From contig NZ_JABEKU010000002.1 of the NCBI RefSeq assembly GCF_013283665.1, forward strand, positions 1,920,863 through 1,984,862: 64,000 nt of DNA, read 5' to 3'. The DNA is from Ensifer sesbaniae. Lineage in GTDB: Bacteria; Pseudomonadota; Alphaproteobacteria; Rhizobiales; Rhizobiaceae. Below are positions 1-64,000 of this stretch, piece by piece (the first letter of the stretch is position 1; each line of letters starts with the position of its first letter). The position numbers and the translations under genes were made by a program. The notes below the pieces were generated by a model. That model saw only the letters and a program-made list of their open reading frames with translations, ran no database searches and was not told the origin of the DNA.

Positions 1-692
1 CTGAAAAGAATTGGATCGCCAACCTTCCCAAGAACCGGCTGATTGCCGAATTTTCAGTGTGGTCGGCCGACCTCGTGCGTCTGGGCGACGACATTGCCCG
101 CGTCGAGCCTTTCGCCGACATTTTGCACATCGACGTCGCCGACGGCCATTTCGCGCCTGCTATGTTGTTCTTTCCCGACCTCGTCGCAGGCATGCGCAGA
201 GTTTCGTCACGTCCGATCCATGTTCATCTGATGGTCGCGGACAGTATTCTTCTGCCTCAGGTTGAGCAGTTCGTCGATGCGGGCAGCGATCTCATCAGCA
301 TCCATGTCGAAAACGAAGCCGTGGCGGACGCCGCGCTCGACCTGCTGGATCGGCGGAACGTGGCCGCAGGTATGGTGCTTAAGGTGGATACGCCCGTTGA
401 GCGTGTGGCCAAATTCGCATCCCGACTAAGTTTCATCACGCTCCTCGGGACCGCGATTGGCGTCAAGGGCCAAGGATTGGACGAGAGGGCGGGTCCCCGC
501 CTGCAACAAGCCAGCAAGATCATAGCCGATTGCGGTGCAACGCATCGCATCGTCCTAGCTGCCGATGGCGGCATTCGCGAACACACGGTGCCCCTGCTTC
601 GCCAGGCCGGCGCGGAGACGGTCGTACTTGGGTCGCTGGCTTTCAACGCTCCGTCGCTTGAAGGGCGAATGGGGTGGCTACACGCACTCTAA
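1..692 (+). CDS. Ribulose-phosphate 3-epimerase family protein, 5' end cut by window edge
   Basis: The reading frame is open to the left edge (first full codon at base 3), so the true start lies outside the window; an internal GTG at 57 would remove the first strand of the barrel. The protein is a TIM-barrel epimerase that inverts C3 of ketose phosphates. The metal and acid/base residues of the family are visible: HIDVADGHF near the start, HVHLM in the middle and AADGG near the end. The loop that normally reads NPGFGGQ is altered to a GVKGQ form, so the substrate may not be ribulose 5-phosphate. The 3' end lies next to a ROK sugar kinase, an arrangement like E. coli alsE-alsK (D-allulose-6-P epimerase and allose kinase). 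The substrate is inference. Confidence 0.82.
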   Translation, partial: EKNWIANLPKNRLIAEFSVWSADLVRLGDDIARVEPFADILHIDVADGHFAPAMLFFPDLVAGMRRVSSRPIHVHLMVADSILLPQVEQFVDAGSDLISIHVENEAVADAALDLLDRRNVAAGMVLKVDTPVERVAKFASRLSFITLLGTAIGVKGQGLDERAGPRLQQASKIIADCGATHRIVLAADGGIREHTVPLLRQAGAETVVLGSLAFNAPSLEGRMGWLHAL

Positions 693-706
693 CCCACGGT
701 TCGGAA

Positions 707-1687
707 ATGCATCAGGTTGCCATTGGGATAGATTTGGGAGGGACTCAGGTCCGCGCGGCTCTCGTCGATGAGCGGGGCAATATTGTCGCGCGCATAGAGG
801 AACAGACGGAGGCCCACGCCGGTCCTGAACGGGTCCTTTCGCAAATCAGTGGATTGGTCGAGAGCCTGCTGGCAACAACGAAGCCGTCGCTAGTCGTAGG
901 TATCGGCGTCTCCACGCCCGGCCCGATCGATACGGTGAGTGGGGTTGCCAGGGATATCCCGACGCTTTCCGGATTTGCGGACTTCCCACTGAAGGCCGAA
1001 CTTCAGCGCCAGTTCGCATTTCCGGTTTGCCTGGAGAATGATGGGATCGCCGCCGCAATCGGCGAATGGCAGTTTGGGGCCGGGCGCGGCTTAGCCAACC
1101 TGGTTTATGTCACCGTCAGCACGGGCATTGGCGGCGGGATTATTGCAGATGGACGAGTGCTTCGCGGCAGGAAGGGCATGGCCGCCCACGTGGGGCACAT
1201 GTCGGTCATGCCAAATGGGGAGATTTGCCCCTGCGGCAACAAAGGGTGCTTTGAGGCATACGGCTCCGGAACGGCGTTCACCAAGCGGGCTCGCGCTCGT
1301 GCGGCAGATAGTCACGAGACTAGACTCGGCAAAAATGGAACCACGATCGATAGCCGGGACGTCTTTACGGCTGGAAGAGGCGGGGACTTCCTCGCCAACC
1401 TGCTAATTGACGAGGAGGCCGAAATCTTGGGACGCGGTTTCGTGAGTCTGATCCACATTTTTAGTCCCGACGTTGTGATCATGGGAGGAGGTCTTTCCCA
1501 GGAGTTCGACCGCCTAAAACCGGGGATTCAGGGATACATTGCCCGCTGGGCGATGCCGGCCTTCAAGGACGTAACCGTCGTTAGGGCTGCGCTTGGACAA
1601 AATTCCGGGCTGGTCGGGGCCGCAGCCCTGGCATTCCTTGCGGACCGCCCGAGCGAAGAAACCTTGGCGCTTGTCGCGCATCGATGA
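707..1687 (+). CDS. ROK family sugar kinase
   Basis: An ATP-dependent sugar kinase of the ROK family, about 326 residues, close to the family norm. The N-terminal phosphate-binding motif IGIDLGGTQ begins four residues after the chosen ATG. The middle of the protein carries VSTGIGGGI, and the zinc-binding signature CPCGNKGCFE is complete. A GTG at 674 in the same frame would overlap the preceding epimerase by 19 bases; I prefer ATG 707 because it places the motif at the normal distance from the N terminus, although no strong ribosome binding site precedes either. It is co-directional with the epimerase and followed by a 4-base ATGA junction, so these genes form one operon. The sugar specificity (allose, glucose, N-acylmannosamine) cannot be read from the sequence. 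Confidence 0.88.
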   Translation: MHQVAIGIDLGGTQVRAALVDERGNIVARIEEQTEAHAGPERVLSQISGLVESLLATTKPSLVVGIGVSTPGPIDTVSGVARDIPTLSGFADFPLKAELQRQFAFPVCLENDGIAAAIGEWQFGAGRGLANLVYVTVSTGIGGGIIADGRVLRGRKGMAAHVGHMSVMPNGEICPCGNKGCFEAYGSGTAFTKRARARAADSHETRLGKNGTTIDSRDVFTAGRGGDFLANLLIDEEAEILGRGFVSLIHIFSPDVVIMGGGLSQEFDRLKPGIQGYIARWAMPAFKDVTVVRAALGQNSGLVGAAALAFLADRPSEETLALVAHR

Positions 1688-2148
1688 ATTCCAGAGGAGC
1701 TACAGCTTTGTTGACGATCAGAAGGTTAAGTCTGCCCGACGCCCGCATACTCATCGAGGGCGCCCGTGAACGTGCTCGCGAAATTGCGGTGCCAATGTGC
1801 ATCGCGGTGACGGATGAGTCGGGGCAGCTCATCGCGTTCGAACGTATGGACGGCGGGAAGGTGACCAGCACGATCATCGCGCAGGACAAGGCATTCACTG
1901 CCGCAGGCGCCAAGCGCACGACCGAAAGTTACTGGGAGGTAAGTCAGCCCGGTAAACCGGCTTTCGGCATCAATTCCGCAATCGGTGGACGGCTCATGGT
2001 GGTGGCCGGTGGGATTCCCGTCGTGGTGGACGGCGACGTGGTCGGCGCCATCGGCGTCAGTTCCGGGACGCCCGCCCAGGACAGCGACTGCGCACAGTCC
2101 GGGATCGACCATTTTCTTGCCAGCCTGCGCGGGCCCGAAGCGAGCTGA
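1684..2148 (+). CDS. GlcG/HbpS-like heme-binding domain protein (DUF336)
   Basis: A small single-domain protein of the GlcG/HbpS family, about 154 residues. The central part, with IAVTDESGQLIAFERMDG and a later GGIPVVVDGDVVGAIGVSSG, is typical of the fold. Members bind heme or act as accessory proteins next to glycolate oxidase genes; the true role in glc operons is not settled. The ATG at 1684 overlaps the kinase stop (ATGA), but an AGAGGAG ribosome binding site at 1693-1699 points to a TTG start at 1708 or 1711, so the first 8-9 residues may not be made. It directly precedes glcD, which supports the GlcG-type label. Confidence 0.8.
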   Translation: MNSRGATALLTIRRLSLPDARILIEGARERAREIAVPMCIAVTDESGQLIAFERMDGGKVTSTIIAQDKAFTAAGAKRTTESYWEVSQPGKPAFGINSAIGGRLMVVAGGIPVVVDGDVVGAIGVSSGTPAQDSDCAQSGIDHFLASLRGPEAS

Positions 2149-2206
2149 GCTCCAGGGGCCATGGCGGCCAGGTCGAACCTCAACAGTTGGGAGTAACGGA
2201 AGCGAT

Positions 2207-3646
2207 ATGGACTCAGAGATAGTTTTCTTGGAACCGCGCCCTGCTGTTCTCGCCCGCCGCCGCGAGATTGTCGCGGACCTTGCCTCGTTCCTACCGGAGG
2301 ACGCCCTCATCACTGACGAACGCGGCCTCAAGCCCTTCGAAACTGATGCCTTTGTCTCGTACCGGCGGATGCCCCTGGCTGTCGCACTTCCGGAAACAAC
2401 CGAGCAGGTGGCTGAAGTTCTCAGATACTGCAGCGCGAATGGCATTCCGGTGGTGCCGCGCGGGGCGGGCACTTCGCTCTGCGGTGGCGCGATTCCGCAA
2501 GAGGACGCGGTTGTCATCGGACTTTCGAAGATGGTACGCGTTCTAGATGTGGATCTGGTCAACAGGACGGCCACCGTCCAGGCGGGCGTTACAAACCTCT
2601 GCATTTCCGAAGCAGTATCTGGCGAGGGTTTCTTCTATGCGCCGGACCCGAGCTCTCAGCTTGCGTGCACCATTGGCGGCAACATCGGCATGAATTCGGG
2701 CGGTGCCCACTGCCTGAAATATGGCGTGACGACTAATAATCTGCTCGGGGTGAAAATGGTGCTGTTCGACGGGACGATAATCGACGTTGGTGGTAAAGCA
2801 CTCGATCCCGCCGGCTACGATCTTCTTGGGATTATTTGCGGTTCGGAGGGTCAACTCGGAATCGTAACCGAGGCTACCGTGCGATTGATAGCCAAGGCCG
2901 AAGGCGCGCGTCCCGTGCTCTTCGGATTCAGTTCTTCTGAGGCTGCTGGCGCGTGCGTCGCAGATGTCATAGGCGCCGGCATCATTCCCGTCGCTATGGA
3001 ATTCATGGACAGGCAGGCGATCGAGATCTGCGAAGCATTCGCGCAAGCCGGCTACCCGCTCGACGTCGAAGCGCTGCTCATCGTCGAGGTCGAAGGCTCC
3101 GCGACGGAGATGAGCGCGATCCTCGCGGCTATCGTCGATATAGCGCGCAGGCATGACGTCAAGGTCGTTCGAGAATGCCAGTCGGCGCGACAGGCGGCTC
3201 TGATCTGGAAAGGCCGCAAGTCTGCCTTTGGCGCGACCGGGCGGGTCGCCGACTACATCTGCATGGATGGCACCGTGCCCTTGAGCGAACTTTCGAACGT
3301 CCTGCGTCGAACTGGCGAGATTGTCGCGAGTTACGGCCTGCGTGTCGCCAATGTCTTCCATGCCGGCGACGGCAACATGCACCCACTGATCTTGTTCAAC
3401 GCAAACGATCCGGTCGAGGCCGCGAAAGCGGAGGCCGCCGGAAACGATATCCTGAAGCTCTGCGTGGACGTGGGCGGGTGCCTAACCGGAGAGCACGGCG
3501 TGGGGATCGAAAAGCGGGATCTTATGCGGCATCAATACGGGGAATCCGATCTTGAACAGATGATGGCGGTGCGCGCCGCGTTCGATCCCGACTGGATCTT
3601 GAATCCGTCCAAGGTTTTTCCGCTCGATGGGCGAGGCGTCGCATGA
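2207..3646 (+). CDS. glcD: Glycolate oxidase subunit GlcD (FAD-linked)
   Basis: The FAD-binding catalytic subunit of glycolate oxidase, which oxidises glycolate (or a related 2-hydroxy acid) to glyoxylate and passes electrons to GlcF. It is 479 residues, the usual length. The PCMH-type FAD domain shows PRGAGTSLCGGA and GNIGMNSGGAH; the C-terminal FAD-oxidase domain shows VFHAGDGNMHP and GEHGVGIEKR. The frame is open further upstream, but the ATG at 2207 follows a GGAG at about 2190 and gives the canonical N terminus. It ends in an ATGA overlap with glcE, so the two are translationally coupled. Nearby sugar-phosphate genes suggest that glycolate may arise from a sugar-acid pathway, which is inference. 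Confidence 0.95.
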   Translation: MDSEIVFLEPRPAVLARRREIVADLASFLPEDALITDERGLKPFETDAFVSYRRMPLAVALPETTEQVAEVLRYCSANGIPVVPRGAGTSLCGGAIPQEDAVVIGLSKMVRVLDVDLVNRTATVQAGVTNLCISEAVSGEGFFYAPDPSSQLACTIGGNIGMNSGGAHCLKYGVTTNNLLGVKMVLFDGTIIDVGGKALDPAGYDLLGIICGSEGQLGIVTEATVRLIAKAEGARPVLFGFSSSEAAGACVADVIGAGIIPVAMEFMDRQAIEICEAFAQAGYPLDVEALLIVEVEGSATEMSAILAAIVDIARRHDVKVVRECQSARQAALIWKGRKSAFGATGRVADYICMDGTVPLSELSNVLRRTGEIVASYGLRVANVFHAGDGNMHPLILFNANDPVEAAKAEAAGNDILKLCVDVGGCLTGEHGVGIEKRDLMRHQYGESDLEQMMAVRAAFDPDWILNPSKVFPLDGRGVA

Positions 3647-4839
3647 AAACCTTCGCTCCGAGAACCGAGGAAGAGGCCTCGGCAGTCATCGCCGCCCATG
3701 CTGCGCGCCGCGAACCTTTGGTCATTTGCGGGAACGGCACCCGCAGCGGCTACGGCAATCCTGTCGCAGCCGAAGCACGGCTTCAATCATCCGAACTTGC
3801 CGGCATCGTCGCGTACACCCCGCATGAAATGGTCATGACGGCGCGCGCAGGTACTCCGGTAGCGCTGGTAGAAGAGGTGCTTGCGGCGAAGAACCAGATG
3901 CTGGCTTTCGAGCCGGCGGACCATCGGGCCCTGATGGGAACGATAGGTGAGCCGACGATCGGCGGGGTGTTCGCCGCCAACGTATCGGGGCCACGGCGGA
4001 TCGTCGCCGGGGCGGCGAGAGATAGTCTCCTCGGCGCGCGTTTCGTCAATGGGAAGGGACAGATCGTCAGGGCAGGCGGAAGGGTGATGAAGAACGTCAC
4101 TGGACTTGACGTGACGAAGCTGGTGGCAGGGTCGCACGGCACGCTGGGCCTGCTGACCGAGGTGACGTTCCGCGTTTTGCCCCGCCCCGTGACTGAGACG
4201 ACCGTTCTCATTTGCGGTCTCGAGGGGCCAGCAGCAACATCGGCCATGGCCGAGGCAATGGCGCTGTCAGTGGAGGTGTCCGGGGCTGCGCATTTGCCGC
4301 TGGGGAGGGCGGGGGGCGGCTGTAATGGAGAAGCGAACCCCGTCGCCACGACTGCTCTTCGTCTTGAGGGGACGGCATCGTCGGTGGAGGAACGTGCCGT
4401 GAAACTGCTACGAGCGATGAGCGCATTCGGACCGGCCGAACGACTGGACCCCGACCGCAGCGTCACGCTTTGGCGAACGGTTCGCGACATATCGCCGTTC
4501 TGCGACGGGTCCACGAGGGCGCTCTGGCGGGTATCGGTGGCTCCTAATTCTGGTCATCGTCTGGTTGCCGCGCTGCGCGAGACGGTGAATGTCGACGCAT
4601 TCTACGATTGGCAGGGGGGCCTGATTTGGTTGAGAACTGAAGGCGATCCCCATGCCGATGTTCTTCGCGGGCACCTCAAAGCGTTCGGCGGACACGCGAC
4701 GTTGCTGCGAGCCAGTGCCGAGGCGCGCCGGGCGGTGCCTTCGTTCGAACCGAGTAGCGACGGCGTCTCCATGCTCTCGCGAAAGATCAAGGAGAGCTTT
4801 GATCCGGCCGGAATTCTGAATCCAGGAAAGATGGGATGA
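3643..4839 (+). CDS. glcE: Glycolate oxidase subunit GlcE (FAD-binding)
   Basis: The second FAD-binding subunit of the membrane-associated glycolate oxidase, 398 residues. Family motifs are present: ICGNGTRSGYGNP near residue 30, TIGGVFAANVSGPRRI near residue 110, and GRVMKNVTGLDVTKL around residue 150, followed by GSHGTLGLLTEVTF. The start codon overlaps the glcD stop by four bases. GlcE alone has no known activity; it is needed with GlcD and GlcF. The 142-base gap to glcF is the only loose junction in the operon. Confidence 0.94.
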   Translation: MKTFAPRTEEEASAVIAAHAARREPLVICGNGTRSGYGNPVAAEARLQSSELAGIVAYTPHEMVMTARAGTPVALVEEVLAAKNQMLAFEPADHRALMGTIGEPTIGGVFAANVSGPRRIVAGAARDSLLGARFVNGKGQIVRAGGRVMKNVTGLDVTKLVAGSHGTLGLLTEVTFRVLPRPVTETTVLICGLEGPAATSAMAEAMALSVEVSGAAHLPLGRAGGGCNGEANPVATTALRLEGTASSVEERAVKLLRAMSAFGPAERLDPDRSVTLWRTVRDISPFCDGSTRALWRVSVAPNSGHRLVAALRETVNVDAFYDWQGGLIWLRTEGDPHADVLRGHLKAFGGHATLLRASAEARRAVPSFEPSSDGVSMLSRKIKESFDPAGILNPGKMG

Positions 4840-4981
4840 CGTTGATCACGATGGTCCCGAAAGATCCCTATCGGAAGCACTAGCGCTGCCTTAGAGAACT
4901 ATCATGGGCGGCTCCAAGCGCGGGCTTGATCGAGACGATTGAAAGAGAAGAACGCGTTCTTGCGTTCGCGGAGCCTTGCAG

Positions 4982-6286
4982 ATGCAGACTAACTTTACTG
5001 CCTCCCAACTGGCGGATCCGGCCGCCGCCGAATCCGAGTCGATACTGCGGCGTTGCGTGCATTGCGGTTTCTGTACCGCAACATGTCCGACGTACCTCAC
5101 ACTTGGCAATGAGCTCGACAGCCCCCGCGGGCGGATCTATCTCATCAAGGACATGCTCGAGAACGGCAGGCCCGCCGACGAGTCGGTTGTCACCCATCTC
5201 GATCGCTGCCTCTCCTGCCTCTCCTGTGCGACGACCTGTCCATCCGGTGTCGACTACATGCACCTAATCGATCACGCGCGCGCCCACATCGAAAAAAGCT
5301 ATCGTCGGCCGCTGATGGACAGGGTCATCCGTGGGATGCTGGTTTCAATCCTGCCGCATCCGAAGAGGTTCCGCATGGCACTGAAGTTGGCGCGAGTAGG
5401 CCGGCCCTTCCGAATGGTTGCTAAAAGTTTCCCGGCGTTGAAACCGATCGCAGCGATGCTTGAATTGGCCCCAAGGCGGGTCACACCACTATCACCATAC
5501 TCGTTACCGCAAACTCATCAGGCGCAAGGAACCAAACGTGGTCGGGTGGCAATTCTGACGGGCTGCGCCCAGCCGGTTCTCGACCCTGGTATCAACGCTG
5601 CTGCGATCCGATTGCTTACGCGTTTTGGGATTGAAGTGGTAGTCCCCGACCGGGAAGGGTGTTGCGGGGCGCTGGTTCACCACATGGGACGCGAGGAGCT
5701 AGCGCTGAAAAGCGCTAGAGCCAATGTCGACGCATGGTTCAGCGAGACAGAAACAAAGGGGCTCGACGCAATAATCATAACTGCTTCCGGCTGTGGGACG
5801 ACGATCAAAGATTATGGTCATATGCTGAGGCACGATCCGCAGTACGCGGCAAGGGCCGCTACTGTGTCTGCTTTGGCACGGGACGTTACGGAATACCTCC
5901 CCACGCTTGCACTTCCCATGCTTCCGCCGAAAGGAATAGCTGTAGCCTATCACTCGGCATGCTCAATGCAGCATGGTCAGAAGATCTCGTCAGCGCCGAA
6001 GCTTCTCCTGTCGGCAGCGGGATACACAGTGCGCGATCCGAAAGAGGGGCATCTATGCTGCGGGTCGGCCGGTACCTACAACATTTTGCAGTCAGATATC
6101 GCAAGCAAGCTGAAACTACGCAAAGTCGCCAATCTTGAGGCGACAAAAGCAGATATCATCGCGACCGGCAACATCGGCTGCATTGCCCATATCGGTTCAA
6201 GTACGTCGATGCAGATACTGCACACGGTCGAATTGCTCGACTGGGCCTACGGTGGGAAACGTCCTGACAAACTCCACCCTCGCTGA
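4982..6286 (+). CDS. glcF: Glycolate oxidase iron-sulfur subunit GlcF
   Basis: The iron-sulfur subunit that takes electrons from GlcDE to the quinone pool, 434 residues. Two 4Fe-4S clusters are evident in the N-terminal third (CVHCGFCTATCP and CLSCLSCATTCP). Two cysteine-rich CCG domains follow (GCAQPV...GCCGALVHHMG and SACSMQHGQ...LCCGSAGTYN), as in heterodisulfide reductase and GlcF families. The ATG at 4982 is preferred over the upstream in-frame TTG at 4976, because it gives the standard MQTNFT N terminus. No glc regulator is visible in the window, so control must come from upstream of the epimerase gene. Confidence 0.95.
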   Translation: MQTNFTASQLADPAAAESESILRRCVHCGFCTATCPTYLTLGNELDSPRGRIYLIKDMLENGRPADESVVTHLDRCLSCLSCATTCPSGVDYMHLIDHARAHIEKSYRRPLMDRVIRGMLVSILPHPKRFRMALKLARVGRPFRMVAKSFPALKPIAAMLELAPRRVTPLSPYSLPQTHQAQGTKRGRVAILTGCAQPVLDPGINAAAIRLLTRFGIEVVVPDREGCCGALVHHMGREELALKSARANVDAWFSETETKGLDAIIITASGCGTTIKDYGHMLRHDPQYAARAATVSALARDVTEYLPTLALPMLPPKGIAVAYHSACSMQHGQKISSAPKLLLSAAGYTVRDPKEGHLCCGSAGTYNILQSDIASKLKLRKVANLEATKADIIATGNIGCIAHIGSSTSMQILHTVELLDWAYGGKRPDKLHPR

Positions 6287-6668
6287 GTACCTTGCAAGGA
6301 GATCCCCGGCCGACTGCGACACGGAAATTGGCTACATTGTCGTTCCGGTTCGTTGAACTGCAGCCGATGGTGAGCGCGGCCTTCGCACGGACAGCAACTA
6401 CAATGAAGCCTGTGGATCCAGGTTCCCCCCAGAAGCCGCTCAGTATCGTCCACTCGAGTCCTGTCGATCCTAGACCGTCCGCTGCAATTGCTGCAAAGCT
6501 TTCGCGCCGCGACCGGCCGTCAACTGCGCAGAAGTCCGGCTGGTGGGATCATCGTCAAATCAGCAGTCGCTGTCTTTGGTTGATAAGGGCCATGTATCCA
6601 CCGGAACGAAGGCGCACCACCGCTTGGCAGCGTCGTCCCGGTGCGACCGCTGTCTCAATCAGGTGCGG
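6287..6668. other. Intergenic stretch without recognisable gene
   Basis: The 382 bases between glcF and the vapC stop contain short open frames on both strands, but none has a plausible start, ribosome binding site or recognisable protein motif. I see no clear terminator hairpin. It marks the switch from the glc operon to accessory DNA. Confidence 0.5.
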
Positions 6669-7079
6669 TTAGGTCGGCAAGTCCGGCGCAATCAATGTCA
6701 ATGTGGGGAAATAGGTTCGATAGCGAGCAACATCACGCGTGAGCAACGGTAGCCCGCTGACGGCCGCACGGGCTCCTATAAAGAAATCCGGGAGAACGCC
6801 AGTTCTCGTTTCCCCTACTTTGCGATAACGTGTGAAAACCTTGCTTGCCAAAAAGAGAGCCTCCCGCGGGACTGGCGCGAGTTCTAACCCGGCTTGATCA
6901 AGGAGCGCGTCGACTTCTTCGATTCGATCGTAGCGAACGGCGAGTTCTGCATAGACGATATCGTTGATCCACAGTGTCCCCTCAAGACTTGCGTTTTCGA
7001 GTTGCGCTATGGACCAATCGGCCCATTTCGGATCGTCTGTTACGATGTCGAGAAGAACGTTCGTGTCTACGAATGTCAC
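6669..7079 (-). CDS. vapC: PIN-domain toxin, VapC type
   Basis: A 136-residue PIN-domain ribonuclease, the toxin of a VapBC pair. The acidic active-site residues are present: D in FVDTNVLLDI at the N terminus, E in YAELAVRY, and D in VLPDFFIGARA, followed by LLTRDVARYRTYFP, which is typical of the C-terminal end of PIN toxins. The start codon overlaps the stop of the antitoxin by four bases, the usual coupling. The target RNA cannot be told from sequence. The gene lies at the boundary between the glc operon and decayed DNA, a common place for such modules. Confidence 0.9.
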   Translation of the reverse strand: MTFVDTNVLLDIVTDDPKWADWSIAQLENASLEGTLWINDIVYAELAVRYDRIEEVDALLDQAGLELAPVPREALFLASKVFTRYRKVGETRTGVLPDFFIGARAAVSGLPLLTRDVARYRTYFPTLTLIAPDLPT

Positions 7080-7309
7080 GGTTCGCCACGCGTGAGGGCC
7101 ATGATCGCGTCCGTATCCAGCCCTTTGCCGGCGTGCCCCCGCAACTGTGCGAAGCGGCTGGGTTGCTGTTTCTTAGCGGCATGGACGAGCACTATGCTCC
7201 CATCCGGTGCACGGCGGAAATCAACCTTGCTCCCAGGCACTATACCCAAGAGGTCGCGCACCGGTTTGGGGATCGTAATCTGCCCCTTAGCTGTAACCGT
7301 TGTCGTCAT
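7076..7309 (-). CDS. vapB: AbrB/SpoVT-type antitoxin, VapB
   Basis: A 77-residue antitoxin with the N-terminal swapped-hairpin DNA-binding domain (VTAKGQITIPKPVRDLLG), followed by a C-terminal tail expected to wrap the VapC toxin. It is transcribed first in the pair and its stop overlaps the vapC start. Upstream lie two TTCTAGA-type palindromes that are good candidates for the autoregulatory operator. No strong ribosome binding site is visible before the ATG. Confidence 0.9.
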   Translation of the reverse strand: MTTTVTAKGQITIPKPVRDLLGIVPGSKVDFRRAPDGSIVLVHAAKKQQPSRFAQLRGHAGKGLDTDAIMALTRGEP

Positions 7310-7333
7310 TGTCGAACCGTTGTAAGGAATGAT

Positions 7334-7374
7334 TTCTAGAAAGTGTTACTTCGCGGCCCGGTTTTCTAGAGAAT
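7334..7374. promoter_or_regulatory. Candidate vapBC operator: two TTCTAGA palindromes
   Basis: TTTCTAGAAA (7334-7343, perfect palindrome) and TTTTCTAGAGAA (7363-7374, near palindrome) lie 25-65 bases upstream of vapB, with centres 30 bp apart. Paired inverted repeats of this kind are the normal binding sites for VapBC complexes. Assignment to vapBC rests on position only. Confidence 0.55.
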
Positions 7375-7464
7375 GGGACGACGAACAATCACCAGGAAGC
7401 GCTCCGGCGCCAAAATTGGACGTTGGCTAGCGCTTGCTCGGGGCGCATCGGAACCTGATTACCG

Positions 7465-7672
7465 TCATGCCGATAAACTGTTGTCACGCAGAAGCGGAAG
7501 CAACTGCTTGCCCTGGCGCCTGATTTCCTGGAGATAGGGCGTAAAGCACGAAATGCGTGATGCCCAGTTCTTCGTACCTGCGCAGCGAGCGGGCGACATC
7601 CTCGGCACAGCCAACCAGCCATGTGGTACTCGCCCCGCCGCCACCGAACCTGCCGGGGGCGGCCGGACAAGC
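7465..7672 (-). pseudogene. C-terminal relic of LLM-class flavin-dependent monooxygenase, frameshifted
   Basis: Read on the minus strand, this stretch encodes TTWLVGCAEDVARSLRRYEE then LGITHFVL in one frame. After a shift near 7536 it continues in another frame as TPYLQEIRRQGKQLLPLLRD up to a stop at 7465. This is the C terminus of an SsuD-like (alkanesulfonate monooxygenase/luciferase-type) protein, with about two bases lost at the break. The rest of the gene is absent: its upstream neighbour is the end of a different gene. It is therefore a non-functional fragment. Confidence 0.75.
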
Positions 7673-7900
7673 TCAAAGTGTGAGCGCGAGTTGATGTTTG
7701 TCTTCGATGGTTGCACTGTCGAGCGATGACAGCAACACACCCAAAAGCCGAATACCTTTCGCGACCGGGAAAAGCGGCGAGAGCAGGAGCGTCGAGACGT
7801 CGGCGAGTTCGCCGGCGCTTGCGATCGGGAAGGTGACGGCCTTGCTCCGGGTGACCTGTGTGAAATCACCCCATTTCACCTCAGGCTTTGGAACATTGTC
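7673..7900 (-). pseudogene. C-terminal relic of DNA polymerase IV (DinB)
   Basis: The minus strand encodes KWGDFTQVTRS followed by LLLSPLFPVAKGIRLLG and LLSSLD before a stop at 7673. This is the characteristic end of the little-finger domain of DinB-type translesion polymerases. All catalytic domains (palm, fingers, thumb) are missing, so only about 70-75 of roughly 360 codons remain. The relic abuts the monooxygenase relic at 7672, which suggests an old recombination or deletion joint. Confidence 0.75.
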
Positions 7901-7945
7901 GTCGCACGGGCGTAGCCGACCTAAGTACCGTCGCTCGACCAGTCG

Positions 7946-8599
7946 TCAAATCGGTCCGTCTGCATTTTTCAGGTAGCTGATAACGGCATCGGCGATCATG
8001 GTTCGATGCCTGCCAATCGTCTCTGGCTCAGAGAGATCGCGGCGGAAGATCATGCCGAATGTGTAGCGGTTCGAAACGCGGAAAAAGCAGAAGGCGCTAA
8101 TCAGCATGTGCACATCGATCGGGTCGGCCTTTCGCTTGAAGACGCCTTCAGCGACACCGCGCTCCAGAATGCCAGCGATCGTCTCGATGACTGAGACATT
8201 CAGATCACGGATGGCTTCGGAACGAAGCATATGTGCTGCGTGGTGGATGTTTTCGATGCTGACCAATCGCACGAAATCGGGATTGGCCTCGTCGTGGTCG
8301 AAGGTACTGGAGATCAGCGTGCGCAACGCTTCTTCCGGCGCAAGGCTAGCGAGTTTCAGATCCTCCTCAAGCGTGCGGATCTTGCGATAGGCGCGCTCTA
8401 GCACGGAGAGGTAAAGTCCCTCCTTGCCTCCGAAATAGTAATAGATCATGCGCTTGGAGGTTCGGGTCCGTTCTGCGATCGCATCGACGCGCCCGCCGGC
8501 GAGGCCATGCGTCGAGAACTCCTCCGTGGCGACGACAAGGATGTCTTCCTTGGTTCGTTCCGGATCGTTCTTCCGACTTGCCTCAGCCCGCCCTGCCAT
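7946..8599 (-). CDS. TetR-family transcriptional regulator of the divergent TRAP operon
   Basis: A 217-residue one-component regulator. The N-terminal helix-turn-helix spans about residues 20-65 (GGRVDAIAERTRTSKRMIYY, then YFGGKEGLY), followed by an all-helical ligand-binding domain ending in a TetR C-terminal region. It is divergent from the TRAP transporter and dehydroshikimate genes, with 296 bases between. A near-palindrome overlaps the likely -35 box of that operon. The simplest reading is a repressor released by quinate, shikimate or a downstream aromatic compound; the ligand is inference. Confidence 0.88.
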   Translation of the reverse strand: MAGRAEASRKNDPERTKEDILVVATEEFSTHGLAGGRVDAIAERTRTSKRMIYYYFGGKEGLYLSVLERAYRKIRTLEEDLKLASLAPEEALRTLISSTFDHDEANPDFVRLVSIENIHHAAHMLRSEAIRDLNVSVIETIAGILERGVAEGVFKRKADPIDVHMLISAFCFFRVSNRYTFGMIFRRDLSEPETIGRHRTMIADAVISYLKNADGPI

Positions 8600-8755
8600 T
8601 CTTTCGTCGTCACTCCCGACATCAGCCGATATCTTTCACCAGCCGAAATTTTCCCAATAAAACCAAATCGAAACAGGCGGGCCACAGGCCTCCTCATTTC
8701 GTCTCCCCTGGAAGTCATATTGAGGTTGTCGGGCTCTTTCAAGAGAGTCCACTTG

Positions 8756-8777
8756 ACATACGTACTAGTTCGTACAT
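8756..8777. promoter_or_regulatory. Promoter -35 and candidate TetR operator before the TRAP operon
   Basis: A TTGACA box (8753-8758) runs into an imperfect inverted repeat, ACATACGTACT / AGTTCGTACAT (8756-8777), in which 8 of 11 positions match across the dyad. Binding here would block RNA polymerase. The -10 box is weak (T-rich, about 8776-8782). The site lies 119 bases upstream of the dctQ start and 157 bases upstream of the tetR start, so it could control both. Confidence 0.5.
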
Positions 8778-8895
8778 TTTGTAATGAGCGAAGACGGCCG
8801 GAGGAGGTCGTGCTCGCACCGTGCCCCTGACGCCGCCCATCGTCGCCACTGCGACGCTCGGGCGTCAAGACGGCACGCCGCTTTGGGAGGAGCGC

Positions 8896-9459
8896 ATGAC
8901 CCGCATCATCGATTTCTATTTCTTCGCGCTGAAGGTGGCGATTGCCCTGCTGCTCGCCGGCATGGTTGTGCTCGTCTTCGGCAATGTCGTTCTGCGTTAT
9001 GCGTTCAACCAAGGCATCACGGTCTCGGAGGAGCTGTCGCGCATCTTTTTCGTCTGGGTTACCTTCCTCGGCGCCGTCGTCGCCATGCGCGAACACGGAC
9101 ATCTTGGCGTTGATACAGTCATCAAACGACTGCCGCCCCTTGCGGCAAGGATCGCGGTGCTCTCGGGCTATGCGCTGATGCTTTTCGCGACCTGGCTGAT
9201 GATCAGCGGCAGTTGGGCACAGACGCTGATTAATCTTCACGTCGGCGCGCCGGCGACCGGGCTCTCGATGGGCTTCTTCTACGGCGCCGGTCTCGCCTTT
9301 GGTGTCCCTGCATTCCTGATCCTGCTTGCCGACGCCTTCGCCATCGCCACAGGCCGTATCGATGTGACAACAGCCGAACTGGTGCGCGACAGCGAGGACG
9401 AGATGGCGCTGGACGATCTTCCCGAGCCGGTGCTCGGCCCCGTTTCCGTCAAGCGCTGA
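8896..9459 (+). CDS. TRAP transporter small permease (DctQ)
   Basis: The small membrane subunit of a tripartite ATP-independent periplasmic transporter, 187 residues with four predicted membrane segments. The first segments read VAIALLLAGMVVLVFGNVVL and, after EELSRIFFVW, the second. The loop VAMREHGHLGVD is a hallmark of DctQ proteins. The frame extends 25 codons upstream, but ATG 8896 follows a strong GGGAGG and is preferred. It is the first gene of a five-gene operon with the large permease, the binding protein and two aromatic-precursor enzymes. Confidence 0.92.
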   Translation: MTRIIDFYFFALKVAIALLLAGMVVLVFGNVVLRYAFNQGITVSEELSRIFFVWVTFLGAVVAMREHGHLGVDTVIKRLPPLAARIAVLSGYALMLFATWLMISGSWAQTLINLHVGAPATGLSMGFFYGAGLAFGVPAFLILLADAFAIATGRIDVTTAELVRDSEDEMALDDLPEPVLGPVSVKR

Positions 9460-9469
9460 GGATCTTGTG

Positions 9470-10750
9470 ATGACCGTTACGATATTCCTCGGCGCACTTC
9501 TCGGACCCATGGCGCTCGGCGTGCCGATAGCCTTCGCCCTCATTATCAGCGGTGTCGCGCTGATGCTCTACCTAGGTCTCTTCGACGCACAGATCGTGGC
9601 ACAGAACGTCTTGAACGGTGCCGATAGCTTTCCGCTGATGGCCGTGCCATTCTTCCTGCTCGCCGGCGAGGTCATGAACACCGGAGGGCTTTCCCGCCGC
9701 ATCGTCGCGCTGGCAATGGCGATGGTCGGCCATGTCCGCGGCGGCCTTGGTTTCGTCGCGATCTTCGCCGCCTGTATTCTTTCCAGTCTCTCGGGCTCGG
9801 CCGTCGCCGACGCGGCTGCCCTCGGGGCGCTGCTTCTGCCGATGATGCTGAAGAGCGGTCATGACGCGGCGCGCGCCGGCGGGTTGCTCGCCTCCGCCTC
9901 GGTGATCGGACCGATCATCCCGCCGTCGATCGGCTTCATCCTCTATGGCGTCGTCGGCGGCGTCTCGATTACCAAGCTCTTTCTCGCCGGTATTTTCCCG
10001 GGGCTGATGATAGCCGTGGCCCTTTGCGTCACCTGGCTGATCGTTGCCCGCAAGGAGCAGTTCGAGTTGCCGCCAAGGCAGAGCGGGGCAGTGCGGTTCA
10101 AGGCGCTCGTCGATAGCATCTGGGCCCTCATGCTGCCCGTCATCATCATCGTTGGCCTTAAGTTCGGGGTCTTCACGCCAACCGAAGCCGGCGTTATTGC
10201 TGCCGTCTACTCGCTCTTCGTCGCCATGGTTGTCTATCGCGAACTGCCGCCGGCGCAGCTCTTTCATGTCTTCGTGTCGGCGGCAAAGATCACCTCTGTC
10301 GTTATGTTCCTGGTCGCCTGTGCCGCGGTCTCCGCTTGGCTGATCACCGTTGCTGACGTCCCCGGCGCGCTTGCCTCGTTGATCGAACCCCTGATGGACA
10401 ACCAGACGCTTCTCTTGATGACGATCATGGTTCTCATCGTGCTCGTCGGCACTGCGATGGATATGACGCCGACCATCCTCGTGATGACGCCGGTTCTGAT
10501 GCCCATCATCAAGCAGGCAGGCATCGACCCGGTCTATTTCGGCGTGCTGTTCATCATCAACAATTCGATCGGCCTCATCACACCGCCGGTCGGCACGGTT
10601 CTGAACGTTATCTGCGGCGTCTCGAAACTGTCGATGGAAGACCTGATGAAGGGCGTGTTGCCCTTCCTGGTCGCCGAACTGATCGTCCTGTTCCTGCTCG
10701 TCCTGTTCCCCGCCTTGGTGACCGTTCCGGTTACCTGGTTCGGGCACTGA
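9470..10750 (+). CDS. TRAP transporter large permease (DctM)
   Basis: The large membrane subunit that performs sodium-driven solute transport, 426 residues with many membrane spans. Signature regions include LMAVPFFLLAGEVMNTGGL, SGSAVADAAALGALL, PPSIGFILYG and GLITPPVGTVLNVI. The gene starts 10 bases after dctQ ends; an in-frame GTG at 9467 immediately precedes the ATG. The solute is set by the binding protein and by context (quinate/shikimate-type compounds). Confidence 0.94.
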   Translation: MTVTIFLGALLGPMALGVPIAFALIISGVALMLYLGLFDAQIVAQNVLNGADSFPLMAVPFFLLAGEVMNTGGLSRRIVALAMAMVGHVRGGLGFVAIFAACILSSLSGSAVADAAALGALLLPMMLKSGHDAARAGGLLASASVIGPIIPPSIGFILYGVVGGVSITKLFLAGIFPGLMIAVALCVTWLIVARKEQFELPPRQSGAVRFKALVDSIWALMLPVIIIVGLKFGVFTPTEAGVIAAVYSLFVAMVVYRELPPAQLFHVFVSAAKITSVVMFLVACAAVSAWLITVADVPGALASLIEPLMDNQTLLLMTIMVLIVLVGTAMDMTPTILVMTPVLMPIIKQAGIDPVYFGVLFIINNSIGLITPPVGTVLNVICGVSKLSMEDLMKGVLPFLVAELIVLFLLVLFPALVTVPVTWFGH

Positions 10751-10809
10751 CAGAAATTGCACGCTTCAACACGACCGGCGGAAATACCGGCCAAATCTGG
10801 GAGGAGAAC

Positions 10810-11823
10810 ATGTTGAAACTGACGAAAATGGCCCTAGGGCTTGCCTTGCCGCTCGTTTTGCTGACGGCAGGGCCGACGCTTGCCGAAATACGCGACCAGA
10901 CCATCAAGTTCGCTTCGGCCAACAACAAGGGTCACCCGCAGGTAATGGGCATGGAGAAGTTCGCCGAACTCGTGAAGGACAAGAGCGGCGGCAAGATCGA
11001 GGTGAAGCTCTTTCCGGGCGGCACGCTCGGTGGTGACGTCCAGACCGTCTCGGCGCTGCAGGGCGGCGTCATAGAGATGACGGTACTTAACGCCGGCATT
11101 CTTGCCAACAACGTCAAGCAGTTCGGCGCCGTCGACCTTCCCTTCCTCTTTGACAGCGGTGCGGAGGCGGACAAGGTGATGGACGGTGCCTTCGGCGACA
11201 GTCTCCTCAAGCTTCTGCCGGATACCGGCCTCGTCGGTCTCGGCTACTGGGAGCTCGGCTTCCGCAATCTCACCAACAATCGCCATCCAGTGACGAAGCT
11301 CGAGGACATCAAGGGTCTGAAGATCCGCACGATCCAGTCCCCGATCCCGATCGAGCTCTTCAACACGCTCGGCGCCAACGCCGTGCCGCTGCCCTATACC
11401 GAACTCTATACCGCGCTTGAGACCGGGACGGTCGATGGGCAGGAAAACCCGGCCGCAAACATCCTGAACGCCAAGTTCTATGAAGTGCAGAAATACATGA
11501 CGTTGACCCGTCACCAGTACAATCCGCAGATCGTGCTCGTCAGCAAGAAGTTCTGGGATGGGCTGAACGACGAGGAAAAGACCGTCCTGCAGGCGGCTGC
11601 AACCGAAGCGCGCGATTATCAGCGCAAGGTGTCGCGAGAAGCGGATGCCACAGCCCTTGAGGAAATCCGCAAGACCGGAATGGAAATCAGCGAACTCAGC
11701 CCCGAGGAGACGCAGAAGCTGCGTGATGCCGTCAAGCCGGTGATCGAGAAGTTTAGCGCCGAGATTGGCACGGAGACGGTGCAGGCGCTGTTCAAGGAGA
11801 TCGGCGCCGCACGGGGCCAGTAA
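10810..11823 (+). CDS. TRAP transporter periplasmic substrate-binding protein (DctP)
   Basis: The periplasmic solute-binding component, 337 residues. The N terminus is a signal peptide (positive MLKLTK, hydrophobic core, cleavage near TLAEI). Family motifs are visible: TVSALQGGVIEM, GLKIRTIQSPI with the conserved arginine that pairs with the ligand carboxylate, and TALETGTVDGQENP. A GGGAGGAG ribosome binding site lies just before the ATG. The conserved arginine implies a carboxylate ligand, in keeping with quinate, shikimate or dehydroshikimate. A strong hairpin follows the gene, as expected where more binding protein than downstream enzyme is needed. Confidence 0.93.
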   Translation: MLKLTKMALGLALPLVLLTAGPTLAEIRDQTIKFASANNKGHPQVMGMEKFAELVKDKSGGKIEVKLFPGGTLGGDVQTVSALQGGVIEMTVLNAGILANNVKQFGAVDLPFLFDSGAEADKVMDGAFGDSLLKLLPDTGLVGLGYWELGFRNLTNNRHPVTKLEDIKGLKIRTIQSPIPIELFNTLGANAVPLPYTELYTALETGTVDGQENPAANILNAKFYEVQKYMTLTRHQYNPQIVLVSKKFWDGLNDEEKTVLQAAATEARDYQRKVSREADATALEEIRKTGMEISELSPEETQKLRDAVKPVIEKFSAEIGTETVQALFKEIGAARGQ

Positions 11824-11834
11824 CAGGGCGAAAA

Positions 11835-11868
11835 CTCCGGCCCGTCCGCAAGGCACGGCGGGCCGGAG
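11835..11868 (+). terminator. Intra-operon hairpin after dctP
   Basis: CTCCGGCCCG (11835-11844) pairs perfectly with CGGGCCGGAG (11859-11868). There is no T-run after it, so it is more likely a stability or attenuation element that raises dctP mRNA relative to the enzyme genes than a full terminator. Confidence 0.6.
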
Positions 11869-11899
11869 GCTGGCTGCCCGTTGCTGCGGGCTTTTGAGG

Positions 11900-12775
11900 A
11901 TGGAAACGCAAACCATGACCGAAACGCTTGTAAGACCCTTGAAGGCCGGTCTGATCGGCGCGGGCATTCAAGCGTCGCTGACCCCGGCGATGCACATGAC
12001 CGAAGGCGCAGCTCAGGGGCTTCGCTATGCGTACGAGCTGATCGACCTTCGCGAAATCGACGCGACGGAAAACGACCTGCCGCGCCTGCTTGCCGAGGCT
12101 GAACGGCAGGGGTTTGCAGGCCTCAACATCACCCATCCGTGCAAGCAGGCAGTCATAGCCTATCTCGATGAGCTTGCACCTGATGCGCAGCGGCTCGGCG
12201 CCGTCAATACCGTCGTGCTCAAGGGTGGGCGGCGTTATGGCCACAACACCGATTGGTGGGGTTTTGCCGAAGGTTTCACGCGCGGGCTGCCGGATGCCGA
12301 CCTTTCCTTTGCCGTGCAGCTCGGGGCAGGCGGCGCGGGCGTCGCGACCGCTTACGCCGCGCTATCGCTCGGCTTGAAGCGCCTTGCTGTTTTCGATCGC
12401 GAGCCGGATCGGGCGCAGTCGCTTGCCGAGATGCTGACCGCCCTGTTCCCCGAAGCGGACATCTCAGCCGGCACGGACCTCGCGGCTGCAATGCGATCGG
12501 CGTCGGGGCTGATCCACGCCACGCCGACGGGCATGGCGAATTATCCGGGGCTGCCGCTCGACGGCGACCTTCTCGATCCGCGCCATTGGGTCGCCGAGAT
12601 CGTCTATTTCCCGCTCGAAACGGCGCTGCTCGCGGAAGCCAGACGACGCGGCTGCCGCACGCTCGACGGCGGCGGAATGGCCGTCTTCCAGGCGGTCGGC
12701 GCCTTTCGCCTGTTTACAGGGCTCGAGCCGGACGCGGCGCGGATGCTCAACCATTTCAAGGCGATGACCGGCTGA
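11900..12775 (+). CDS. Quinate/shikimate dehydrogenase (AroE family)
   Basis: A 291-residue member of the shikimate dehydrogenase family. The substrate-binding lysine lies in GLNITHPCKQ and the catalytic-region motif is GHNTDWWGF. The nucleotide-binding loop LGAGGAGVATAY is followed by VFDREPD. The aspartate at the end of the second strand suggests NAD+ rather than NADP+, as in catabolic quinate/shikimate dehydrogenases, not the biosynthetic enzyme. Next to a dehydroshikimate dehydratase and a TRAP importer, the role is oxidation of imported quinate or shikimate. ATG 11915 is an alternative start; the open frame upstream to 11765 overlaps dctP and is not used. Confidence 0.88.
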   Translation: METQTMTETLVRPLKAGLIGAGIQASLTPAMHMTEGAAQGLRYAYELIDLREIDATENDLPRLLAEAERQGFAGLNITHPCKQAVIAYLDELAPDAQRLGAVNTVVLKGGRRYGHNTDWWGFAEGFTRGLPDADLSFAVQLGAGGAGVATAYAALSLGLKRLAVFDREPDRAQSLAEMLTALFPEADISAGTDLAAAMRSASGLIHATPTGMANYPGLPLDGDLLDPRHWVAEIVYFPLETALLAEARRRGCRTLDGGGMAVFQAVGAFRLFTGLEPDAARMLNHFKAMTG

Positions 12776-12803
12776 CGCCGAGAACTCCAGCGAGGAATGA
12801 ACG

Positions 12804-14693
12804 ATGAAGACCTCGATAGCAACGGTTTCGCTCAGCGGCGATCTCAAGGACAAGCTGCATGCCATCGCCAAAGCGGGCTTTGCCGGTGTCGAAATTTTCG
12901 AGAACGATTTCCTCGCCTTCGACGAGAGCCCACGCGAAGTTGGCCGGATGGTGCGTGACTTCGGTCTGGAGATCAGCCTGTTCCAACCCTTCCGTGATTT
13001 CGAGGGCATGCCCGAGCCGCTTCGGACACGGACTTTCGACCGGGCGGAGCGCAAGTTCGACCTGATGCAGGAGCTTGGTACCGACCTCGTCCTCGTCTGC
13101 TCCAATGTGTCGCCGGCGGCACTGGGTGGACTTGACCGGGCGGCCGCTGACTTTCGCGAGCTCGGGGAACGCGCCGCGAAGCGGGATCTGCGCGTTGGCT
13201 ACGAGGCACTCGCCTGGGGCCGCCACATCAGCGATCATCGCGACGCCTGGGAGATTGTCCGGCGCGCCGATCATCCAAACATTGGCCTGATCCTCGATAG
13301 CTTCCATACGCTGTCGCGCAAAATCGAAGTCAACTCGATCCGCTCGATTCCCAAGGAGAAGATTTTCATCGTCCAGCTCGCCGATGCCCCGCTGATCGAT
13401 ATGGATCTGCTCTACTGGAGCCGGCACTTCCGCAACATGCCGGGCGAGGGCGACTTGCCGGTGACCGACTTTACCCGCGCGGTGGCGGCAACTGGCTATG
13501 ACGGCTATTTGTCGCTCGAAATCTTCAATGACCAATTTCGTGGCGGCAACGCCAATGCGATTGCCGTCGACGGATATCGCTCGCTGATCTATCTCGGGGA
13601 CCAGGTCAGGCGCGCCGAAGCGGATATACGGTTGCCGGTTCCAAAGATGCCTCCGCGCGTTGATGTCAAGGGTGTGGCCTTCGTGGAGTTCAGTGCCTCC
13701 GAGGAAGAAGCAGGCGAGCTCGAAGCGCTGCTCGTTTCCATCGGCTTCAAGAAGGCGGCACAGCACCGGACGAAGCAGGTGGTAGTCTACCGCCAGGGCG
13801 CAATCAATCTGGTCGTCAATACCGAGCGGGAAGGCTTCGCCAGCGCGTCCTATCTGGTACACGGCACGTCCGCCTATGCCTTCGGCCTCATGGTGGACGA
13901 TGCGGCCGCGACCGTGGAACGGGCGCGGGCGCTTGGCGCCGAACCTTTCGAGCAGCCGGTCGGCCCAGGTGAACTCCTGGTCCCGGCGATCCACGGTGTT
14001 GGCGGGGGCCTCATCTATTTCCTGGACGAAAAATCCGAGCTCTCCAGGATCTGGGAGATCGAATTCGATCCGGTGCGAGACGAAGGCTCGGTCATCCCGG
14101 CCGGACTGTCCACCATCGATCACATCGCTCAGACCGTCAAATACGAGGAGATGTTGACCTGGCTGCTCTTCTACACATCGCTACTGGATGCGCATAAAAC
14201 ACCCATGGTCGACATTATCGATCCGGCCGGCATCGTGCGCAGCCAGGTCGTGGAAAACGACGCGGGCACGCTGCGTCTGACGCTGAACGGCACGGAGAAC
14301 CGCAATACGCTGGCTGGCCGCTTCATCGCCGAAACCTTCGGCTCCGGCGTACAGCACCTTGCTTTCACCACCGAAGATATCTTCGCGACGGCGCAAGCAT
14401 TGCGGAAAAACGGCTTCAACGCACTGCCGATCTCGCCGAATTACTACGACGACGTCGAAGCCCGCTTCGGTCTCGATGCGGAGCTTATCGATCAGCTGAA
14501 GTCCGAAAACATTCTCTATGATCGCGATGACGGCGGCGAATATTTCCAGCTCTACAGCCCGACCTTTGGAGAAGGTTTTTTCTTTGAAATCGTCGAAAGA
14601 CGCGGCTATCGCGGCTACGGAGCCGCCAACGCTATCTTTCGCATCGCGGCGCTGAGAAAGTACTTGAGGCCAGACGGGCTGCCGAAAAGCTAG
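12804..14693 (+). CDS. quiC: 3-dehydroshikimate dehydratase, TIM barrel fused to VOC domain
   Basis: A two-domain enzyme of 629 residues that converts 3-dehydroshikimate to protocatechuate. Residues 1-270 form a sugar-phosphate-isomerase-type TIM barrel. The metal ligands of the QuiC1 class are at E134 (VGYEALAWG), D165 (GLILDSFHT), Q191 (FIVQLADAP) and E239 (YLSLEIF), the positions I recall for the Pseudomonas enzyme. Residues about 285-629 are a vicinal-oxygen-chelate domain resembling 4-hydroxyphenylpyruvate dioxygenase, ending FFFEIVERRGYRGYG. Databases often name it as bifunctional isomerase/HPPD. It closes the TRAP operon, and its product would enter the beta-ketoadipate pathway encoded elsewhere. 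Confidence 0.92.
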   Translation: MKTSIATVSLSGDLKDKLHAIAKAGFAGVEIFENDFLAFDESPREVGRMVRDFGLEISLFQPFRDFEGMPEPLRTRTFDRAERKFDLMQELGTDLVLVCSNVSPAALGGLDRAAADFRELGERAAKRDLRVGYEALAWGRHISDHRDAWEIVRRADHPNIGLILDSFHTLSRKIEVNSIRSIPKEKIFIVQLADAPLIDMDLLYWSRHFRNMPGEGDLPVTDFTRAVAATGYDGYLSLEIFNDQFRGGNANAIAVDGYRSLIYLGDQVRRAEADIRLPVPKMPPRVDVKGVAFVEFSASEEEAGELEALLVSIGFKKAAQHRTKQVVVYRQGAINLVVNTEREGFASASYLVHGTSAYAFGLMVDDAAATVERARALGAEPFEQPVGPGELLVPAIHGVGGGLIYFLDEKSELSRIWEIEFDPVRDEGSVIPAGLSTIDHIAQTVKYEEMLTWLLFYTSLLDAHKTPMVDIIDPAGIVRSQVVENDAGTLRLTLNGTENRNTLAGRFIAETFGSGVQHLAFTTEDIFATAQALRKNGFNALPISPNYYDDVEARFGLDAELIDQLKSENILYDRDDGGEYFQLYSPTFGEGFFFEIVERRGYRGYGAANAIFRIAALRKYLRPDGLPKS

Positions 14694-15144
14694 TCGCCAA
14701 GCGATAGACTCGGGACACCGATTGGCTCAGGGGAGTTGTAACGGTGGTCGTCAGGCGACATTCTCCGCTGCCGAGAACGGCGCCATGCTTGGTGTGACCT
14801 GCCATTCCCCTGTTCCGTCTGGCGCTGGTTATGCTTGACGTTGCTCGGCACCTCGATCCTCGCCGAGTTGGCGAAGACAGCATCCCAGTTCGCAAGCACA
14901 CCGTCGCCAACGTCGCAAACTGCCACATAGAACTTCAGCGCGGGTGTCAGCGTTTTCGCCTGGTATGGTTTGGGCGACCACATCAGGCCTGTACAGCCGT
15001 TTCTCTTTATGGGCCAAAATAATCGCATAATGTATCGAGCGGAACACCGTAGGTGACATCGCAGCCTTGCGCAGAGTGACCGCGCGAGGTTTGTTCAAAA
15101 TGCCGCCGCCACTATACTCTCGCGTTACAGCCGGGAGAACGTTC
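14694..15144. other. Intergenic stretch; contains a short segment similar to 33193-33231
   Basis: No gene is supported in these 451 bases. The segment around 15010-15050 (TGGGCCA...ATCG.ATAATGTATC.AG.GGAA) resembles one near 33184-33223; on the minus strand both read like IHYxI..A, which may be shared protein-coding debris. No terminator with a T-run is visible after quiC. Confidence 0.4.
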
Positions 15145-15897
15145 ATGCGTCCTCTAGCCCAATGCCAAGCGTTGATGGCGGCGGTTCTCGCAAGCGCTGC
15201 CGCCGTGGTTTCGACATCCGCGCCCGCTCAGGATCGCCTTGGCGAGCGTGCAGCGATGATCGAGACGATCAAATCGCACGCCCGCTCGGCGCCGTCAGCG
15301 GTCGAAGGCCAGGGCATCGATCCGGCTGTGTTGGAGGCGATGGGAAAGGTGCCGCGCCACCTTTTTGTGCCCGAGGAGCAGCGCGGCGAGGCCTATCAAG
15401 ATCGGCCACTGCCGATCGGATACGGCCAGACCATTTCGCAACCCTTCATCGTCGCGCTGATGACCGACCTGATCAACGTCGGACCTCGTGACGTTGTTCT
15501 CGAGATCGGTACTGGCTCGGGTTATCAGGCAGCCGTCTTGTCGCCGCTCGCAGCGAAGGTTTACTCGATTGAGATCATACCGGAGCTGGGCGAAAGGGCA
15601 GCCGCCCGCTTGGCGGAGCTCCGCTTCGACAATGTCGAGGTGAAGGTGGGCGACGGTTACTATGGTTGGGCTGCGCACGCGCCTTTCGACGGTATCGTCG
15701 TAACTGCCGCTGCCAGCCACATCCCGCCGCCGCTGGTCGAGCAGCTTGCCAAGGGAGGCCGTATGGTCGTCCCTGTGGGAGGCCCCTTCGCGACCCAGTT
15801 TCTCATGTTGGTCGAGAAGCGACGGGACGGAAGCATCACGACCCGGCAGTTGCTGCCGGTGGCCTTTGTGCCACTGAGGGGAGGTAGGGCCCGATGA
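15145..15897 (+). CDS. pcm: Protein-L-isoaspartate O-methyltransferase, exported form
   Basis: A 250-residue PIMT-family enzyme that methylates L-isoaspartyl residues so damaged proteins can be repaired. The SAM-binding motif VLEIGTGSGYQAAVLS is intact, as are GYGQTISQPFIVALMT near residue 90 and the C-terminal FVPLRGG. Unusually, the protein starts with a signal-peptide-like sequence (MRPLAQCQALMAAVLASAAA, then SAPAQ), so it probably acts in the periplasm or is membrane-tethered. GGGAGAA before ATG 15145 supports this start over upstream in-frame codons. It overlaps the next gene by four bases. Confidence 0.9.
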   Translation: MRPLAQCQALMAAVLASAAAVVSTSAPAQDRLGERAAMIETIKSHARSAPSAVEGQGIDPAVLEAMGKVPRHLFVPEEQRGEAYQDRPLPIGYGQTISQPFIVALMTDLINVGPRDVVLEIGTGSGYQAAVLSPLAAKVYSIEIIPELGERAAARLAELRFDNVEVKVGDGYYGWAAHAPFDGIVVTAAASHIPPPLVEQLAKGGRMVVPVGGPFATQFLMLVEKRRDGSITTRQLLPVAFVPLRGGRAR

Positions 15898-18404
15898 GAG
15901 CGGGGCGCCTACTGCCGGTTGCTCTGATATCAGCGGCAACCCTTGCTTACGAAGTGCTGCTGATGCGGCTCTTTTCGATCATTCAATGGCATCAAATTGC
16001 CTATATGATCATAAGCATTGCCCTCCTGGGCTTTGGTGCGAGCGGTACGTTCGTTGCCTTGGCCCGCCGTCCTCTGGTGAAACGGTACTCGACCGCCTTC
16101 GCAGCGTCGGCAGCGCTGTTCGGCATTACTGCGGTCGCCAGCTTCGCGGGTGCTGAACGCCTGCCGTTCAACGCGCTCGAGGTCGTCTGGAATCCGGGCC
16201 AGCTCGGTTGGCTCGCTGCCAGCTATGCACTGCTCATCCTGCCGTTCTTTTTTGGTGCAACCTGTATCGGCCTTGCCTTCAGTCGCCATCCTGGCCAGAT
16301 CGGACGCGTCTATGCCTTCGACCTGGTCGGCGCTGGGGTCGGCGCACTGGGTATCATCGGACTGTTGTTCCTGGTCTTTCCCTCTGTGGCACTGCGCTAC
16401 ATCGCGGCGTTGGCATTTGCGGCGGCTGCCCTCGCCGCGACAGGCATGGCTCGCCGTCGGCGGTTCGCCGCGGGCAGCCTTTGGCTTGCAGCCGCGGTCG
16501 TCGCGGTGTGGCTGCCACCGTCCTTTACGGCCACCGCACCGCACATGTCGCAGTACAAGGGCCTAAGCCTGGCTCTCGACGTCCCAAGCGCGCAGATGGT
16601 CGAAGAGCGATCAAGCCCGCTCGGACTACTGACAGTCGTGGCAAGCCCGAGCGTCCCTTTCCGGCACGCGCCGGGCCTCAGCCTCGCCAACACCCAAGAG
16701 CCGCCCGCGCAACTCGCCGTCTTCAGCGATGGCGATGGTATTACGGCGATGACCGCCTATAGCGGCGATCCGGCGACCGTCGCCTATCTCGAGCGGACAA
16801 CGGCGGCGCTCCCGTACCGAATGCTTGCGCGGCCGCGCGTGCTGGTCCTCGGTGCTGGTGGCGGCGAGCAGGTGCTGCTGGCGCTACGCGCCGGAGCCAA
16901 CATCGTGGACGCTGTAGAGATCAACCCGCAGATGATCGACCTGGCTCGCAATCGTTTCGCGAAGTTCATCGGCGGCATCTTCAGCCTTCCGCACGTGCAT
17001 CTGCATCTAGCCGAGGCGCGCGCCTTCGCTGCGTCCGCTGGTGAGCGTTACGACCTGATCCAGATGCCGCTCCTTGACTCCTTCAGCGCGGCCGCGGCCG
17101 GGGTACAAAGCATGCATGAGAACTACACCTACACCGTGGAGGCACTGCGGGATTACCTGGCGGTACTGAAACCAGATGGCATCGTCGCCGTCACGCGCTG
17201 GCTACGGGCGCCTCCGCGCGACATCCTCAAGCTATTCGCCACCGCTATCGCCGCGCTTGACGCGGATGGCGTGTCCCAGCCCGGCCGGCACCTGGCGCTG
17301 ATCCGGAGCTGGAATACCGCAACCCTGCTCGTCGCCAAGTCGTCCTTTAGCAGTGAGGACGTCGCAGCCATTCGCGCCTTCGCGGCCGAGAATTTCTTTG
17401 ATGTCTCCTGGGTGCCGGGCATCTCCGCGAGCGACGTGAACCGCTACAATCAACTCGACCAGGAATATCTCTACGAGGGAGCCCTCGCTCTCATCGGCCC
17501 TGAGAGAGCCGACTTCACCGAGCGCTACAAGTTCAACATCGTGCCGGCCACTGACAATAAGCCCTATTTCTTCGACTTTTTCCGTTGGCAAGCCCTGCCC
17601 GAACTCCTGAAGCTGCGCACTCAAGGAGGGGCAGCGATGCTCGACTGGGGCTACCTGATCCTGGCGGCGACGCTCGTGCAGGCCGCGATCATAAGTGCCG
17701 TCCTGATCCTGCTGCCGCTCTGGCTTCGCCGGCGCGCGCTCGGGAGTGCCGTACCCCGGCTGCGCTTCGGGCTTTATTTTTTTGCCTTGGGCCTAGCCTT
17801 CCTGTTCATCGAGATCGCCTTCATCCAGCGCTTCGTGCTGTTCCTCGGCCACCCGCTCTACGCCGTCGCTGTTGTGCTTGCGGGTTTCCTTGTCTTCGCA
17901 GGTCTCGGTAGCACCCTGGCCGCACGCTGGGTGGTGGCGGTCGGAAGCGGATCGGCAGTGCGCGGCATAACCCTCGCTGTCGTGGTGATCGCATTCCTGG
18001 CTGGGAGCTACCTGCTCGCGCTGCCCGTGATATTCGAACGGCTGCTGATACTTCCGGATGCCGCGAAGATCGCAATCGCGCTCCTCCTCATAGCGCCGCT
18101 CGCTGTCTTCATGGGCATGCCGTTCCCCCTCGGCCTCGGCCACATCGGCGCATGCTCGGAGGAATTTCTTCCCTGGGCGTGGGGGATCAATGGCTGTGCG
18201 TCGGTGCTGAGCGCGATCCTCGCCGCACTGCTTGCAACGCATATCGGGTTCACGGGTGTCGTGACTATAGCCACGATCCTTTATCTTGCCGCGCCGGCTT
18301 TACTCGCCGGGTCGTGGTATCGACACGATCAGCGGACGTCGCAAGGCTCTATTTCAAATCTGAACCGTTCGCGAGATAAGCGGAATGGCCCCTCCCGCAA
18401 CTGA
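15894..18404 (+). CDS. Large polytopic membrane protein with spermidine-synthase-like methyltransferase-fold domain
   Basis: An 836-residue fusion. About residues 1-210 hold six or so membrane spans (start LLPVALISAATLAYEVLLMR), residues about 240-560 hold a Rossmann domain of the spermidine-synthase type (VLVLGAGGGEQVLLALRAGA, then DAVEINPQMIDLARNRF), and about residues 575-820 hold a second group of spans ending in an MGMPFPLGL region. A soluble catalytic-like domain between two membrane blocks is known from fused spermine/spermidine-synthase-like MFS proteins of unknown function. It is translationally coupled to the exported isoaspartyl methyltransferase, so the pair may act together on the cell envelope. 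Its substrate is unknown. Confidence 0.75.
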   Translation: MRAGRLLPVALISAATLAYEVLLMRLFSIIQWHQIAYMIISIALLGFGASGTFVALARRPLVKRYSTAFAASAALFGITAVASFAGAERLPFNALEVVWNPGQLGWLAASYALLILPFFFGATCIGLAFSRHPGQIGRVYAFDLVGAGVGALGIIGLLFLVFPSVALRYIAALAFAAAALAATGMARRRRFAAGSLWLAAAVVAVWLPPSFTATAPHMSQYKGLSLALDVPSAQMVEERSSPLGLLTVVASPSVPFRHAPGLSLANTQEPPAQLAVFSDGDGITAMTAYSGDPATVAYLERTTAALPYRMLARPRVLVLGAGGGEQVLLALRAGANIVDAVEINPQMIDLARNRFAKFIGGIFSLPHVHLHLAEARAFAASAGERYDLIQMPLLDSFSAAAAGVQSMHENYTYTVEALRDYLAVLKPDGIVAVTRWLRAPPRDILKLFATAIAALDADGVSQPGRHLALIRSWNTATLLVAKSSFSSEDVAAIRAFAAENFFDVSWVPGISASDVNRYNQLDQEYLYEGALALIGPERADFTERYKFNIVPATDNKPYFFDFFRWQALPELLKLRTQGGAAMLDWGYLILAATLVQAAIISAVLILLPLWLRRRALGSAVPRLRFGLYFFALGLAFLFIEIAFIQRFVLFLGHPLYAVAVVLAGFLVFAGLGSTLAARWVVAVGSGSAVRGITLAVVVIAFLAGSYLLALPVIFERLLILPDAAKIAIALLLIAPLAVFMGMPFPLGLGHIGACSEEFLPWAWGINGCASVLSAILAALLATHIGFTGVVTIATILYLAAPALLAGSWYRHDQRTSQGSISNLNRSRDKRNGPSRN

Positions 18405-18625
18405 TGTTGGCACACCGTTCGATGCCAATCGCGGCGTGCGACGTAAGCTTGTGCAAACAGGTGGAAGGCGCCTCAAGCAGTCGAACGGCGTCCAAGACAC
18501 GAGGCGAGGGGGCCGTGCACCCCTTTCTTCTCGCCCACCCTCAGCTATTTGTCCAAGAAAGATCCCGCTCGGCTAGCAGAAGGCGTGGTTCATTGCCTTT
18601 CGGCCCAGAGAACGGCGAGAGCGCC

Positions 18626-18874
18626 ATGCAAGTTCAGGTCGAAACCTTCGTGGACGAAGGTGGTGTCAAGAAGCTCCGACGATTTTACCTCAACGGCCGG
18701 CAGATCGATGTGGTCGAAAACCTCGATCAGTGGCATGGCGCCGATTACCGCTACTTCAAGGTCAGGGGCAGCGAGGGTGACGTTTACATTTTGTATCTGG
18801 ACGAATTTCTTACGCAGTGGGCGCTGACGATGTATCAACGTTCGCAACCGCCGGACTCCCGCGGCACCCTATGA
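18626..18874 (+). CDS. Small hypothetical protein, 82 residues
   Basis: A small soluble protein starting MQVQVETFVDEGGVKKLRRF and containing LNGRQIDVVENLDQWHGADY, then FKVRGSEGDVYIL. Its regular alternation of hydrophobic and polar residues suggests a beta-rich fold. I recognise the pattern as a conserved small hypothetical protein of rhizobia, with no known function. The ATG at 18626 is preceded by a GAGAG tract. It lies alone, 222 bases after the large membrane protein, and is followed by 230 bases before the ABC ATPase. Confidence 0.7.
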   Translation: MQVQVETFVDEGGVKKLRRFYLNGRQIDVVENLDQWHGADYRYFKVRGSEGDVYILYLDEFLTQWALTMYQRSQPPDSRGTL

Positions 18875-19104
18875 CACATTGTCGGCTTTTCAAGTGGGGC
18901 ATCAGCCCGGTCCGGGCCCCGGGGTCAAGCTCATCCCCGAACAAGCGGTAAGACGGCCGAAAACAGTTTTGTATCCTTCGGGAGACGAGCCGTTTGCGAT
19001 GAACCTGACGTACGACTCGGTCAGTATTCGCATCTCCGCACTGTCGGCCTTTCCAAGCGGCCGTGGAGAATTAAATATGTGCTATCGTCCTGATCTTGGC
19101 CGCC

Positions 19105-19761
19105 ATGGTGATCGCTCTCCGCAACGTTAGAAAATCCTATGAGACTGCCGAAGGGCGGCTCGAAGTGTTGAGAGGGGTCAATCTCGATCTCGACCAAGGA
19201 GACAGCGTTGCCCTGACAGGGGAGTCGGGTAGCGGAAAGAGCACCCTCCTGCATCTCGTAGCCGGTCTCGACCGTCCGGATTCAGGCGAGATCGTGATCG
19301 GGGGCCGAGACATCTCCAAGCTGAATGACCGGGAACGCGCTGCTTACAGGCGAACAGAAGTCGGCCTCGTATTTCAGCAGTTCAATCTTGTCCCGTCACT
19401 AGACGTGGCCGCGAACATCGCGTTCCATGCCAAGCTAGCGGGGCGCCATGATCCCCCGTGGGAAAATGAACTCGTGGCCCGCCTCGGAATCGGGACATTG
19501 CTGACCAGATATCCTGAGCAGCTTTCCATCGGACAACAGCAGCGGGTGGCGGTCGGACGAACCCTTGCCGCGCGTCCCGGCCTAGTCCTGGCGGACGAAC
19601 CCACAGGAAACCTGGACGAGGCCAATGGAGACGCTGTCCTGGAACTGATGCTCTCGCTGTCGAAGGGAACCGGATCGACACTGCTCCTGGTGACACACTC
19701 GCAAAGACTGGCGGATAGGCTCGACCGGCAGCTGCATTTGCGGTCCGGGAAGATCGAATGA
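19105..19761 (+). CDS. ABC transporter ATP-binding protein, LolD/MacB type
   Basis: A 218-residue ATPase with all motifs: Walker A GESGSGKST, Q-loop VFQQFNLVPSL, signature LSIGQQQRVAVGR (LSIGQ instead of LSGGQ), Walker B LVLADEPTGNLDE and switch histidine LLVTHSQR. This subfamily energises FtsX-type permeases that move lipids, lipoproteins or peptides rather than import solutes. It overlaps the next permease gene by four bases. TTG 19096 is an alternative start; no clear ribosome binding site is seen for either. The order ATPase, permease, AttH-like protein matches Agrobacterium att-type ABC systems. Confidence 0.9.
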   Translation: MVIALRNVRKSYETAEGRLEVLRGVNLDLDQGDSVALTGESGSGKSTLLHLVAGLDRPDSGEIVIGGRDISKLNDRERAAYRRTEVGLVFQQFNLVPSLDVAANIAFHAKLAGRHDPPWENELVARLGIGTLLTRYPEQLSIGQQQRVAVGRTLAARPGLVLADEPTGNLDEANGDAVLELMLSLSKGTGSTLLLVTHSQRLADRLDRQLHLRSGKIE

Positions 19762-22169
19762 AGATGTGGACCGCAGCCACGGCACTTCTGTCCCACTGGC
19801 GACGACGACCGCTGCAGCTCGGCACTCTCTTGTCCGGCCTGGCGCTGGCAACGGCCCTGTGGACCGGAGTGCAGGCGATCAACGCAGAAGCCCGCGCGAG
19901 CTACAGCCGCGCCGCGGCTGTGCTCGACCAGAACGGATTGGCGAACCTGGTTTCTCCAAACGGCAGCCCGATTCCTCAATCCGCCTTCGTGCGGCTCAGG
20001 CGGGCGGGCTGGAACGTATCACCAGTTTTGGAGGGAGACTATCGGTTCGGTGTCACCCGGTTAAAGGTGATCGGCATCGAGCCACTGACGATGCCCGCGC
20101 AGACTAACACCGTCGATCTGGGAATTGGCGGAGACTTGCTTTCCTTCATCACGCCGCCGGGCATGTTGGTCGTCTCTCCCGCAACAGCGGAGAAATTGCG
20201 CGGACAGACCGACCTCGCGCTGCGTATTTCGGATCGGATGCTGGACGGCGCCGCCTTCATCGATATCGGTATGGCCCAGAGGCTATTGAGAAGAGAGGGC
20301 GAACTCAGTCGGATTGTGATCGCCGAAAACCAACGTTCCGGTCTGGAACCACTTGAGAAGGTTGTTCCAACGCTCTCAGTTCGCGAGCCGAATGCAGAAA
20401 CCGACGTCGAGCATCTAACCGAGAGTTTCCATCTCAATTTGACGGCCTTCGGTTTTCTCGCCTTCGCGGTGGGGCTGTTCATTGTGTATTCGACGATCGG
20501 TCTTGCCTTCGAGCAACGGCGGCCGACCTTCAGAACGCTTCGCTGCCTCGGCGTTTCGTTGCGTGCGCTTGCCGTTCTGCTGCTCGCCGAGCTTGTCTTT
20601 TTCGCGCTTTCCGCCGGGGCAGTCGGCGTCGCGATCGGATATCTGGTCGCGTCGCTGTTGCTGCCCGGAGTGGCCGCAACCCTGGAAGGACTCTACGGAG
20701 CCAGCGTGCCTGGCACGCTTTCCCTGCGTCCGGAGTGGTGGATTTCTGGTTTTGCCATCGCGGTGGCCGGAACATTGGTTTCGTCGGCACAGAGCATGTT
20801 GCGCTTGACGAGGGTGCCTTTGCTCGCGGCGGCCCAGCCCCAGACCTGGGGGCGATCGTGGCAAGCGGGGCGGCGGTTTCAGGTACTAGCCGCAGCCGTT
20901 TTGCTAGCCCTTTCGGGAACTCTTCTTCTGTGGGCTGAAGGACTCGCGGCGGGCTTTGCCATACTTGGCTGCCTTCTGCTCGGGGCGTCGCTGCTTCTCC
21001 CCACCGTGCTCTCTGGATTCTTCACCGTGATGCAGCGGACGTCTTCGTGCGCGCTTGTCAGGTGGTTCTGGGCGGATGCGCGGCAGCAACTCCCCGGACT
21101 TTCCCTTGCGCTCATGGCGTTGCTTCTTGCGCTGGCGGCAAACGTCGGCGTTGGAACCATGGTGTCGAGCTTCCGTCTCACGTTCGTCGGCTGGCTCGAC
21201 CAACGCCTCGCCGCCGAGCTTTACGTCGCGGCCCGGAATGAGGGCGAGGCAGACAGGCTCAGGACATGGCTTGCAACGAAGGTGGATTCGTTGTTGCCGA
21301 TCTCCAGCGTAGATGCCGAGATCCGGGGGCAACCGATGCAGATCTTCGGTGTCGTTGACGATCCGACCTACAGGAAGCACTGGCCCCTGATCATTGGCAT
21401 GCCGGACGTCTGGGATCGGGTGGCGTCCGGTCAAGGCGTACTGGTCAACGAACAGTTTTGGAGGCGGGACCAGCTCCGCATCGGCGATCAGCTAGAACTG
21501 GCGGGTGACTGGAGGGCGGCGGTTGTCGGGGTCTATTCGGATTACGGAAACCCAAAGGGCCAGGTCATCGCCGGATTAAACGCCCTTACCTCTCGCTACC
21601 CGCAAGTCTCGCGCCTGCGCTACGGTCTGCGGATCCAGCCTGATCAGGTCGCGGACCTACGATCAAGGCTCTCGGACGAATTCGGCCTACCACCCGGTAA
21701 CGTCGTCGATCAAGCGGCACTGAAGGAACAGTCACGGCGGATCTTCGATCGCACATTCCTGGTTACGGGCGCGTTGAACATTTTCACGCTCGGGGTTGCG
21801 GCATTGGCTATGTTCTCGAGCCTCTTCACGCTTTCGGAAATGCGCCTCCCGCAGCTTGCGCCCGTGTGGGCCCTGGGGGTCACGAGACGCGATCTCGCTC
21901 TTCTTGAAGTTCTAAGGACGCTGGTGCTCTGGCTGGCGACATTTATTGCCGCTCTGCCCCTCGGTCTGGCGCTGGCGTGGGTGCTTCTCGCGGTGGTGAA
22001 CGTCGAAGCTTTCGGCTGGCGTCTGCCTATGTATATCTTTCCTTACGAGTGGATCAGGCTCGGACTCGTCGCACTCGCCGCTGCGGTCGTTTCCGCGTTG
22101 ATTCCGCTTCGCCGACTGACAGGACTCGCGCCATCGGAACTTCTGAAGGTATTCGCCAATGAGCGTTAG
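19758..22169 (+). CDS. FtsX-type ABC transporter permease
   Basis: An 803-residue permease with two FtsX blocks: membrane spans around residues 235-255, 280-310 and 345-360, more in the 375-475 region, and a final C-terminal group of three spans after residue 670. Large soluble extracytoplasmic domains lie between residues 45-230 and 490-670. The conserved FtsX-style stretch LMALLLALAANVGVGTMVSSF is visible. The architecture matches DevC/YbbP/AttG-like exporters that act with a LolD-type ATPase. It overlaps the downstream lipocalin-like gene by 11 bases. Confidence 0.87.
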   Translation: MKMWTAATALLSHWRRRPLQLGTLLSGLALATALWTGVQAINAEARASYSRAAAVLDQNGLANLVSPNGSPIPQSAFVRLRRAGWNVSPVLEGDYRFGVTRLKVIGIEPLTMPAQTNTVDLGIGGDLLSFITPPGMLVVSPATAEKLRGQTDLALRISDRMLDGAAFIDIGMAQRLLRREGELSRIVIAENQRSGLEPLEKVVPTLSVREPNAETDVEHLTESFHLNLTAFGFLAFAVGLFIVYSTIGLAFEQRRPTFRTLRCLGVSLRALAVLLLAELVFFALSAGAVGVAIGYLVASLLLPGVAATLEGLYGASVPGTLSLRPEWWISGFAIAVAGTLVSSAQSMLRLTRVPLLAAAQPQTWGRSWQAGRRFQVLAAAVLLALSGTLLLWAEGLAAGFAILGCLLLGASLLLPTVLSGFFTVMQRTSSCALVRWFWADARQQLPGLSLALMALLLALAANVGVGTMVSSFRLTFVGWLDQRLAAELYVAARNEGEADRLRTWLATKVDSLLPISSVDAEIRGQPMQIFGVVDDPTYRKHWPLIIGMPDVWDRVASGQGVLVNEQFWRRDQLRIGDQLELAGDWRAAVVGVYSDYGNPKGQVIAGLNALTSRYPQVSRLRYGLRIQPDQVADLRSRLSDEFGLPPGNVVDQAALKEQSRRIFDRTFLVTGALNIFTLGVAALAMFSSLFTLSEMRLPQLAPVWALGVTRRDLALLEVLRTLVLWLATFIAALPLGLALAWVLLAVVNVEAFGWRLPMYIFPYEWIRLGLVALAAAVVSALIPLRRLTGLAPSELLKVFANER

Positions 22170-23232
22170 ATCGATTGCGATCGCTTTTGCGGTGACGACC
22201 ATGGTCAGCTTGTCCGGAAGCCATGCGGCCTCCGAGGGCTTTGGTGACCTCGGCTCGCCGGCGGAAGGATTTTCGGTGCCACGGCCCGGCCTGCTGTTTC
22301 GTTTCCCCGCCGACCACGGCCCACATCCGGACTTCCGGATCGAGTGGTGGTACCTGACGGCCAATCTTGAGGCCCCTGACGGAACTCAATACGGAGCGCA
22401 GTGGACCCTTTTCCGGTCAGCGCTGGCTCCGGGTGAGGCCAGAGAGTGGTCGAGCCCACAGCTCTGGATGGGGCATGCAGCCGTCACCTCTTCAAAGGAC
22501 CACTTCGTCTCAGAACGTATGTCCCGCGGGGGAGTGGGGCAGGCTGGAGTTGTCGCGGAGCCGTTTTCCGCCTGGATCGATGACTGGCAGATGAAGGGAC
22601 AAGCCGCCCCGGGAGCGGACCAATTGGCCGACCTCAGCCTGTCTGCGACGGCAGAGGAATTCGGCTATGAACTCCGCCTTTCGGCGACCGGTCCGCTGGT
22701 GCCACAGGGCGACAACGGCTATTCGCTGAAATCAGCGAAGGGACAGGCCAGCTACTACTATTCGCAACCATTCTATGCGGTCACCGGCTCGCTTTCGCTA
22801 CCGGCCGGCAATGTAGAGGTGACGGGGAAGGCTTGGCTTGACCGCGAGTGGTCGTCACAGCCGCTCGCGGAAGACCAGATCGGTTGGGATTGGTTCTCGC
22901 TGCATCTCGATACAGGCGAGAAGCTCATGGGCTTCCGTCTCAGAGATGAAGGAGAGGGATACACCTCCGCCACCTGGGTCACTGCCGACGGGCGACCGGA
23001 TCCCTTGCCCGCGGCGGCTCTCAAGATCGTTCCCGTGCGAACCGCGAAAGTCGCAGGGCGCCAAATTCCTGTTTCTTGGAATGTCCGGATTCCCAGTCGC
23101 GGCTTTGACGTCACAACCCAGCCTCTGAACGATCATGCGTGGATGTCAACGTCGGTACCGTATTGGGAAGGCCCGATCGTCTTCGACGGCAGCGTCAGTG
23201 GCAGGGGCTACCTGGAGATGACCGGGTACTAG
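22159..23232 (+). CDS. AttH-like secreted lipocalin-domain protein (carotenoid 1,2-hydratase-like)
   Basis: A 357-residue exported protein with a signal peptide (MSVRSIAIAFAVTTMVSLSG, cleavage near SHAAS). The motif DFRIEWWYLTANL and the later WLDREWSSQPL and GWDWFSLHLDTGEKLMGFRLR are typical of the AttH/CrtC-like lipocalin family. Homologues in Agrobacterium (AttH) sit with the same kind of ABC ATPase and permease. The family name carotenoid hydratase is historical, and no carotenoid genes are nearby. Its function is probably binding of a hydrophobic compound in the periplasm, which is inference. Confidence 0.85.
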   Translation: MSVRSIAIAFAVTTMVSLSGSHAASEGFGDLGSPAEGFSVPRPGLLFRFPADHGPHPDFRIEWWYLTANLEAPDGTQYGAQWTLFRSALAPGEAREWSSPQLWMGHAAVTSSKDHFVSERMSRGGVGQAGVVAEPFSAWIDDWQMKGQAAPGADQLADLSLSATAEEFGYELRLSATGPLVPQGDNGYSLKSAKGQASYYYSQPFYAVTGSLSLPAGNVEVTGKAWLDREWSSQPLAEDQIGWDWFSLHLDTGEKLMGFRLRDEGEGYTSATWVTADGRPDPLPAAALKIVPVRTAKVAGRQIPVSWNVRIPSRGFDVTTQPLNDHAWMSTSVPYWEGPIVFDGSVSGRGYLEMTGY

Positions 23233-23245
23233 CCCAAACCACAGG

Positions 23246-23349
23246 CTACAGCGCCGCGCGTCTTATCAGACGCGCAAAGGTCGCTGTAGGACTTTGATTT
23301 GCTGCATGTCTTCGTCCTTAAATCGAGGTCGATTCAAGGAGACATGCAG
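23246..23349. repeat. Sinorhizobium-type double-palindrome intergenic repeat
   Basis: Two nested hairpins lie side by side. The first has arms CTACAGCG (23246-23253) and CGCTGTAG (23282-23289) around an inner perfect stem GCGCGTCT/AGACGCGC (23256-23263, 23268-23275). The second has arms CTGCATGTC (23302-23310) and GACATGCAG (23341-23349) around an inner stem TCCTTAAATCGA/TCGATTCAAGGA with one mismatch. I recognise this as a dispersed palindromic repeat of Sinorhizobium genomes (from memory). Its place just after the AttH-like gene means it may also act as a terminator. Confidence 0.8.
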
Positions 23350-23730
23350 TAGCAGGAGGGGCAGGAGGCAGTTTCTATCGCACCGCCGGGCCTGCGGAGG
23401 GTTGCGGCATGCGCAATGGTTTCATCCCAGGAACGGTGCTTCACGTAGATGGCGATCAGCGCCTGGTCTGACCTCGGAGGTGTTCTCTGGTGATGCAGAG
23501 GAAAGCGTGTGTCACCGGGAATTGAATACGGCGGTGCCGCCACTCATCGTCACAGGTGTTGTCCGGCCCATACCACCCATGGAACGACGACACGGGCTGT
23601 TGCGTTAGCGATGTATGTCTTCCAGATTTGGAGCTTTGTTTTCAATAACGGATCAAATCATAGAGGCAGCATTTTCCAATAGATCAATCGGCGACAAGGT
23701 ATGTCGAGTGCATCGGTCGACGCATATCGG
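23350..23730. other. Intergenic stretch without recognisable gene
   Basis: The 381 bases between the palindromic repeat and the ybhB-like gene hold short overlapping frames only. None shows a motif or ribosome binding site. Confidence 0.45.
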
Positions 23731-24204
23731 TCACTTCCCTGTTTTGCCATAGGTGCCGACCAGCTCGGTTCCGGCAATGACGTGATCGCGCATTTGCGCT
23801 TCAATTTGGTCCTTGCTAGCCGCCGCCGATAGGGTGAGCCGGTCATCGAGTGCGTAGAGCTTGAAGAAGTAGCGGTGCACACCGATCGGAGGACAAGGGC
23901 CGCCATACGCATTGCTGTTCCACCCATTCCTCGCTGTCTGGGCGCCTGATGGCAGTTGCGAAATCCCTTCCACAAGCCCCTTCAGGTCGGGGGGCAGATT
24001 GAAAACAATCCAGTGTATCCATGTCATCTTCGGATGAGCAGGATCCGGTGCGTCCGGGTCGTCGACGATCAATACAAGGCTTTTGGTTCCGTTCGGAACG
24101 TCTGTCCATTCGAGAGGCGGGGAAATACCTTGCCCTTCGCAGGTGTAGCGCCTGGGAATGGTTCCGCCATTGTTAAAGGCGGGCGATGCGATAGTGAACG
24201 CCAT
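23731..24204 (-). CDS. YbhB/YbcL family (Raf kinase inhibitor-like) protein
   Basis: A 157-residue protein of the PEBP superfamily. Family marks include SPAFNNGGTIPRRYTCEGQG near the N terminus, LVLIVDDPDAPDP with the conserved anion-pocket aspartates, WIHWIVFNLPP, and GPCPPIGVHRYFF, all in the right order and spacing. The frame stays open to 24300, but the ATG at 24204 gives the standard MAFTIASPAF start. Bacterial members have no settled role. It stands alone on the minus strand in gene-poor DNA. Confidence 0.92.
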   Translation of the reverse strand: MAFTIASPAFNNGGTIPRRYTCEGQGISPPLEWTDVPNGTKSLVLIVDDPDAPDPAHPKMTWIHWIVFNLPPDLKGLVEGISQLPSGAQTARNGWNSNAYGGPCPPIGVHRYFFKLYALDDRLTLSAAASKDQIEAQMRDHVIAGTELVGTYGKTGK

Positions 24205-24963
24205 ATGGAGCCTCGGCGAATTCACGAAACCGTTTCGTTGCCCCTCACGATATACCCTTGCCCACGTAATCTGTGGGCGTCTCCAGACCAGTAACAGCAT
24301 CGGCCTATTGGTGCGCGATGTCCAGGGCGTCGACCCGAAACCTATAACGACACGCTTGCCTGCGTCAGCAAAATTAGCGCGAATGTCTGTCGATTATATC
24401 GGACATTTTCATAGGATCTTGGATGGACGAGGATGCCAACGCCCAACATATCGTGGGAGCGCAAATAGCTCCTTCGAATTGCGGGTTACGGTTCGAAACG
24501 CTTCAAGGCGAGGGATCGGAGAGATCCGAACTGAGCGGCATGTTGCCGGCTTCCAATCATCGCAGGCGGATGGAGTGTTCGCGTTACCGCCTTTGATCTG
24601 AACGTCCGTAAGCGGGAAGAACGGATCCTTAGTCGGCACGAATCCGAGCGTCTCAGTTGGGGCCGACTGCTGACTGTCCGCTGTCAGGTAAACTTGAGGG
24701 AGAGGGGCCATTCACACGGGTAAGGCTGACGGTATGCTCCGACTCCGGGTCGCCGCTCGCGTGTGCAGCTTCAAACCCTCCACGTGTCAACGGCCGGAGT
24801 AAATCCGGAGCCACTTGAGGCGCACGCATGCGGTTGCCCGGAGGAGTAGCTCAAGCGTGGTCTCATGCGTGCGGCGCGGTATTGCCGGATATTTCAGCCT
24901 GCCTCTCGGGCGCAGCTATGCTCGAGACGGTATTCTCCGAACCCGGGCGTGAAGGCGACATGC
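24205..24963. other. Long intergenic stretch; one doubtful 100-codon frame
   Basis: In 759 bases the only sizeable frame is a minus-strand one at 24409-24711, rich in Ser, Thr, Pro and Arg with no recognisable motif or ribosome binding site. I do not call it a gene. The stretch is probably decayed DNA. Confidence 0.4.
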
Positions 24964-25653
24964 CTATGCGGCACGGGCCGCAGCTTGCGCTATCAATTCC
25001 TCGTCCTTGGCCACGCCCCGCTTGAAAGCGTCCCTGTTCACCAGTTTTCCGATATAGTCGAGAAACGTCTGACGCGGAGGTAGGGTCTGGAGGCCGAGGC
25101 CCCAGCCGAGATGCGAGCCGATATAGATGTCTGCAGCTGTGAATCGATCGCCTGCGATGAAAGGATGCGCCTGGACCGCGCGTTCCAGTTCATCCAGCGT
25201 CCGCTCATAGCTGCCGTAGCCGAAGAAGAACTCCTGCTCCGGTGCTGGCACGAATTTGGCGCGGTGATTGGTGACGGCCTGTTCGATCGGACCGGCGGCG
25301 AAGAACATCCAGCGATAATAATCGGCACGCTCTTCCGCGGTAGGCGCCAGACCGGCTTGCGGAAAGGTTTCTGCGAGATAGGCGATGATTGCGCCGCTTT
25401 CGGCCACGGCGTGGCCGTCATGCACGATCGCAGGCACCTTGCCCATGGGATTGACCTGCGTGAAGAAGCGGACTCGCTCGTCATTGGGATCGCCAGACAC
25501 CGGTCGTTCAAGAGCCGCCCCGCCCCACGCGTCGAATGCGCTGGTCTTCTGGTAATCGATGACCACCGTCTCGTAGGGCTGGCCGATTTCCTCCAGCATC
25601 CAGCGTACAATGCGGCCGCGGGAATTGGGATTGGTGTAAAATGTGAGCGTCAC
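24964..25653 (-). CDS. Glutathione S-transferase family protein
   Basis: A cytosolic GST of about 229 residues. The thioredoxin-like N-terminal domain starts LTFYTNPNSRGRIVRWMLEE and has the cis-proline region NPMGKVPAIVHDG and the glutathione-binding AESGAIIAYLAE. The C-terminal helical domain contains FIAGDRFTAADIYIGSHLGW, with the capping-box aspartate. The GTG at 25653, seven bases after AGGAGA, is a better start than the TTG two codons upstream. It is divergent from an AraC-type regulator. The substrate is unknown. Confidence 0.92.
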   Translation of the reverse strand: MTLTFYTNPNSRGRIVRWMLEEIGQPYETVVIDYQKTSAFDAWGGAALERPVSGDPNDERVRFFTQVNPMGKVPAIVHDGHAVAESGAIIAYLAETFPQAGLAPTAEERADYYRWMFFAAGPIEQAVTNHRAKFVPAPEQEFFFGYGSYERTLDELERAVQAHPFIAGDRFTAADIYIGSHLGWGLGLQTLPPRQTFLDYIGKLVNRDAFKRGVAKDEELIAQAAARAA

Positions 25654-26037
25654 GTTCAAATCTCCTGATTGATGGCTGTTCCGGATCGGCTCCCTTGCTT
25701 GTGATGTTGCAGGGCTGCCGGGTCGACATTTCGCTGTTGCCGGGTGCAGTGTTCAACACCGGCACCACAAGAGCAGAAGATAAGGACAGAACGCAGTGCG
25801 CGCACTAGCAGACGGCGCCAACGGACTTGCGAAAAGCGCCAAAAGCGCTACCGTATACGCCAGCCAGTGTGTAGCACTTGCGCCGTCCGTACGCCGGGCG
25901 CTAGCCCCGAGATGTGCCTTGAAAAGCGCAATTGCCGCGGTGTGATTTGGCCGATGGCGTCATGCCGCCGCAGGGCAAGGCATGCCGTAGGCCATTCCGC
26001 CACCTGCGATCTCCAACTGGAGTAAAGAGAGATAGCC
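25654..26037. other. Divergent intergenic region between GST and AraC-type regulator
   Basis: These 384 bases probably hold the promoters of both genes. Two short GCGC-flanked repeats (GAAAAGCGC at about 25830 and 25920, the first followed by CAAAAGCGC) are the only structure I see. No gene is supported. Confidence 0.4.
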
Positions 26038-27072
26038 ATGACCAAAGTGCCTTCTGACCGATGCAAATTGCCGAGGCCATTCTGGCAATCGCTAGAACAA
26101 CTGGGACTGCGGCCTTCAGCGGTCCTGCGACATGCCAGGCTTCCTGCGACGCTTCATCTCGACAATTCCGCCGTCATCAGCACGACACAGTTTTTCGCAA
26201 TCTGGAATGCCATAGAGGCGCTCTCCGAGGACCCCGCCTTCAGCATCAGGATGGTGAGCGAGACCAGCACCGCCAATCACAAGCTTGCATTTCTGGTGGC
26301 GTCCTACGCTGCCGACTTTCGGGACGGCATGGCGCGGATCGCCCGCTTCAACCGCCTGTGCAGCCCTGACCGCCTTTGTTTCGAGGAGCGCGACGGCAAA
26401 GTGGCCGTGACGATCGAGTGGCCTGGGGGCACCGAACCGGAGCCGCCGCTGTCGGTGGACGCAAGCTTTGCCCTTTTGCTGGAACTCGGCCGACGCGGCA
26501 CTGGCCGTCACCTGCGGCCAATCTCGGTGGAATTGCGGCGGCCAAATCCCGGAACGGACAAGCACGGCATTTTCTTCGATTGTCCGATCCATTTCGGGGC
26601 GAAACGTGATCGCATGGTGCTGAATGCGCCGGACCTCGACCTGCCATTTCCTGGGCACAACCCCGAACTGCTCCTGATGCTAACCCCCGCGCTGGCAAAC
26701 GCAGTGCGTGAGATTGAGGCGCGGGCCACACTCGGTGACCTAGTAAAAGGCGCATTGAAGCGCGCCATGGCCAGTGGGCGCCCGGACGTTGGAGCCGTGG
26801 CGCACGAACTGGGGCTGAGCGAGCGCACCCTCCAGCGGCGTATTACCGCGGAAGGCACGACATTCCGTGCTCTTCTGACCGAAGCCAGACAGGAACTCGG
26901 TTCCCAGCTTCTCTCCGATCCCTCGATTGACATAGAGGAAGTGGCCTTCCTGCTCGGATACCAGGACACCAATTCGTTCTATCGTGCGTTCCGTGAGTGG
27001 GAAAACATGACGCCCGGCCAGTGGCGTCGGATCATGTCCCCATCGACAATGGCTGTTTCGGACGACAGTTAA
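26038..27072 (+). CDS. AraC-family transcriptional regulator
   Basis: A 344-residue regulator. The N-terminal ~210 residues form the arabinose-binding-type sensor domain found in OruR/ArgR-like AraC proteins (FFAIWNAIEALSEDPAFSIR, then FLVASYAADFRDGMARIARF). The C-terminal ~100 residues carry two helix-turn-helix units, the first in VAHELGLSERTLQRRI and the second in IEEVAFLLGYQDTNSFYRAF, ending with the usual TPGQWRR. A GGAG lies 18 bases before the ATG and an AGAGA tract nearer. It is divergent from the GST gene, which it may control. Confidence 0.9.
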   Translation: MTKVPSDRCKLPRPFWQSLEQLGLRPSAVLRHARLPATLHLDNSAVISTTQFFAIWNAIEALSEDPAFSIRMVSETSTANHKLAFLVASYAADFRDGMARIARFNRLCSPDRLCFEERDGKVAVTIEWPGGTEPEPPLSVDASFALLLELGRRGTGRHLRPISVELRRPNPGTDKHGIFFDCPIHFGAKRDRMVLNAPDLDLPFPGHNPELLLMLTPALANAVREIEARATLGDLVKGALKRAMASGRPDVGAVAHELGLSERTLQRRITAEGTTFRALLTEARQELGSQLLSDPSIDIEEVAFLLGYQDTNSFYRAFREWENMTPGQWRRIMSPSTMAVSDDS

Positions 27073-27159
27073 GCAGAGATCAGCCGCTCGATCGAACTGC
27101 TAAAACGGAAACATTCTCCCCAATAGGTGCGGCCCCGCGGAGTGCGGGGTCGCCCTCGG

Positions 27160-27792
27160 TCAAATCTCTGTATGCTCCGCTAGTTCTAGCGCATCCTCGA
27201 TGTCCACACCAAGGTACCTGACTGTGTTCTCGATCTTGGTATGTCCGAGCAGGATCTGGATTGCACGAAGATTGCCCGTCGCTTTGTAGATCATCGCGGC
27301 CTTCGTGCGTCGAAGCGAGTGTGTGCCGTAGTCTTCGCGTCTTAGCCCAATTGCAGTCACCCACTCATCGACCAATCGGGCATACTGGCGAGTGCTGAGA
27401 TGATCGGCATGATCAACTCGACTGGGAAAGGCGTAGTCGTCAATTGTTCCGCCTCTCCGTTCAAGCCATGCAAGCAGGCTTGCCCTGACTTCGGCCGTGA
27501 TCTCGAACTGTACGGGACGACCGGTCTTTTGCTGGACGACCATGGCGCGGCTTCGAATTTCTTGACCTGTGACGAGGGTTCCGATTTTTATCTTAACAAG
27601 ATCGCAGCCTCGGAGCTTACTGTCGATTGCGAGATCAAACAGCGCGCGATCTCTCATGCGTCTTTCCCGATCGAGGAAGAAGCGGATCGCCCAAATCTGT
27701 CGCTGCTTTAAAGGCCACTTGACGCCGACCTTTCGGCCCGCGTTCCAAGCCGGTCGTCCCAGTGCGTTTGGATCATATTGTGCAACACCCAT
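27160..27792 (-). CDS. Short tyrosine recombinase/integrase
   Basis: A 210-residue site-specific recombinase made almost only of the catalytic domain. The catalytic set is complete: Arg in SKLRGCDL, Lys in VQQKTGRPV, HxxR in THSLRRTKA, His in LLGHTKIENT and the nucleophile Tyr in VRYLG. The ATG at 27792 has an AAGGAG ribosome binding site; the open frame upstream is not needed. It lacks the N-terminal core-binding arm of phage integrases. No partner excision gene, cargo or att-site repeat is visible, so it may be a solitary mobile integrase gene or a remnant of an island. Confidence 0.88.
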   Translation of the reverse strand: MGVAQYDPNALGRPAWNAGRKVGVKWPLKQRQIWAIRFFLDRERRMRDRALFDLAIDSKLRGCDLVKIKIGTLVTGQEIRSRAMVVQQKTGRPVQFEITAEVRASLLAWLERRGGTIDDYAFPSRVDHADHLSTRQYARLVDEWVTAIGLRREDYGTHSLRRTKAAMIYKATGNLRAIQILLGHTKIENTVRYLGVDIEDALELAEHTEI

Positions 27793-28039
27793 TTTTGTTC
27801 TCCTTTGACCAAACTTGGCCGCGTGAAGAACTCGAGAGAACAGTGAGGGGGCCGATGGCAGACCGTCTGGTTTCGGTCCCAGTAATAAAATTAGCTGACA
27901 AACGCGCAGTGAGGCCACTATGAGCGCAGCGCTTCTGTAGTGCGAGATGGAGTTCTTGTGCTCCACCGACGCACGCACACCTTTTCAAGCGTCGACTCGA
28001 ACTGCGGGACGGGGCCGGGAGCCACGCCCCGCAGCCACT

Positions 28040-28170
28040 TCAGTTCGTGATGAACTCCAGAAGGTCGGCGTTCAGCACATCAGCGTTCACTGTCAGCATC
28101 CCGTGCGAGAAACCGGGATAGGTCTTCAGAGCCGTTTCGGCGGCAGGCTTCACCGGCTGCCGGATCGGCC
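28040..28170 (-). pseudogene. C-terminal relic of an alpha/beta hydrolase (chloroperoxidase/arylesterase type)
   Basis: The minus strand encodes TALKTYPGFSHGMLTVNADV and then LNADLLEFITN before a stop at 28040. This is the end of a non-heme chloroperoxidase-like alpha/beta hydrolase, including the catalytic His of SHGM. The preceding domains, with the nucleophile serine and the acid, are missing, and the frame upstream does not continue as a hydrolase. It is a third truncated C terminus in the window's accessory regions. Confidence 0.7.
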
Positions 28171-28297
28171 GGGGCCAGCATCTGCGCCATAGCATTCATC
28201 GCTGACATCACATGGCGTCCTGTGAGGTGAGGATGGCGAGGGCCGGCAAACGGATCGATTCCGACCCTCACCGGAATGCTCGCCATGCCGGCCCGGG

Positions 28298-28948
28298 TCA
28301 GCCTTCGCTCGGCACCGGCGTGTTGAGAAGCTGCTGCTCCCAAAGATACGCGATGCCGCTGCCGCCGAAGTGCTGGATGAGAATATCGGTCAGCTCCTCG
28401 ACATGCTCGGTGCGCGCCCAATCGCGTTGCCATTCGCCAGCGAGCGCCATCACGGTCATCACGTTCGCGCCGGCCGCGGCCATGCGCTGGATGGCAACTT
28501 CGTGAGACTCCTTCGAAATCCCGCCCGACGCGTCGGTGATCACGGTCACGTCCCAGCCTTCGCCGGCGGCCTGGATGACAGGCATTGCGACGCAGACCTC
28601 GGTCCACAGGCCGGCGATGATCAGTTGCTTGCGGCCGGTCGCCTTGACGACGTTCACCACATTCTCGTCCTGCCAGGTGTTCACCCAGGTGCGATCGATG
28701 ACTTCCTGGTCCGGAAATACGTCGGTGATCTGCTTAAAGAGAAGTCCACCGCGCGCCGCGATCACGCTGGTGAGAATGGTCGGAACATTGAAGGCTTTTG
28801 CTAGCTTCGCCAGCGCGGTCGTGTTGTTGACCACCATATGCGGATCGTGGCTGTTCAGGTTCGCGAGTTGATAAGGTTGGTGATCGATCAGAACGAGGAC
28901 CGAATCTTCGGGACGAAGAAGCGAATCGAGGCCGTTACGAGGGGTCAT
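28298..28948 (-). CDS. Isochorismatase-family (YcaC-like) hydrolase
   Basis: A 216-residue cysteine hydrolase. The catalytic aspartate is in VLVLIDHQPYQ and the nucleophile cysteine in GLWTEVCVAMPVIQAAGEG; the region RTWVNTWQDENV carries the expected middle part. YcaC-like members are octameric hydrolases with no fixed substrate. ATG 28948 is chosen; a TTG immediately upstream extends it by one codon. It is divergent from a LysR regulator 154 bases away, a classic regulator-target arrangement. Confidence 0.9.
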   Translation of the reverse strand: MTPRNGLDSLLRPEDSVLVLIDHQPYQLANLNSHDPHMVVNNTTALAKLAKAFNVPTILTSVIAARGGLLFKQITDVFPDQEVIDRTWVNTWQDENVVNVVKATGRKQLIIAGLWTEVCVAMPVIQAAGEGWDVTVITDASGGISKESHEVAIQRMAAAGANVMTVMALAGEWQRDWARTEHVEELTDILIQHFGGSGIAYLWEQQLLNTPVPSEG

Positions 28949-29102
28949 CAAGACTTCCTTTCTCTGCCGCTATGGACGGCGATCGGTTCACGGGAGACAT
29001 GCGCCAGCGGGCGACGTTGCCTGGACGCAATTTGCTGTTCCTTTTGGTGGTGCGGTAGTGCCATAGTCGGGCAAGCTGTGTCGCGAAATAAGGAACGCCG
29101 GA

Positions 29103-29996
29103 ATGGACATCGAAGACCTACAGACATTCGTCGCAGTGGCCGATGCCGGGGGCGTATCGGCCGCCGCGCGCCGGCTTGGCGTCTCCAAATCGATCGTCAG
29201 CCGGCGACTCTTCCGGGTCGAAGCGGAGCTTGGCGTCCAGCTTCTTGCACGAACGACCCGCGGCGCCGCGCTCACGGAAGCGGGAATCACGTTCAGGGAC
29301 CATGCGGCCAGAGCCAGCGCCGAGATCGACACCGCCAAGGAAACGATCCTCCCCACCGGTGAGTTGCGCGGCCGCCTGAGGGTTGCCATGCCGCTTACGT
29401 TCGGCCCGACCCACTTCGCTCCCGTGCTTGCGGACATGGCGCGCCAGCACCCGCAGCTTCACATCCATACCTCCTACAGCGATCGCTTCGTCGATCTCAT
29501 CGCAGAGGGTTTTGATTGCGCGATTCGGGGTGCCTACCTCCAAGACTCAAACCTGATCGCGAAGCGCGTCGGGCCGATCCATGGAAAGCTTGTCGCCAGC
29601 CCGGATTACATCAAAGCGCACGGGTCACCTGAGACCCTGGACGAACTCGTCACTCATCAGGCCCTCATGCAGGGAACGGAAGCCTGGCAGTTCATGGATG
29701 GCGACAAGATCGTCACGGTTCAGCCGCAGGGCAGGTTCAAGGCCGACAGCGCTACGGCGCTTGCCGCTGCGGCGGCGGCAGGTCTCGGCATCGCCTGGCT
29801 CCCCGATTGCATCACATATGAATATGTGGCCTCCGGCGCTCTGGTCCCGATCATGACACGCTATCCGGTCCCTCCGGGGGCGGCGTATGTCGTCCGCCCG
29901 CCGGGTCAGCATCCCACGCGGAAAGTGCGTGTGCTTACCGAAATGCTGACTGAGTACTTCAAACGGAACCCGGACGTTTGGGGTCTCGACCGTTAA
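29103..29996 (+). CDS. LysR-family transcriptional regulator
   Basis: A 297-residue regulator with the N-terminal winged helix (MDIEDLQTFVAVADAGGVSA, then ARRLGVSKSIVSRRL) and a C-terminal periplasmic-binding-protein-like effector domain (LRGRLRVAMPLTFGPTHFAP onwards). It belongs to the CrgA-like subgroup that often controls a divergent oxidoreductase or hydrolase. Here the divergent neighbour is the isochorismatase-like gene, its probable target. The effector is unknown. Confidence 0.92.
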   Translation: MDIEDLQTFVAVADAGGVSAAARRLGVSKSIVSRRLFRVEAELGVQLLARTTRGAALTEAGITFRDHAARASAEIDTAKETILPTGELRGRLRVAMPLTFGPTHFAPVLADMARQHPQLHIHTSYSDRFVDLIAEGFDCAIRGAYLQDSNLIAKRVGPIHGKLVASPDYIKAHGSPETLDELVTHQALMQGTEAWQFMDGDKIVTVQPQGRFKADSATALAAAAAAGLGIAWLPDCITYEYVASGALVPIMTRYPVPPGAAYVVRPPGQHPTRKVRVLTEMLTEYFKRNPDVWGLDR

Positions 29997-30344
29997 AAAA
30001 CGAACGGGGCGAAGACTTATCAAAGAATTGCGTTCGACGGTCGCTCTACTGCGAGCCGCCGAGCGTGACGACATTGCCCACACGTTCCACTTACTGCGAC
30101 ACAGCTTTCGCTGGGCTCCGGACCTGAGGCTGCCTTCTTATGCAATGGTTGACTGGCCGTTTTCGGGACGAAACCCAATCGACCTCAACGACTGGCGTGG
30201 GGGCGCACACCGGCCGAGGTCGGTGCTCGCGTTCGGCCGAGCTGGTCAAGCGCGAGTGTGCCTCAGTTGTCTTTTCGACCTCGCGAGATGCGGCCGCCGC
30301 TGGCGACGGTGAGTTCACCAGGATGACGTGCGTTAAAGAACCCC
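29997..30344. other. Intergenic stretch without recognisable gene
   Basis: These 348 bases between convergent genes contain no motif-bearing frame. No T-run terminator is evident. Confidence 0.45.
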
Positions 30345-31007
30345 TCAATCTGCCTGCATGTAATCCGCCACGCTGTAGCAATGGCTCGCCTGATAGGCGT
30401 TCCGCCCGCGGTTCATGTGCGTCAGGTTGAACGTGCGAATGGCGCGCACCACGCGGCGGCTCCCGAGGAGTTTGCGGATCGAGACAGAGCCGCGCACATT
30501 GATGCCGAAAATGTCCGCACCACGCGGGAAGAAATAACTGACGTCCTCTGGCATCGCGACGCTTTGCTCGAGAAAGGGTTCGTCCACCCGGCTCGGCGTT
30601 GCTGAACGATCTGTAGTGAAATCCGAAAGATGCACGATGAATCTGGCGCGGATATCCTCGCCTTGAGCATAGAGCGTGAAAAGCTCCATCCAGCTCGCAT
30701 TGACGCGTATGAGCGGCTTGTCCGAGGTCGACGGCAGACAGGAAACCGACCAGTAGTAGCGCTCGGTCTTGCGCAGCAAGGGAATGCAGTTTGGACCGTA
30801 TAGCCCGAGAATCTCCAGCACTTCCCCCGCTTGCGGGCGACTAAGTAGCTTCTCAAATCGAGCGACATATTTGAAGCGCTGTTCCAGGGACCCTGAGCGG
30901 TCGCCCGCGTCCGGCAAGTCGATCTTGCCCGCTATCCAATCGCGCTGCTGCTCAAGATCAAGGAATTGCCGCACACCGGTGGTTCTGGGGCGAGAAGGCG
31001 TGTCCAT
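30345..31007 (-). CDS. Hypothetical protein, 220 residues
   Basis: I do not recognise this family. The frame is open, codon use is like that of its neighbours, and the ATG at 31007 is preferred to a GTG three codons upstream. The protein has no signal peptide or membrane span. It is mixed alpha/beta, with a repeated pattern of aromatic and arginine residues (TERYYWSVSCLP, SVSIRKLLGSRRVVRAIRTF) and a C terminus with several histidines and tyrosines (THMNRGRNAYQASHCYSVAD). It stands alone between two gene-free stretches. Confidence 0.6.
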   Translation of the reverse strand: MDTPSRPRTTGVRQFLDLEQQRDWIAGKIDLPDAGDRSGSLEQRFKYVARFEKLLSRPQAGEVLEILGLYGPNCIPLLRKTERYYWSVSCLPSTSDKPLIRVNASWMELFTLYAQGEDIRARFIVHLSDFTTDRSATPSRVDEPFLEQSVAMPEDVSYFFPRGADIFGINVRGSVSIRKLLGSRRVVRAIRTFNLTHMNRGRNAYQASHCYSVADYMQAD

Positions 31008-31564
31008 GTCAGGCACCCTGCGAAATTCGTGTGCTCGTCATCGGCCGACTCCTGTGTAGTCGCTTGGGCGGTTGCGATTCTAAGCATCGCGCCCAATGCG
31101 CCTCCGAATGATACGTCGCGGACGGAGAATTTGGAACGGCTGCGCGACCACGAGGAGAAAGTCGCCTCACCGTTCGCTGCCTTCGCAACGGCTTGACTTC
31201 AAGGCTGATGTTGCCGGCTCTGCGGAGCGGCCGCTTCTGGGATCAGAGTTCGATCTACACGATGGCCGCAATGGTGAAGGTTTTTCGATGCGGGCCGCTG
31301 CGTGAGGGTGGCGGCTGGGCCTGCGTCGGCCCGCGTTGAAAAACCTCCCAAGGAGGAAGCCGCGGGGGCTGGGTGGAAGGCGGAAGTTGGCGCGCAAGTT
31401 GCTGAGCGACGCAATGCGCGCCAAAAAGCCAATGCTGCGAAAAGAGCGGAATCGCCCTCGTTATCCAAGAATCGCTCAAGATATCCTGCAGCCGTTTCGG
31501 CTCCCATTCAGAGCCTAATCGTTGAGACACGCGAGGACATGGCCAGCTCAAGAGCCCGTTCATG
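31008..31564. other. Intergenic stretch without recognisable gene
   Basis: In 557 bases several 60-180 codon frames overlap on both strands; the longest (31302-31847, plus) runs into the opposite strand of the hydrolase-OsmC gene and has low-complexity Ala/Arg/Lys composition. None shows a family motif. It may be decayed DNA. Confidence 0.4.
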
Positions 31565-32815
31565 CTATCGCCCCGTCATTCGGGGCCCTGATTTCACGAC
31601 GGTTTTTATCTTCGCCACGGCTTCGAGCGTGCGATGGACCGGGCATTTGCCGGCAATTTCGACGATCTTGCCGCGAAGCTCCTCCGATACCTCGCCGTCG
31701 ACGGAGATGACGCGCTCGAAATGGTCGATCCTGGCGCTGCCGCTGCGCTCCGACTCTGTGCATTCCTCGCAGTCCTTGGCGTGGATCTTGGCATGTGAGA
31801 CGTCGACGCCGATGCGGCCGAGCGCGAGCCCCTTGTGCTCGGCATAGAGGCGCAGCGTCATCGAGGTGCAGGCGCCAAGCGCGATCGACAGGAAATCATA
31901 GGGTGACGGGCCGGAATCGAGACCGCCCACGGTTTCGGGTTCGTCGGCGAAAAGCCGATGGCCGCCGGCCTGAACCGCGTTCTGGAACTTGCCTTCGCCC
32001 GTCTCCATCACCCTGACATGTTCGATTGGCTGCGTGCCCTGCGGCGTGTCGGCGGCGAGATAGCGCGTCAGCCATCCCGAAATGATCCGGCCGGCGAAGG
32101 CTGCGTCCTCAGGGTCGGTGAGCAGGTGGTCGGCCTTGTCCAGCGAAACGAAGCTCTTGGGATGCTTGGCCGCGAGGAAGATTTCGGTGGCGTTCTCGAT
32201 CCCGACCGTCTGGTCCAGCGGCGCGTGAAGGACGAGGAGCGGCTTTTTCAGGCTGGCAACGGCATCCTTGATGCGCTGCCCGCGCGCGTCTTCGACGAAT
32301 TGCTTTTTTATAAGGAACGTGCGCCCGGCAAGATCGACATCTGCCTCGCCGCTCCTCTCGATCTCCTCAAGGCTCGTTCCGAAGTTCTTCAACACGTGGC
32401 CGACATCGGCCGGCGCGCCGATGGTGGCCACGGCGCGCACTTCGGGAATGTCCCCGGCGACGGCGAGAACCGCTGCACCGCCGAGCGAGTGGCCGATCAG
32501 CAACGACGGTGCCTCATAGTGTTGGCGCAGATAGTCGGCGGCCGAAAGCAGGTCGGCGACATTGGACGAGAAGTTTGTCGAGGCGAATTCGCCCTCGCTC
32601 GATCCTAATCCCGTGAAATCGAACCGCAGGACGGCGATGCCTTCGCGCGCAAGCTCGGCCGCAACGCGGCGCGCCGACGCCAGATCCTTGGAACAGGTGA
32701 AGCAATGGGCAAATATTGCGTAGGCACGTAATGGCCCGTTGGGCAGATCGAGGCGGGCGGCAAGGATTGCGCCGGAATGACCGGGAAATTGGAGCCGTTG
32801 CGTGTTGAAAGACAT
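31565..32815 (-). CDS. Bifunctional alpha/beta hydrolase-OsmC fusion protein
   Basis: A 416-residue fusion. Residues 1-260 are an alpha/beta hydrolase with nucleophile elbow IGHSLGGAA, acid near LHAPLDQTVG and catalytic His in KADHLL. Residues about 275-416 are an OsmC/YhfA-type peroxiredoxin-like domain with two reactive cysteines, one in ALGACTSMTLRLYA and one in AGKCPVHRTLEA. Such fusions are common in alphaproteobacteria and probably link detoxification of organic hydroperoxides with an esterase. ATG 32815 has an AAGGAG ribosome binding site; the upstream in-frame start at 32848 does not. Confidence 0.92.
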   Translation of the reverse strand: MSFNTQRLQFPGHSGAILAARLDLPNGPLRAYAIFAHCFTCSKDLASARRVAAELAREGIAVLRFDFTGLGSSEGEFASTNFSSNVADLLSAADYLRQHYEAPSLLIGHSLGGAAVLAVAGDIPEVRAVATIGAPADVGHVLKNFGTSLEEIERSGEADVDLAGRTFLIKKQFVEDARGQRIKDAVASLKKPLLVLHAPLDQTVGIENATEIFLAAKHPKSFVSLDKADHLLTDPEDAAFAGRIISGWLTRYLAADTPQGTQPIEHVRVMETGEGKFQNAVQAGGHRLFADEPETVGGLDSGPSPYDFLSIALGACTSMTLRLYAEHKGLALGRIGVDVSHAKIHAKDCEECTESERSGSARIDHFERVISVDGEVSEELRGKIVEIAGKCPVHRTLEAVAKIKTVVKSGPRMTGR

Positions 32816-33506
32816 GGTGCGCTCCTTTGCTGTGAAGGAAATGCTCATTCTACATCCCCAAGGGACCTACAACTTTGCGCGTCTTTTCAGGCGCCACCAT
32901 ACACGACGGCGCCTACCGTTGGACCCCGTGTGACAAGCAAGGGCATGGGAGTCGAAACGCGTCGATCGCAGCTTCCGAGGTAAGCTCTGGAAGTGGCGCA
33001 AACCTGCAGCTCGGCGCCATCTATGCATGTCCGCTTCTAGGATACCACCGTGCTCTGCTCAGTGTCCGACTTGAGGGCGCAATGCTGTCGTTTGCAGACC
33101 TAAGCGTGGACGCGCCTTACGGGCCGGACAGAACTGTGCTTCCAAGAGCCTTGCAAGCCTTGTTGCTGTGATGTTCGCCCTTTGGGCCACGAAGATCGGA
33201 TAATGTATCAAGTGGAAGCGCGTCACTTCCGTGTCCCGCTTCACAGCTCCACGTCGACATGAAGACTGAGGGCATTTCCGAAAGGACCTCGTCCCTTATC
33301 GAACTGCGTCGAACACGCCAGCCGTCATCCATAGTCCCTGGAATGATTGAGTGATTCTCCGAGAAGGAGGGCTATTTGCTCTGTCGCGCACCTCCGCTTC
33401 CCGCTTCCCGCCAGGCTGCCAATCGACGATTGTACCGACAAAACGAGCGTGTGTCGGCGAAACGCATAATTATTATGAGGCACGATGCGACACAGGCGGC
33501 CTGAAT
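32816..33506. other. Long intergenic stretch without supported gene
   Basis: These 691 bases hold only short frames. A segment near 33184-33223 resembles one near 15010-15050. Nothing else is recognisable. Confidence 0.4.
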
Positions 33507-34265
33507 TCAGGCGACGTATCCAGAAACGCCGTCCCATAACAATTTCAACGCTGTCACGACCAGAAGCCCGTAACAGGCGCGATAGACCTGGCGCTGGTCC
33601 AGCACCCCGTGCAGCCGCCAGCCCGACCACACCCCGATCGGAATGGTGAGGAGGCACAGCACCATCAGTTTCCAAGTCGCGGCCGATGGCTGCGCCAGGA
33701 GCAACCAGGGCACGAGCTTGGTCGCGTTGCCGACGGTAAAGAACAGGCTCGTGGTTCCCGCATAGATTTCCTTGCTGAGGCCGAGCGGCAGCAGATACAT
33801 CGCCAGCGGCGGCCCGCCCGAGTGGGCCACCATGGTGGTGATCCCCGAGGTGAAGCCGGCGGCAACGGCCTTTGGCCCCGAACGCGGATGAGGCGTCACC
33901 TCGGCGCCCCGGATCAGCCAGAGGCCGACAAAGGCGAGAGTAATCGCCGCCATCAAAATTGCGATGGCCCGATGATCGAGGGCTCGGAACACGAAATAAC
34001 CAATCCCGATACCGGTCACCAGCCCGGGAACAAGCAGCACAAGGTCCGGCTTCGACCAGGTTGAGGGCTTCCAGTAACGCAGTGCGTAGACGTCCATAGC
34101 GATGAACAACGGCGCGAGCAGACCGCCGGCCGCAACCGGATCCATCACGATCGACAGCAGCGGGACGCCGATGATGGCGAAGCCGCCGCCAAATGCGCCG
34201 CGCATGAAGCTGATCAGAAACACGCCGGCAAAGGCAACGAGAATGGTCGCAAGGGTCAGCTCCAT
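33507..34265 (-). CDS. TauE/SafE-family membrane exporter
   Basis: A 252-residue membrane protein with about eight spans. The family hallmark near the N terminus is FMRGAFGGGFAIIGVPLL, mirrored in the second half by GFTSGITTMVAHSGGPPLAM. TauE/SafE proteins are thought to export sulfite, sulfoacetate or other organosulfur anions. It is divergent from a MocR-type regulator whose start region carries a direct repeat, so sulfonate-related or amino-compound-related control is likely. Confidence 0.88.
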   Translation of the reverse strand: MELTLATILVAFAGVFLISFMRGAFGGGFAIIGVPLLSIVMDPVAAGGLLAPLFIAMDVYALRYWKPSTWSKPDLVLLVPGLVTGIGIGYFVFRALDHRAIAILMAAITLAFVGLWLIRGAEVTPHPRSGPKAVAAGFTSGITTMVAHSGGPPLAMYLLPLGLSKEIYAGTTSLFFTVGNATKLVPWLLLAQPSAATWKLMVLCLLTIPIGVWSGWRLHGVLDQRQVYRACYGLLVVTALKLLWDGVSGYVA

Positions 34266-34353
34266 GGCAATGGCTCCGCGTTAACGCCCGCGACGCTGAG
34301 CGTCTGCGTTTTCAATACAAATGGGTTGATAGGAGAAGAATGATCGCAGATAA

Positions 34354-34389
34354 TACTCGGTGCAATCGAAACATTGTACTCGGAGCAAT
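34354..34389. promoter_or_regulatory. Direct repeat TACTCGGWGCAAT, candidate MocR binding site
   Basis: TACTCGGTGCAAT (34354-34366) and TACTCGGAGCAAT (34377-34389) match at 12 of 13 positions with a 23-base period. The second copy ends two bases before the MocR ATG. MocR/GabR-type regulators typically bind direct repeats. The site lies between the divergent exporter and regulator genes and could control both. Confidence 0.6.
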
Positions 34390-34391
34390 AA

Positions 34392-35735
34392 ATGTCGAAC
34401 TCCGACTATATCAGGCTGGCCGACGCCATCGCTGCAGAGATCGCGAACGGCACGCTCAAACCGGGCGACCGCCTGCCGCCGCAGCGCCGCTTTGCCTATG
34501 AGCACAAGATTGCCGCCTCGACGGCGAGCCGTGTCTTTTCGGAATTGCTGCGTCGCGGCCTTGTTGTGGGGGAAGTGGGCCGAGGCACGTTCGTGTCGGG
34601 TGAGCCCCGGCGCGGCGCGGAGGCGCTCGGCGAACCGCGTGGCATCCGGATAGACTTGGAATTCAACTATCCAATTCTGCCCGAACAGACTGCGCTGATC
34701 GGGAGGAGCCTCGCGGGCTTGGAAAAGCTCGCGGCCCTCGACGTTGCGTTGCGGCAGGTAACCAGCACCGGAACGGCCGCGGAGCGAAGCGTGGCCGCCG
34801 AATTTCTGTCACGAGGCGGATGGTCCCCAACGACCGAGCAGCTCGTTTTTACCGGCAACGGTCGGCAGGCCATTGGCGCGGCGCTCGCCGCCCTCGTTCC
34901 GACCGGCGGCCGATGCGGCGTGGAGGCGTTGACCTATCCCTTCATCAAGGGGATTGCCGTCCGGTTGGGCATCATGCTGGTGCCACTAGCGATGGACGAG
35001 GACGGCGTGCGGCCGGACTCGGTGCTGAAGGCGCACCAGGAGGCCCGGCTCTCGGCGATTTACGTCCAGCCGGCGGCGCAGAACCCGCTCGGCACGACGA
35101 TGTCTCCGGCGCGGCGAAGCGATCTGATCCGGGTCGTCGAAGCCCTCGACCTCCCGGTCATCGAGGATCGCGTCTACAGTTTTCTCGAGGACGACCTGCC
35201 GCTCGCCGCGCTCGCGCCGGAATCGTGCGTCGTCGTCGACAGCCTGTCCAAGCGGGTCGCGCCGGGCCTGTCGCTCGGATTCATCGTCCCGCCGCTGCGC
35301 TTGCGTGAGAGCATGATGGCATCGGTGCGTTCCGGCGGCTGGTCCACGTCGGGCCTTGCCTTCGCCGCAGCGCTGCGGATGATGGGCGATGGCACCGTTG
35401 CCGAGCTGGTCAGGTTGAAGCGGCTTGACGCGCGTTCCCGGCAGAAACTCGCGGCCGACCGCCTCTCTGGCTTCGAAGTGCAGGCGAACCGGAACTGCTT
35501 CCACCTTTGGCTCACGCTGCCACCCCACTGGCGTTCGCAAAGTTTCGTCGTTGCTGCCGCCAGGCGCGATATCGCATTGACTCCCTCCACGACCTTCGCG
35601 GTCATGCCCGGCCATGCGCCAAATGCTGTCAGACTGGCGCTGGCGACCCCTACGATGGACCAACTCGATAGCGGTCTGCGCACGTTGGCCGGATTGTTGA
35701 ATGCGAGAGAGGAAGACCTCTATTCTACGGAATAG
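34392..35735 (+). CDS. MocR-type regulator (GntR HTH fused to class I aminotransferase domain)
   Basis: A 447-residue chimeric regulator. Residues 1-70 are a GntR winged helix (LADAIAAEIANGTLKPGDRL, then HKIAASTASRVFSELLRRG). The rest is an aminotransferase-fold domain with the PLP lysine in SLSKRVAPGLSLGF, preceded by VIEDRVYSF and YVQPAAQNPLGT. Such proteins sense PLP adducts of amino compounds and often activate divergent genes. The divergent TauE/SafE exporter is the natural target. Confidence 0.92.
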   Translation: MSNSDYIRLADAIAAEIANGTLKPGDRLPPQRRFAYEHKIAASTASRVFSELLRRGLVVGEVGRGTFVSGEPRRGAEALGEPRGIRIDLEFNYPILPEQTALIGRSLAGLEKLAALDVALRQVTSTGTAAERSVAAEFLSRGGWSPTTEQLVFTGNGRQAIGAALAALVPTGGRCGVEALTYPFIKGIAVRLGIMLVPLAMDEDGVRPDSVLKAHQEARLSAIYVQPAAQNPLGTTMSPARRSDLIRVVEALDLPVIEDRVYSFLEDDLPLAALAPESCVVVDSLSKRVAPGLSLGFIVPPLRLRESMMASVRSGGWSTSGLAFAAALRMMGDGTVAELVRLKRLDARSRQKLAADRLSGFEVQANRNCFHLWLTLPPHWRSQSFVVAAARRDIALTPSTTFAVMPGHAPNAVRLALATPTMDQLDSGLRTLAGLLNAREEDLYSTE

Positions 35736-36427
35736 TGGCTCTGAGCTGCCTCCTGTAGATATGCGGCGGTGGCGCAACGTGGGCCCGAAGAACGCATGGG
35801 AAAGGGAAGATTTGTCGCACTCTTAGATGAATCCAATGTCATCGAGGCCGATCGATACCATCCGGCCGATGCTCAAAAAGAGCCATTGGACGGACCTTTG
35901 CCGATGGCGAAACCGAAATCGCCCCATTTCTTGCATGCCGGGTATTCTGTCGTTTGGCACCCAACCATAAGAATGCGGCCGTTTCTTTCTTGGTTGGCAT
36001 TTAATTTGAGATTCCGTCGGTGTCACGCTGTTGACCGTTGACGAACTGGTCGGGCAGTATCCGGCCCCCATTCGCTGCGTGCAAAAGTAGCTCGAAGTCG
36101 CTGCCCGCCCAATCGGCGCGAGCCGGTGTTGATGACTTCCGGCGTGTTCATGTTTCCCTCGGCTGTGCCGCAGCGTGGGCGCTTCCAGGAGGTTCATTTT
36201 ACCCTTGCGATTGCACCGAGCTGGGCGCGCGGCGCGATTTTGCGCCCGCGGCGTTACGGCACCCAGACGTTCTGCTTGCTTGGTCACGATGTTCCGGCTG
36301 GCTTAAGGTTGAATTGCGCGCGGTCGAGGAGGCTTAAGAGACGCTGACCTGGGCCACCGATCGCAGGCGTGTCTTACTCATAATTCCTGTAGTAGACGAC
36401 GAGTCGTCTTTATCCTATCGGTTGCAT
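35736..36427. other. Long intergenic stretch with a perfect inverted repeat near its end
   Basis: No gene is supported in 692 bases. At 36394-36409, AGACGAC-GA-GTCGTCT forms a perfect 7-base inverted repeat with a 2-base spacer, too tight for a hairpin, 19 bases before the nucleotidyltransferase gene. It could be an operator for that gene. Confidence 0.45.
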
Positions 36428-37337
36428 ATGAAAGCGAGCCTCGAACATCTGCCCGAGAAGAAGCAGCGCGAGCTTGCCCGCGTTGTGGAGATCATCCACG
36501 AGGAGTTTGCCGATACGCTCGAGGGTGGCTCGGCCGACTTCAAGAAGTGTGGGCGGATCCTGAAGATCATCCTCTTCGGCTCCTACGCCCGCGGCACCTT
36601 TGTTGACGAACCGCATACGATGAAGGGCTATCGCTCGGATTACGATATCCTCGTCATCGTCAATTCGAAGAAGCTCGCAGAACCGCAATACTGACAAGGC
36701 GACCGACCGTCTGATTTGGGACAAGGGCGTCTCGACGCCGGTTGGGCTGATCATCCATGGCGCCCGGGAGGTGAACAACTTCCTTGCGGACGGACAGTAT
36801 ATCTTCGTCGACATTCTGCGCGAGGGCATTGTGCTCTACGAACTCGATGACCGGCCGCTGGCCGAGCCGAAACGACTCTCGCCGGCCGACGCGCTTAGGG
36901 TGGCGAACGAGCATTTCGAAAGACAATATGCGAGCGCGAATTACTTTTGTCAGTTGGCTCGATACGCCATCTCTGACAAGCAACGAAATCACGCAGCGTT
37001 TAATTTGCACCAAGCAGTAGAGACTGCCTATTCCTGCGTGCTCCTCACCCTTACCAACTACAGCCCGCCGTCGCACAACCTCAAATTTCTCCGCGGTCTC
37101 GCCGAGGATCGTGATCGGCGGCTCGTCGAGGCCTGGCCGCGCGATCAGCACCGCTTCAGCGCCTGGTACAACATTTCGAACGAAGCTTATGTGAAGGCAC
37201 GCTACTCCAAGCACTTCGAGATCACCGAGGAAGGGCTCAGCTGGCTTCTCGAGCGGACCGAGCATCTCCTTCGCCTCGTCGAGACGATCTGTCAGGAGCG
37301 GCTGACCGAGCTGGCTCGGGCAGCGGACGCCACCTGA
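36428..37337 (+). pseudogene. Nucleotidyltransferase-HEPN domain protein, split by a 2-base deletion
   Basis: The first part (36428-36694) encodes an MNT-type nucleotidyltransferase domain with IILFGSYARGTFVDEP and SDYDILVIV. Translation stops at TGA after AEPQY. From 36695 on, a different frame continues as KATDRLIWDKGVSTPVGLII and HGAREVNNF, then the HEPN domain (NHAAFNLHQAVETAYSCVLL, YSPPSHNLKFLRGLAE) to 37337. Adding two bases (GG) at the TACTG-ACAAG junction would restore one frame of about 304 residues (reading Y-W-D-K). It is either a true frameshift mutation or an assembly error. These proteins are thought to modify nucleic acids or proteins in stress or toxin contexts. Confidence 0.85.
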
Positions 37338-37794
37338 GCCCTCGTCTTGGTCGGATGGTCGGGTCGATGGTTCGACCGCGCGATCATGCAAGGCATCGTC
37401 ACTCCCGACGATCTTCTCTTCAGGGTAGGCCGCTTCCATCGGCAATCGCAACCGCGATCGGTTTCGGGAAATTCAGCGGCGCAAGGAGGCAGGCGGTGAG
37501 AGACTGCAATCCCGCCATTCAACTGCGCGTCGGCCCGATTCGTTTTCCCGGTGGCACTGATAGCGCGCCACCACATGCGCTGGCCCCATGCGCCAGTTTG
37601 GCTTTCCTCCAGAAATATTTTTCTTCTCAGTGACCGCGGCGACGGAACGCCGCGGGGCCCATTGGGGCGCCGGGCGTTGAGGACGTTTCTCGCCTCGGGG
37701 AAGGCGGCTATAGACCCCGGCTGTCGGCTCGATACGGGGCGTTGGAAGGGACTTGTTAACCTTCATTTCCTATCGCTTAGAAGGCCCCGCGGCG
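37338..37794. other. Intergenic stretch upstream of ftsK
   Basis: These 457 bases contain no recognisable gene. They should hold the ftsK promoter, but I do not see a convincing -35/-10 pair. Confidence 0.4.
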
Positions 37795-40701
37795 ATGTCT
37801 CTAGCTCTTCCAGGACCCATGCGTATTCCCAGGACAAACTTCTCACAGGCTGCTTTGCATGATGCAAACCAGGCGGATTATTTCGATGGTCCGCATGACG
37901 ATGCGTTGAGCGGTATGCCCACCCATGAGGCGGAAACCGCCGACCCCTATCAGTTGTACGAGGCGCCGGCGGCGCCCCGCCGTCCGGCCAACCAGCAGGC
38001 CGAAACGTTTGGCCGCGCGACGCGCCTTTATGGTCAGGGCTCGGCCTATGCGCCGGCACAGGTGACCGCGACGACCAGCGAGCCGCTGCCGACGTTGTCG
38101 GAGATTGCCGGCCACTATGGCGATTCGACCTGGGAGAGCCATTTCTTCCTGGCGCCGAACGTCCGCTTCACCCGTACGCCGGAGCGCGAATTCATGAAGC
38201 GGCGCGCGCCGCAGGTCGGGGAACGCGAAACCGCCACCGGCGAAACGTCGGCGGCCGAAGTCGACGCGGCAACCGTCGAGGTGGTGGTGGAGCCTGTGCC
38301 AGCTTCTGCCGAAGTAATCGAGCTCGCCGTGACGGTACCGGCCGAACCGGTGCAGACGGAAGCATCCGCTCCTGCTGTTGGCGCCGGGCCGCGGGCCGAG
38401 GTCACACTGCCGTCCTATAGCCCATCCGAACTGTTGCGCATGCTGACCAACCAGCTCCCGACCTGGACCGCGGCACAGAACACGATCGAGCCGGCGATGC
38501 TCGAGCGCGCCGAGGCTCCGGCCGATGACAGCGTCTCGCTTGCGCCGGTTCTCACGACGCCGATCGTCGTTTCCGAACCTGTCGCGGAAGTTCAGCCCGC
38601 GCCCGCTCCAGAACCGGCCAGCCCGGCTGCCGATCATAGCGCCGTGCGTTCGAGCTTCCTGTCCGACTTCGCTTTCTTCGAATTCGGCCCGGCCGATGAT
38701 GTCCAAATCGCTGCCGAGGAAGCCACGCACCCAAAGCCCTTCGTCGAGACCCCTGCGCCCGTGCAGATTGCGCCGTTGCCCCCTCCCGTTGCTACTGTCC
38801 CGTCTGCACCGGTGCGTCCGGTCGAAATCCGCCGCATGCCGCCGACGGCGATCACTTCGCTGTTTCGCGTCGTCGATGTCCGCGGCGCGAAGGCAGAGGA
38901 TGTTCCAGCTCCGTTGCAGCCTGCTGTCGCCGCCGAGCCCCTTACGGCGATTGCTCCGGCCCCCGCTGCGATTGCCGAGACACCTGCGGTCGTCGTTACC
39001 ACCGAACCGGAAATCATCGATGCCGAACCGGTCGAAATCGAGCAGCCGGCGCCGGTCGCCTCCAAGGCGGCGATCACCATGCCGGCCCAGGTCACGCGTG
39101 CGCCGAGTGCCTTGCCGCCCATTGGCACCACCGATCGCGCCTCGAGCGCCGACAGCTACGAGTTCCCGTCCGAAGACTTGTTGCAGGAAGCGCCAGTCGG
39201 CCAGGGCTTCTTCATGACCCAGGAGCAGCTCGAACAGAATGCTGGTCTGCTCGAAAGCGTGCTAGAGGACTTCGGCGTCAAGGGGGAGATCATCCATGTT
39301 CGCCCTGGCCCGGTCGTCACCCTCTATGAATTCGAGCCGGCACCCGGTGTGAAATCGTCCCGCGTCATCAACCTCGCAGACGATATCGCCCGCTCCATGT
39401 CGGCGCTTTCGGCCCGCGTCGCGGTTGTCCCCGGGCGCAACGTCATCGGCATCGAACTGCCGAACGCCACCCGCGAGACCGTTTATTTCCGCGAGCTGAT
39501 CGAATCCGTCGATTTCCGCAAGACTGGCTACAAGCTGGCACTCTGCCTCGGCAAGACCATCGGCGGTGAGCCTGTCATCGCCGAGCTTGCGAAGATGCCG
39601 CACCTGCTCGTCGCCGGCACCACCGGCTCGGGCAAGTCGGTGGCGATCAACACGATGATCCTGTCGCTGCTCTACCGGTTGAAGCCTGAAGAGTGCCGTC
39701 TGATCATGGTCGATCCGAAGATGCTCGAGCTCTCCGTCTATGACGGCATCCCGCACCTGCTCACCCCCGTCGTTACCGACCCGAAAAAGGCCGTGATGGC
39801 GCTGAAATGGGCCGTGCGCGAGATGGAAGACCGGTACCGGAAGATGTCCAGGCTCGGTGTGCGCAACATCGACGGCTACAACCAGCGCGCCGCTGCCGCC
39901 CGCGAAAAGGGTGAGCCCGTGATGTGCACGGTTCAGACCGGCTTCGAGAAGGGCACCGGCGAGCCGCTGTTCGAGCAGCAGGAAATGGATCTGGCGCCGA
40001 TGCCCTATATCGTCGTCATCGTCGACGAGATGGCCGACCTGATGATGGTCGCCGGCAAAGAGATCGAAGGCGCGATCCAGCGCCTGGCGCAGATGGCGCG
40101 TGCCGCCGGTATCCACCTGATCATGGCGACGCAGCGTCCGTCGGTCGACGTCATCACCGGCACGATCAAGGCGAACTTCCCGACCCGCATCTCGTTCCAG
40201 GTCACCTCGAAGATCGACAGCCGCACGATCCTCGGCGAACAGGGTGCCGAACAACTGCTCGGCCAAGGCGACATGCTGCACATGCAGGGCGGTGGACGCA
40301 TCGCCCGCGTCCACGGTCCCTTCGTCTCCGACCTGGAGGTCGAACACGTGGTCGCGCATCTGAAGACCCAAGGGCGTCCGGAATACCTCGAGACCGTCAC
40401 GGCCGACGAGGAGGAAGAGGAGCCCCAGGAAGAGACCCCCATTTTCGACAAGAGCGCGCTTGCCTCCGAAGACGGCAACGAACTCTACGACCAGGCGGTC
40501 AAGGTGGTCCTGCGCGACAAGAAGTGCTCGACTTCCTACATTCAGCGCCGCCTCGGCGTCGGCTACAATCGTGCCGCTTCGCTGGTCGAACGCATGGAAA
40601 AGGAAGGCCTCGTCGGTCCCGCCAACCATGTCGGCAAGCGCGAGATCATCTACGGCAACCGCGATCACATGAGTGCGCCCGACAACGACGACATGGATTG
40701 A
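37795..40701 (+). CDS. ftsK: FtsK/SpoIIIE-type DNA translocase without N-terminal membrane segments
   Basis: A 968-residue translocase. About residues 1-450 form a low-complexity Ala/Pro/Glu/Val-rich linker with no hydrophobic spans. About residues 475-800 form the motor: Walker [21 protein letters not shown], Walker [14 protein letters not shown], then [20 protein letters not shown]. The C-terminal gamma winged helix ([20 protein letters not shown]) recognises KOPS-type sequences. Canonical FtsK has four N-terminal spans that anchor it at the septum; their absence suggests a soluble second FtsK or a recruited form. An upstream TTG at 37753 follows GGAAGGG and is an alternative start, which would not add spans. 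A strong terminator follows. Confidence 0.9.
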
Positions 40702-40734
40702 TTGGGGTTCGCCTTCCGCAACCGGTGTCGATTT

Positions 40735-40786
40735 GAAGCGCTCCGTGTTCCCGCAGTGCGGCGACACGGAGCGCTTCTTTGTTCTT
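40735..40786 (+). terminator. Rho-independent terminator of ftsK
   Basis: A perfect 14-base stem, GAAGCGCTCCGTGT (40735-40748) with ACACGGAGCGCTTC (40764-40777), is followed by the T-rich run TTTGTTCTT. It lies 33 bases after the ftsK stop. Confidence 0.88.
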
Positions 40787-40883
40787 CTTATACCTTAGAT
40801 ATCCGGTTGGCGGCCTGTCGCGCAAAGGTGCGCGACGGTATTGCGATAGCGACGCGCTTGTCTGCGCGGTCCACACGGACGGA

Positions 40884-41762
40884 TCAAGCCGAGGCTGTCC
40901 CGCTTTTGGGGTGGCCTGCGCGGCAGCAGTTCTTGAGCATCCTGCCGGATCCGCAAGGGCAGGGGTCGTTGCCGCGCAATTGCAGCCGGCCGACCAGCGG
41001 CAATAACGCCGCAGAGGGAAGTATTCCCGCCGTCAAGATCGCCAGTTTCGCGGAAATGCCGGGAATGACCAGCCGCCGGCGTGCTTTGAAGCCTCGCCAG
41101 GCGCATATTGCCACATATTCCGGAGTGACTTTTGGCAAAACCTTGAACAATGCAGCCCTATTGGCGCCAGACTTTTCGAGGAATTCGGTCGATACCGGCC
41201 CCGGCGCAACGCAGGTCACCGCTACGCCCGCCTTTCGGGTCTCCTGATGCAGTGCTGCGGAAAAGGAGTGCACGAATGCCTTGCTTGCATAATACATCGC
41301 CATGTACGGGCCGGGGACGAAACTGGCAACCGAAGCCAGGTTGATGACGCCACCACGGCGTCGTGCCACCATGCCAGGCAACAGGCGCAATGTCAGGTCA
41401 GCCAGGGCGCGAATGTTGACGTCGATCATTCCAATCTGGTCAGCAATTGGCAAAGCAGTCGCCCCGCCGCGCAACCCGTAGCCGGCACTATTGACGAGAA
41501 CGTCGCAGACGAGGTCTCGGCTTGACAGGAATTCTTCCAGGTCCGTCGTTGCGTCGTCTGAGGTGAGGTCGAGCGCAAGGGCGAATGCCGTGCCGCCCGC
41601 CTGCACGATCGTGGTTTCCACCGCTCGCAGGTTTTCCATCGATCGCGCGATCAGGACGACGGGTGAACCGTCCCGTGCGGCAAGCTCGGCAATTGCTCTG
41701 CCTATGCCCCTGGACGCTCCGACGACGACGATTGCCGGCTGTGGCTTTTGATCTGACGTCAT
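40884..41762 (-). CDS. Short-chain dehydrogenase with C-terminal SEC-C zinc motif
   Basis: A 292-residue protein. The SDR core is intact: cofactor motif VVGASRGIGRA, NSAGYG, and catalytic YYASKAF with an upstream serine in NLASVASF. After the core comes a hydrophobic stretch (LAILTAGILPSAALLPLVG), and then, at about residues 261-277, a complete SEC-C zinc motif, RGNDPCPCGSGRMLKNCCR. This motif is best known at the end of SecA, where it binds zinc and helps partner binding. Its fusion to an SDR is unusual. The gene overlaps the upstream E2-like gene by four bases and is the last of three. Confidence 0.88.
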   Translation of the reverse strand: MTSDQKPQPAIVVVGASRGIGRAIAELAARDGSPVVLIARSMENLRAVETTIVQAGGTAFALALDLTSDDATTDLEEFLSSRDLVCDVLVNSAGYGLRGGATALPIADQIGMIDVNIRALADLTLRLLPGMVARRRGGVINLASVASFVPGPYMAMYYASKAFVHSFSAALHQETRKAGVAVTCVAPGPVSTEFLEKSGANRAALFKVLPKVTPEYVAICAWRGFKARRRLVIPGISAKLAILTAGILPSAALLPLVGRLQLRGNDPCPCGSGRMLKNCCRAGHPKSGTASA

Positions 41763-42544
41763 GCCGACGACTCCGACGCCGCAATTGGCGGGATTCCAAC
41801 TTCGGACAGGCTCGCCACTTCCTCAGCGACCTCTCCGTTCAGTATTTCTTCGAAACGAACTAAGGCACGCGCCACGTTGGCTCCGTCCATGACGCGATGA
41901 TCATAGTGAATGCGCACAGTGACCGATCCGTCCTCGCCGATCGGTCCATAGTTGAGGAGCGTCGTGAGCGGCGTCAGCGGATTGAGCGACTCGGCGCCGA
42001 GACCGGAATAGACAGACAACTGAAAGGTGCCGAATCGATGACCCCGTTGACGTCCCATGTTCAGACTGAGCCACATCAGCAGCCGTCGCAGCGGCGTCGG
42101 CAACCGCGCAATCTTCAGTGCGCGTCGGAACTCCCGGATCTCAAGCACCGGACGTGATCGCGCCTCCTGGAGCAAGACGCTCAACTCGGGAATGGACCGG
42201 CGCTCCGGCGTTTTGATCGTACTGAGAAGCACAACCTTTTCACCCTCGTGTTCGCGCTCATGCGCAATGGACGCAATGCTTCCCGGGTATTCATAGAGCT
42301 GCGTTTTCGGCAGCTTGACATAAGCCCGACGAAACTCCGGGAGCTCCCTCGAAAGAAGCCCATAACCTTTGAGAAAGAGGACCGTCCATGACGGGCGTTC
42401 TGACTGGCTGATCCTGGCGCTCTGCAGCGCGCGGATGTTCATTTGCCTTTGTACCGTAACCCGCGGCACGGCTATCGAAAACCTCATGAGATCCCCGACA
42501 AGGCGTCGTCCTGCAGAAAGCTTGACCGGTCGGCCCCGCATCAT
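41759..42544 (-). CDS. E2-like acyltransferase domain protein without lipoyl domain
   Basis: A 261-residue protein resembling the catalytic domain of 2-oxoacid dehydrogenase E2 subunits or chloramphenicol acetyltransferase. The active-site motif near the C terminus is YDHRVMDGANVARAL, and SVYSGLGAESLNPLTPL precedes it. There is no lipoyl or E1/E3-binding domain, and no E1 or E3 genes are nearby, so it is not a normal dehydrogenase complex subunit. It probably transfers an acyl group to a small molecule or lipid. It is coupled to the SDR downstream (ATGA) and follows the ICMT-like gene by seven bases. Confidence 0.8.
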   Translation of the reverse strand: MMRGRPVKLSAGRRLVGDLMRFSIAVPRVTVQRQMNIRALQSARISQSERPSWTVLFLKGYGLLSRELPEFRRAYVKLPKTQLYEYPGSIASIAHEREHEGEKVVLLSTIKTPERRSIPELSVLLQEARSRPVLEIREFRRALKIARLPTPLRRLLMWLSLNMGRQRGHRFGTFQLSVYSGLGAESLNPLTPLTTLLNYGPIGEDGSVTVRIHYDHRVMDGANVARALVRFEEILNGEVAEEVASLSEVGIPPIAASESSA

Positions 42545-42551
42545 GCCACCT

Positions 42552-43145
42552 CTAATAAAGATAGGGTATTATCCGCTTCGTCCTGTCCATGTAGGCGCGA
42601 TATTCAGGACCGAAGAATTCCAGCATCAGGCGCTCCTCCTTGCCCACGCGCAAGAAAAAAAGCAAAGCGAAGCCGAGGATGCCCGCAAGCCCAACCACCC
42701 AGTTTGACAGCAAAAACATCTGGCCGATTCCCATGAGCAGGAAACTCGTATACATCGGGTGGCGCACGAGGGCGTAGGGCCCATTGCTGATCAACTGATG
42801 CTTTTCGCGAATCTCCAGCGAGATCGACCAGTTGCGGCCGAGTGCCTTGTGGGTCCGACGGAATGTCCACAGCGCCATGGCAAAGATGAGCGCGCCAAGG
42901 CCCACCATCCATGGAAGTGCGGGATAGTCGGCAAATCTCGGGATTCCCGTTGCAACATAAAGCCCAGGCACAATGGCAAGGCCCAGCAGGGCGGCGGCCA
43001 GGCCCACAGTATCGGTTGGTGAGCGCCGACTGCTCATCACCCGTACACGCCTTGCGCGGCGCTCGAATGGGTAGCGGACAACATACCAAGCCACAATGCC
43101 TATGACCCAGAGGATTTCGCCGATGGAGGCGACGGATATGTTCAC
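42552..43145 (-). CDS. ICMT/PEMT-family membrane methyltransferase
   Basis: A 197-residue integral membrane protein with about five spans. The C-terminal motif SNGPYALVRHPMYTSFLLMG, followed by RVGKEERLMLEFFGPEYRAY, is the SAM-binding signature of the isoprenylcysteine carboxyl methyltransferase/phospholipid methyltransferase family. In bacteria these enzymes methylate lipids or small molecules, as protein prenylation is absent. The GTG start at 43145 has an AGGTGG ribosome binding site. First gene of the three-gene operon with the acyltransferase and SDR. Confidence 0.85.
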   Translation of the reverse strand: MNISVASIGEILWVIGIVAWYVVRYPFERRARRVRVMSSRRSPTDTVGLAAALLGLAIVPGLYVATGIPRFADYPALPWMVGLGALIFAMALWTFRRTHKALGRNWSISLEIREKHQLISNGPYALVRHPMYTSFLLMGIGQMFLLSNWVVGLAGILGFALLFFLRVGKEERLMLEFFGPEYRAYMDRTKRIIPYLY

Positions 43146-43330
43146 GTTGAACCACCTAAGTTCCCGCTGCGGTGCTGAACGCCGCTGCGGTTGTCAAGTA
43201 CAAACGGCATGATCGCTCCCGCCTGACACGTGCCGGTGCTGCAGTCGCGAGGCACAATGGCTTGGTCGGATTTCGATCGCCGTTTACGGGCATAAAGGGC
43301 AACTGTTGGCGGCGCAATCGTTCTTTGGGC

Positions 43331-43352
43331 ATCTGATAAGACGCGCGGCGCT
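43331..43352. repeat. Partial copy of the palindromic intergenic repeat
   Basis: The reverse complement of 43331-43352 reads CAGCGCCGCGCGTCTTATCA plus GA and matches 23249-23270 without mismatch. Only half of the first hairpin is present. It lies just downstream of the lipoprotein gene at 43367. Confidence 0.7.
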
Positions 43353-43366
43353 GGGGCAGGTCAAAT

Positions 43367-43939
43367 TCAACCGCCGTTCATTTCGCGAAGCCTTGTAATG
43401 AATTGCTGCGGTCTGAGCCAGATGCCGGGAGTCTTGTAGCCCATGGAGCGCGCGATGTCGGCCACAAAGGCATTGCAGTTGTAGAGCGACGCATGCCAGA
43501 ATTTGGCTTCGCCTTTGAGCTTTCGGATCTTGGCGACGACGTCCCGATACTCCGGTTCGGTCAACATGACGCGCCAACTTGCAGACCGGTACTGTTCCTC
43601 CAGGTCCCCGTCGCTCGCGCCGGTTTCAGCCGGGACGGGCAGAACATGGCCGAGAACGTAGGGAGCGGTATCGTTTGTTGCCGGGGCAAGTCCGGCAACC
43701 TCCGGATTGACCATTGCCCCCGACTTGCTGAGGCGGCCGAAAACCACATAGGAGTGGCCGTAGCTGAGCGCATAACGAGAGCGAAATTCGATGAAATAGC
43801 CCTGTTCGCGCTGCTGTGTCGCGCTGCCCGCAACGCTTGAGACAAACCGTGGCTGAGGACTCTTATCTTGCGATTGACATGCCGTAACCGCCAATGCGGC
43901 CAAGACAGCGAACGAAATACGACCTCGTGAACGCTTCAT
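43367..43939 (-). CDS. Putative lipoprotein with papain-like His/Cys motifs
   Basis: A 190-residue protein with a lipoprotein signal peptide: after MKRSRGRI comes a hydrophobic core and the lipobox LAVTAC (Cys21). The mature part holds YGHSYVVFGR and later SLYNCNAFVADIARSMGYKT. A conserved His followed by an Asn-Cys pair recalls permuted NlpC/P60-like or DUF4105-like hydrolases, but I cannot assign the family with certainty. It would sit in the outer or inner membrane facing the periplasm, near two other envelope genes. Confidence 0.72.
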   Translation of the reverse strand: MKRSRGRISFAVLAALAVTACQSQDKSPQPRFVSSVAGSATQQREQGYFIEFRSRYALSYGHSYVVFGRLSKSGAMVNPEVAGLAPATNDTAPYVLGHVLPVPAETGASDGDLEEQYRSASWRVMLTEPEYRDVVAKIRKLKGEAKFWHASLYNCNAFVADIARSMGYKTPGIWLRPQQFITRLREMNGG

Positions 43940-44091
43940 TACTGCGCCATATCTCCCGAATTCTGATGAGCCTTTGGATTTGCCACTTTAGGGGGCGTTC
44001 CGATCTCCCGTGCTGCGACGTGTGACCGGGCCGGCCACGATCAGATAGGGCGGGAAGGACCGTGAGGCCCTCCCCGAACTAAGGTCTGTAA

Positions 44092-44223
44092 CTATTTGTA
44101 AACGGGCGCTGGTTCTTCGGCCACTGGTGGCGGCGCCTTGCCTTTTCCTTTGCCGATGGTCCCGCAGGCGGCGAGGCTGGCAACCGAAAGCAACGCAACT
44201 GTAACGATTAGAATTCTGCTCAT
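44092..44223 (-). CDS. Small lipoprotein, 43 residues
   Basis: A very short gene with an AAAGGA ribosome binding site seven bases before the ATG. The product starts MSRILIVTVALLSVASLAAC, which is a complete lipoprotein signal peptide with lipobox LAAC (Cys20). The mature peptide has only 24 residues, Lys/Pro/Glu-rich (GKGKGKAPPPVAEEPAPVYK). It resembles entericidin-like and other tiny envelope lipoproteins; its role is unknown. Confidence 0.75.
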   Translation of the reverse strand: MSRILIVTVALLSVASLAACGTIGKGKGKAPPPVAEEPAPVYK

Positions 44224-44413
44224 CAATAAGTCCTTTCCTCTCTGGTCGGAATGGGTATTCGAAGGCAACATTCATAGTATTAGTGGCAATTCAAGATTCG
44301 GCCTAGTGCGGAAAGGGCACACTGGTCATCCGGTTTATCGTTACCGAATTTTAAACAGTGCGCCAAAAGCATGTCGGCCTTACCCCAATACCGCAGTCAG
44401 ATAGAGTACGCCA

Positions 44414-45001
44414 TCAAATGATCAATACCGGAGTTCCAATTGGCGTTCGGGAATAAAGATCGACGATATCATTATTCGTCAGTCGGATGCAGCCATTGGA
44501 AACGGCCTGCCCAATGGTCCAAGGCGCATTCGTGCCGTGGAGGCGGAACTTGGTATCCTGCCCATTGCGATAAAGGTACAACGCTGACGCCCCCAACGGG
44601 TTGTGCGGGCCGCCGGAAACGCCACCAGCGTATTGCGCCAGTTCCGGTTTGCGTCGGATCATGCTTGCGGTCGGCGTCCATGATGGCCATTCGGCCTTTC
44701 GGCCGACGACGGCCCGTCCCTTGAGTGTAAGCCCCTCTTCACCGACGCCAATGCCATAGCGCATCGCCCAACCACCATCTTCAATCGCATAGAGATAGCG
44801 CTGGGTTGTGTCGACGAGGATAGTTCCCGCGGGCTCATCGCCTTCAAAGCGCACGTGCCGTCGTCGGTAGCGAGGGTCCACGCCGGGGGTTCCGCCGTAC
44901 AAGGATGGAAGGGAAACGCCCTGCCAGCTTGAACTGCACCCGGTCAGCAGAGCAAGGCTGCCGATGACCAGGGCTCTCCGTGTAATGCGGTGATTGTCCA
45001 T
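44414..45001 (-). CDS. L,D-transpeptidase (YkuD domain) lipoprotein
   Basis: A 195-residue L,D-transpeptidase that makes 3-3 peptidoglycan cross-links or attaches proteins to the wall. The YkuD motif is complete: FRLHGTNAPWTIGQ, then SNGCIRLTNNDIVDLY with the catalytic Cys. The N terminus has twin arginines and a lipobox-like LLTGC (Cys22), so it is probably a lipoprotein. ATG 45001 after AGGTAAAG is chosen over an upstream in-frame start at 45046. Confidence 0.93.
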   Translation of the reverse strand: MDNHRITRRALVIGSLALLTGCSSSWQGVSLPSLYGGTPGVDPRYRRRHVRFEGDEPAGTILVDTTQRYLYAIEDGGWAMRYGIGVGEEGLTLKGRAVVGRKAEWPSWTPTASMIRRKPELAQYAGGVSGGPHNPLGASALYLYRNGQDTKFRLHGTNAPWTIGQAVSNGCIRLTNNDIVDLYSRTPIGTPVLII

Positions 45002-45339
45002 CTTTACCTGCTGAGAAAAATGGTCCCCTCGACTCGCTTTTAACATGACAATATTTTGCAGCCAAGTTCCAATCAGTCAAACCAATAGCGGCGATAGGAT
45101 AGATGCCTGAACGGTCGTCGCTTTTTGCTTGCGCCGTGGGGAAAATCACTGAAAAGATTGTATATTCTTTAGGAGGACCGAGGCGTTATGGTATGAATTG
45201 CCTCAAAGAATATCGCCATTCTGCGTGTTATTTCGGTCGGATAGCTGGAAAGTTGTTGCCTCCCAAATGAAGGTCATGAAATGACTTGCGATGTCGTGCG
45301 CGCTCGATTAGTCGGAGCGTGACAGTTAGGAATGATAGA
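45002..45339. other. Divergent intergenic region
   Basis: In 338 bases between the L,D-transpeptidase and the SDR gene, the centre is AT-rich (about 45140-45200) and probably holds promoters for both. No AAACGTTT operator is present here, so the SDR gene at 45340 does not share that regulation directly. Confidence 0.45.
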
Positions 45340-46095
45340 ATGAATCTAGGCTTCGCTGGCAAGGTTGCGGTCGTAACCGGCGCAGGTTCCGGAATTGGCG
45401 CAGCCGTGTGTCGGCAACTCGCGGCAGAGGGGGCGGAAGTGATCGCTGCCGATGTCGATGCTGACGCTGTGCGTCTGGTCGCCGAGGATATCCGCTCGAA
45501 GGGGGGCAAGGCCCATAACGTCGCGGTCGACGTTGCCGATGCGGTCGCTGTGGAGAAGCTGGTGGCGTTTGCCCTGCAGACCTGTGGCGGCTTACATCTG
45601 GCGGTCAACAATGCCGGGGTCGAGGGCGTCCGCAAGGCGACAGCCGACTACCCGATTGATGGTTGGCACGCATTGATGAACGTCAATCTGCACGGCGTTT
45701 TCTACTGTATGAAGTACGAGCTCGCGGCCATGTCAGGGTGCGGAGGGGGCGCTATCGTCAATACGGCTTCCATTCTCGGCTCGGTTGCTCTGCCGACTGC
45801 CGCCGCCTACACGGCCGCCAAGCACGCAGTGGTCGGGCTGACGAAGGCGGCCGCGATCGAGTATGCCCGCGCAGGGATTCGCATCAATGCCGTGGCGCCG
45901 GGTTGGATCGACACGCCACTGTCCTCGGACAATGCGGACGTCGCAAGCAGCAGGCGGATGATGTCGCTGCAACCGATGGGGCGTCGCGGTACGCCAGAAG
46001 AGGTTGCGGCCCTGATCTGTTTCCTGCTGTCGGAGCAGGCGAGCTTTATTACCGGCAGCGTTCATCTCGTGGACGGCGCCTACACCGCTCACTGA
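45340..46095 (+). CDS. Short-chain dehydrogenase/reductase (classical SDR)
   Basis: A 251-residue NAD(P)-dependent oxidoreductase. The cofactor motif is VVTGAGSGIGAAV, followed by VNNAGVEG, the catalytic Ser in NTASILGS and YTAAKHA with the catalytic Tyr and Lys, and ending SFITGSVHLVDGAYTAH as in glucose/3-oxoacyl-type SDRs. The aspartate in AADVDADA suggests NAD+. ATG 45340 follows AGGAA. It precedes the LacI-controlled cluster but has no such operator upstream, so its link to the cluster is unclear. Confidence 0.9.
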   Translation: MNLGFAGKVAVVTGAGSGIGAAVCRQLAAEGAEVIAADVDADAVRLVAEDIRSKGGKAHNVAVDVADAVAVEKLVAFALQTCGGLHLAVNNAGVEGVRKATADYPIDGWHALMNVNLHGVFYCMKYELAAMSGCGGGAIVNTASILGSVALPTAAAYTAAKHAVVGLTKAAAIEYARAGIRINAVAPGWIDTPLSSDNADVASSRRMMSLQPMGRRGTPEEVAALICFLLSEQASFITGSVHLVDGAYTAH

Positions 46096-46174
46096 GCAGG
46101 CTGAACAACTCACTGATTGCAGCACAATCTATCCGCTGGTCCAGCGGGCGTTCTGGCGCGAAATGCCTTGTTTC

Positions 46175-46213
46175 AATAAAAACGTTTTTATTTTCCTTGA
46201 AAACGTTTTTATT
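46175..46213. promoter_or_regulatory. Paired LacI-type operators upstream of lacI-1
   Basis: AATAAAAACGTTTTTATT (46175-46192) is a perfect 18-base palindrome. A second site, GAAAACGTTTTTATT (46199-46213), follows, with its centre 21 bp from the first. The AAACG/CGTTT core is the one found before the sugar ABC and beta-galactosidase genes in this window. The pair lies 50-90 bases before the regulator, so lacI-1 is probably autoregulated. Confidence 0.85.
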
Positions 46214-46261
46214 GGCTGCTACGTCTAATCTCCAGGAAAGGCCGACGCCTGGGGAGGGTGC

Positions 46262-47326
46262 ATGGCGACTGAGATGCACAGGGCGCAGCGCGCGCCGACG
46301 CCGACGATCAAGACCTTGGCCGAGATGACCGGCTATTCCATCGCCACGATCTCGAAGGCGCTGCGTGAATCTCCCGTGGTCGCCCCGGCGACCCGTGACC
46401 TCATCTTCAAGGCGGCGCGTGAAGTCGGCTATCAGGCGAATGCGCGCGGCATGGCGCTTCGCACCGGCAAGAGCTTCCAAGCGGCGGTCCTGATGCCGGT
46501 GACCGCAGCGCGCGACTACGAATGGGACGGCGTCGAATATACGCAGACCTTGAGCGGCATCAGTCAGGCGCTTGAAGGTACGGATTATCGTATGTCGGTG
46601 CACGTCATCCGCGATGCCGCCGACGGCGCCGAAGCCGCACGCCGGATCGTCGATCAGGGACTGGCTGACGGGCTCATCTTCTCCGGCATTCTCGCGGAAG
46701 ATCCGCGGATCGATCTGCTCGTTGCCGAGCACTTCCCCTTCGTTTCGATGGGACGCTGCCGCAAGGATCTCGTCTACGCCCATGTCGACATCGACAACGA
46801 ATGGGCGGCGCATGCGGCGACCGCACGGCTGATTGCCGGCGGCCACAGGCGGATCGCGCTCGTCAACCCGGAGCGGCGGCTTTCCTATGCGCTCGACAGG
46901 GTGGACGGATTCGTCAGGGCCTTCCGCGAGGCGGGCCTCGATGCGCCGATGGAGCTGATCGCCGAAGGCGATCTCTCGACCCATTTCGGTCGGCAGACGG
47001 TGATCGCCTTCCTGCAGTTGGACGATGCCCCGACCGCTTTCGTCTGCATCAACGAATCCACCACGCTCGGCGTGCTTTCGGGCCTCGGCAGCCTCGGGCG
47101 CCAGGTCGGCGTCGACGTCGACGTCATCGCCTATGACGACATCAATGTCAGCGCCTATTTCACCCCGCCGATCACCACCTTCTACCAGCCGATCGAAGTG
47201 CTCGGCCGCACGCTCGGACAGTTCCTGCTACGGCGCATGGAGGGCGAGGACCCCAAGGCGTTGCGGCAGGTCTTCAGGCCGACACTGATCGCGCGCCAGC
47301 CCGACAATCTCGGCGGCCGCCTTTAA
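46262..47326 (+). CDS. LacI-family transcriptional regulator (lacI-1)
   Basis: A 354-residue regulator. The N-terminal HTH is PTIKTLAEMTGYSIATISKA at about residues 14-33, followed by the hinge and a periplasmic-binding-protein-like sensor domain (YEWDGVEYTQTLSGISQALE, GLIFSGILAEDPRID). It is a clear paralogue of the LacI protein at 59705, with near-identical recognition helices (SIATISKAL versus SIATVSKAL). A GGGGAGGG ribosome binding site precedes the ATG. It opens the operon with the amino-acid ABC importer. Confidence 0.93.
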   Translation: MATEMHRAQRAPTPTIKTLAEMTGYSIATISKALRESPVVAPATRDLIFKAAREVGYQANARGMALRTGKSFQAAVLMPVTAARDYEWDGVEYTQTLSGISQALEGTDYRMSVHVIRDAADGAEAARRIVDQGLADGLIFSGILAEDPRIDLLVAEHFPFVSMGRCRKDLVYAHVDIDNEWAAHAATARLIAGGHRRIALVNPERRLSYALDRVDGFVRAFREAGLDAPMELIAEGDLSTHFGRQTVIAFLQLDDAPTAFVCINESTTLGVLSGLGSLGRQVGVDVDVIAYDDINVSAYFTPPITTFYQPIEVLGRTLGQFLLRRMEGEDPKALRQVFRPTLIARQPDNLGGRL

Positions 47327-47351
47327 AGTTGATCATCCAAGGAGGAGAACC

Positions 47352-48098
47352 ATGAAAAGACTGATGATTGCCCTGGCCGTTGCGGCCCTTGCTTCGAGCG
47401 TTTCCCACGCCGCCGATCTCGGCGGTAAGCTTCTGAAGGTCGGCTCCGACACGACCTCGCCGCCAATGGAGAGCATTGATCCGACAACCGGACAGGTCGT
47501 CGGCTTCGACGTCGACGTGGTCAATGCCGTCTGCGCCAAGATCAACTGCCAGGCCGAATTCATCACCACCGGCTGGGACGGCATCTTCGCGGCCCTCGAC
47601 CAGGGCAATTTCGACCTCGTCGCATCGGGCGTCTCGATCACCGAGGAACGCAAGAAGGCGATGGACTTCTCCGATCCCTATATCGTCAACAGCCAGGCCG
47701 TGCTGATGCGGGTTGAAGATCAGGGCATCACCCTCGACCGCTTCAAGGACGCCGGCAGAAAGCTCTCCGCCCAAGCGAACACGACGGACGCGCAGGTTGC
47801 CGAGAGTGTCGTCGGCAAGGAGAATGTTGCCGCCTATGATACCTTCAGCGCCGCGATCATCGCGCTCAAGAACAAGGACGTCGACGGCGTCGTGATCAAC
47901 GGCGCCAACGCTGCCGCCTACGAACGCGAATTCGCCGGCGAACTCGTCGTTGCCATCAAGGACCTCGAATCAGATCCGCTCGGCCTCGTTTTCCGCAAGG
48001 GCGATGAAAACGTCGCGGCCTTCAACGAAGGCCTGAAGATGATCAAGGACGACGGCACGCTCGACCAGCTCATCAACAAGTATTGGGGCCTGAAATAA
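47352..48098 (+). CDS. Polar/basic amino-acid ABC transporter substrate-binding protein
   Basis: A 248-residue periplasmic binding protein of family 3. The signal peptide (MKRLMIALAVAALASSVSHA) is clear, and the fold-3 motif FDVDVVNAVCAKI, then GWDGIFAALDQGNFDLVASG and SITEERKKAMDFSDPYI, are typical. The ligand is probably an amino acid or amino alcohol; the context with a hydroxylysine-kinase-like enzyme suggests hydroxylysine or a similar compound, as inference. AAGGAGGAG precedes the ATG. A hairpin follows, as usual after highly expressed binding proteins. Confidence 0.93.
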   Translation: MKRLMIALAVAALASSVSHAADLGGKLLKVGSDTTSPPMESIDPTTGQVVGFDVDVVNAVCAKINCQAEFITTGWDGIFAALDQGNFDLVASGVSITEERKKAMDFSDPYIVNSQAVLMRVEDQGITLDRFKDAGRKLSAQANTTDAQVAESVVGKENVAAYDTFSAAIIALKNKDVDGVVINGANAAAYEREFAGELVVAIKDLESDPLGLVFRKGDENVAAFNEGLKMIKDDGTLDQLINKYWGLK

Positions 48099-48116
48099 GC
48101 GCGCAATGCCAATCGG

Positions 48117-48145
48117 ACCCGGAGTGCGCATCGCGCTCCGGGTCT
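48117..48145 (+). terminator. Hairpin after amino-acid binding protein gene
   Basis: GACCCGGAGTGC (48117-48128) pairs with GCGCTCCGGGTC (48134-48145) with one G-U pair. No T-run follows, so it probably stabilises the upstream mRNA end or attenuates the permease gene. Confidence 0.6.
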
Positions 48146-48178
48146 TCCGTCTGTTTGTCCATGCCCCCGGAGGAATGA

Positions 48179-49834
48179 ATGTCGTTCCTGAGAAGCGTGC
48201 GTCCGAGCAATCTGATCATCCTGACCGCGCTGCCTTTCATCATCTATCTCTTCATCTCCTCCGGCGACTACCAGCGCTCGCTCAAGGCGATCCTCGGCGT
48301 GGAAAACGGCTCCTCCGTCGTCGTGCCCGGTTTTCTGGCACTGGCAATCGCATTCTGCTCGGGCATTGCCGTGCTCATCTTTTCGCGCGCCAAGGCGCCG
48401 CGTCCGCGCCTGGCCAATCTGGCGGCGCTCCTCAATCTCGCTGCGGCCGCAGTGCTCGTCGTTGGCCACAACATCCATCCCTTCGTTGCCTCCGTCGTCG
48501 CCAACGGCGTCGATCCGTTCAAGTCGACGCTGATCGTCAAGGGTGTGACGCCCCGGCAACTGACCGAGGCGGCCGACCTTGTGGTGCGCGGCGTCGAGGC
48601 CTGGCTGTTTCCGAGCTATTTCGCTGTCACTGTGGTCGGACTTGGTCTCCATTTCCTGAGTAGTCGTTCCGATGCCTCTTCCGACGGAAAGGCGCGGCGT
48701 TTTGCCCGCTGGACCACCGGCCTCGTCAACGGCGCGGGTCTCGTCTTCGTCTTCTTTTTCGCCCATATCGCCTTTGCAGCAGGGGTCGCGACCACCATCC
48801 GCGCGGCTATCGCCGCCTATATCCTGGCGGCGCTGATGGGCCTCGTCTGGGTCGGGCTGCTGCAGCTCAGATCAACGGCCAGAACCAGCCTCTATTTCGC
48901 GCTTGCCACGCTGGTGCTGGCGCTCGCCTCGGGCTGGTTCCTGCTGCAGCCGCGCGACGCCTATGTGCTGGCGGGCACGCTGGACGGCAAGGTCGGCATC
49001 GTCACCAACACACCGGCGGGGCTGATCAGCGCCGTGCGCTTCGGCCAATACGATGGCGCCCCGCAGACGGAAACGCCGGTGCGCACCTTCGTCGGCCCGA
49101 CTGAGGCGCTCGCCTCGATCGCCAAGGGCGAAGGTGTATCCGCGGCCCTGCTGCCGGCGGCCTCCGCACCAACCAACATGCCGGTCCTCTGGAAAAGCGA
49201 AGCATTGAATGATGGCGATCGCGCCGCCGGCGTCACCATCGCCGTGCTTGCCATCATTCTCGGCCTCTTGAGCTTTGGCGGCTACCTGCATCAGCGCCAT
49301 CCGCTGGCGATCGGATCGGAATTCATCGTCGATACGATCCGCGGCATCCCGATGCTGGTGATCGTGCTCTATGTCGGCCTGCCTTTGAGCGGTGCACTGA
49401 AAGATGCGACGCAAGGCGTGCTCGACCCGCCAAACCTGATGCGCGGTATTGTCGCCATGGCGCTTGCCTATTCGGCCTATCTCGCCGAGATCTTCCGCTC
49501 GGGCATCAACGCCATACCGGTTGGCCAGATCGAGGCGGCGCGCAGCATCGGTCTCAACCGCTGGCAGACGGCGCGGCTCGTCGTATTGCCGCAGGCCTTC
49601 CGGATCATCATTCCGCCGCTCGGCAACGAGCTGATCGCGATCCTCAAGGATACGTCGCTGCTGTCGATCCTGTCGATCCGCGATATCACCCAGCGCATGC
49701 GCGAGTTCCAGTCGGCAAGCTTCCTGCCGTTTGCACCCTATAACTCGGCGGCGATCTTCTACATCTTCCTGACGCTGGCGGCGGCAAGCCTCGTTAACAT
49801 GATCGAGCGGAAATATGACATCAAGCACCGCTAG
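48179..49834 (+). CDS. Amino-acid ABC transporter permease with long N-terminal membrane extension
   Basis: A 551-residue permease, about twice the usual length. Residues about 345-551 form the normal HisM-type domain, with [18 protein letters not shown], the EAA loop in [20 protein letters not shown] and [20 protein letters not shown]. The first 270 residues hold about six to seven extra membrane segments, and about residues 275-340 form a soluble domain between spans that resembles part of a binding protein. GAGGA precedes the ATG. No cognate ATPase gene is in this operon. It overlaps the next gene by 20 bases. Confidence 0.85.
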
Positions 49835-50504
49835 ACCTCAGACGGTGCTGATTACAGGCACCTCCCGCGGACTCGGCGCCGAACTGGCGCGGATCTACAC
49901 CGCGGACGGCTGGCGGGTCATCGCGTGTCAGCGCGGGCCGGTCCCTCCAGATGCAAGGGATCGGTTGGCGCTCGACGTTACCGATCCTGCCTCGATTGAT
50001 GCGCTTGGACGGGCGCTCCAGGGCGTCGCGATCGACGTGCTGATCAACAACGCGGCCGTACGCGGCGACATTGGTGGCCTCGCGACACTCGATACGAAAG
50101 GCTTTCTCGATGTGATGCGGGTGAACGCGCTGGCGCCGCTGCTGGTGACGCGAGCGCTCCTTGCGAACCTGCGCGCCGGCGAGCGCCGGGTGGTCGCCAA
50201 CATCAGCAGCCGCGCCGGCTCGCTTGCCGAGGGCACGCTCGACGATGACGACGGCGACTATGCCTATCGCTGTTCGAAGGCAGCGCTGAACATGGCGACG
50301 GTCAAGCTTGCGCAGGACCTGAACAGCGACGGGATCTCCGTCGTCTCGCTGCATCCCGGCTGGGTGCAGACCGATATGGGCGGCAGCGAGGCCGTCGTTT
50401 CGGTCGCAGAGAGCGCGGCTGGACTGAAGGCGATCATCGACAAGACGGTTTTGACTGATAGCGGCAGCTTCCGCGCCTATGAAGGACGGCGGGTTTCGTG
50501 GTGA
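49815..50504 (+). CDS. Short-chain dehydrogenase/reductase
   Basis: A 229-residue SDR with [27 protein letters not shown], the catalytic serine in NISSRAGS, and [11 protein letters not shown]. Its C-terminal part is short, as in the C-factor-like group of SDRs. The start overlaps the permease end by 20 bases and its stop comes 15 bases before the fused kinase-phospholyase start, so it belongs firmly to the operon. It may reduce or oxidise the aldehyde made by the phospholyase, which is inference. Confidence 0.88.
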
Positions 50505-50518
50505 CAGGAACAGTGAAA

Positions 50519-53500
50519 ATGGCAGACAGAGATTTGAGAACCGAGCAGGAGTTGGCAACGATCCGCGGCTGGCTCAGCGAGACCTACGGCATCGAGACAA
50601 GCCTCTCGCCGCTGCCGGGTGAGCACGATCTCAATTATCGCGTCTCCGCTGCCGATGGCCAGGAGTTCCTTCTGAAGCTGCACGCAGCCGGCGACGCGAA
50701 TGAACTCGATATGCAGGTGGCGGTGCTCGAGCACCTCGCCGCCAAGGCGTCGGACCTGCCGATTTCCCGGGCCCTTCGCGACCGCTCTGGAGCCGTCACC
50801 AGCAAGATCGAACTTCGCGGCGCGCGTACGGCGCGGCTTCTCTCCTGGCTGCCCGGTGACATCTGGGCGAAGGCGCCGATGCGTAGCGCAGCCAGCGTGC
50901 AAAGCCTCGGGCACCTGCTGGCAGGCCTTGATCGCAGCCTGGAAGACTTTTCCCACGCCGGCGCCAAGCGGCTCTATGCCTGGGACATCGGCCGGGCCGA
51001 CATGCATCGCAAACCCGTCGAGCTGATCGATGGCACCGACAAGCGTGCGGCAGTCGACGCGATCCTCGATCATTTCACCTCGGCGGTTCTGCCGCGCCTT
51101 ACGACCTGCCCGATGCAGGTCATTCACAATGACGCCAATGACTACAACGTGCTGCTCGACGAGACGGGTCAGGTCAGCGGCCTGCTCGATTTCGGCGACA
51201 TGGTCGAGACCTGGCGCGTGATCGAAGTCGCCGTCGCCTCGGCCTATGCGCTGATCGGATCGGACGATCCGGTTGGGACCATCGCAGCGCTCGCCGGTGC
51301 TTACCATCAGGTCAATCGCTTGAGCGAAGCGGAAGTCGAACTGGTTTTCGATCTGGTGCTGACCCGTTACGCTGTCAGCATGTGCATGGCGGCCAAGCAG
51401 ATCCGCGAGAACCCCGAGAACACCTACCTGCTGGTCAGTCAGGAGGATGTCTGGCGCGAACTCAATCGCCTGCGGAGCGAGAACCGTAAGATCGCCGTGG
51501 CGCGCATCCGCGACGCCTGTGGCTTTGCGCCGATCCCGCAGGCGGCCGCGGTCGTCCGCTGGCTGGAAAAGAACGCCCATGACTTCGCATCGATCATACG
51601 GCCCTCGGTCAGCAAGCCGAAAGTGACGGTGCTCGATTTCTCCGCCTCCGGTCCGGAGGCTGCGCAATGGGCAAGCCTCGATGCGGCGGAGGCCGAGGCC
51701 AGGATCGCGGCTGAGATCGGCAGCGAACATGCCGCCTTCGGCATCGGTCGCTATGGCGAGGACCGCGGGATCTATCAGGGCGAGGCCTACGAAACGGCAG
51801 CGAAGGGCGCACGTCGGTCGGTGCATCTCGGCGTCGATATTTTCGCCCCGGCGGGCGAGCCGGTTTCCGCACCTTTTGCCGGCAAGGTTGCCTTCATTCA
51901 CGATGATGCTGTCGCCTATGGCTTTGGGCCGACCGTGTTGCTCGAACATGAGGTCGACAGCGGCGTGCACTTCTGGACGCTCTACGGTCACCTGTCGCGC
52001 GAAAGCGTCGCCAAGCTCTGCGAGGGGCAATCGATCGCCAAGGGCGAGGTCTTCGCCGCCTTCGGCACGGTCGCGGAGAACGGCAACTGGGCGCCGCACC
52101 TGCATTTCCAGATCGTCACCGACCATCTCGGCCTTGGCGGCCGCATGCATGGCGTCGGCGTGCGCGATCAATGGCAGGTGTGGCGCGAGGTGAGCCCGGA
52201 CCCGAGTGTCGTGCTTGGTCTCTCGGTGCCGGTGTCGGTGATCGTCGCGCGCGACAAGGCGTTCCTGGTGCGAGAGCGCCATCGCCGTATCGGCCGGTCG
52301 CTGAGCATCGCCTATAGCGCAGCACCGCTGAAGATCGTCAGCGGCGAGGGCGCGCATCTTATCGACGAGGAGGGGACGCGCTGGCTCGACATGGTCAACA
52401 ATGTCTGTCACGTCGGCCATTGCCACCCGCGCGTCGTCAAAGCCGCGCAGGCGCAGGTGCAGCGGCTGAACACCAATTCACGCTACCTGCACGATAGTCT
52501 GGTCGAATATTCCCGAAGGCTTGCCGCGCAGTTTCCGGATCCGCTGAATGTCTGCTTCTTCGTCAATTCCGGCAGCGAGGCGAATGACCTGGCGATCCGG
52601 CTGGCGCGTGCCTATACCGGTAACCGCGACATCATCACCGTCGATCACGCCTATCACGGCCATCTGTCGAGCCTGATCGACGTCAGCCCCTACAAGTTCG
52701 CCGGCAGGGGCGGGGAGGGGCAGAAGGCGCATGTGAAGGTCGCCGAGATGCCGGATCTCTACCGCGGGCGCTATCGCTACGGGGATGCGGATGCCGGCCG
52801 CAAATATGCTGAGGACGTCCGCAATCAGGTGGCAGCGCTTGCCGCCGATGGCCGCCGCCCGGCGCTGTTTTTCAGCGAGGGCATTCTTGGCACCGGCGGG
52901 CAGTTGACGCTGCCGGAAGGCTATTTGCGCGAGGCCTATGCGCATGTGCGCGCCGCCGGCGGCCTCTGCCTTGCCGACGAGGTGCAGGTGGGCTTCGGCC
53001 GCGTCGGTAGCCACATGTGGGCGCATGAACTGCAGGGCGTGGTGCCCGATATCGTCACCATGGGCAAACCGATCGGCAATGGCCATCCGATGGCGGCCGT
53101 CATGACGACGGAGGTAATCGCCGCCTCGTTTGCCAATGGCATGGAGTATTTCAACACCTTCGGCGGCAACCCGGTTTCGGCCGAGATCGGCCTTGCGGTG
53201 CTCGACGTCATCCGCGACGAACGGCTGATGCATCATTGCCGTGTGGTCGGCGACCGGTTGATGGATGGCGCGCGGGCGCTTGCCGGAAAGCATGCGATCG
53301 TCGGCGACGTCCGCGGCCACGGCCTCTTCAACGGCATCGAATTGGTGCGCGACCGCGAGACGCTGGAGCCGGCCGCGCGCGAACTGGACTTCGTCATCGC
53401 CGAGTTGAAGCGCAGGCACCACATTCTCTTGAGCAGCGAGGGGCCGCACCACAATGTGCTGAAGGTAAAGCCGCCGGCGCCCTTCAGCGCCGAGGATTGC

Positions 53501-53551
53501 GATTACTTCCTCAACGCTTTGGATGAGACGCTCGGGCGTCTAACGCCCTGA
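50519..53551 (+). CDS. Trifunctional fusion: hydroxylysine-kinase-like, M23-like, and ammonia-phospholyase-type class III aminotransferase
   Basis: A 1010-residue protein in three parts. Residues about 25-330 form an APH-type kinase closest in pattern to human hydroxylysine kinase: [10 protein letters not shown] (D205, N210), then [10 protein letters not shown] (D225). Residues about 430-535 form an M23-type fold with all zinc-site residues (H436, D440 in HLGVD; H491 in LYGHLS; HLH at 527-529) but no signal peptide. Residues about 585-1010 form a PLP enzyme strikingly like AGXT2L1/AGXT2L2 phospholyases: [55 protein letters not shown], and the PLP lysine K850 in [10 protein letters not shown]. 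It probably phosphorylates an amino alcohol and eliminates phosphate and ammonia to give an aldehyde. ATG 50519 with AGGAA upstream is preferred to GTG 50498. Confidence 0.9.
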
Positions 53552-53562
53552 CAGGAATGACC

Positions 53563-53590
53563 AAACGGTCGCCGTTCGGCGGCCGTTTTG
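53563..53590 (+). terminator. Probable terminator of the first LacI-controlled operon
   Basis: AAACGGTCGCC (53563-53573) pairs with GGCGGCCGTTT (53578-53588) over 11 bases with one G-U pair and a GTTC loop, followed by a short TTTTG. It lies 12 bases after the fusion gene stop. Confidence 0.7.
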
Positions 53591-53637
53591 ACCTTCGACA
53601 GCAAAATCTGATCAACGCGATTTTTTCCTTTACAAGA

Positions 53638-53676
53638 AAGTTAAACGTTTTTATCGTTCATATAAACGTTTAACAA
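53638..53676. promoter_or_regulatory. Paired LacI-type operators upstream of the sugar ABC operon
   Basis: Two AAACGTTT sites, AAGTTAAACGTTTTTATC (53638-53655) and CATATAAACGTTTAACAA (53659-53676), have centres exactly 21 bp apart, the same spacing as at 46175-46213. They lie 57-95 bases before the ATPase gene. Confidence 0.85.
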
Positions 53677-53732
53677 CGCGCATAGCTCATGCCATTGGCC
53701 TCTGCTAAGCGCTGGCCGGCAGGGAGGGCCCG

Positions 53733-54881
53733 TTGGCAGCGATCCGCATCGAAAATTTGCGCAAAGGCTTCGGTTCGCTCGAAGTCCTGAAGGGTATCAA
53801 CCTCGATATCGCCGATGGCGAGTTCGTCTGCTTCCTCGGCCCGTCGGGCTGTGGCAAGAGCACCCTGCTTCGCTCGATCGCCGGGCTCGAGGATCTGGAT
53901 GGCGGCTCCATCCACCTCGGCGAGCGCGACATCACCGAGGTGGCGTCGGCCAAGCGCGACATCGCCATGGTCTTCCAGAACTATGCGCTCTACCCGCATA
54001 TGAACGTGCGCAAGAACTTGTCTTTCGGTCTGGCGCTGAACGGCATGAAGCGCGACGAGATCGATCGCCGCGTCGAGAATGCCGCCGACATCCTGCGCAT
54101 CAAGGAACTGCTCGCCCGCAAGCCGCGCCAGCTATCCGGCGGCCAGCGCCAGCGCGTGGCGATCGGTCGTGCGATCGTGCGCGAACCAAAACTCTTCCTG
54201 CTCGACGAGCCGCTCTCGAACCTCGATGCGGGTCTCCGCGTCACCATGCGCGTCGAGCTTGCAGCCCTGCACGAGCGCCTGGGCGTCACGATGATCTACG
54301 TCACCCACGATCAGGTCGAGGCGATGACGCTCTCCGATCGTGTCGTGGTGCTCGACAAGGGCAAGGTCAGCCAGTTCGGCACCCCACTCGAACTCTTCTA
54401 CCAACCGGCCAACCTGTTCGTTGCCGGCTTCATCGGTTCGCCACGCATGAACTTCGTGACGACAGAAGTAACCGGGCAGGTCGACGCATCCGTGACGCTT
54501 GCCGGCGGTGGTCTCGCCCATCCGCTGACGCTCGAGATGCTTAACGCCGCGCCGATTGCCGGGGCAAAGTCGGTGACGCTCGGGATTCGTCCGGACAAGA
54601 TCGAGCTGGTTTCGGCTGAGGCGGGGCATCTCGTCGGCGACGTGCGCCTGGTCGAGCGGCTCGGAACAGAAAGCCATGTTCATATCAGCCTGCAAAACGG
54701 CGGCGACATGACCGCCGTCGTGCGCGGCACACACCCGGTTTCGGCGCGCGAGCGCGTGCATCTGCGCCTGCCGGCCGAGCACTGCCATCTGTTCGACGGC
54801 GATGGTCGGGCGGTCGCGCGACGGCTCGATGTCGAGACGCAGACGCTCATCAATCAGGAAAAGGCAAAGCGGGTCGCGTGA
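53733..54881 (+). CDS. Sugar ABC transporter ATP-binding protein (UgpC/MsmK type)
   Basis: A 382-residue ATPase of the sugar-importing CUT1 class. It has Walker A GPSGCGKST, signature LSGGQRQRVAIGRAIV, Walker B LFLLDEPLSNLDA, H-loop VTHDQVEAMTL, and the C-terminal TOBE-type regulatory domain (LGIRPDKIEL). The start is a TTG with AGGGAGGG eight bases upstream. As first gene of the sugar importer operon it is directly controlled by the paired operators. Confidence 0.93.
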   Translation: MAAIRIENLRKGFGSLEVLKGINLDIADGEFVCFLGPSGCGKSTLLRSIAGLEDLDGGSIHLGERDITEVASAKRDIAMVFQNYALYPHMNVRKNLSFGLALNGMKRDEIDRRVENAADILRIKELLARKPRQLSGGQRQRVAIGRAIVREPKLFLLDEPLSNLDAGLRVTMRVELAALHERLGVTMIYVTHDQVEAMTLSDRVVVLDKGKVSQFGTPLELFYQPANLFVAGFIGSPRMNFVTTEVTGQVDASVTLAGGGLAHPLTLEMLNAAPIAGAKSVTLGIRPDKIELVSAEAGHLVGDVRLVERLGTESHVHISLQNGGDMTAVVRGTHPVSARERVHLRLPAEHCHLFDGDGRAVARRLDVETQTLINQEKAKRVA

Positions 54882-54901
54882 CCCGAATGAGGAGGAGAAG
54901 C

Positions 54902-56131
54902 ATGCTCAACAGGAAGTCGATCATCGGCTCGCTGATGGTTCTGGCAATGGCCGGAACCACGACAGCCCGGGCAGAAGAAGTACTGCGTTTTGCAACCTGG
55001 GATACCGACGAAAGCCTGGCGATCCAGCAGGATATCGCCAAGAAGTTCGAGGAGAAGCACCCGGGCGTGAAGGTCCAGGTCGAGCCCTACGCGGATGGCT
55101 ACGATCAGAAGTTGATTGCCGCCTTCGGCGCCGGCAATCCGCCGGATGTGATGTATATGTGGAACTTCCCGCAATACTACACGTCGCTGAAGCCGCTGGA
55201 CGATCTGATCGCCAAGGACGCGGCCGAGATCAAGCCGGACGATTTCCCGAAGGGCCTGATGAATACGACGCGCGTCGAGGGCAAGACCTACGGCATGCCG
55301 TCGGGCTTCACCACGCAAGTTGTCTTCTACAACAAGGACATGTTCGCCAAGGCCGGCATTGAGGAGCCAAAGGACGGCTGGACCTGGGACGATCTGCGCG
55401 CCAAGGCGGCCAAGTTCCGCGACGAGCCGAACAAGGTCTATGGCTTCGCCGTCGACGCCAAGCCGGATCCTTACGACTTCGAGCAGTTCCTCTGGTCGAA
55501 CGGTACCAAATACATCTCCGACGACGGCAAAGAGATCGACGGCTACATGAACAGCGATGCGGCCGCGCAGGTGCTCGACATGTTCGCCGACATGGCCAAA
55601 AAGCAGGAAGCGATCACGCTGAACCTCGGCGACGACACATCAGGCAGCACGCTCTTCAAGGGCGGCAAGATCGCCATGTTCCAGAGCGCCATGTGGTCGA
55701 AGTCCGGCATCGATCAGTCGGGCATCAAGTATGGCGTGGCACCACTGCCGAGGTTCGGCGACAAGACGGCCCATTCGGCGCTCGGCGTTTCGGCGATCTC
55801 GATCGCCAAGGATGCGGCCCATCCGGACCTCGCCTGGGAGTTCGTCAAGTTCTTCTCCTCGCCCGAAGCCGTCGCCATGCGCGTCAACGATCTGCCGGTG
55901 CGCACCAGCGTCGCCGAAGAGAAGGGCATGATCAAGGACCCAATCTACAAGCCCTTCTTCGACATTCTCGCCACCTCGAACACCGAGATCCATGCGTTCC
56001 TGAAGAACGCCAACTGGGGCAAGGTCCAGGACAATCTCGCCCGCGCAATTGAAGCAACGATGATCGATCAGGGCAACGCCAAGCAGCATCTCGACGATGC
56101 GGTCAACCGCTCCAAGCGTCTGATCAAGTAA
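54902..56131 (+). CDS. Sugar ABC transporter substrate-binding protein (family 1)
   Basis: A 409-residue periplasmic binding protein for carbohydrates. The signal peptide follows MLNRKS and ends near TARAEE. Conserved parts include KFEEKHPGVKVQVEPYADGY, FGAGNPPDVMYMWNFP and YGMPSGFTTQVVFYNKDMFA. A GAGGAGGAG tract lies just before ATG 54902. The many aromatic residues fit a mono- to trisaccharide or glycoside ligand. Next genes are two membrane subunits and a glycosidase. Confidence 0.93.
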   Translation: MLNRKSIIGSLMVLAMAGTTTARAEEVLRFATWDTDESLAIQQDIAKKFEEKHPGVKVQVEPYADGYDQKLIAAFGAGNPPDVMYMWNFPQYYTSLKPLDDLIAKDAAEIKPDDFPKGLMNTTRVEGKTYGMPSGFTTQVVFYNKDMFAKAGIEEPKDGWTWDDLRAKAAKFRDEPNKVYGFAVDAKPDPYDFEQFLWSNGTKYISDDGKEIDGYMNSDAAAQVLDMFADMAKKQEAITLNLGDDTSGSTLFKGGKIAMFQSAMWSKSGIDQSGIKYGVAPLPRFGDKTAHSALGVSAISIAKDAAHPDLAWEFVKFFSSPEAVAMRVNDLPVRTSVAEEKGMIKDPIYKPFFDILATSNTEIHAFLKNANWGKVQDNLARAIEATMIDQGNAKQHLDDAVNRSKRLIK

Positions 56132-56150
56132 GCGAAGGGAGTATGGGGAG

Positions 56151-57107
56151 ATGGATATGACCTATGCCGGTGCAGAGCCAAAGGTGGCAAGGCGCAAGCG
56201 CTCCGCCATCGCGCGCTATGCGGCGCCCTACCTGTTCATCTCCCCGTGGATCCTCGGGTTCCTGTTCTTCACGCTCGGCCCGCTCGTCTTCTCACTGACG
56301 ATGAGTTTCTACGACTGGCCGGTCGTCGGCGTGCGCAGCTTCGTCGGCCTCGACAACTACCGCTCCATGCTCTTCGAGGACCCGCAGTTTTGGGAGAGCC
56401 TCTGGATCACGGTGAAGTTTGCAGCGATCTACGTGCCGTTCAACATCGTCATGTCGTTCCTGCTGGCGCTGATGCTGCACCATATCACCTTCGCCAGCGG
56501 CTTCTTCCGCACCGCTTTCTATCTGCCGAGCGTCATTTCCGGCGTGGCCCTCGTGACGATCTGGAGCTGGATCTACAGCAAGGAATACGGCCTCCTGAAC
56601 TTCATGCTCTCCTTCGTCGGCATCAAGGGGCCGAACTGGCTCGGCGATCCGAACCTGGCGATCGTCGCGATCATCATCGCCAGCCTCTGGGGGCTTGGCG
56701 GCACGATGCTGATCCTCCTGACCGGCCTCAAGGCGATCCCGAAGGAACTCTATGAGGCGGCGACGGTTTCCGGCGTTCCTGGCTGGGCGCAGACGCTGTT
56801 CATCACGCTCCCGATGCTCGGGCCGATGCTGCTCTTCACCTTTATCACCTCGATCATCTCCGCCTTCCAGCAACTGACGATCGCGCTGCTTCTGACCAAG
56901 GGCGGACCGCTCGGCTCCACCTATTTCTTCGCCATGTATATCTACGACAACGCCTTCAAATACTTTGACATGGGCTACGCCGCCGCCGGCTCTTGGGTGA
57001 TGTTCATCATCGTCCTTCTGCTCAGCATCGCCGTCATGCGCTGGTCGGCCGCCTGGGTCTATTACGAAGGCGAAGTCCGCCAGAACGATGGAGAGCACAA
57101 TGCGTAA
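56151..57107 (+). CDS. Sugar ABC transporter permease (MalF type)
   Basis: A 318-residue CUT1 permease with six membrane spans. The first span is APYLFISPWILGFLFFTLGP and the EAA motif near residue 205 is YEAATVSGVPGWAQTLFITL. It begins 20 bases after the binding-protein gene and overlaps the second permease by eight bases. Confidence 0.93.
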   Translation: MDMTYAGAEPKVARRKRSAIARYAAPYLFISPWILGFLFFTLGPLVFSLTMSFYDWPVVGVRSFVGLDNYRSMLFEDPQFWESLWITVKFAAIYVPFNIVMSFLLALMLHHITFASGFFRTAFYLPSVISGVALVTIWSWIYSKEYGLLNFMLSFVGIKGPNWLGDPNLAIVAIIIASLWGLGGTMLILLTGLKAIPKELYEAATVSGVPGWAQTLFITLPMLGPMLLFTFITSIISAFQQLTIALLLTKGGPLGSTYFFAMYIYDNAFKYFDMGYAAAGSWVMFIIVLLLSIAVMRWSAAWVYYEGEVRQNDGEHNA

Positions 57108-57912
57108 GACGGTGCTCTATTCCGCGCTCATCCTGCTCTCGGCGCTGTTCATTGCGCCGTTCTACTGGACCTTCATGACGGCGATCAAAAGCACCGCCGA
57201 ACTCTACCAGTTTCCGCCGGTCTTCTGGCCGTCGGAATGGCATTGGGAAAACTTTGCCGCCGCCTGGAACAAGCAGCCCTTCGGCACCTATCTCGCCAAC
57301 TCGGTGATCGTCGTGGTGCTGTCGACGATCGGCCAGCTCATATCCTCGTCGCTCGTCGCCTATGGCTTTGCCCGCTTCCGCTTCCCCGGCCGCGACCCGC
57401 TGTTCATCCTGCTGCTCGCCACCATGATGATCCCGTGGGACGTGAAGATGATCCCGCTCTACATGGAGTTCAACCTTCTTGGCTGGATCAACACGCTGAA
57501 GCCGTTGATCGTGCCGGCCTACTTTGCCGACGCCTTCTTCGTCTTTCTTCTGCGCCAGTACATCATGACCGTGCCGATGGAGATCGATGAGGCAGCGCGC
57601 ATGGACGGCGCCAATGCCTTCGACATCTACTGGCGCATCCACCTGCCGTTGATGATGCCGGCGCTGGTGCTGGTCGGCACCTTCCACTTCATGAACGCCT
57701 GGAACGACTATCTCGGCCCTTTGATCTTCCTGAACGACCAATCGAAGTACACGCTGACGCTCGGCCTCTCCATGTTCAAGGGCCTGCACGAGGTGGACGT
57801 GACATCAATCGCCGCGATCACCGTCATCCTCTGCCTGCCGCCGCTGGCACTCTTCTTCGTCGCCCAGCGCTACATCATGGATGGCGCGGTCAGCTCGTCG
57901 GTGAAGGGATAG
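57100..57912 (+). CDS. Sugar ABC transporter permease (MalG type)
   Basis: A 270-residue permease with six spans, starting MRKTVLYSALILLSALFIAP. The EAA loop is EIDEAARMDGANAFDIYWRI, followed by HLPLMMPALVLVGTFHFMNAWNDY in two adjacent pieces. ATG 57100 is preferred because a GGAGAG lies before it; ATG 57088 would add four residues. The gene ends four bases before the glycosidase gene. Confidence 0.93.
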   Translation: MRKTVLYSALILLSALFIAPFYWTFMTAIKSTAELYQFPPVFWPSEWHWENFAAAWNKQPFGTYLANSVIVVVLSTIGQLISSSLVAYGFARFRFPGRDPLFILLLATMMIPWDVKMIPLYMEFNLLGWINTLKPLIVPAYFADAFFVFLLRQYIMTVPMEIDEAARMDGANAFDIYWRIHLPLMMPALVLVGTFHFMNAWNDYLGPLIFLNDQSKYTLTLGLSMFKGLHEVDVTSIAAITVILCLPPLALFFVAQRYIMDGAVSSSVKG

Positions 57913-57916
57913 CGGC

Positions 57917-59620
57917 ATGCTGTTCGATATCAACTACGTCCCCTTCAGCCGTAGGGGCCGGTTCCTGACGCTCTCGATGATGCGGGTACCGGGCCGCGAT
58001 GGCGAGCGGGCGCTTTATCTGCGCCACGTTGCCGGTGGCGACGAGCGGCCCTCGCTCGGTCGCCTCTGCCGCGTCGAATTTCTCGATGCGGAGGGCAAGA
58101 CCGCGACGCCCGAGCCGGTGCTTTCCCCGGAGCGGCTCGACGCCCGCATCGGCGAGGGTATGGTCAGCTTCGTCATCGGCGAAGGAGAAAGGCTGCACAT
58201 ATCCGGCAAGCAGGCCGGCGTCCGCTTCCATTTGGAGGGCTCGCGCTACGACTATGTCTACCGCACGCCCAAGGGCGAGGATTGCCTCGTTGCTGCGGTC
58301 GAGAACGTCAAGTTCATCCCTCGGGCGATCACTGGGGAATTGAAGGTCACGGGCGCCTGGCAGCGCGATCATTCCGAAGACGTGTCCTTTTCCTTTTCAG
58401 CGCCCGACGTCTTCGAGGGCAATGTGGACTTTTTCCGCACCGTGCCACCTGTCGATCGGCCCGGCCGTTTCGCGGAGGCGCTGTCCGGCGCAACGTCCGA
58501 GTTTGCTGAATGGTACGCGCGCGTTCCGAAGGGCGTTCGCGGCCAGGAAGAGGCGCATCGGCTGGCGAGCTATCTGCTCTGGGCGAATGGCGTGCCGGCG
58601 GGCGGCGCGCTGACGCGGCCGGCGATCTACATGTCCAAGAACCACATGATCAACATCTGGAGCTGGGACAACGCCTTCTCAGCCCTTGGTGTCGCCGCCT
58701 TCGATCAGGACCTCGCCTTCGACCAGTTCGCGGCGATCTTCGACCATCAGGACGCCTCGGGTCTGCTGCCGGACTATATCAACGACCGCGACGTGCTCTA
58801 CGCTTTCACCAAGCCGCCTGTGCATGGCTGGGCGGTGTCGCTGATCGCGGCTGCCGAGCCAGGCTTCCTCACGGCAGAGCGCAAGTGTTATCTGCGTGAT
58901 GCCGTTGGCCGCCAGGTCGATTACTGGCTGACCTATGGGCGCAAGGATGCGAAGAGCCTGCCGTCCTATTTCCATGGCAATGACAGCGGCTGGGACAATG
59001 CGACCTTCTTTGCCGAAGGCGGCCCGGTGATTTCGCCGGACCTGCCGGTTTTCCTGATCCTTGCCTGCGAGACGCTGGCGGACCTGCTGGAGGACGACGC
59101 AGAACGCCAGACGATGTGGCGGCAAAAAGCGGACGAGTTGCAGGCGCTGCTGTTCGAGCGGCTGTGGGCCGGCGAAACTTTTGGCGCGCGCTTGGCGCAA
59201 GCCCCGGAGCGCGTTTTGCCCGGAAACAATCTCATCCAGTTCATGCCACTGCTCTTGGGCGCGCGACTGACACCCGACATGCGCGAAAAGCTCGTGGTTC
59301 GTCTCGTCGCCGGCGGCTTCATTACCGAATGGGGACCGGCGACCGAGAGCCCGCAGAGTTCCTTCTACGAGGACGACGGCTACTGGCGCGGGCCGATCTG
59401 GGCGCCGACGACGCTGCTTCTCTGGGATGGTCTGCGCCGACAAGGGAAGATTGAGCTTGCGTATGCGGTTGCGGAAAAGTTCTGTTCACTTGCAAGCAAA
59501 AGCGGTATGGCCGAAAACTTCGATGCGCGCTCGGGGAAGGGCCTTCGCGATCGGGCATTCGCCTGGACATCCGCAGTCTATCTCGTGCTGGCGGCATCGC
59601 TCAGCATGAGGGCGGGGTGA
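57917..59620 (+). CDS. GH63/MGH1-like (alpha/alpha)6-barrel glycosidase
   Basis: A 567-residue intracellular glycosidase with no signal peptide. Residues 1-190 form a beta-sandwich domain. Residues about 190-567 form the barrel, with the candidate general acid D251 in NIWSWDNAF and the candidate base E485 in FYEDDGYWRGPIWAPTTLLL. HGNDSGWDNAT and AFAWTSAVYL are also typical. GH63 and relatives hydrolyse alpha-glucosidic bonds in small glycosides (processing glucosidase I, glucosylglycerate or mannosylglycerate hydrolases). An AAGGG lies before the ATG. It follows the sugar importer, so it should cleave the imported glycoside. Its exact family and linkage are uncertain. Confidence 0.8.
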   Translation: MLFDINYVPFSRRGRFLTLSMMRVPGRDGERALYLRHVAGGDERPSLGRLCRVEFLDAEGKTATPEPVLSPERLDARIGEGMVSFVIGEGERLHISGKQAGVRFHLEGSRYDYVYRTPKGEDCLVAAVENVKFIPRAITGELKVTGAWQRDHSEDVSFSFSAPDVFEGNVDFFRTVPPVDRPGRFAEALSGATSEFAEWYARVPKGVRGQEEAHRLASYLLWANGVPAGGALTRPAIYMSKNHMINIWSWDNAFSALGVAAFDQDLAFDQFAAIFDHQDASGLLPDYINDRDVLYAFTKPPVHGWAVSLIAAAEPGFLTAERKCYLRDAVGRQVDYWLTYGRKDAKSLPSYFHGNDSGWDNATFFAEGGPVISPDLPVFLILACETLADLLEDDAERQTMWRQKADELQALLFERLWAGETFGARLAQAPERVLPGNNLIQFMPLLLGARLTPDMREKLVVRLVAGGFITEWGPATESPQSSFYEDDGYWRGPIWAPTTLLLWDGLRRQGKIELAYAVAEKFCSLASKSGMAENFDARSGKGLRDRAFAWTSAVYLVLAASLSMRAG

Positions 59621-59704
59621 CGAAAAGTGGTTGCGTTTTTCCGACACACCCCTCTCCAACTTATCATAATCGTGATCTAACAAACCGTGACGAGTCGAGA
59701 CGCA

Positions 59705-60739
59705 ATGCAGAGACCGACGATCAAGACCATCGCGCAGGAGACGGGGCTTTCCATCGCCACCGTTTCCAAGGCCCTGAAGCATTCGCCTCAGGTTCGCCCG
59801 GAAACGCGCGCGATCGTGATCGCGGCGGCGACACGCGTCGGCTATGAACTGAACATGCATGGCGTGCAACTGCGCACCGGCAAGACCTATCAGGTCGCCG
59901 CGATCATGACGGCGCCGGGCCCGAAGCAGAACGATTGGGAAGGCGTCGAATACGCCCAGCTCTTGAGCGGTATTTCCTGGGCGCTGGAAGACAGCCCCTA
60001 TCGCGTCTCGCTCTATGCCGTCCGGAATTTCGAAGAAAGCCAGGCGGTCATCAAGCAGATCGTGTCATTGAAGAAGGCCGACGGCATCATCATCTCAGGC
60101 ACGCGCGCCGACGATCCGCGCATCCGCACCATGCAGGCGGCGGACTTCCCCTTCGTCACCTACGGCACCAGCATCCACAACGCACCGCATGCCTATGTCG
60201 ATGCCGACAACGAGCAGATGATCCGGGTGTCGATGGCACGGCTGATCGAGCGCGGCCACCGCCGGATTGCTTTGCTCAACCCGCTCTCGGACCTGAGCTA
60301 CGGTATCACGCGGCTGGAAGCCTACAAACACGCCCTGGAGGCGGCGGGGCTTCCCTATGATCCGGCGCTCGTTGCCCATGGCCGGCTGACGCCAGCCTTC
60401 GGTCGGGAGAACGTGCTGACGATGTCGGAACTCAGCGATGCGCCGACCGCCTATATCTGCGCCAACGAAGCCTCCGCGCTCGGTGCCTTCTCGGGCTTCC
60501 ATGAGCGCGGACTGGTGCATGGGCGTGACGCCGTGATCAATGCCACCGACGATCTCAATGTCAGCCAATATTTCGCGCCGCCGATCACCACCTACTACCT
60601 GCCGATCAGCGAACCGAGCAGCCTGCTCGGCGCCTACATCCTGAGGCGCATGGAAGGTGAACCGCCGGAGGCGCTGCAAACGCTCCTGATGCCCGATCTG
60701 ATCGAGCGCTGCGACGATCGCTTGAATCCGAACCGTTGA
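59705..60739 (+). CDS. LacI-family transcriptional regulator (lacI-2)
   Basis: A 344-residue LacI protein starting MQRPTIKTIAQETGLSIATV with the HTH at the extreme N terminus, followed by a sensor domain with WEGVEYAQLLSGISWALEDS. It is a close paralogue of lacI-1 at 46262 along its whole length (TGKTYQVA versus TGKSFQAA, DDLNVSQYFAPPITTYYLPI versus DDINVSAYFTPPITTFYQPI). An upstream GTG at 59687 is less likely. No AAACGTTT site lies directly before it, so it is read through from the sugar operon or from a weak local promoter. Confidence 0.92.
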   Translation: MQRPTIKTIAQETGLSIATVSKALKHSPQVRPETRAIVIAAATRVGYELNMHGVQLRTGKTYQVAAIMTAPGPKQNDWEGVEYAQLLSGISWALEDSPYRVSLYAVRNFEESQAVIKQIVSLKKADGIIISGTRADDPRIRTMQAADFPFVTYGTSIHNAPHAYVDADNEQMIRVSMARLIERGHRRIALLNPLSDLSYGITRLEAYKHALEAAGLPYDPALVAHGRLTPAFGRENVLTMSELSDAPTAYICANEASALGAFSGFHERGLVHGRDAVINATDDLNVSQYFAPPITTYYLPISEPSSLLGAYILRRMEGEPPEALQTLLMPDLIERCDDRLNPNR

Positions 60740-60779
60740 TGGAACCGTGGTCCGGAAGGGCCGCTCACTCATGCTTCAG

Positions 60780-60797
60780 AATATAAACGTTTATATT
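60780..60797. promoter_or_regulatory. Single LacI-type operator upstream of the beta-galactosidase gene
   Basis: AATATAAACGTTTATATT is a perfect 18-base palindrome with the same AAACGTTT core as the paired sites at 46.2 and 53.6 kb. It lies 44 bases before the beta-galactosidase start. Confidence 0.85.
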
Positions 60798-60841
60798 TGG
60801 GCGCCAGACAAACCCCAGGCCGGACCCAACCGGCCGAGAGA

Positions 60842-62872
60842 ATGACGAAGGACCGACCCGTGCACATGCCCTTGACGAGATCGAACCGCTTCAACGCCAA
60901 AGAGCAGCAGACGGACATGCTGGAACTCGGCGTCTGCTACTATCCGGAGCAGTGGCCACGCGAGAAATGGGAAGAGGACGCCCGCCGCATGGTCGAGCTC
61001 GGCCTTGCCTGGGTGCGCATCGGTGAATTCGCCTGGGCGAAGATTGAGCCGCGGCCGGGCGAGTTCCATTGGGCGTGGCTGGATGATGCCATCGACGTGC
61101 TCGGCAATGCCGGCCTCAAGGTGATCTTGGGAACGCCGACCGCCGCGCCACCGAAGTGGCTGATCGATCGCTATCCCGACATTCTGCCCGTCGACGCCAA
61201 GGGTGTGGTGCGCAAGTTCGGCGCTCGTCGTCACTATTGCTTTTCCAGTCGCCGCTATCGCATCGAGGCGGCGCGCATCTCCGAAGCCATGGCCGAGCGC
61301 TACGGCAAGAATGCCTTCGTGCACGCCTGGCAGACGGACAACGAGTACGGCGACCACGACACGATCTACAGCTATTCCGACGAGGCGCTGCGCGCCTTTC
61401 GTGAGTGGCTGGCTGAGCGCTACGGCACCGTCGAGGAACTGAACCGCGCCTGGGGCACGGCCTTCTGGGCGATGAACTATCTGAGCTTCGACGAGGTCGA
61501 TCTTCCGAACAATCTCGTGGAGGAGCCGAGCCCGACCCATATCGTCGATTACATCCGCTTCTCTTCAGACCAGGTGAAAAGCTTCAACAAGGCGCAGGTC
61601 GACATCATCCGCAAGCATTCGCCGGGCCGTCCGGTGACGCACAACTTCATGTCGCAGAATACCGACTTCGACCACTACAAGGTCGGCGAGGATATCGATA
61701 TCGCGTCCTGGGACGTCTATCCGATGGGCGGGTTGTTGAACGGCCGTCTGTCGTCGGAAGACAAGGGCCGCTACCTCCGCGTCGGCGATCCGGACCAGCC
61801 GGCCTTCAACCACGATCTCTACCGTGCCGTCGGCAATGGTCGCGTCTGGGTGATGGAGCAGCAACCGGGTCCGGTGAACTGGGCGTCGCACAACCAGTCG
61901 CCGGCCGACGGCATGGTGCGGCTGTGGACCTGGCTCGCCTATGCCCATGGCGTCGACATGGTCTCTTATTTCCGCTGGCGCCAGGTGCCGTTTGCGCAGG
62001 AACAATTCCATGCCGGACTGCTCTTGCCAAACAGTGAGGCGGATCAGGGCTATCTCGAAGTCGCGCAGGTGGCAGAAGAGTTGAAGCGGCTTCCCAAGGG
62101 GGAACGCCGCCAGAAGGCCAAGGTCGCGATCCTGCTCGATTACAATTCGCGCTGGGCGACACGCGCGCTGCCGCAGGGACGCACCTACCTGGCGTCGGCA
62201 ATCGCGCTCGACTGGTACTCGACCGTTGCCCGCCTCGGCGTCGACGTCGATTTCATCGGCCAGCATTCGGACCTCGAAGGCTACCGCCTTGTGCTCGCGC
62301 CCGACCTTGTGATCCCCGATCAGGCTTTCGTTCAGAAGCTTGCCGCGTCGGGCGCCAGGGTGCTGTTCGGTCCGCGCAGCGGCAGCAAGACCAGGGATAT
62401 GCACATTCCGGAGGGCCTGCCGCCGGGTCCGCTCGCCTCGCTGATCGACCTCAGCGTGTCACGGGTCGAGTCACTGCCGGAATTTCACGGCGAGAGCGTG
62501 CTCTATGGCAACGAGACCTATCCGGCTGGCGTCTGGCGCGAGACCGTCAGGACGAGCGAGATCGTGCTCGCGACCTTTGAAGGCGACTATCGCAACGGCG
62601 CGCCGGCGCTCGTCGGCAACGACAAGGCGCGCTATCTCGCAACCGGCGCCCGCGGCGAACTGCTGAAGAAGGTGATCGGCGATGCGCTGGGCTGGGCCTC
62701 GGTCGAGGCGCTGGCCGACCTCGGTGACCTGCGCATCACCCGCCGCGGCAAGCTCACCTTCGCCTTCAACTACGGCAAGACGGCCGTGGACGTGCCGGCG
62801 CCTGCCAACGCGACCTTCCATGTCGGCGGCCGCAAGCTTGGCCCCGTCGATGTCGCGATCTGGTCGGAGTAA
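60842..62872 (+). CDS. GH42 beta-galactosidase
   Basis: A 676-residue intracellular beta-galactosidase. The acid/base glutamate is E168 in HAWQTDNEYG and the nucleophile glutamate lies in VWVMEQQPGPVNW; LGVCYYPEQWPREKWEEDAR marks the first strand, and a trimerisation domain follows after about residue 420. There is no signal peptide, so it acts on imported galactosides. Starts at 60866 and 60917 are also possible; the last places the family's LGVCYYPEQW motif only four residues from the N terminus. The gene is preceded by a perfect AAACGTTT palindrome. Confidence 0.94.
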   Translation: MTKDRPVHMPLTRSNRFNAKEQQTDMLELGVCYYPEQWPREKWEEDARRMVELGLAWVRIGEFAWAKIEPRPGEFHWAWLDDAIDVLGNAGLKVILGTPTAAPPKWLIDRYPDILPVDAKGVVRKFGARRHYCFSSRRYRIEAARISEAMAERYGKNAFVHAWQTDNEYGDHDTIYSYSDEALRAFREWLAERYGTVEELNRAWGTAFWAMNYLSFDEVDLPNNLVEEPSPTHIVDYIRFSSDQVKSFNKAQVDIIRKHSPGRPVTHNFMSQNTDFDHYKVGEDIDIASWDVYPMGGLLNGRLSSEDKGRYLRVGDPDQPAFNHDLYRAVGNGRVWVMEQQPGPVNWASHNQSPADGMVRLWTWLAYAHGVDMVSYFRWRQVPFAQEQFHAGLLLPNSEADQGYLEVAQVAEELKRLPKGERRQKAKVAILLDYNSRWATRALPQGRTYLASAIALDWYSTVARLGVDVDFIGQHSDLEGYRLVLAPDLVIPDQAFVQKLAASGARVLFGPRSGSKTRDMHIPEGLPPGPLASLIDLSVSRVESLPEFHGESVLYGNETYPAGVWRETVRTSEIVLATFEGDYRNGAPALVGNDKARYLATGARGELLKKVIGDALGWASVEALADLGDLRITRRGKLTFAFNYGKTAVDVPAPANATFHVGGRKLGPVDVAIWSE

Positions 62873-63132
62873 TCGGCAAGCGGGAAGGCGCCCGTTTCCA
62901 AACGATATCGCTTGTCACAGCGCGCATTGGTCCAGCTGCGCGCTGTGAGCGCGCGTGCACGGAAGGAGTCATTTATTCCGAAAGAACAAGAGCGACGCAC
63001 CGCAGCTCGAAATGCGGTGCCTAAAAAGCGAGCTGCATGCACCTGAAGAGCCAAAGCTGAGGCTGCATCTCCCGCAAGCCTTTGAAAATGCGGTTATATG
63101 AGATTGGCACAGGCTTTGCATTCCTGTCTTGT
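62873..63132. other. Intergenic region before the GntR gene
   Basis: These 260 bases hold no gene. A CTTG-TATG-CAAG inverted repeat follows at 63128-63139. Confidence 0.4.
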
Positions 63133-63139
63133 ATGCAAG
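63128..63139. promoter_or_regulatory. CTTG-N4-CAAG inverted repeat, candidate GntR operator
   Basis: CTTGTATGCAAG has perfect 4-base arms and resembles operators of FadR/GntR-type regulators (TTGTATACAA-like). It overlaps the ATG at 63133. If it is a true operator, autorepression of a leaderless or short-leader transcript, or a start at 63088, would follow. Confidence 0.4.
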
Positions 63140-63882
63140 ATAGAGCTGCACCGACCGTCCATAATCCGATCGAGAAATCCATCGTCTCCGGCATCCTCTC
63201 GGGCCGCATAAAACCCGGAACGCGGCTCAGCGAGAACCAATTGGCCGCTCTCTTCGGCGTGTCGCGGACCCGGGTGCGCGAAGCGATGATGCGCCTCGAG
63301 GCACGCTGCATCGTTCATGTCAGCCCACGGAGAGGCTGGTTCGTCGCGCAACCATCAGCCGAAGAGGCGACGATGGTCTACGACGCCAGGCGCGTTATCG
63401 AAGCTGGGCTGCTGCGCAGCATGCGGCCGCTGACGGAGAGCGGCCGCGAACGGTTGCATGCCCATCTTGCCGAAGAAAGGGCAGCGATCGAAGCCGGCGA
63501 CCGCCAGCGCCTCACCTGCCTGATGGGCGACTTCCATATTCGTGTGGCCGAATTGGCGGACAACGCCGTTCTCATCGAGATCCTTCGCGATCTCACGGCC
63601 AGAACCATTCTGATTTCGATGCTTTATCAGTCGGATTTCCACGCTCTGCAATCACACCTCGGGCACTGCCGTATCGTTGAAGCGATGGAGCAGGGGGATT
63701 TTTCGAGAGCCGCCGCGCTCTCCGTCGAGCACCTGGACGAGGTGGAAACCGGACTGGACCTGACGAGGCATCCCGATCCTCTGGCCGATCTCCGGCGATC
63801 CCTCTCGCTTCCGCCAATGACCGTGACTTCGCCGTCGAGGGCGTCACGCAGCGAAACACCGCAAACCCAAGAAGGAGAATGA
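63133..63882 (+). CDS. GntR-family transcriptional regulator (FCD type)
   Basis: A 249-residue regulator. The N-terminal winged helix reads SGRIKPGTRLSENQLAALFG, then VSRTRVREAMMRLEA. The all-helical FCD sensor domain contains the metal-site residues in DFHIRVAELADN and LGHCRIVEAMEQGD. ATG 63133 is chosen to give a normal short N-terminal arm; ATG 63088 is possible. It stands directly before a second amino-acid ABC binding-protein gene, which it probably controls. Confidence 0.88.
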   Translation: MQDRAAPTVHNPIEKSIVSGILSGRIKPGTRLSENQLAALFGVSRTRVREAMMRLEARCIVHVSPRRGWFVAQPSAEEATMVYDARRVIEAGLLRSMRPLTESGRERLHAHLAEERAAIEAGDRQRLTCLMGDFHIRVAELADNAVLIEILRDLTARTILISMLYQSDFHALQSHLGHCRIVEAMEQGDFSRAAALSVEHLDEVETGLDLTRHPDPLADLRRSLSLPPMTVTSPSRASRSETPQTQEGE

Positions 63883-63886
63883 CTCA

Positions 63887-64000
63887 ATGCTCGCAAGACG
63901 ACTGTTCATCGCCATGGCGGCGATGGCCGCGACCATCGGCTTCGGCTCGGTTTCCCATGCCGACGCGCTTGGCGACATCACGTCGCGCGGCACGATTCGG
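63887..64000 (+). CDS. Amino-acid ABC transporter substrate-binding protein, 3' end cut by window edge
   Basis: Only 38 codons are inside the window. The product starts MLARRLFIAMAAMAATIGFG, a signal peptide, followed by SVSHADALGDITSRGTIR, the usual N terminus of family-3 binding proteins (an I..RGTIRVG pattern). AAGGAG lies nine bases before the ATG, and the start is four bases after the GntR stop. The missing ATPase for the importer at 47-50 kb might be encoded with this second system, beyond the edge. Confidence 0.8.
   Translation, partial: MLARRLFIAMAAMAATIGFGSVSHADALGDITSRGTIR

What the first reader, a model, noticed from the sequence alone, without database searches (positions are those of the whole stretch)
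46175..62872. A LacI-controlled regulon that may degrade a glycosylated amino alcohol such as glucosyl-galactosyl-hydroxylysine
Seen: one operator type (AAACGTTT core) stands before an amino-acid importer operon that ends in a kinase/phospholyase fusion, before a sugar importer with a GH63-like glycosidase, and before a GH42 beta-galactosidase. Known: human HYKK phosphorylates 5-hydroxylysine and AGXT2L2 removes phosphate and ammonia from it; collagen hydroxylysine carries Glc(alpha1-2)Gal(beta); GH63 contains enzymes acting on alpha-1,2-glucosides. Inference: an alpha-glucosidase, a beta-galactosidase, an amino-acid importer and hydroxylysine-type enzymes together match each bond of that glycoside. 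Galactosyl-ethanolamine-like compounds, or two independent sugar and amino-alcohol pathways under one regulator, are alternatives.
Basis: partly seen in the sequence, partly recalled or inferred. Interest (0 to 1): 0.82.

Follow-up and report, generated by a model that had tools for sequence, protein, structure and literature searches.

The report
Bacterial regulon for collagen sugar-hydroxylysine breakdown
A soil bacterium carries a jointly controlled set of genes that looks built to take up and dismantle glucosyl-galactosyl-hydroxylysine, the sugar-decorated amino acid of animal collagen; if tests bear this out it would be a bacterial route for a waste product whose breakdown I found described only in animals.

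Summary
Five AAACGTTT sites stand before three units: importer/kinase-phospholyase (pair), sugar importer/GH63-like enzyme (pair) and GH42 (single). WAAACGTTTW occurs 8 times in the 6.9 Mb genome. Correction: two LacI genes, not one. Six Rhizobium genomes with a rearranged block keep only the second; there the importer promoter keeps its operators in 6 of 6 and GH42 in 5 of 6, so one regulon is likely.

New support: a beta-glycosidase, GH42 or unrelated GH1, accompanies the importer in 28 of 28 loci with a near-complete permease. In Bacteroidota, distant fusions sit between a GH63-like enzyme and a GH2 beta-galactosidase (2 loci), beside 4-hydroxyproline genes (10 of 38 fusion genomes; 0.3 expected) or beside galactokinase (5 loci). 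The GH63-like model matches E. coli YgjK, solved with Glc-alpha1,2-Gal, the collagen disaccharide.

Against: only 26 of 79 and 5 of 68 fusion loci show any of the glycosidases I searched for, so the fusion is probably a general hydroxylysine enzyme to which Rhizobiaceae added glycoside modules. No activity, inducer, SDR role or M23 role is shown.

The parts
46175..46213 (.). paired operator (AATAAAAACGTTTTTATT and TTGAAAACGTTTTTATT, 21 bases apart) before LacI1/importer operon
   Evidence: conserved in relatives
46262..47326 (+). LacI1, LacI-family regulator
   Evidence: Pfam LacI + Peripla_BP_3
47352..48098 (+). SBP3, family-3 (amino-acid type) solute-binding protein; R100 kept, N183 where AncQR and ArtJ have Asp
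48179..49834 (+). amino-acid ABC permease, 551 aa, BPD_transp only in residues 359-546
49815..50504 (+). short-chain dehydrogenase, role unknown
50498..53551 (+). kinase/M23/phospholyase fusion (NCBIfam PRK06148, 1364.5 bits, cut-off 1128)
50609..51307 (+). APH-type kinase domain (residues 38-270)
   Evidence: D212, N217, D231, G233, D234 invariant in 144 of 144 fusions
51821..52120 (+). M23 domain (residues 442-541) with Zn-ligand residues H443, D447, H534, H536
52325..53530 (+). class III PLP domain (residues 610-1011), Lys857; nearest PDB chain human ETNPPL 6tor, 483 bits
53638..53676 (.). paired operator (TTAAACGTTTTTATC and ATATAAACGTTTAAC, 21 bases apart) before sugar-importer operon
53733..54881 (+). 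MalK-type ABC ATPase
54878..56131 (+). sugar solute-binding protein (SBP_bac_1)
56151..57107 (+). sugar ABC permease 1
57088..57912 (+). sugar ABC permease 2
57917..59620 (+). GH63-like (PF22422) glycosidase; D360 and E533 invariant in 14 aligned sequences, three of them from Bacteroidota
59687..60739 (+). LacI2, LacI-family regulator
60779..60798 (.). single operator ATATAAACGTTTATAT before GH42
60842..62872 (+). GH42 beta-galactosidase (ORF also open from TTG 60797)

Best explanation
A salvage regulon for glycosylated hydroxylysine from animal collagen. Proposed working: the sugar importer (SBP_bac_1/P1/P2/MalK) brings in Glc(alpha1-2)Gal(beta)-Hyl and the SBP3 importer brings in Gal-Hyl or Hyl. 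In the cytoplasm the GH63-like enzyme removes glucose and GH42 removes galactose. The fusion phosphorylates 5-hydroxylysine, and its phospholyase domain releases phosphate and ammonia to leave 2-aminoadipate semialdehyde, which enters lysine catabolism. LacI1 and LacI2 repress the three promoters through the shared AAACGTTT operator until a glycoside or sugar signal appears. Shown here: genes, domains, intact catalytic residues, conserved operators and gene linkage in two phyla. Inferred: substrates, reaction order, cellular location, inducer, repressor binding, and that hydroxylysine rather than another amino alcohol is phosphorylated.
For: Operators in the same three places across Ensifer/Sinorhizobium; in six Rhizobium genomes with a rearranged block, before SBP3 in 6 of 6 and before GH42 in 5 of 6, where no LacI1 orthologue is left (best match is LacI2 at 46-47% in 6 of 6). 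Beta-glycosidase beside the importer in 28 of 28 loci with a near-complete permease: GH42 in 23, GH1 in 5 (Pfam for GH1 in L028). GH63-like/fusion/GH2 in L071 and L168, GH2 also in L180, GH63-like in L065, whose contig ends just behind the fusion within an ORF that begins like the L071 GH2. Pro_racemase gene within 10 kb of the fusion in 10 of 38 Bacteroidota genomes, 0.30 expected; two tested are 4-hydroxyproline epimerase PRK13971, 599 and 581 bits, cut-off 376; genome-level 32 of 38 against 66 of 357. Galactokinase near the fusion in 5 loci. Phospholyase domain nearest human ETNPPL. GH63-like fold nearest YgjK, with a PDB entry holding Glc-alpha1,2-Gal.
Against: Only 26 of 79 and 5 of 68 fusion loci show any of the glycosidases searched for. 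In the order search 28 of 397 genomes have the fusion; of the 28 Rhizobiales regions fetched only L193 and L195 have a glycosidase hit. PF22422 lies beside the fusion in 1 of 38 Bacteroidota genomes. Permease fragments beside window-type fusions in L017 and L018, and distant importers in L040, L202 and L211, come without a glycosidase hit. Modules separate: Gellertiella keeps them on different contigs; GH63 is absent from the L057 genome and a fragment in L011 and L022. L021 has SDR-fusion with no GH hit in 10 kb downstream (upstream not held). SBP3 has N183 in 26 of 26 where AncQR and ArtJ have Asp. No ATPase gene in the importer operon. PF22422 relatives include glucosylglycerate and mannosylglycerate hydrolases. 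The GH model is weak around catalytic D360. All 16 GH63-like genomes among 151 relatives are one genus. The nearest solved phospholyase is an ethanolamine-phosphate enzyme.
Confidence: 0.7

Rival explanations
1. Two separable pathways under similar LacI regulators: a beta-galactosyl- or free hydroxylysine importer operon, and an independent alpha-glucosyl-galactoside pathway (modules A and B), placed side by side in Ensifer.
For: Gellertiella holds module A (with GH1) and module B (GH63-LacI2-GH42) on different contigs. Rhizobium G472 and G539 have module A with GH1 and no GH63 match. Two LacI genes in Ensifer. Two other LacI genes of this genome also have an AAACGTTT site at or before their start.
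Against: In six Rhizobium genomes one of the two LacI genes remains and GH42 follows the fusion, under the same operator in 5 of 6; GH63-like/fusion/GH2 contiguity recurs in Bacteroidota.
Confidence: 0.15
2. The substrate is a glycoside of ethanolamine, 1-amino-2-propanol or another small amino alcohol.
For: [quoted passage not shown]
Against: Aminopeptidase P, D-amino-acid-oxidase-type, Pro_racemase, DHDPS, amino-acid binding and galactokinase genes lead the neighbour tally; no ethanolamine-specific family among the 25 listed of 71. SBP3 keeps the Arg (R100, 26 of 26) that in this family binds a carboxylate (recalled), which ethanolamine lacks. AsnC/Lrp-like genes stand opposite the type-2 fusion in 11 loci (one tested by Pfam).
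Confidence: 0.1
3. The fusion acts on different amino alcohols in different lineages (for instance a hydroxyectoine-derived one in gammaproteobacteria), so the Bacteroidota collagen context does not transfer to Ensifer.
For: Window and Bacteroidota fusions are only about 37-46% identical; L066 lies among genes that look like ectoine degradation (by eye only); the own genome has a second fusion, 43% identical.
Against: Glycosidase association is present in both lineages, and the type-2 fusion of Rhizobium G472 and G539 stands beside a LacI1-SBP3-permease-GH1-SDR unit.
Confidence: 0.05

Closest known systems
Mammalian hydroxylysine kinase (HYKK) and 5-phosphohydroxylysine phospho-lyase (PHYKPL), with ETNPPL
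   Same: APH-type kinase plus class III PLP phospholyase, catalytic residues invariant; phospholyase domain matches ETNPPL 6tor at 483 bits
   Different: Both domains in one chain with an M23 domain between them; in a regulon with importers and glycosidases. The HYKK/PHYKPL paper (Veiga-da-Cunha 2012) was not held; known to me from reference-list entries and recall.
Human PGGHG (GH65), glucosidase for Glc-alpha1,2-Gal-Hyl
   Same: Proposed reaction
   Different: The window enzyme is PF22422/GH63-like; PGGHG known from passages of PMC8626586 and PMC8537180
E. coli YgjK (GH63), Thermus MGH and Mycolicibacterium GgH
   Different: About 20% identity; 567 aa with its own N-terminal part; biological substrate unknown here
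Hydroxyproline/collagen utilisation cluster of marine Colwellia (PMC7883544, passages)
   Same: 4-Hydroxyproline epimerase, dehydrogenase and deaminase for collagen residues
   Different: Has M9 collagenase; 'hydroxylys' occurs 0 times in the main text
NCBIfam PRK06148/PRK06149 (described as hypothetical protein/aminotransferase)
   Same: Window fusion is a full-length PRK06148 member above cut-off
   Different: The models' names give no substrate; one is proposed here

Membership tests
PRK06148 kinase/M23/phospholyase fusion | full-length match above the curated cut-off | tested here: met
   1364.5 bits, cut-off 1128, residues 15-1013
Hydroxylysine kinase/phospholyase pathway | APH kinase catalytic residues | tested here: met
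   D212, N217, D231, D234 in 144 of 144 fusions; H210 in 129 of 144
Hydroxylysine kinase/phospholyase pathway | class III PLP phospholyase of the ETNPPL/PHYKPL group | tested here: met
   best PDB match 6tor 483 bits, next 5g4i phospholyase 307 bits; PLP Lys857 in 144 of 144
Hydroxylysine kinase/phospholyase pathway | specificity for hydroxylysine over ethanolamine | not testable with these tools
   needs enzyme assay; only gene context speaks for it
GH63 (Pfam PF03200) | Pfam GH63 model above cut-off | tested here: not met
   21.6 bits, cut-off 22.4; PF22422 153.8 bits
MGH1-like/YgjK group (PF22422) | fold and catalytic Asp/Glu | tested here: met
GH65 (PGGHG) | GH65 family match | tested here: inconclusive
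   no GH65 family in the Pfam result; absence from a list is not proof
GH42 beta-galactosidase | three GH42 domains | tested here: met
   E 6e-156, 7.9e-44, 4.9e-9
Family-3 amino-acid binding proteins | carboxylate-binding Arg | tested here: met
   R100 in 26 of 26; role of the site recalled
Family-3 amino-acid binding proteins | alpha-amino-binding Asp | tested here: not met
   Asn183 in 26 of 26 where AncQR and ArtJ have Asp; role recalled
M23 metallopeptidase | HxxxD and HxH zinc ligands | tested here: met
   144 of 144
M23 metallopeptidase | peptidase activity | not testable with these tools
   no assay possible
LacI/AAACGTTT regulon | operator at every unit and kept across relatives | tested here: met
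   with the misses named there; repressor binding itself not testable

The most novel reading that the evidence does not exclude
The fusion is a three-step hydroxylysine machine: its M23 zinc domain, with ligands intact in 144 of 144 fusions from many phyla, cuts hydroxylysine (or glycosyl-hydroxylysine) out of imported collagen peptides, for example at the Hyl-Gly bond, and hands it to the kinase and phospholyase in the same chain. The family would then be a widespread, unrecognised bacterial marker of collagen-residue recycling.
Probability: 0.2. Interest if true: 0.85.

Novelty: new variant of a known kind. Interest (0 to 1): 0.74.

Why it matters
Collagen is among the commonest animal proteins, and its Glc-Gal-hydroxylysine is excreted and enters soil and sea (recalled). 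My searches of the held library (listings capped at 20-30 titles, several with far more matches) showed no title on a bacterial pathway for it; most subscription papers are not held. If right, a fusion family that NCBI names 'hypothetical protein' gets a substrate, a bacterial alpha-glucosidase for the collagen disaccharide is placed outside GH65, and root-nodule bacteria such as Sinorhizobium meliloti gain a link to animal residues. The claim can be tested in a laboratory strain.

Tried and rejected
Considered and put aside: ethanolamine as the substrate (neighbour tally); a single LacI in the window (two found); chance operators. The AAACGTTT at 38003 was left out because its flanks are GC-rich. 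The C4:228419 site lies inside an ORF, and the C1 and C2 sites stand at or before the start of other LacI genes, so the core motif alone does not define the regulon.

Led nowhere: the SBP3 model (mean pLDDT 59) was too poor to search; S. meliloti locus tags recalled by me returned one paper, which lists SMb20973 only as a table row, and the equation of SMb20973 with this fusion is recalled, not tested. The plasmid record of S. meliloti 1021 shows no gene table in this stretch. A GH65 enzyme beside fusions was not searched for by itself.

Limits of counts: chance figures ignore kinship. Glycosidase neighbours were counted only with five queries (GH42, GH1, GH2 and two GH63-like) and many loci have short flanks. 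The tree is a fast one with many long branches; it lacks L037, L071, L078 and some others, because identical copies had been merged under names I then excluded. The tally used 124 of the 126 ORFs chosen, from 58 of the 68 regions L152-L219; only the 25 commonest of 71 families were shown. Those 68 regions are 36 Bacteroidota, 4 further Bacteroidota reached through loci, and 28 Rhizobiales.
Full report
WHAT IS THERE. The window lies on contig 2 of a 6.9 Mb, five-contig genome. The nearest named fusion is from Sinorhizobium chiapasense, 94.7% identical, then Ensifer adhaerens-type strains at 89-90%. On the + strand run: LacI1, an amino-acid-type binding protein (SBP3), a 551-aa permease, a short-chain dehydrogenase and a 1017-aa APH kinase/M23/class III PLP fusion; then MalK, SBP_bac_1, two permeases, a PF22422 (GH63-like) glycosidase and LacI2; then GH42. 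Paired AAACGTTT sites 21 bases apart stand before LacI1 and before MalK, and a single one before GH42.

IS IT MORE THAN CHANCE. Six AAACGTTT sites in the window against 0.50 expected, none of 100 shuffles reaching six. WAAACGTTTW has 8 sites in the genome, 5 here; the backwards control has 12, so only the clustering is unusual. Conservation is the real evidence: an exact site before LacI1 in 17 of 20 loci; a pair before SBP3 in 7 of 7 Rhizobium-type loci; a pair before MalK in 16 of 18, the other two being cut at the locus edge; an exact site before GH42 in 21 of 23. In six Rhizobium loci (L011, L016, L022, L030, L054, L057; among them R. freirei, R. tropici, R. lusitanum and R. miluonense) the order is changed: LacI2, then operators, SBP3-permease-SDR-fusion, then GH42, with MalK...GH63 upstream of LacI2 where it is kept. 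The importer operators are there in 6 of 6, the GH42 operator in 5 of 6 (missing in L030). No LacI1 orthologue is left in those six genomes: the best match is LacI2 at 46-47%, against 64-74% for LacI1 in the four other genomes of that search. One LacI acting on these promoters is the simplest reading there.

LINKAGE WITHIN ALPHAPROTEOBACTERIA. A recount finds a near-complete permease (at least 52% identity and 61% coverage) in 28 loci; all 28 carry a beta-glycosidase, GH42 in 23 (only its first part in L013, at a contig end) and GH1 in 5 (L020, L028, L031, L193, L195; Pfam confirms L028). GH1 and GH42 are different families, so this is replacement, not shared descent. Not counted: permease fragments beside window-type fusions in L017 and L018 (10-19% coverage) and distant permeases in L040, L202 and L211 (29-40% identity); none of these five has a glycosidase hit. 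In Rhizobium G472 and G539 the LacI1-SBP3-permease-GH1-SDR unit stands beside the second type of fusion, 44-45% identical to the window's. The window genome also has that second fusion, at C3:352061-355105. Among 151 relatives the GH63-like enzyme (E <= 1e-60) is in 16 genomes, all with the window-type fusion about 4.4 kb away; the window-type fusion (at least 69% identity) is in 17. All 16 are one genus, so this is one evolutionary event. Gellertiella carries the two modules on different contigs, module B with an operator pair. GH63 has no match in the L057 genome, a fragment of about 7% of its length in L011 and a 73-residue remnant in L022. So the modules can part: a Gal-Hyl route without the glucosidase is plausible, and so is the rival of two pathways.

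LINKAGE IN BACTEROIDOTA. The fusion (NF004799, E <= 1e-250) is in 38 of 395 genomes, in 27 above the family's cut-off. In L168 and L071 it stands between a PF22422 enzyme and a GH2 LacZ-type beta-galactosidase, with SusC/SusD-like genes near (these by eye); L180 has the GH2; L065 has the PF22422 enzyme and the contig ends just behind the fusion. Against this, only 8 of 38 fusion genomes have a PF22422 enzyme at all and only G208 (L168) has it beside the fusion. In 10 of 38 a Pro_racemase-family gene lies within 10 kb, with D-amino-acid-oxidase-type and mostly DHDPS-type partners; the two tested (L078, L182) are 4-hydroxyproline epimerases by NCBIfam. Expected by chance 0.30 of 38 (P 2.5e-13, kinship ignored). 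At genome level 32 of 38 fusion genomes have the family against 66 of 357 others (P 4e-16, kinship ignored). On the tree the hydroxyproline label needs at least two changes, and L168 (glycosidases) and L182 (hydroxyproline) are sisters. Five loci have galactokinase and eight an aminopeptidase-P-type M24 gene near the fusion. A tally of 124 same-strand neighbours gave M24/AMP_N 8, DAO 7, Pro_racemase 6, DHDPS 6, SBP_bac_3 5, galactokinase 5, metallo-beta-lactamase fold 4, SSF transporters 3, PF22422 2. The leading ones fit collagen residues, and none of the 25 families listed (of 71) is ethanolamine-specific.

HOW OFTEN NOT. With queries for GH42, GH1, GH2 and two GH63-like enzymes, 26 of the 79 loci and 5 of the 68 later regions have a hit. 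So the fusion mostly occurs without these neighbours; many flanks are short. I read this as a general hydroxylysine enzyme with optional glycoside modules.

HOW IT WORKS. Import of glycosylated hydroxylysine, removal of glucose, removal of galactose, phosphorylation of hydroxylysine, then phospholyase release of ammonia and phosphate to 2-aminoadipate semialdehyde. The last two steps rest on the mammalian enzymes (Veiga-da-Cunha 2012, seen only as a citation, otherwise recalled). The SDR's role is unknown.

WHAT IS KNOWN. PGGHG, a GH65 enzyme, does the glucosidase step in vertebrates; a bacterial GH65 alpha-1,2-glucosidase acts on kojibiose (PMC8626586, passages; PMC8537180, passages). A marine bone study describes hydroxyproline/collagen clusters, with no 'hydroxylys' in its main text (PMC7883544, passages). 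Ten library searches showed no title on a bacterial hydroxylysine-glycoside pathway; the listings were capped and several searches were broad. The library lacks most subscription journals.

VERDICT. I put 0.70 on glycosylated hydroxylysine, 0.15 on two co-located pathways, 0.10 on another amino alcohol and 0.05 on lineage-specific substrates.

Noticed in passing
47352-50504: The amino-acid importer operon has a binding protein and one long permease but no ABC ATPase gene found; in L211 an amino-acid binding protein and two permeases stand beside a fusion (Pfam), with an ATPase-like match next to them.
   Followed up: partly
51821-52120: The M23 domain inside the fusion keeps its zinc ligands in 144 of 144 sequences; its job is unknown.
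   Followed up: partly
47898-47900 (SBP3 residue 183): Asn stands where AncQR and ArtJ have Asp in 26 of 26 orthologues.
   Followed up: partly
L194 (G000:C3:343600-363400): A second, 43% identical fusion in the same genome; relatives of this type have an AsnC/Lrp-like gene opposite (11 loci) and in 5 loci an amino-acid binding protein.
   Followed up: partly
L066: A gammaproteobacterial fusion appears to lie among ectoine-degradation-like genes (read by eye), a lead to another substrate.
   Followed up: no
L017, L018 (Roseibium): Window-type fusion beside a permease fragment, a sugar ABC importer, a GFO/IDH/MocA dehydrogenase and AP_endonuc_2 sugar-isomerase-type genes (L017 by Pfam), as in oxidative glycoside breakdown.
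   Followed up: partly
L220, L221: Two other LacI genes of this genome, next to sugar ABC importers, also have an AAACGTTT palindrome at or before their start.
   Followed up: partly
L229 6876-7094; L230 6710-6880: Remnants of the GH63-like gene beside LacI2 in two Rhizobium genomes.
   Followed up: partly
63082-63882: GntR-FCD regulator downstream of GH42.
   Followed up: no
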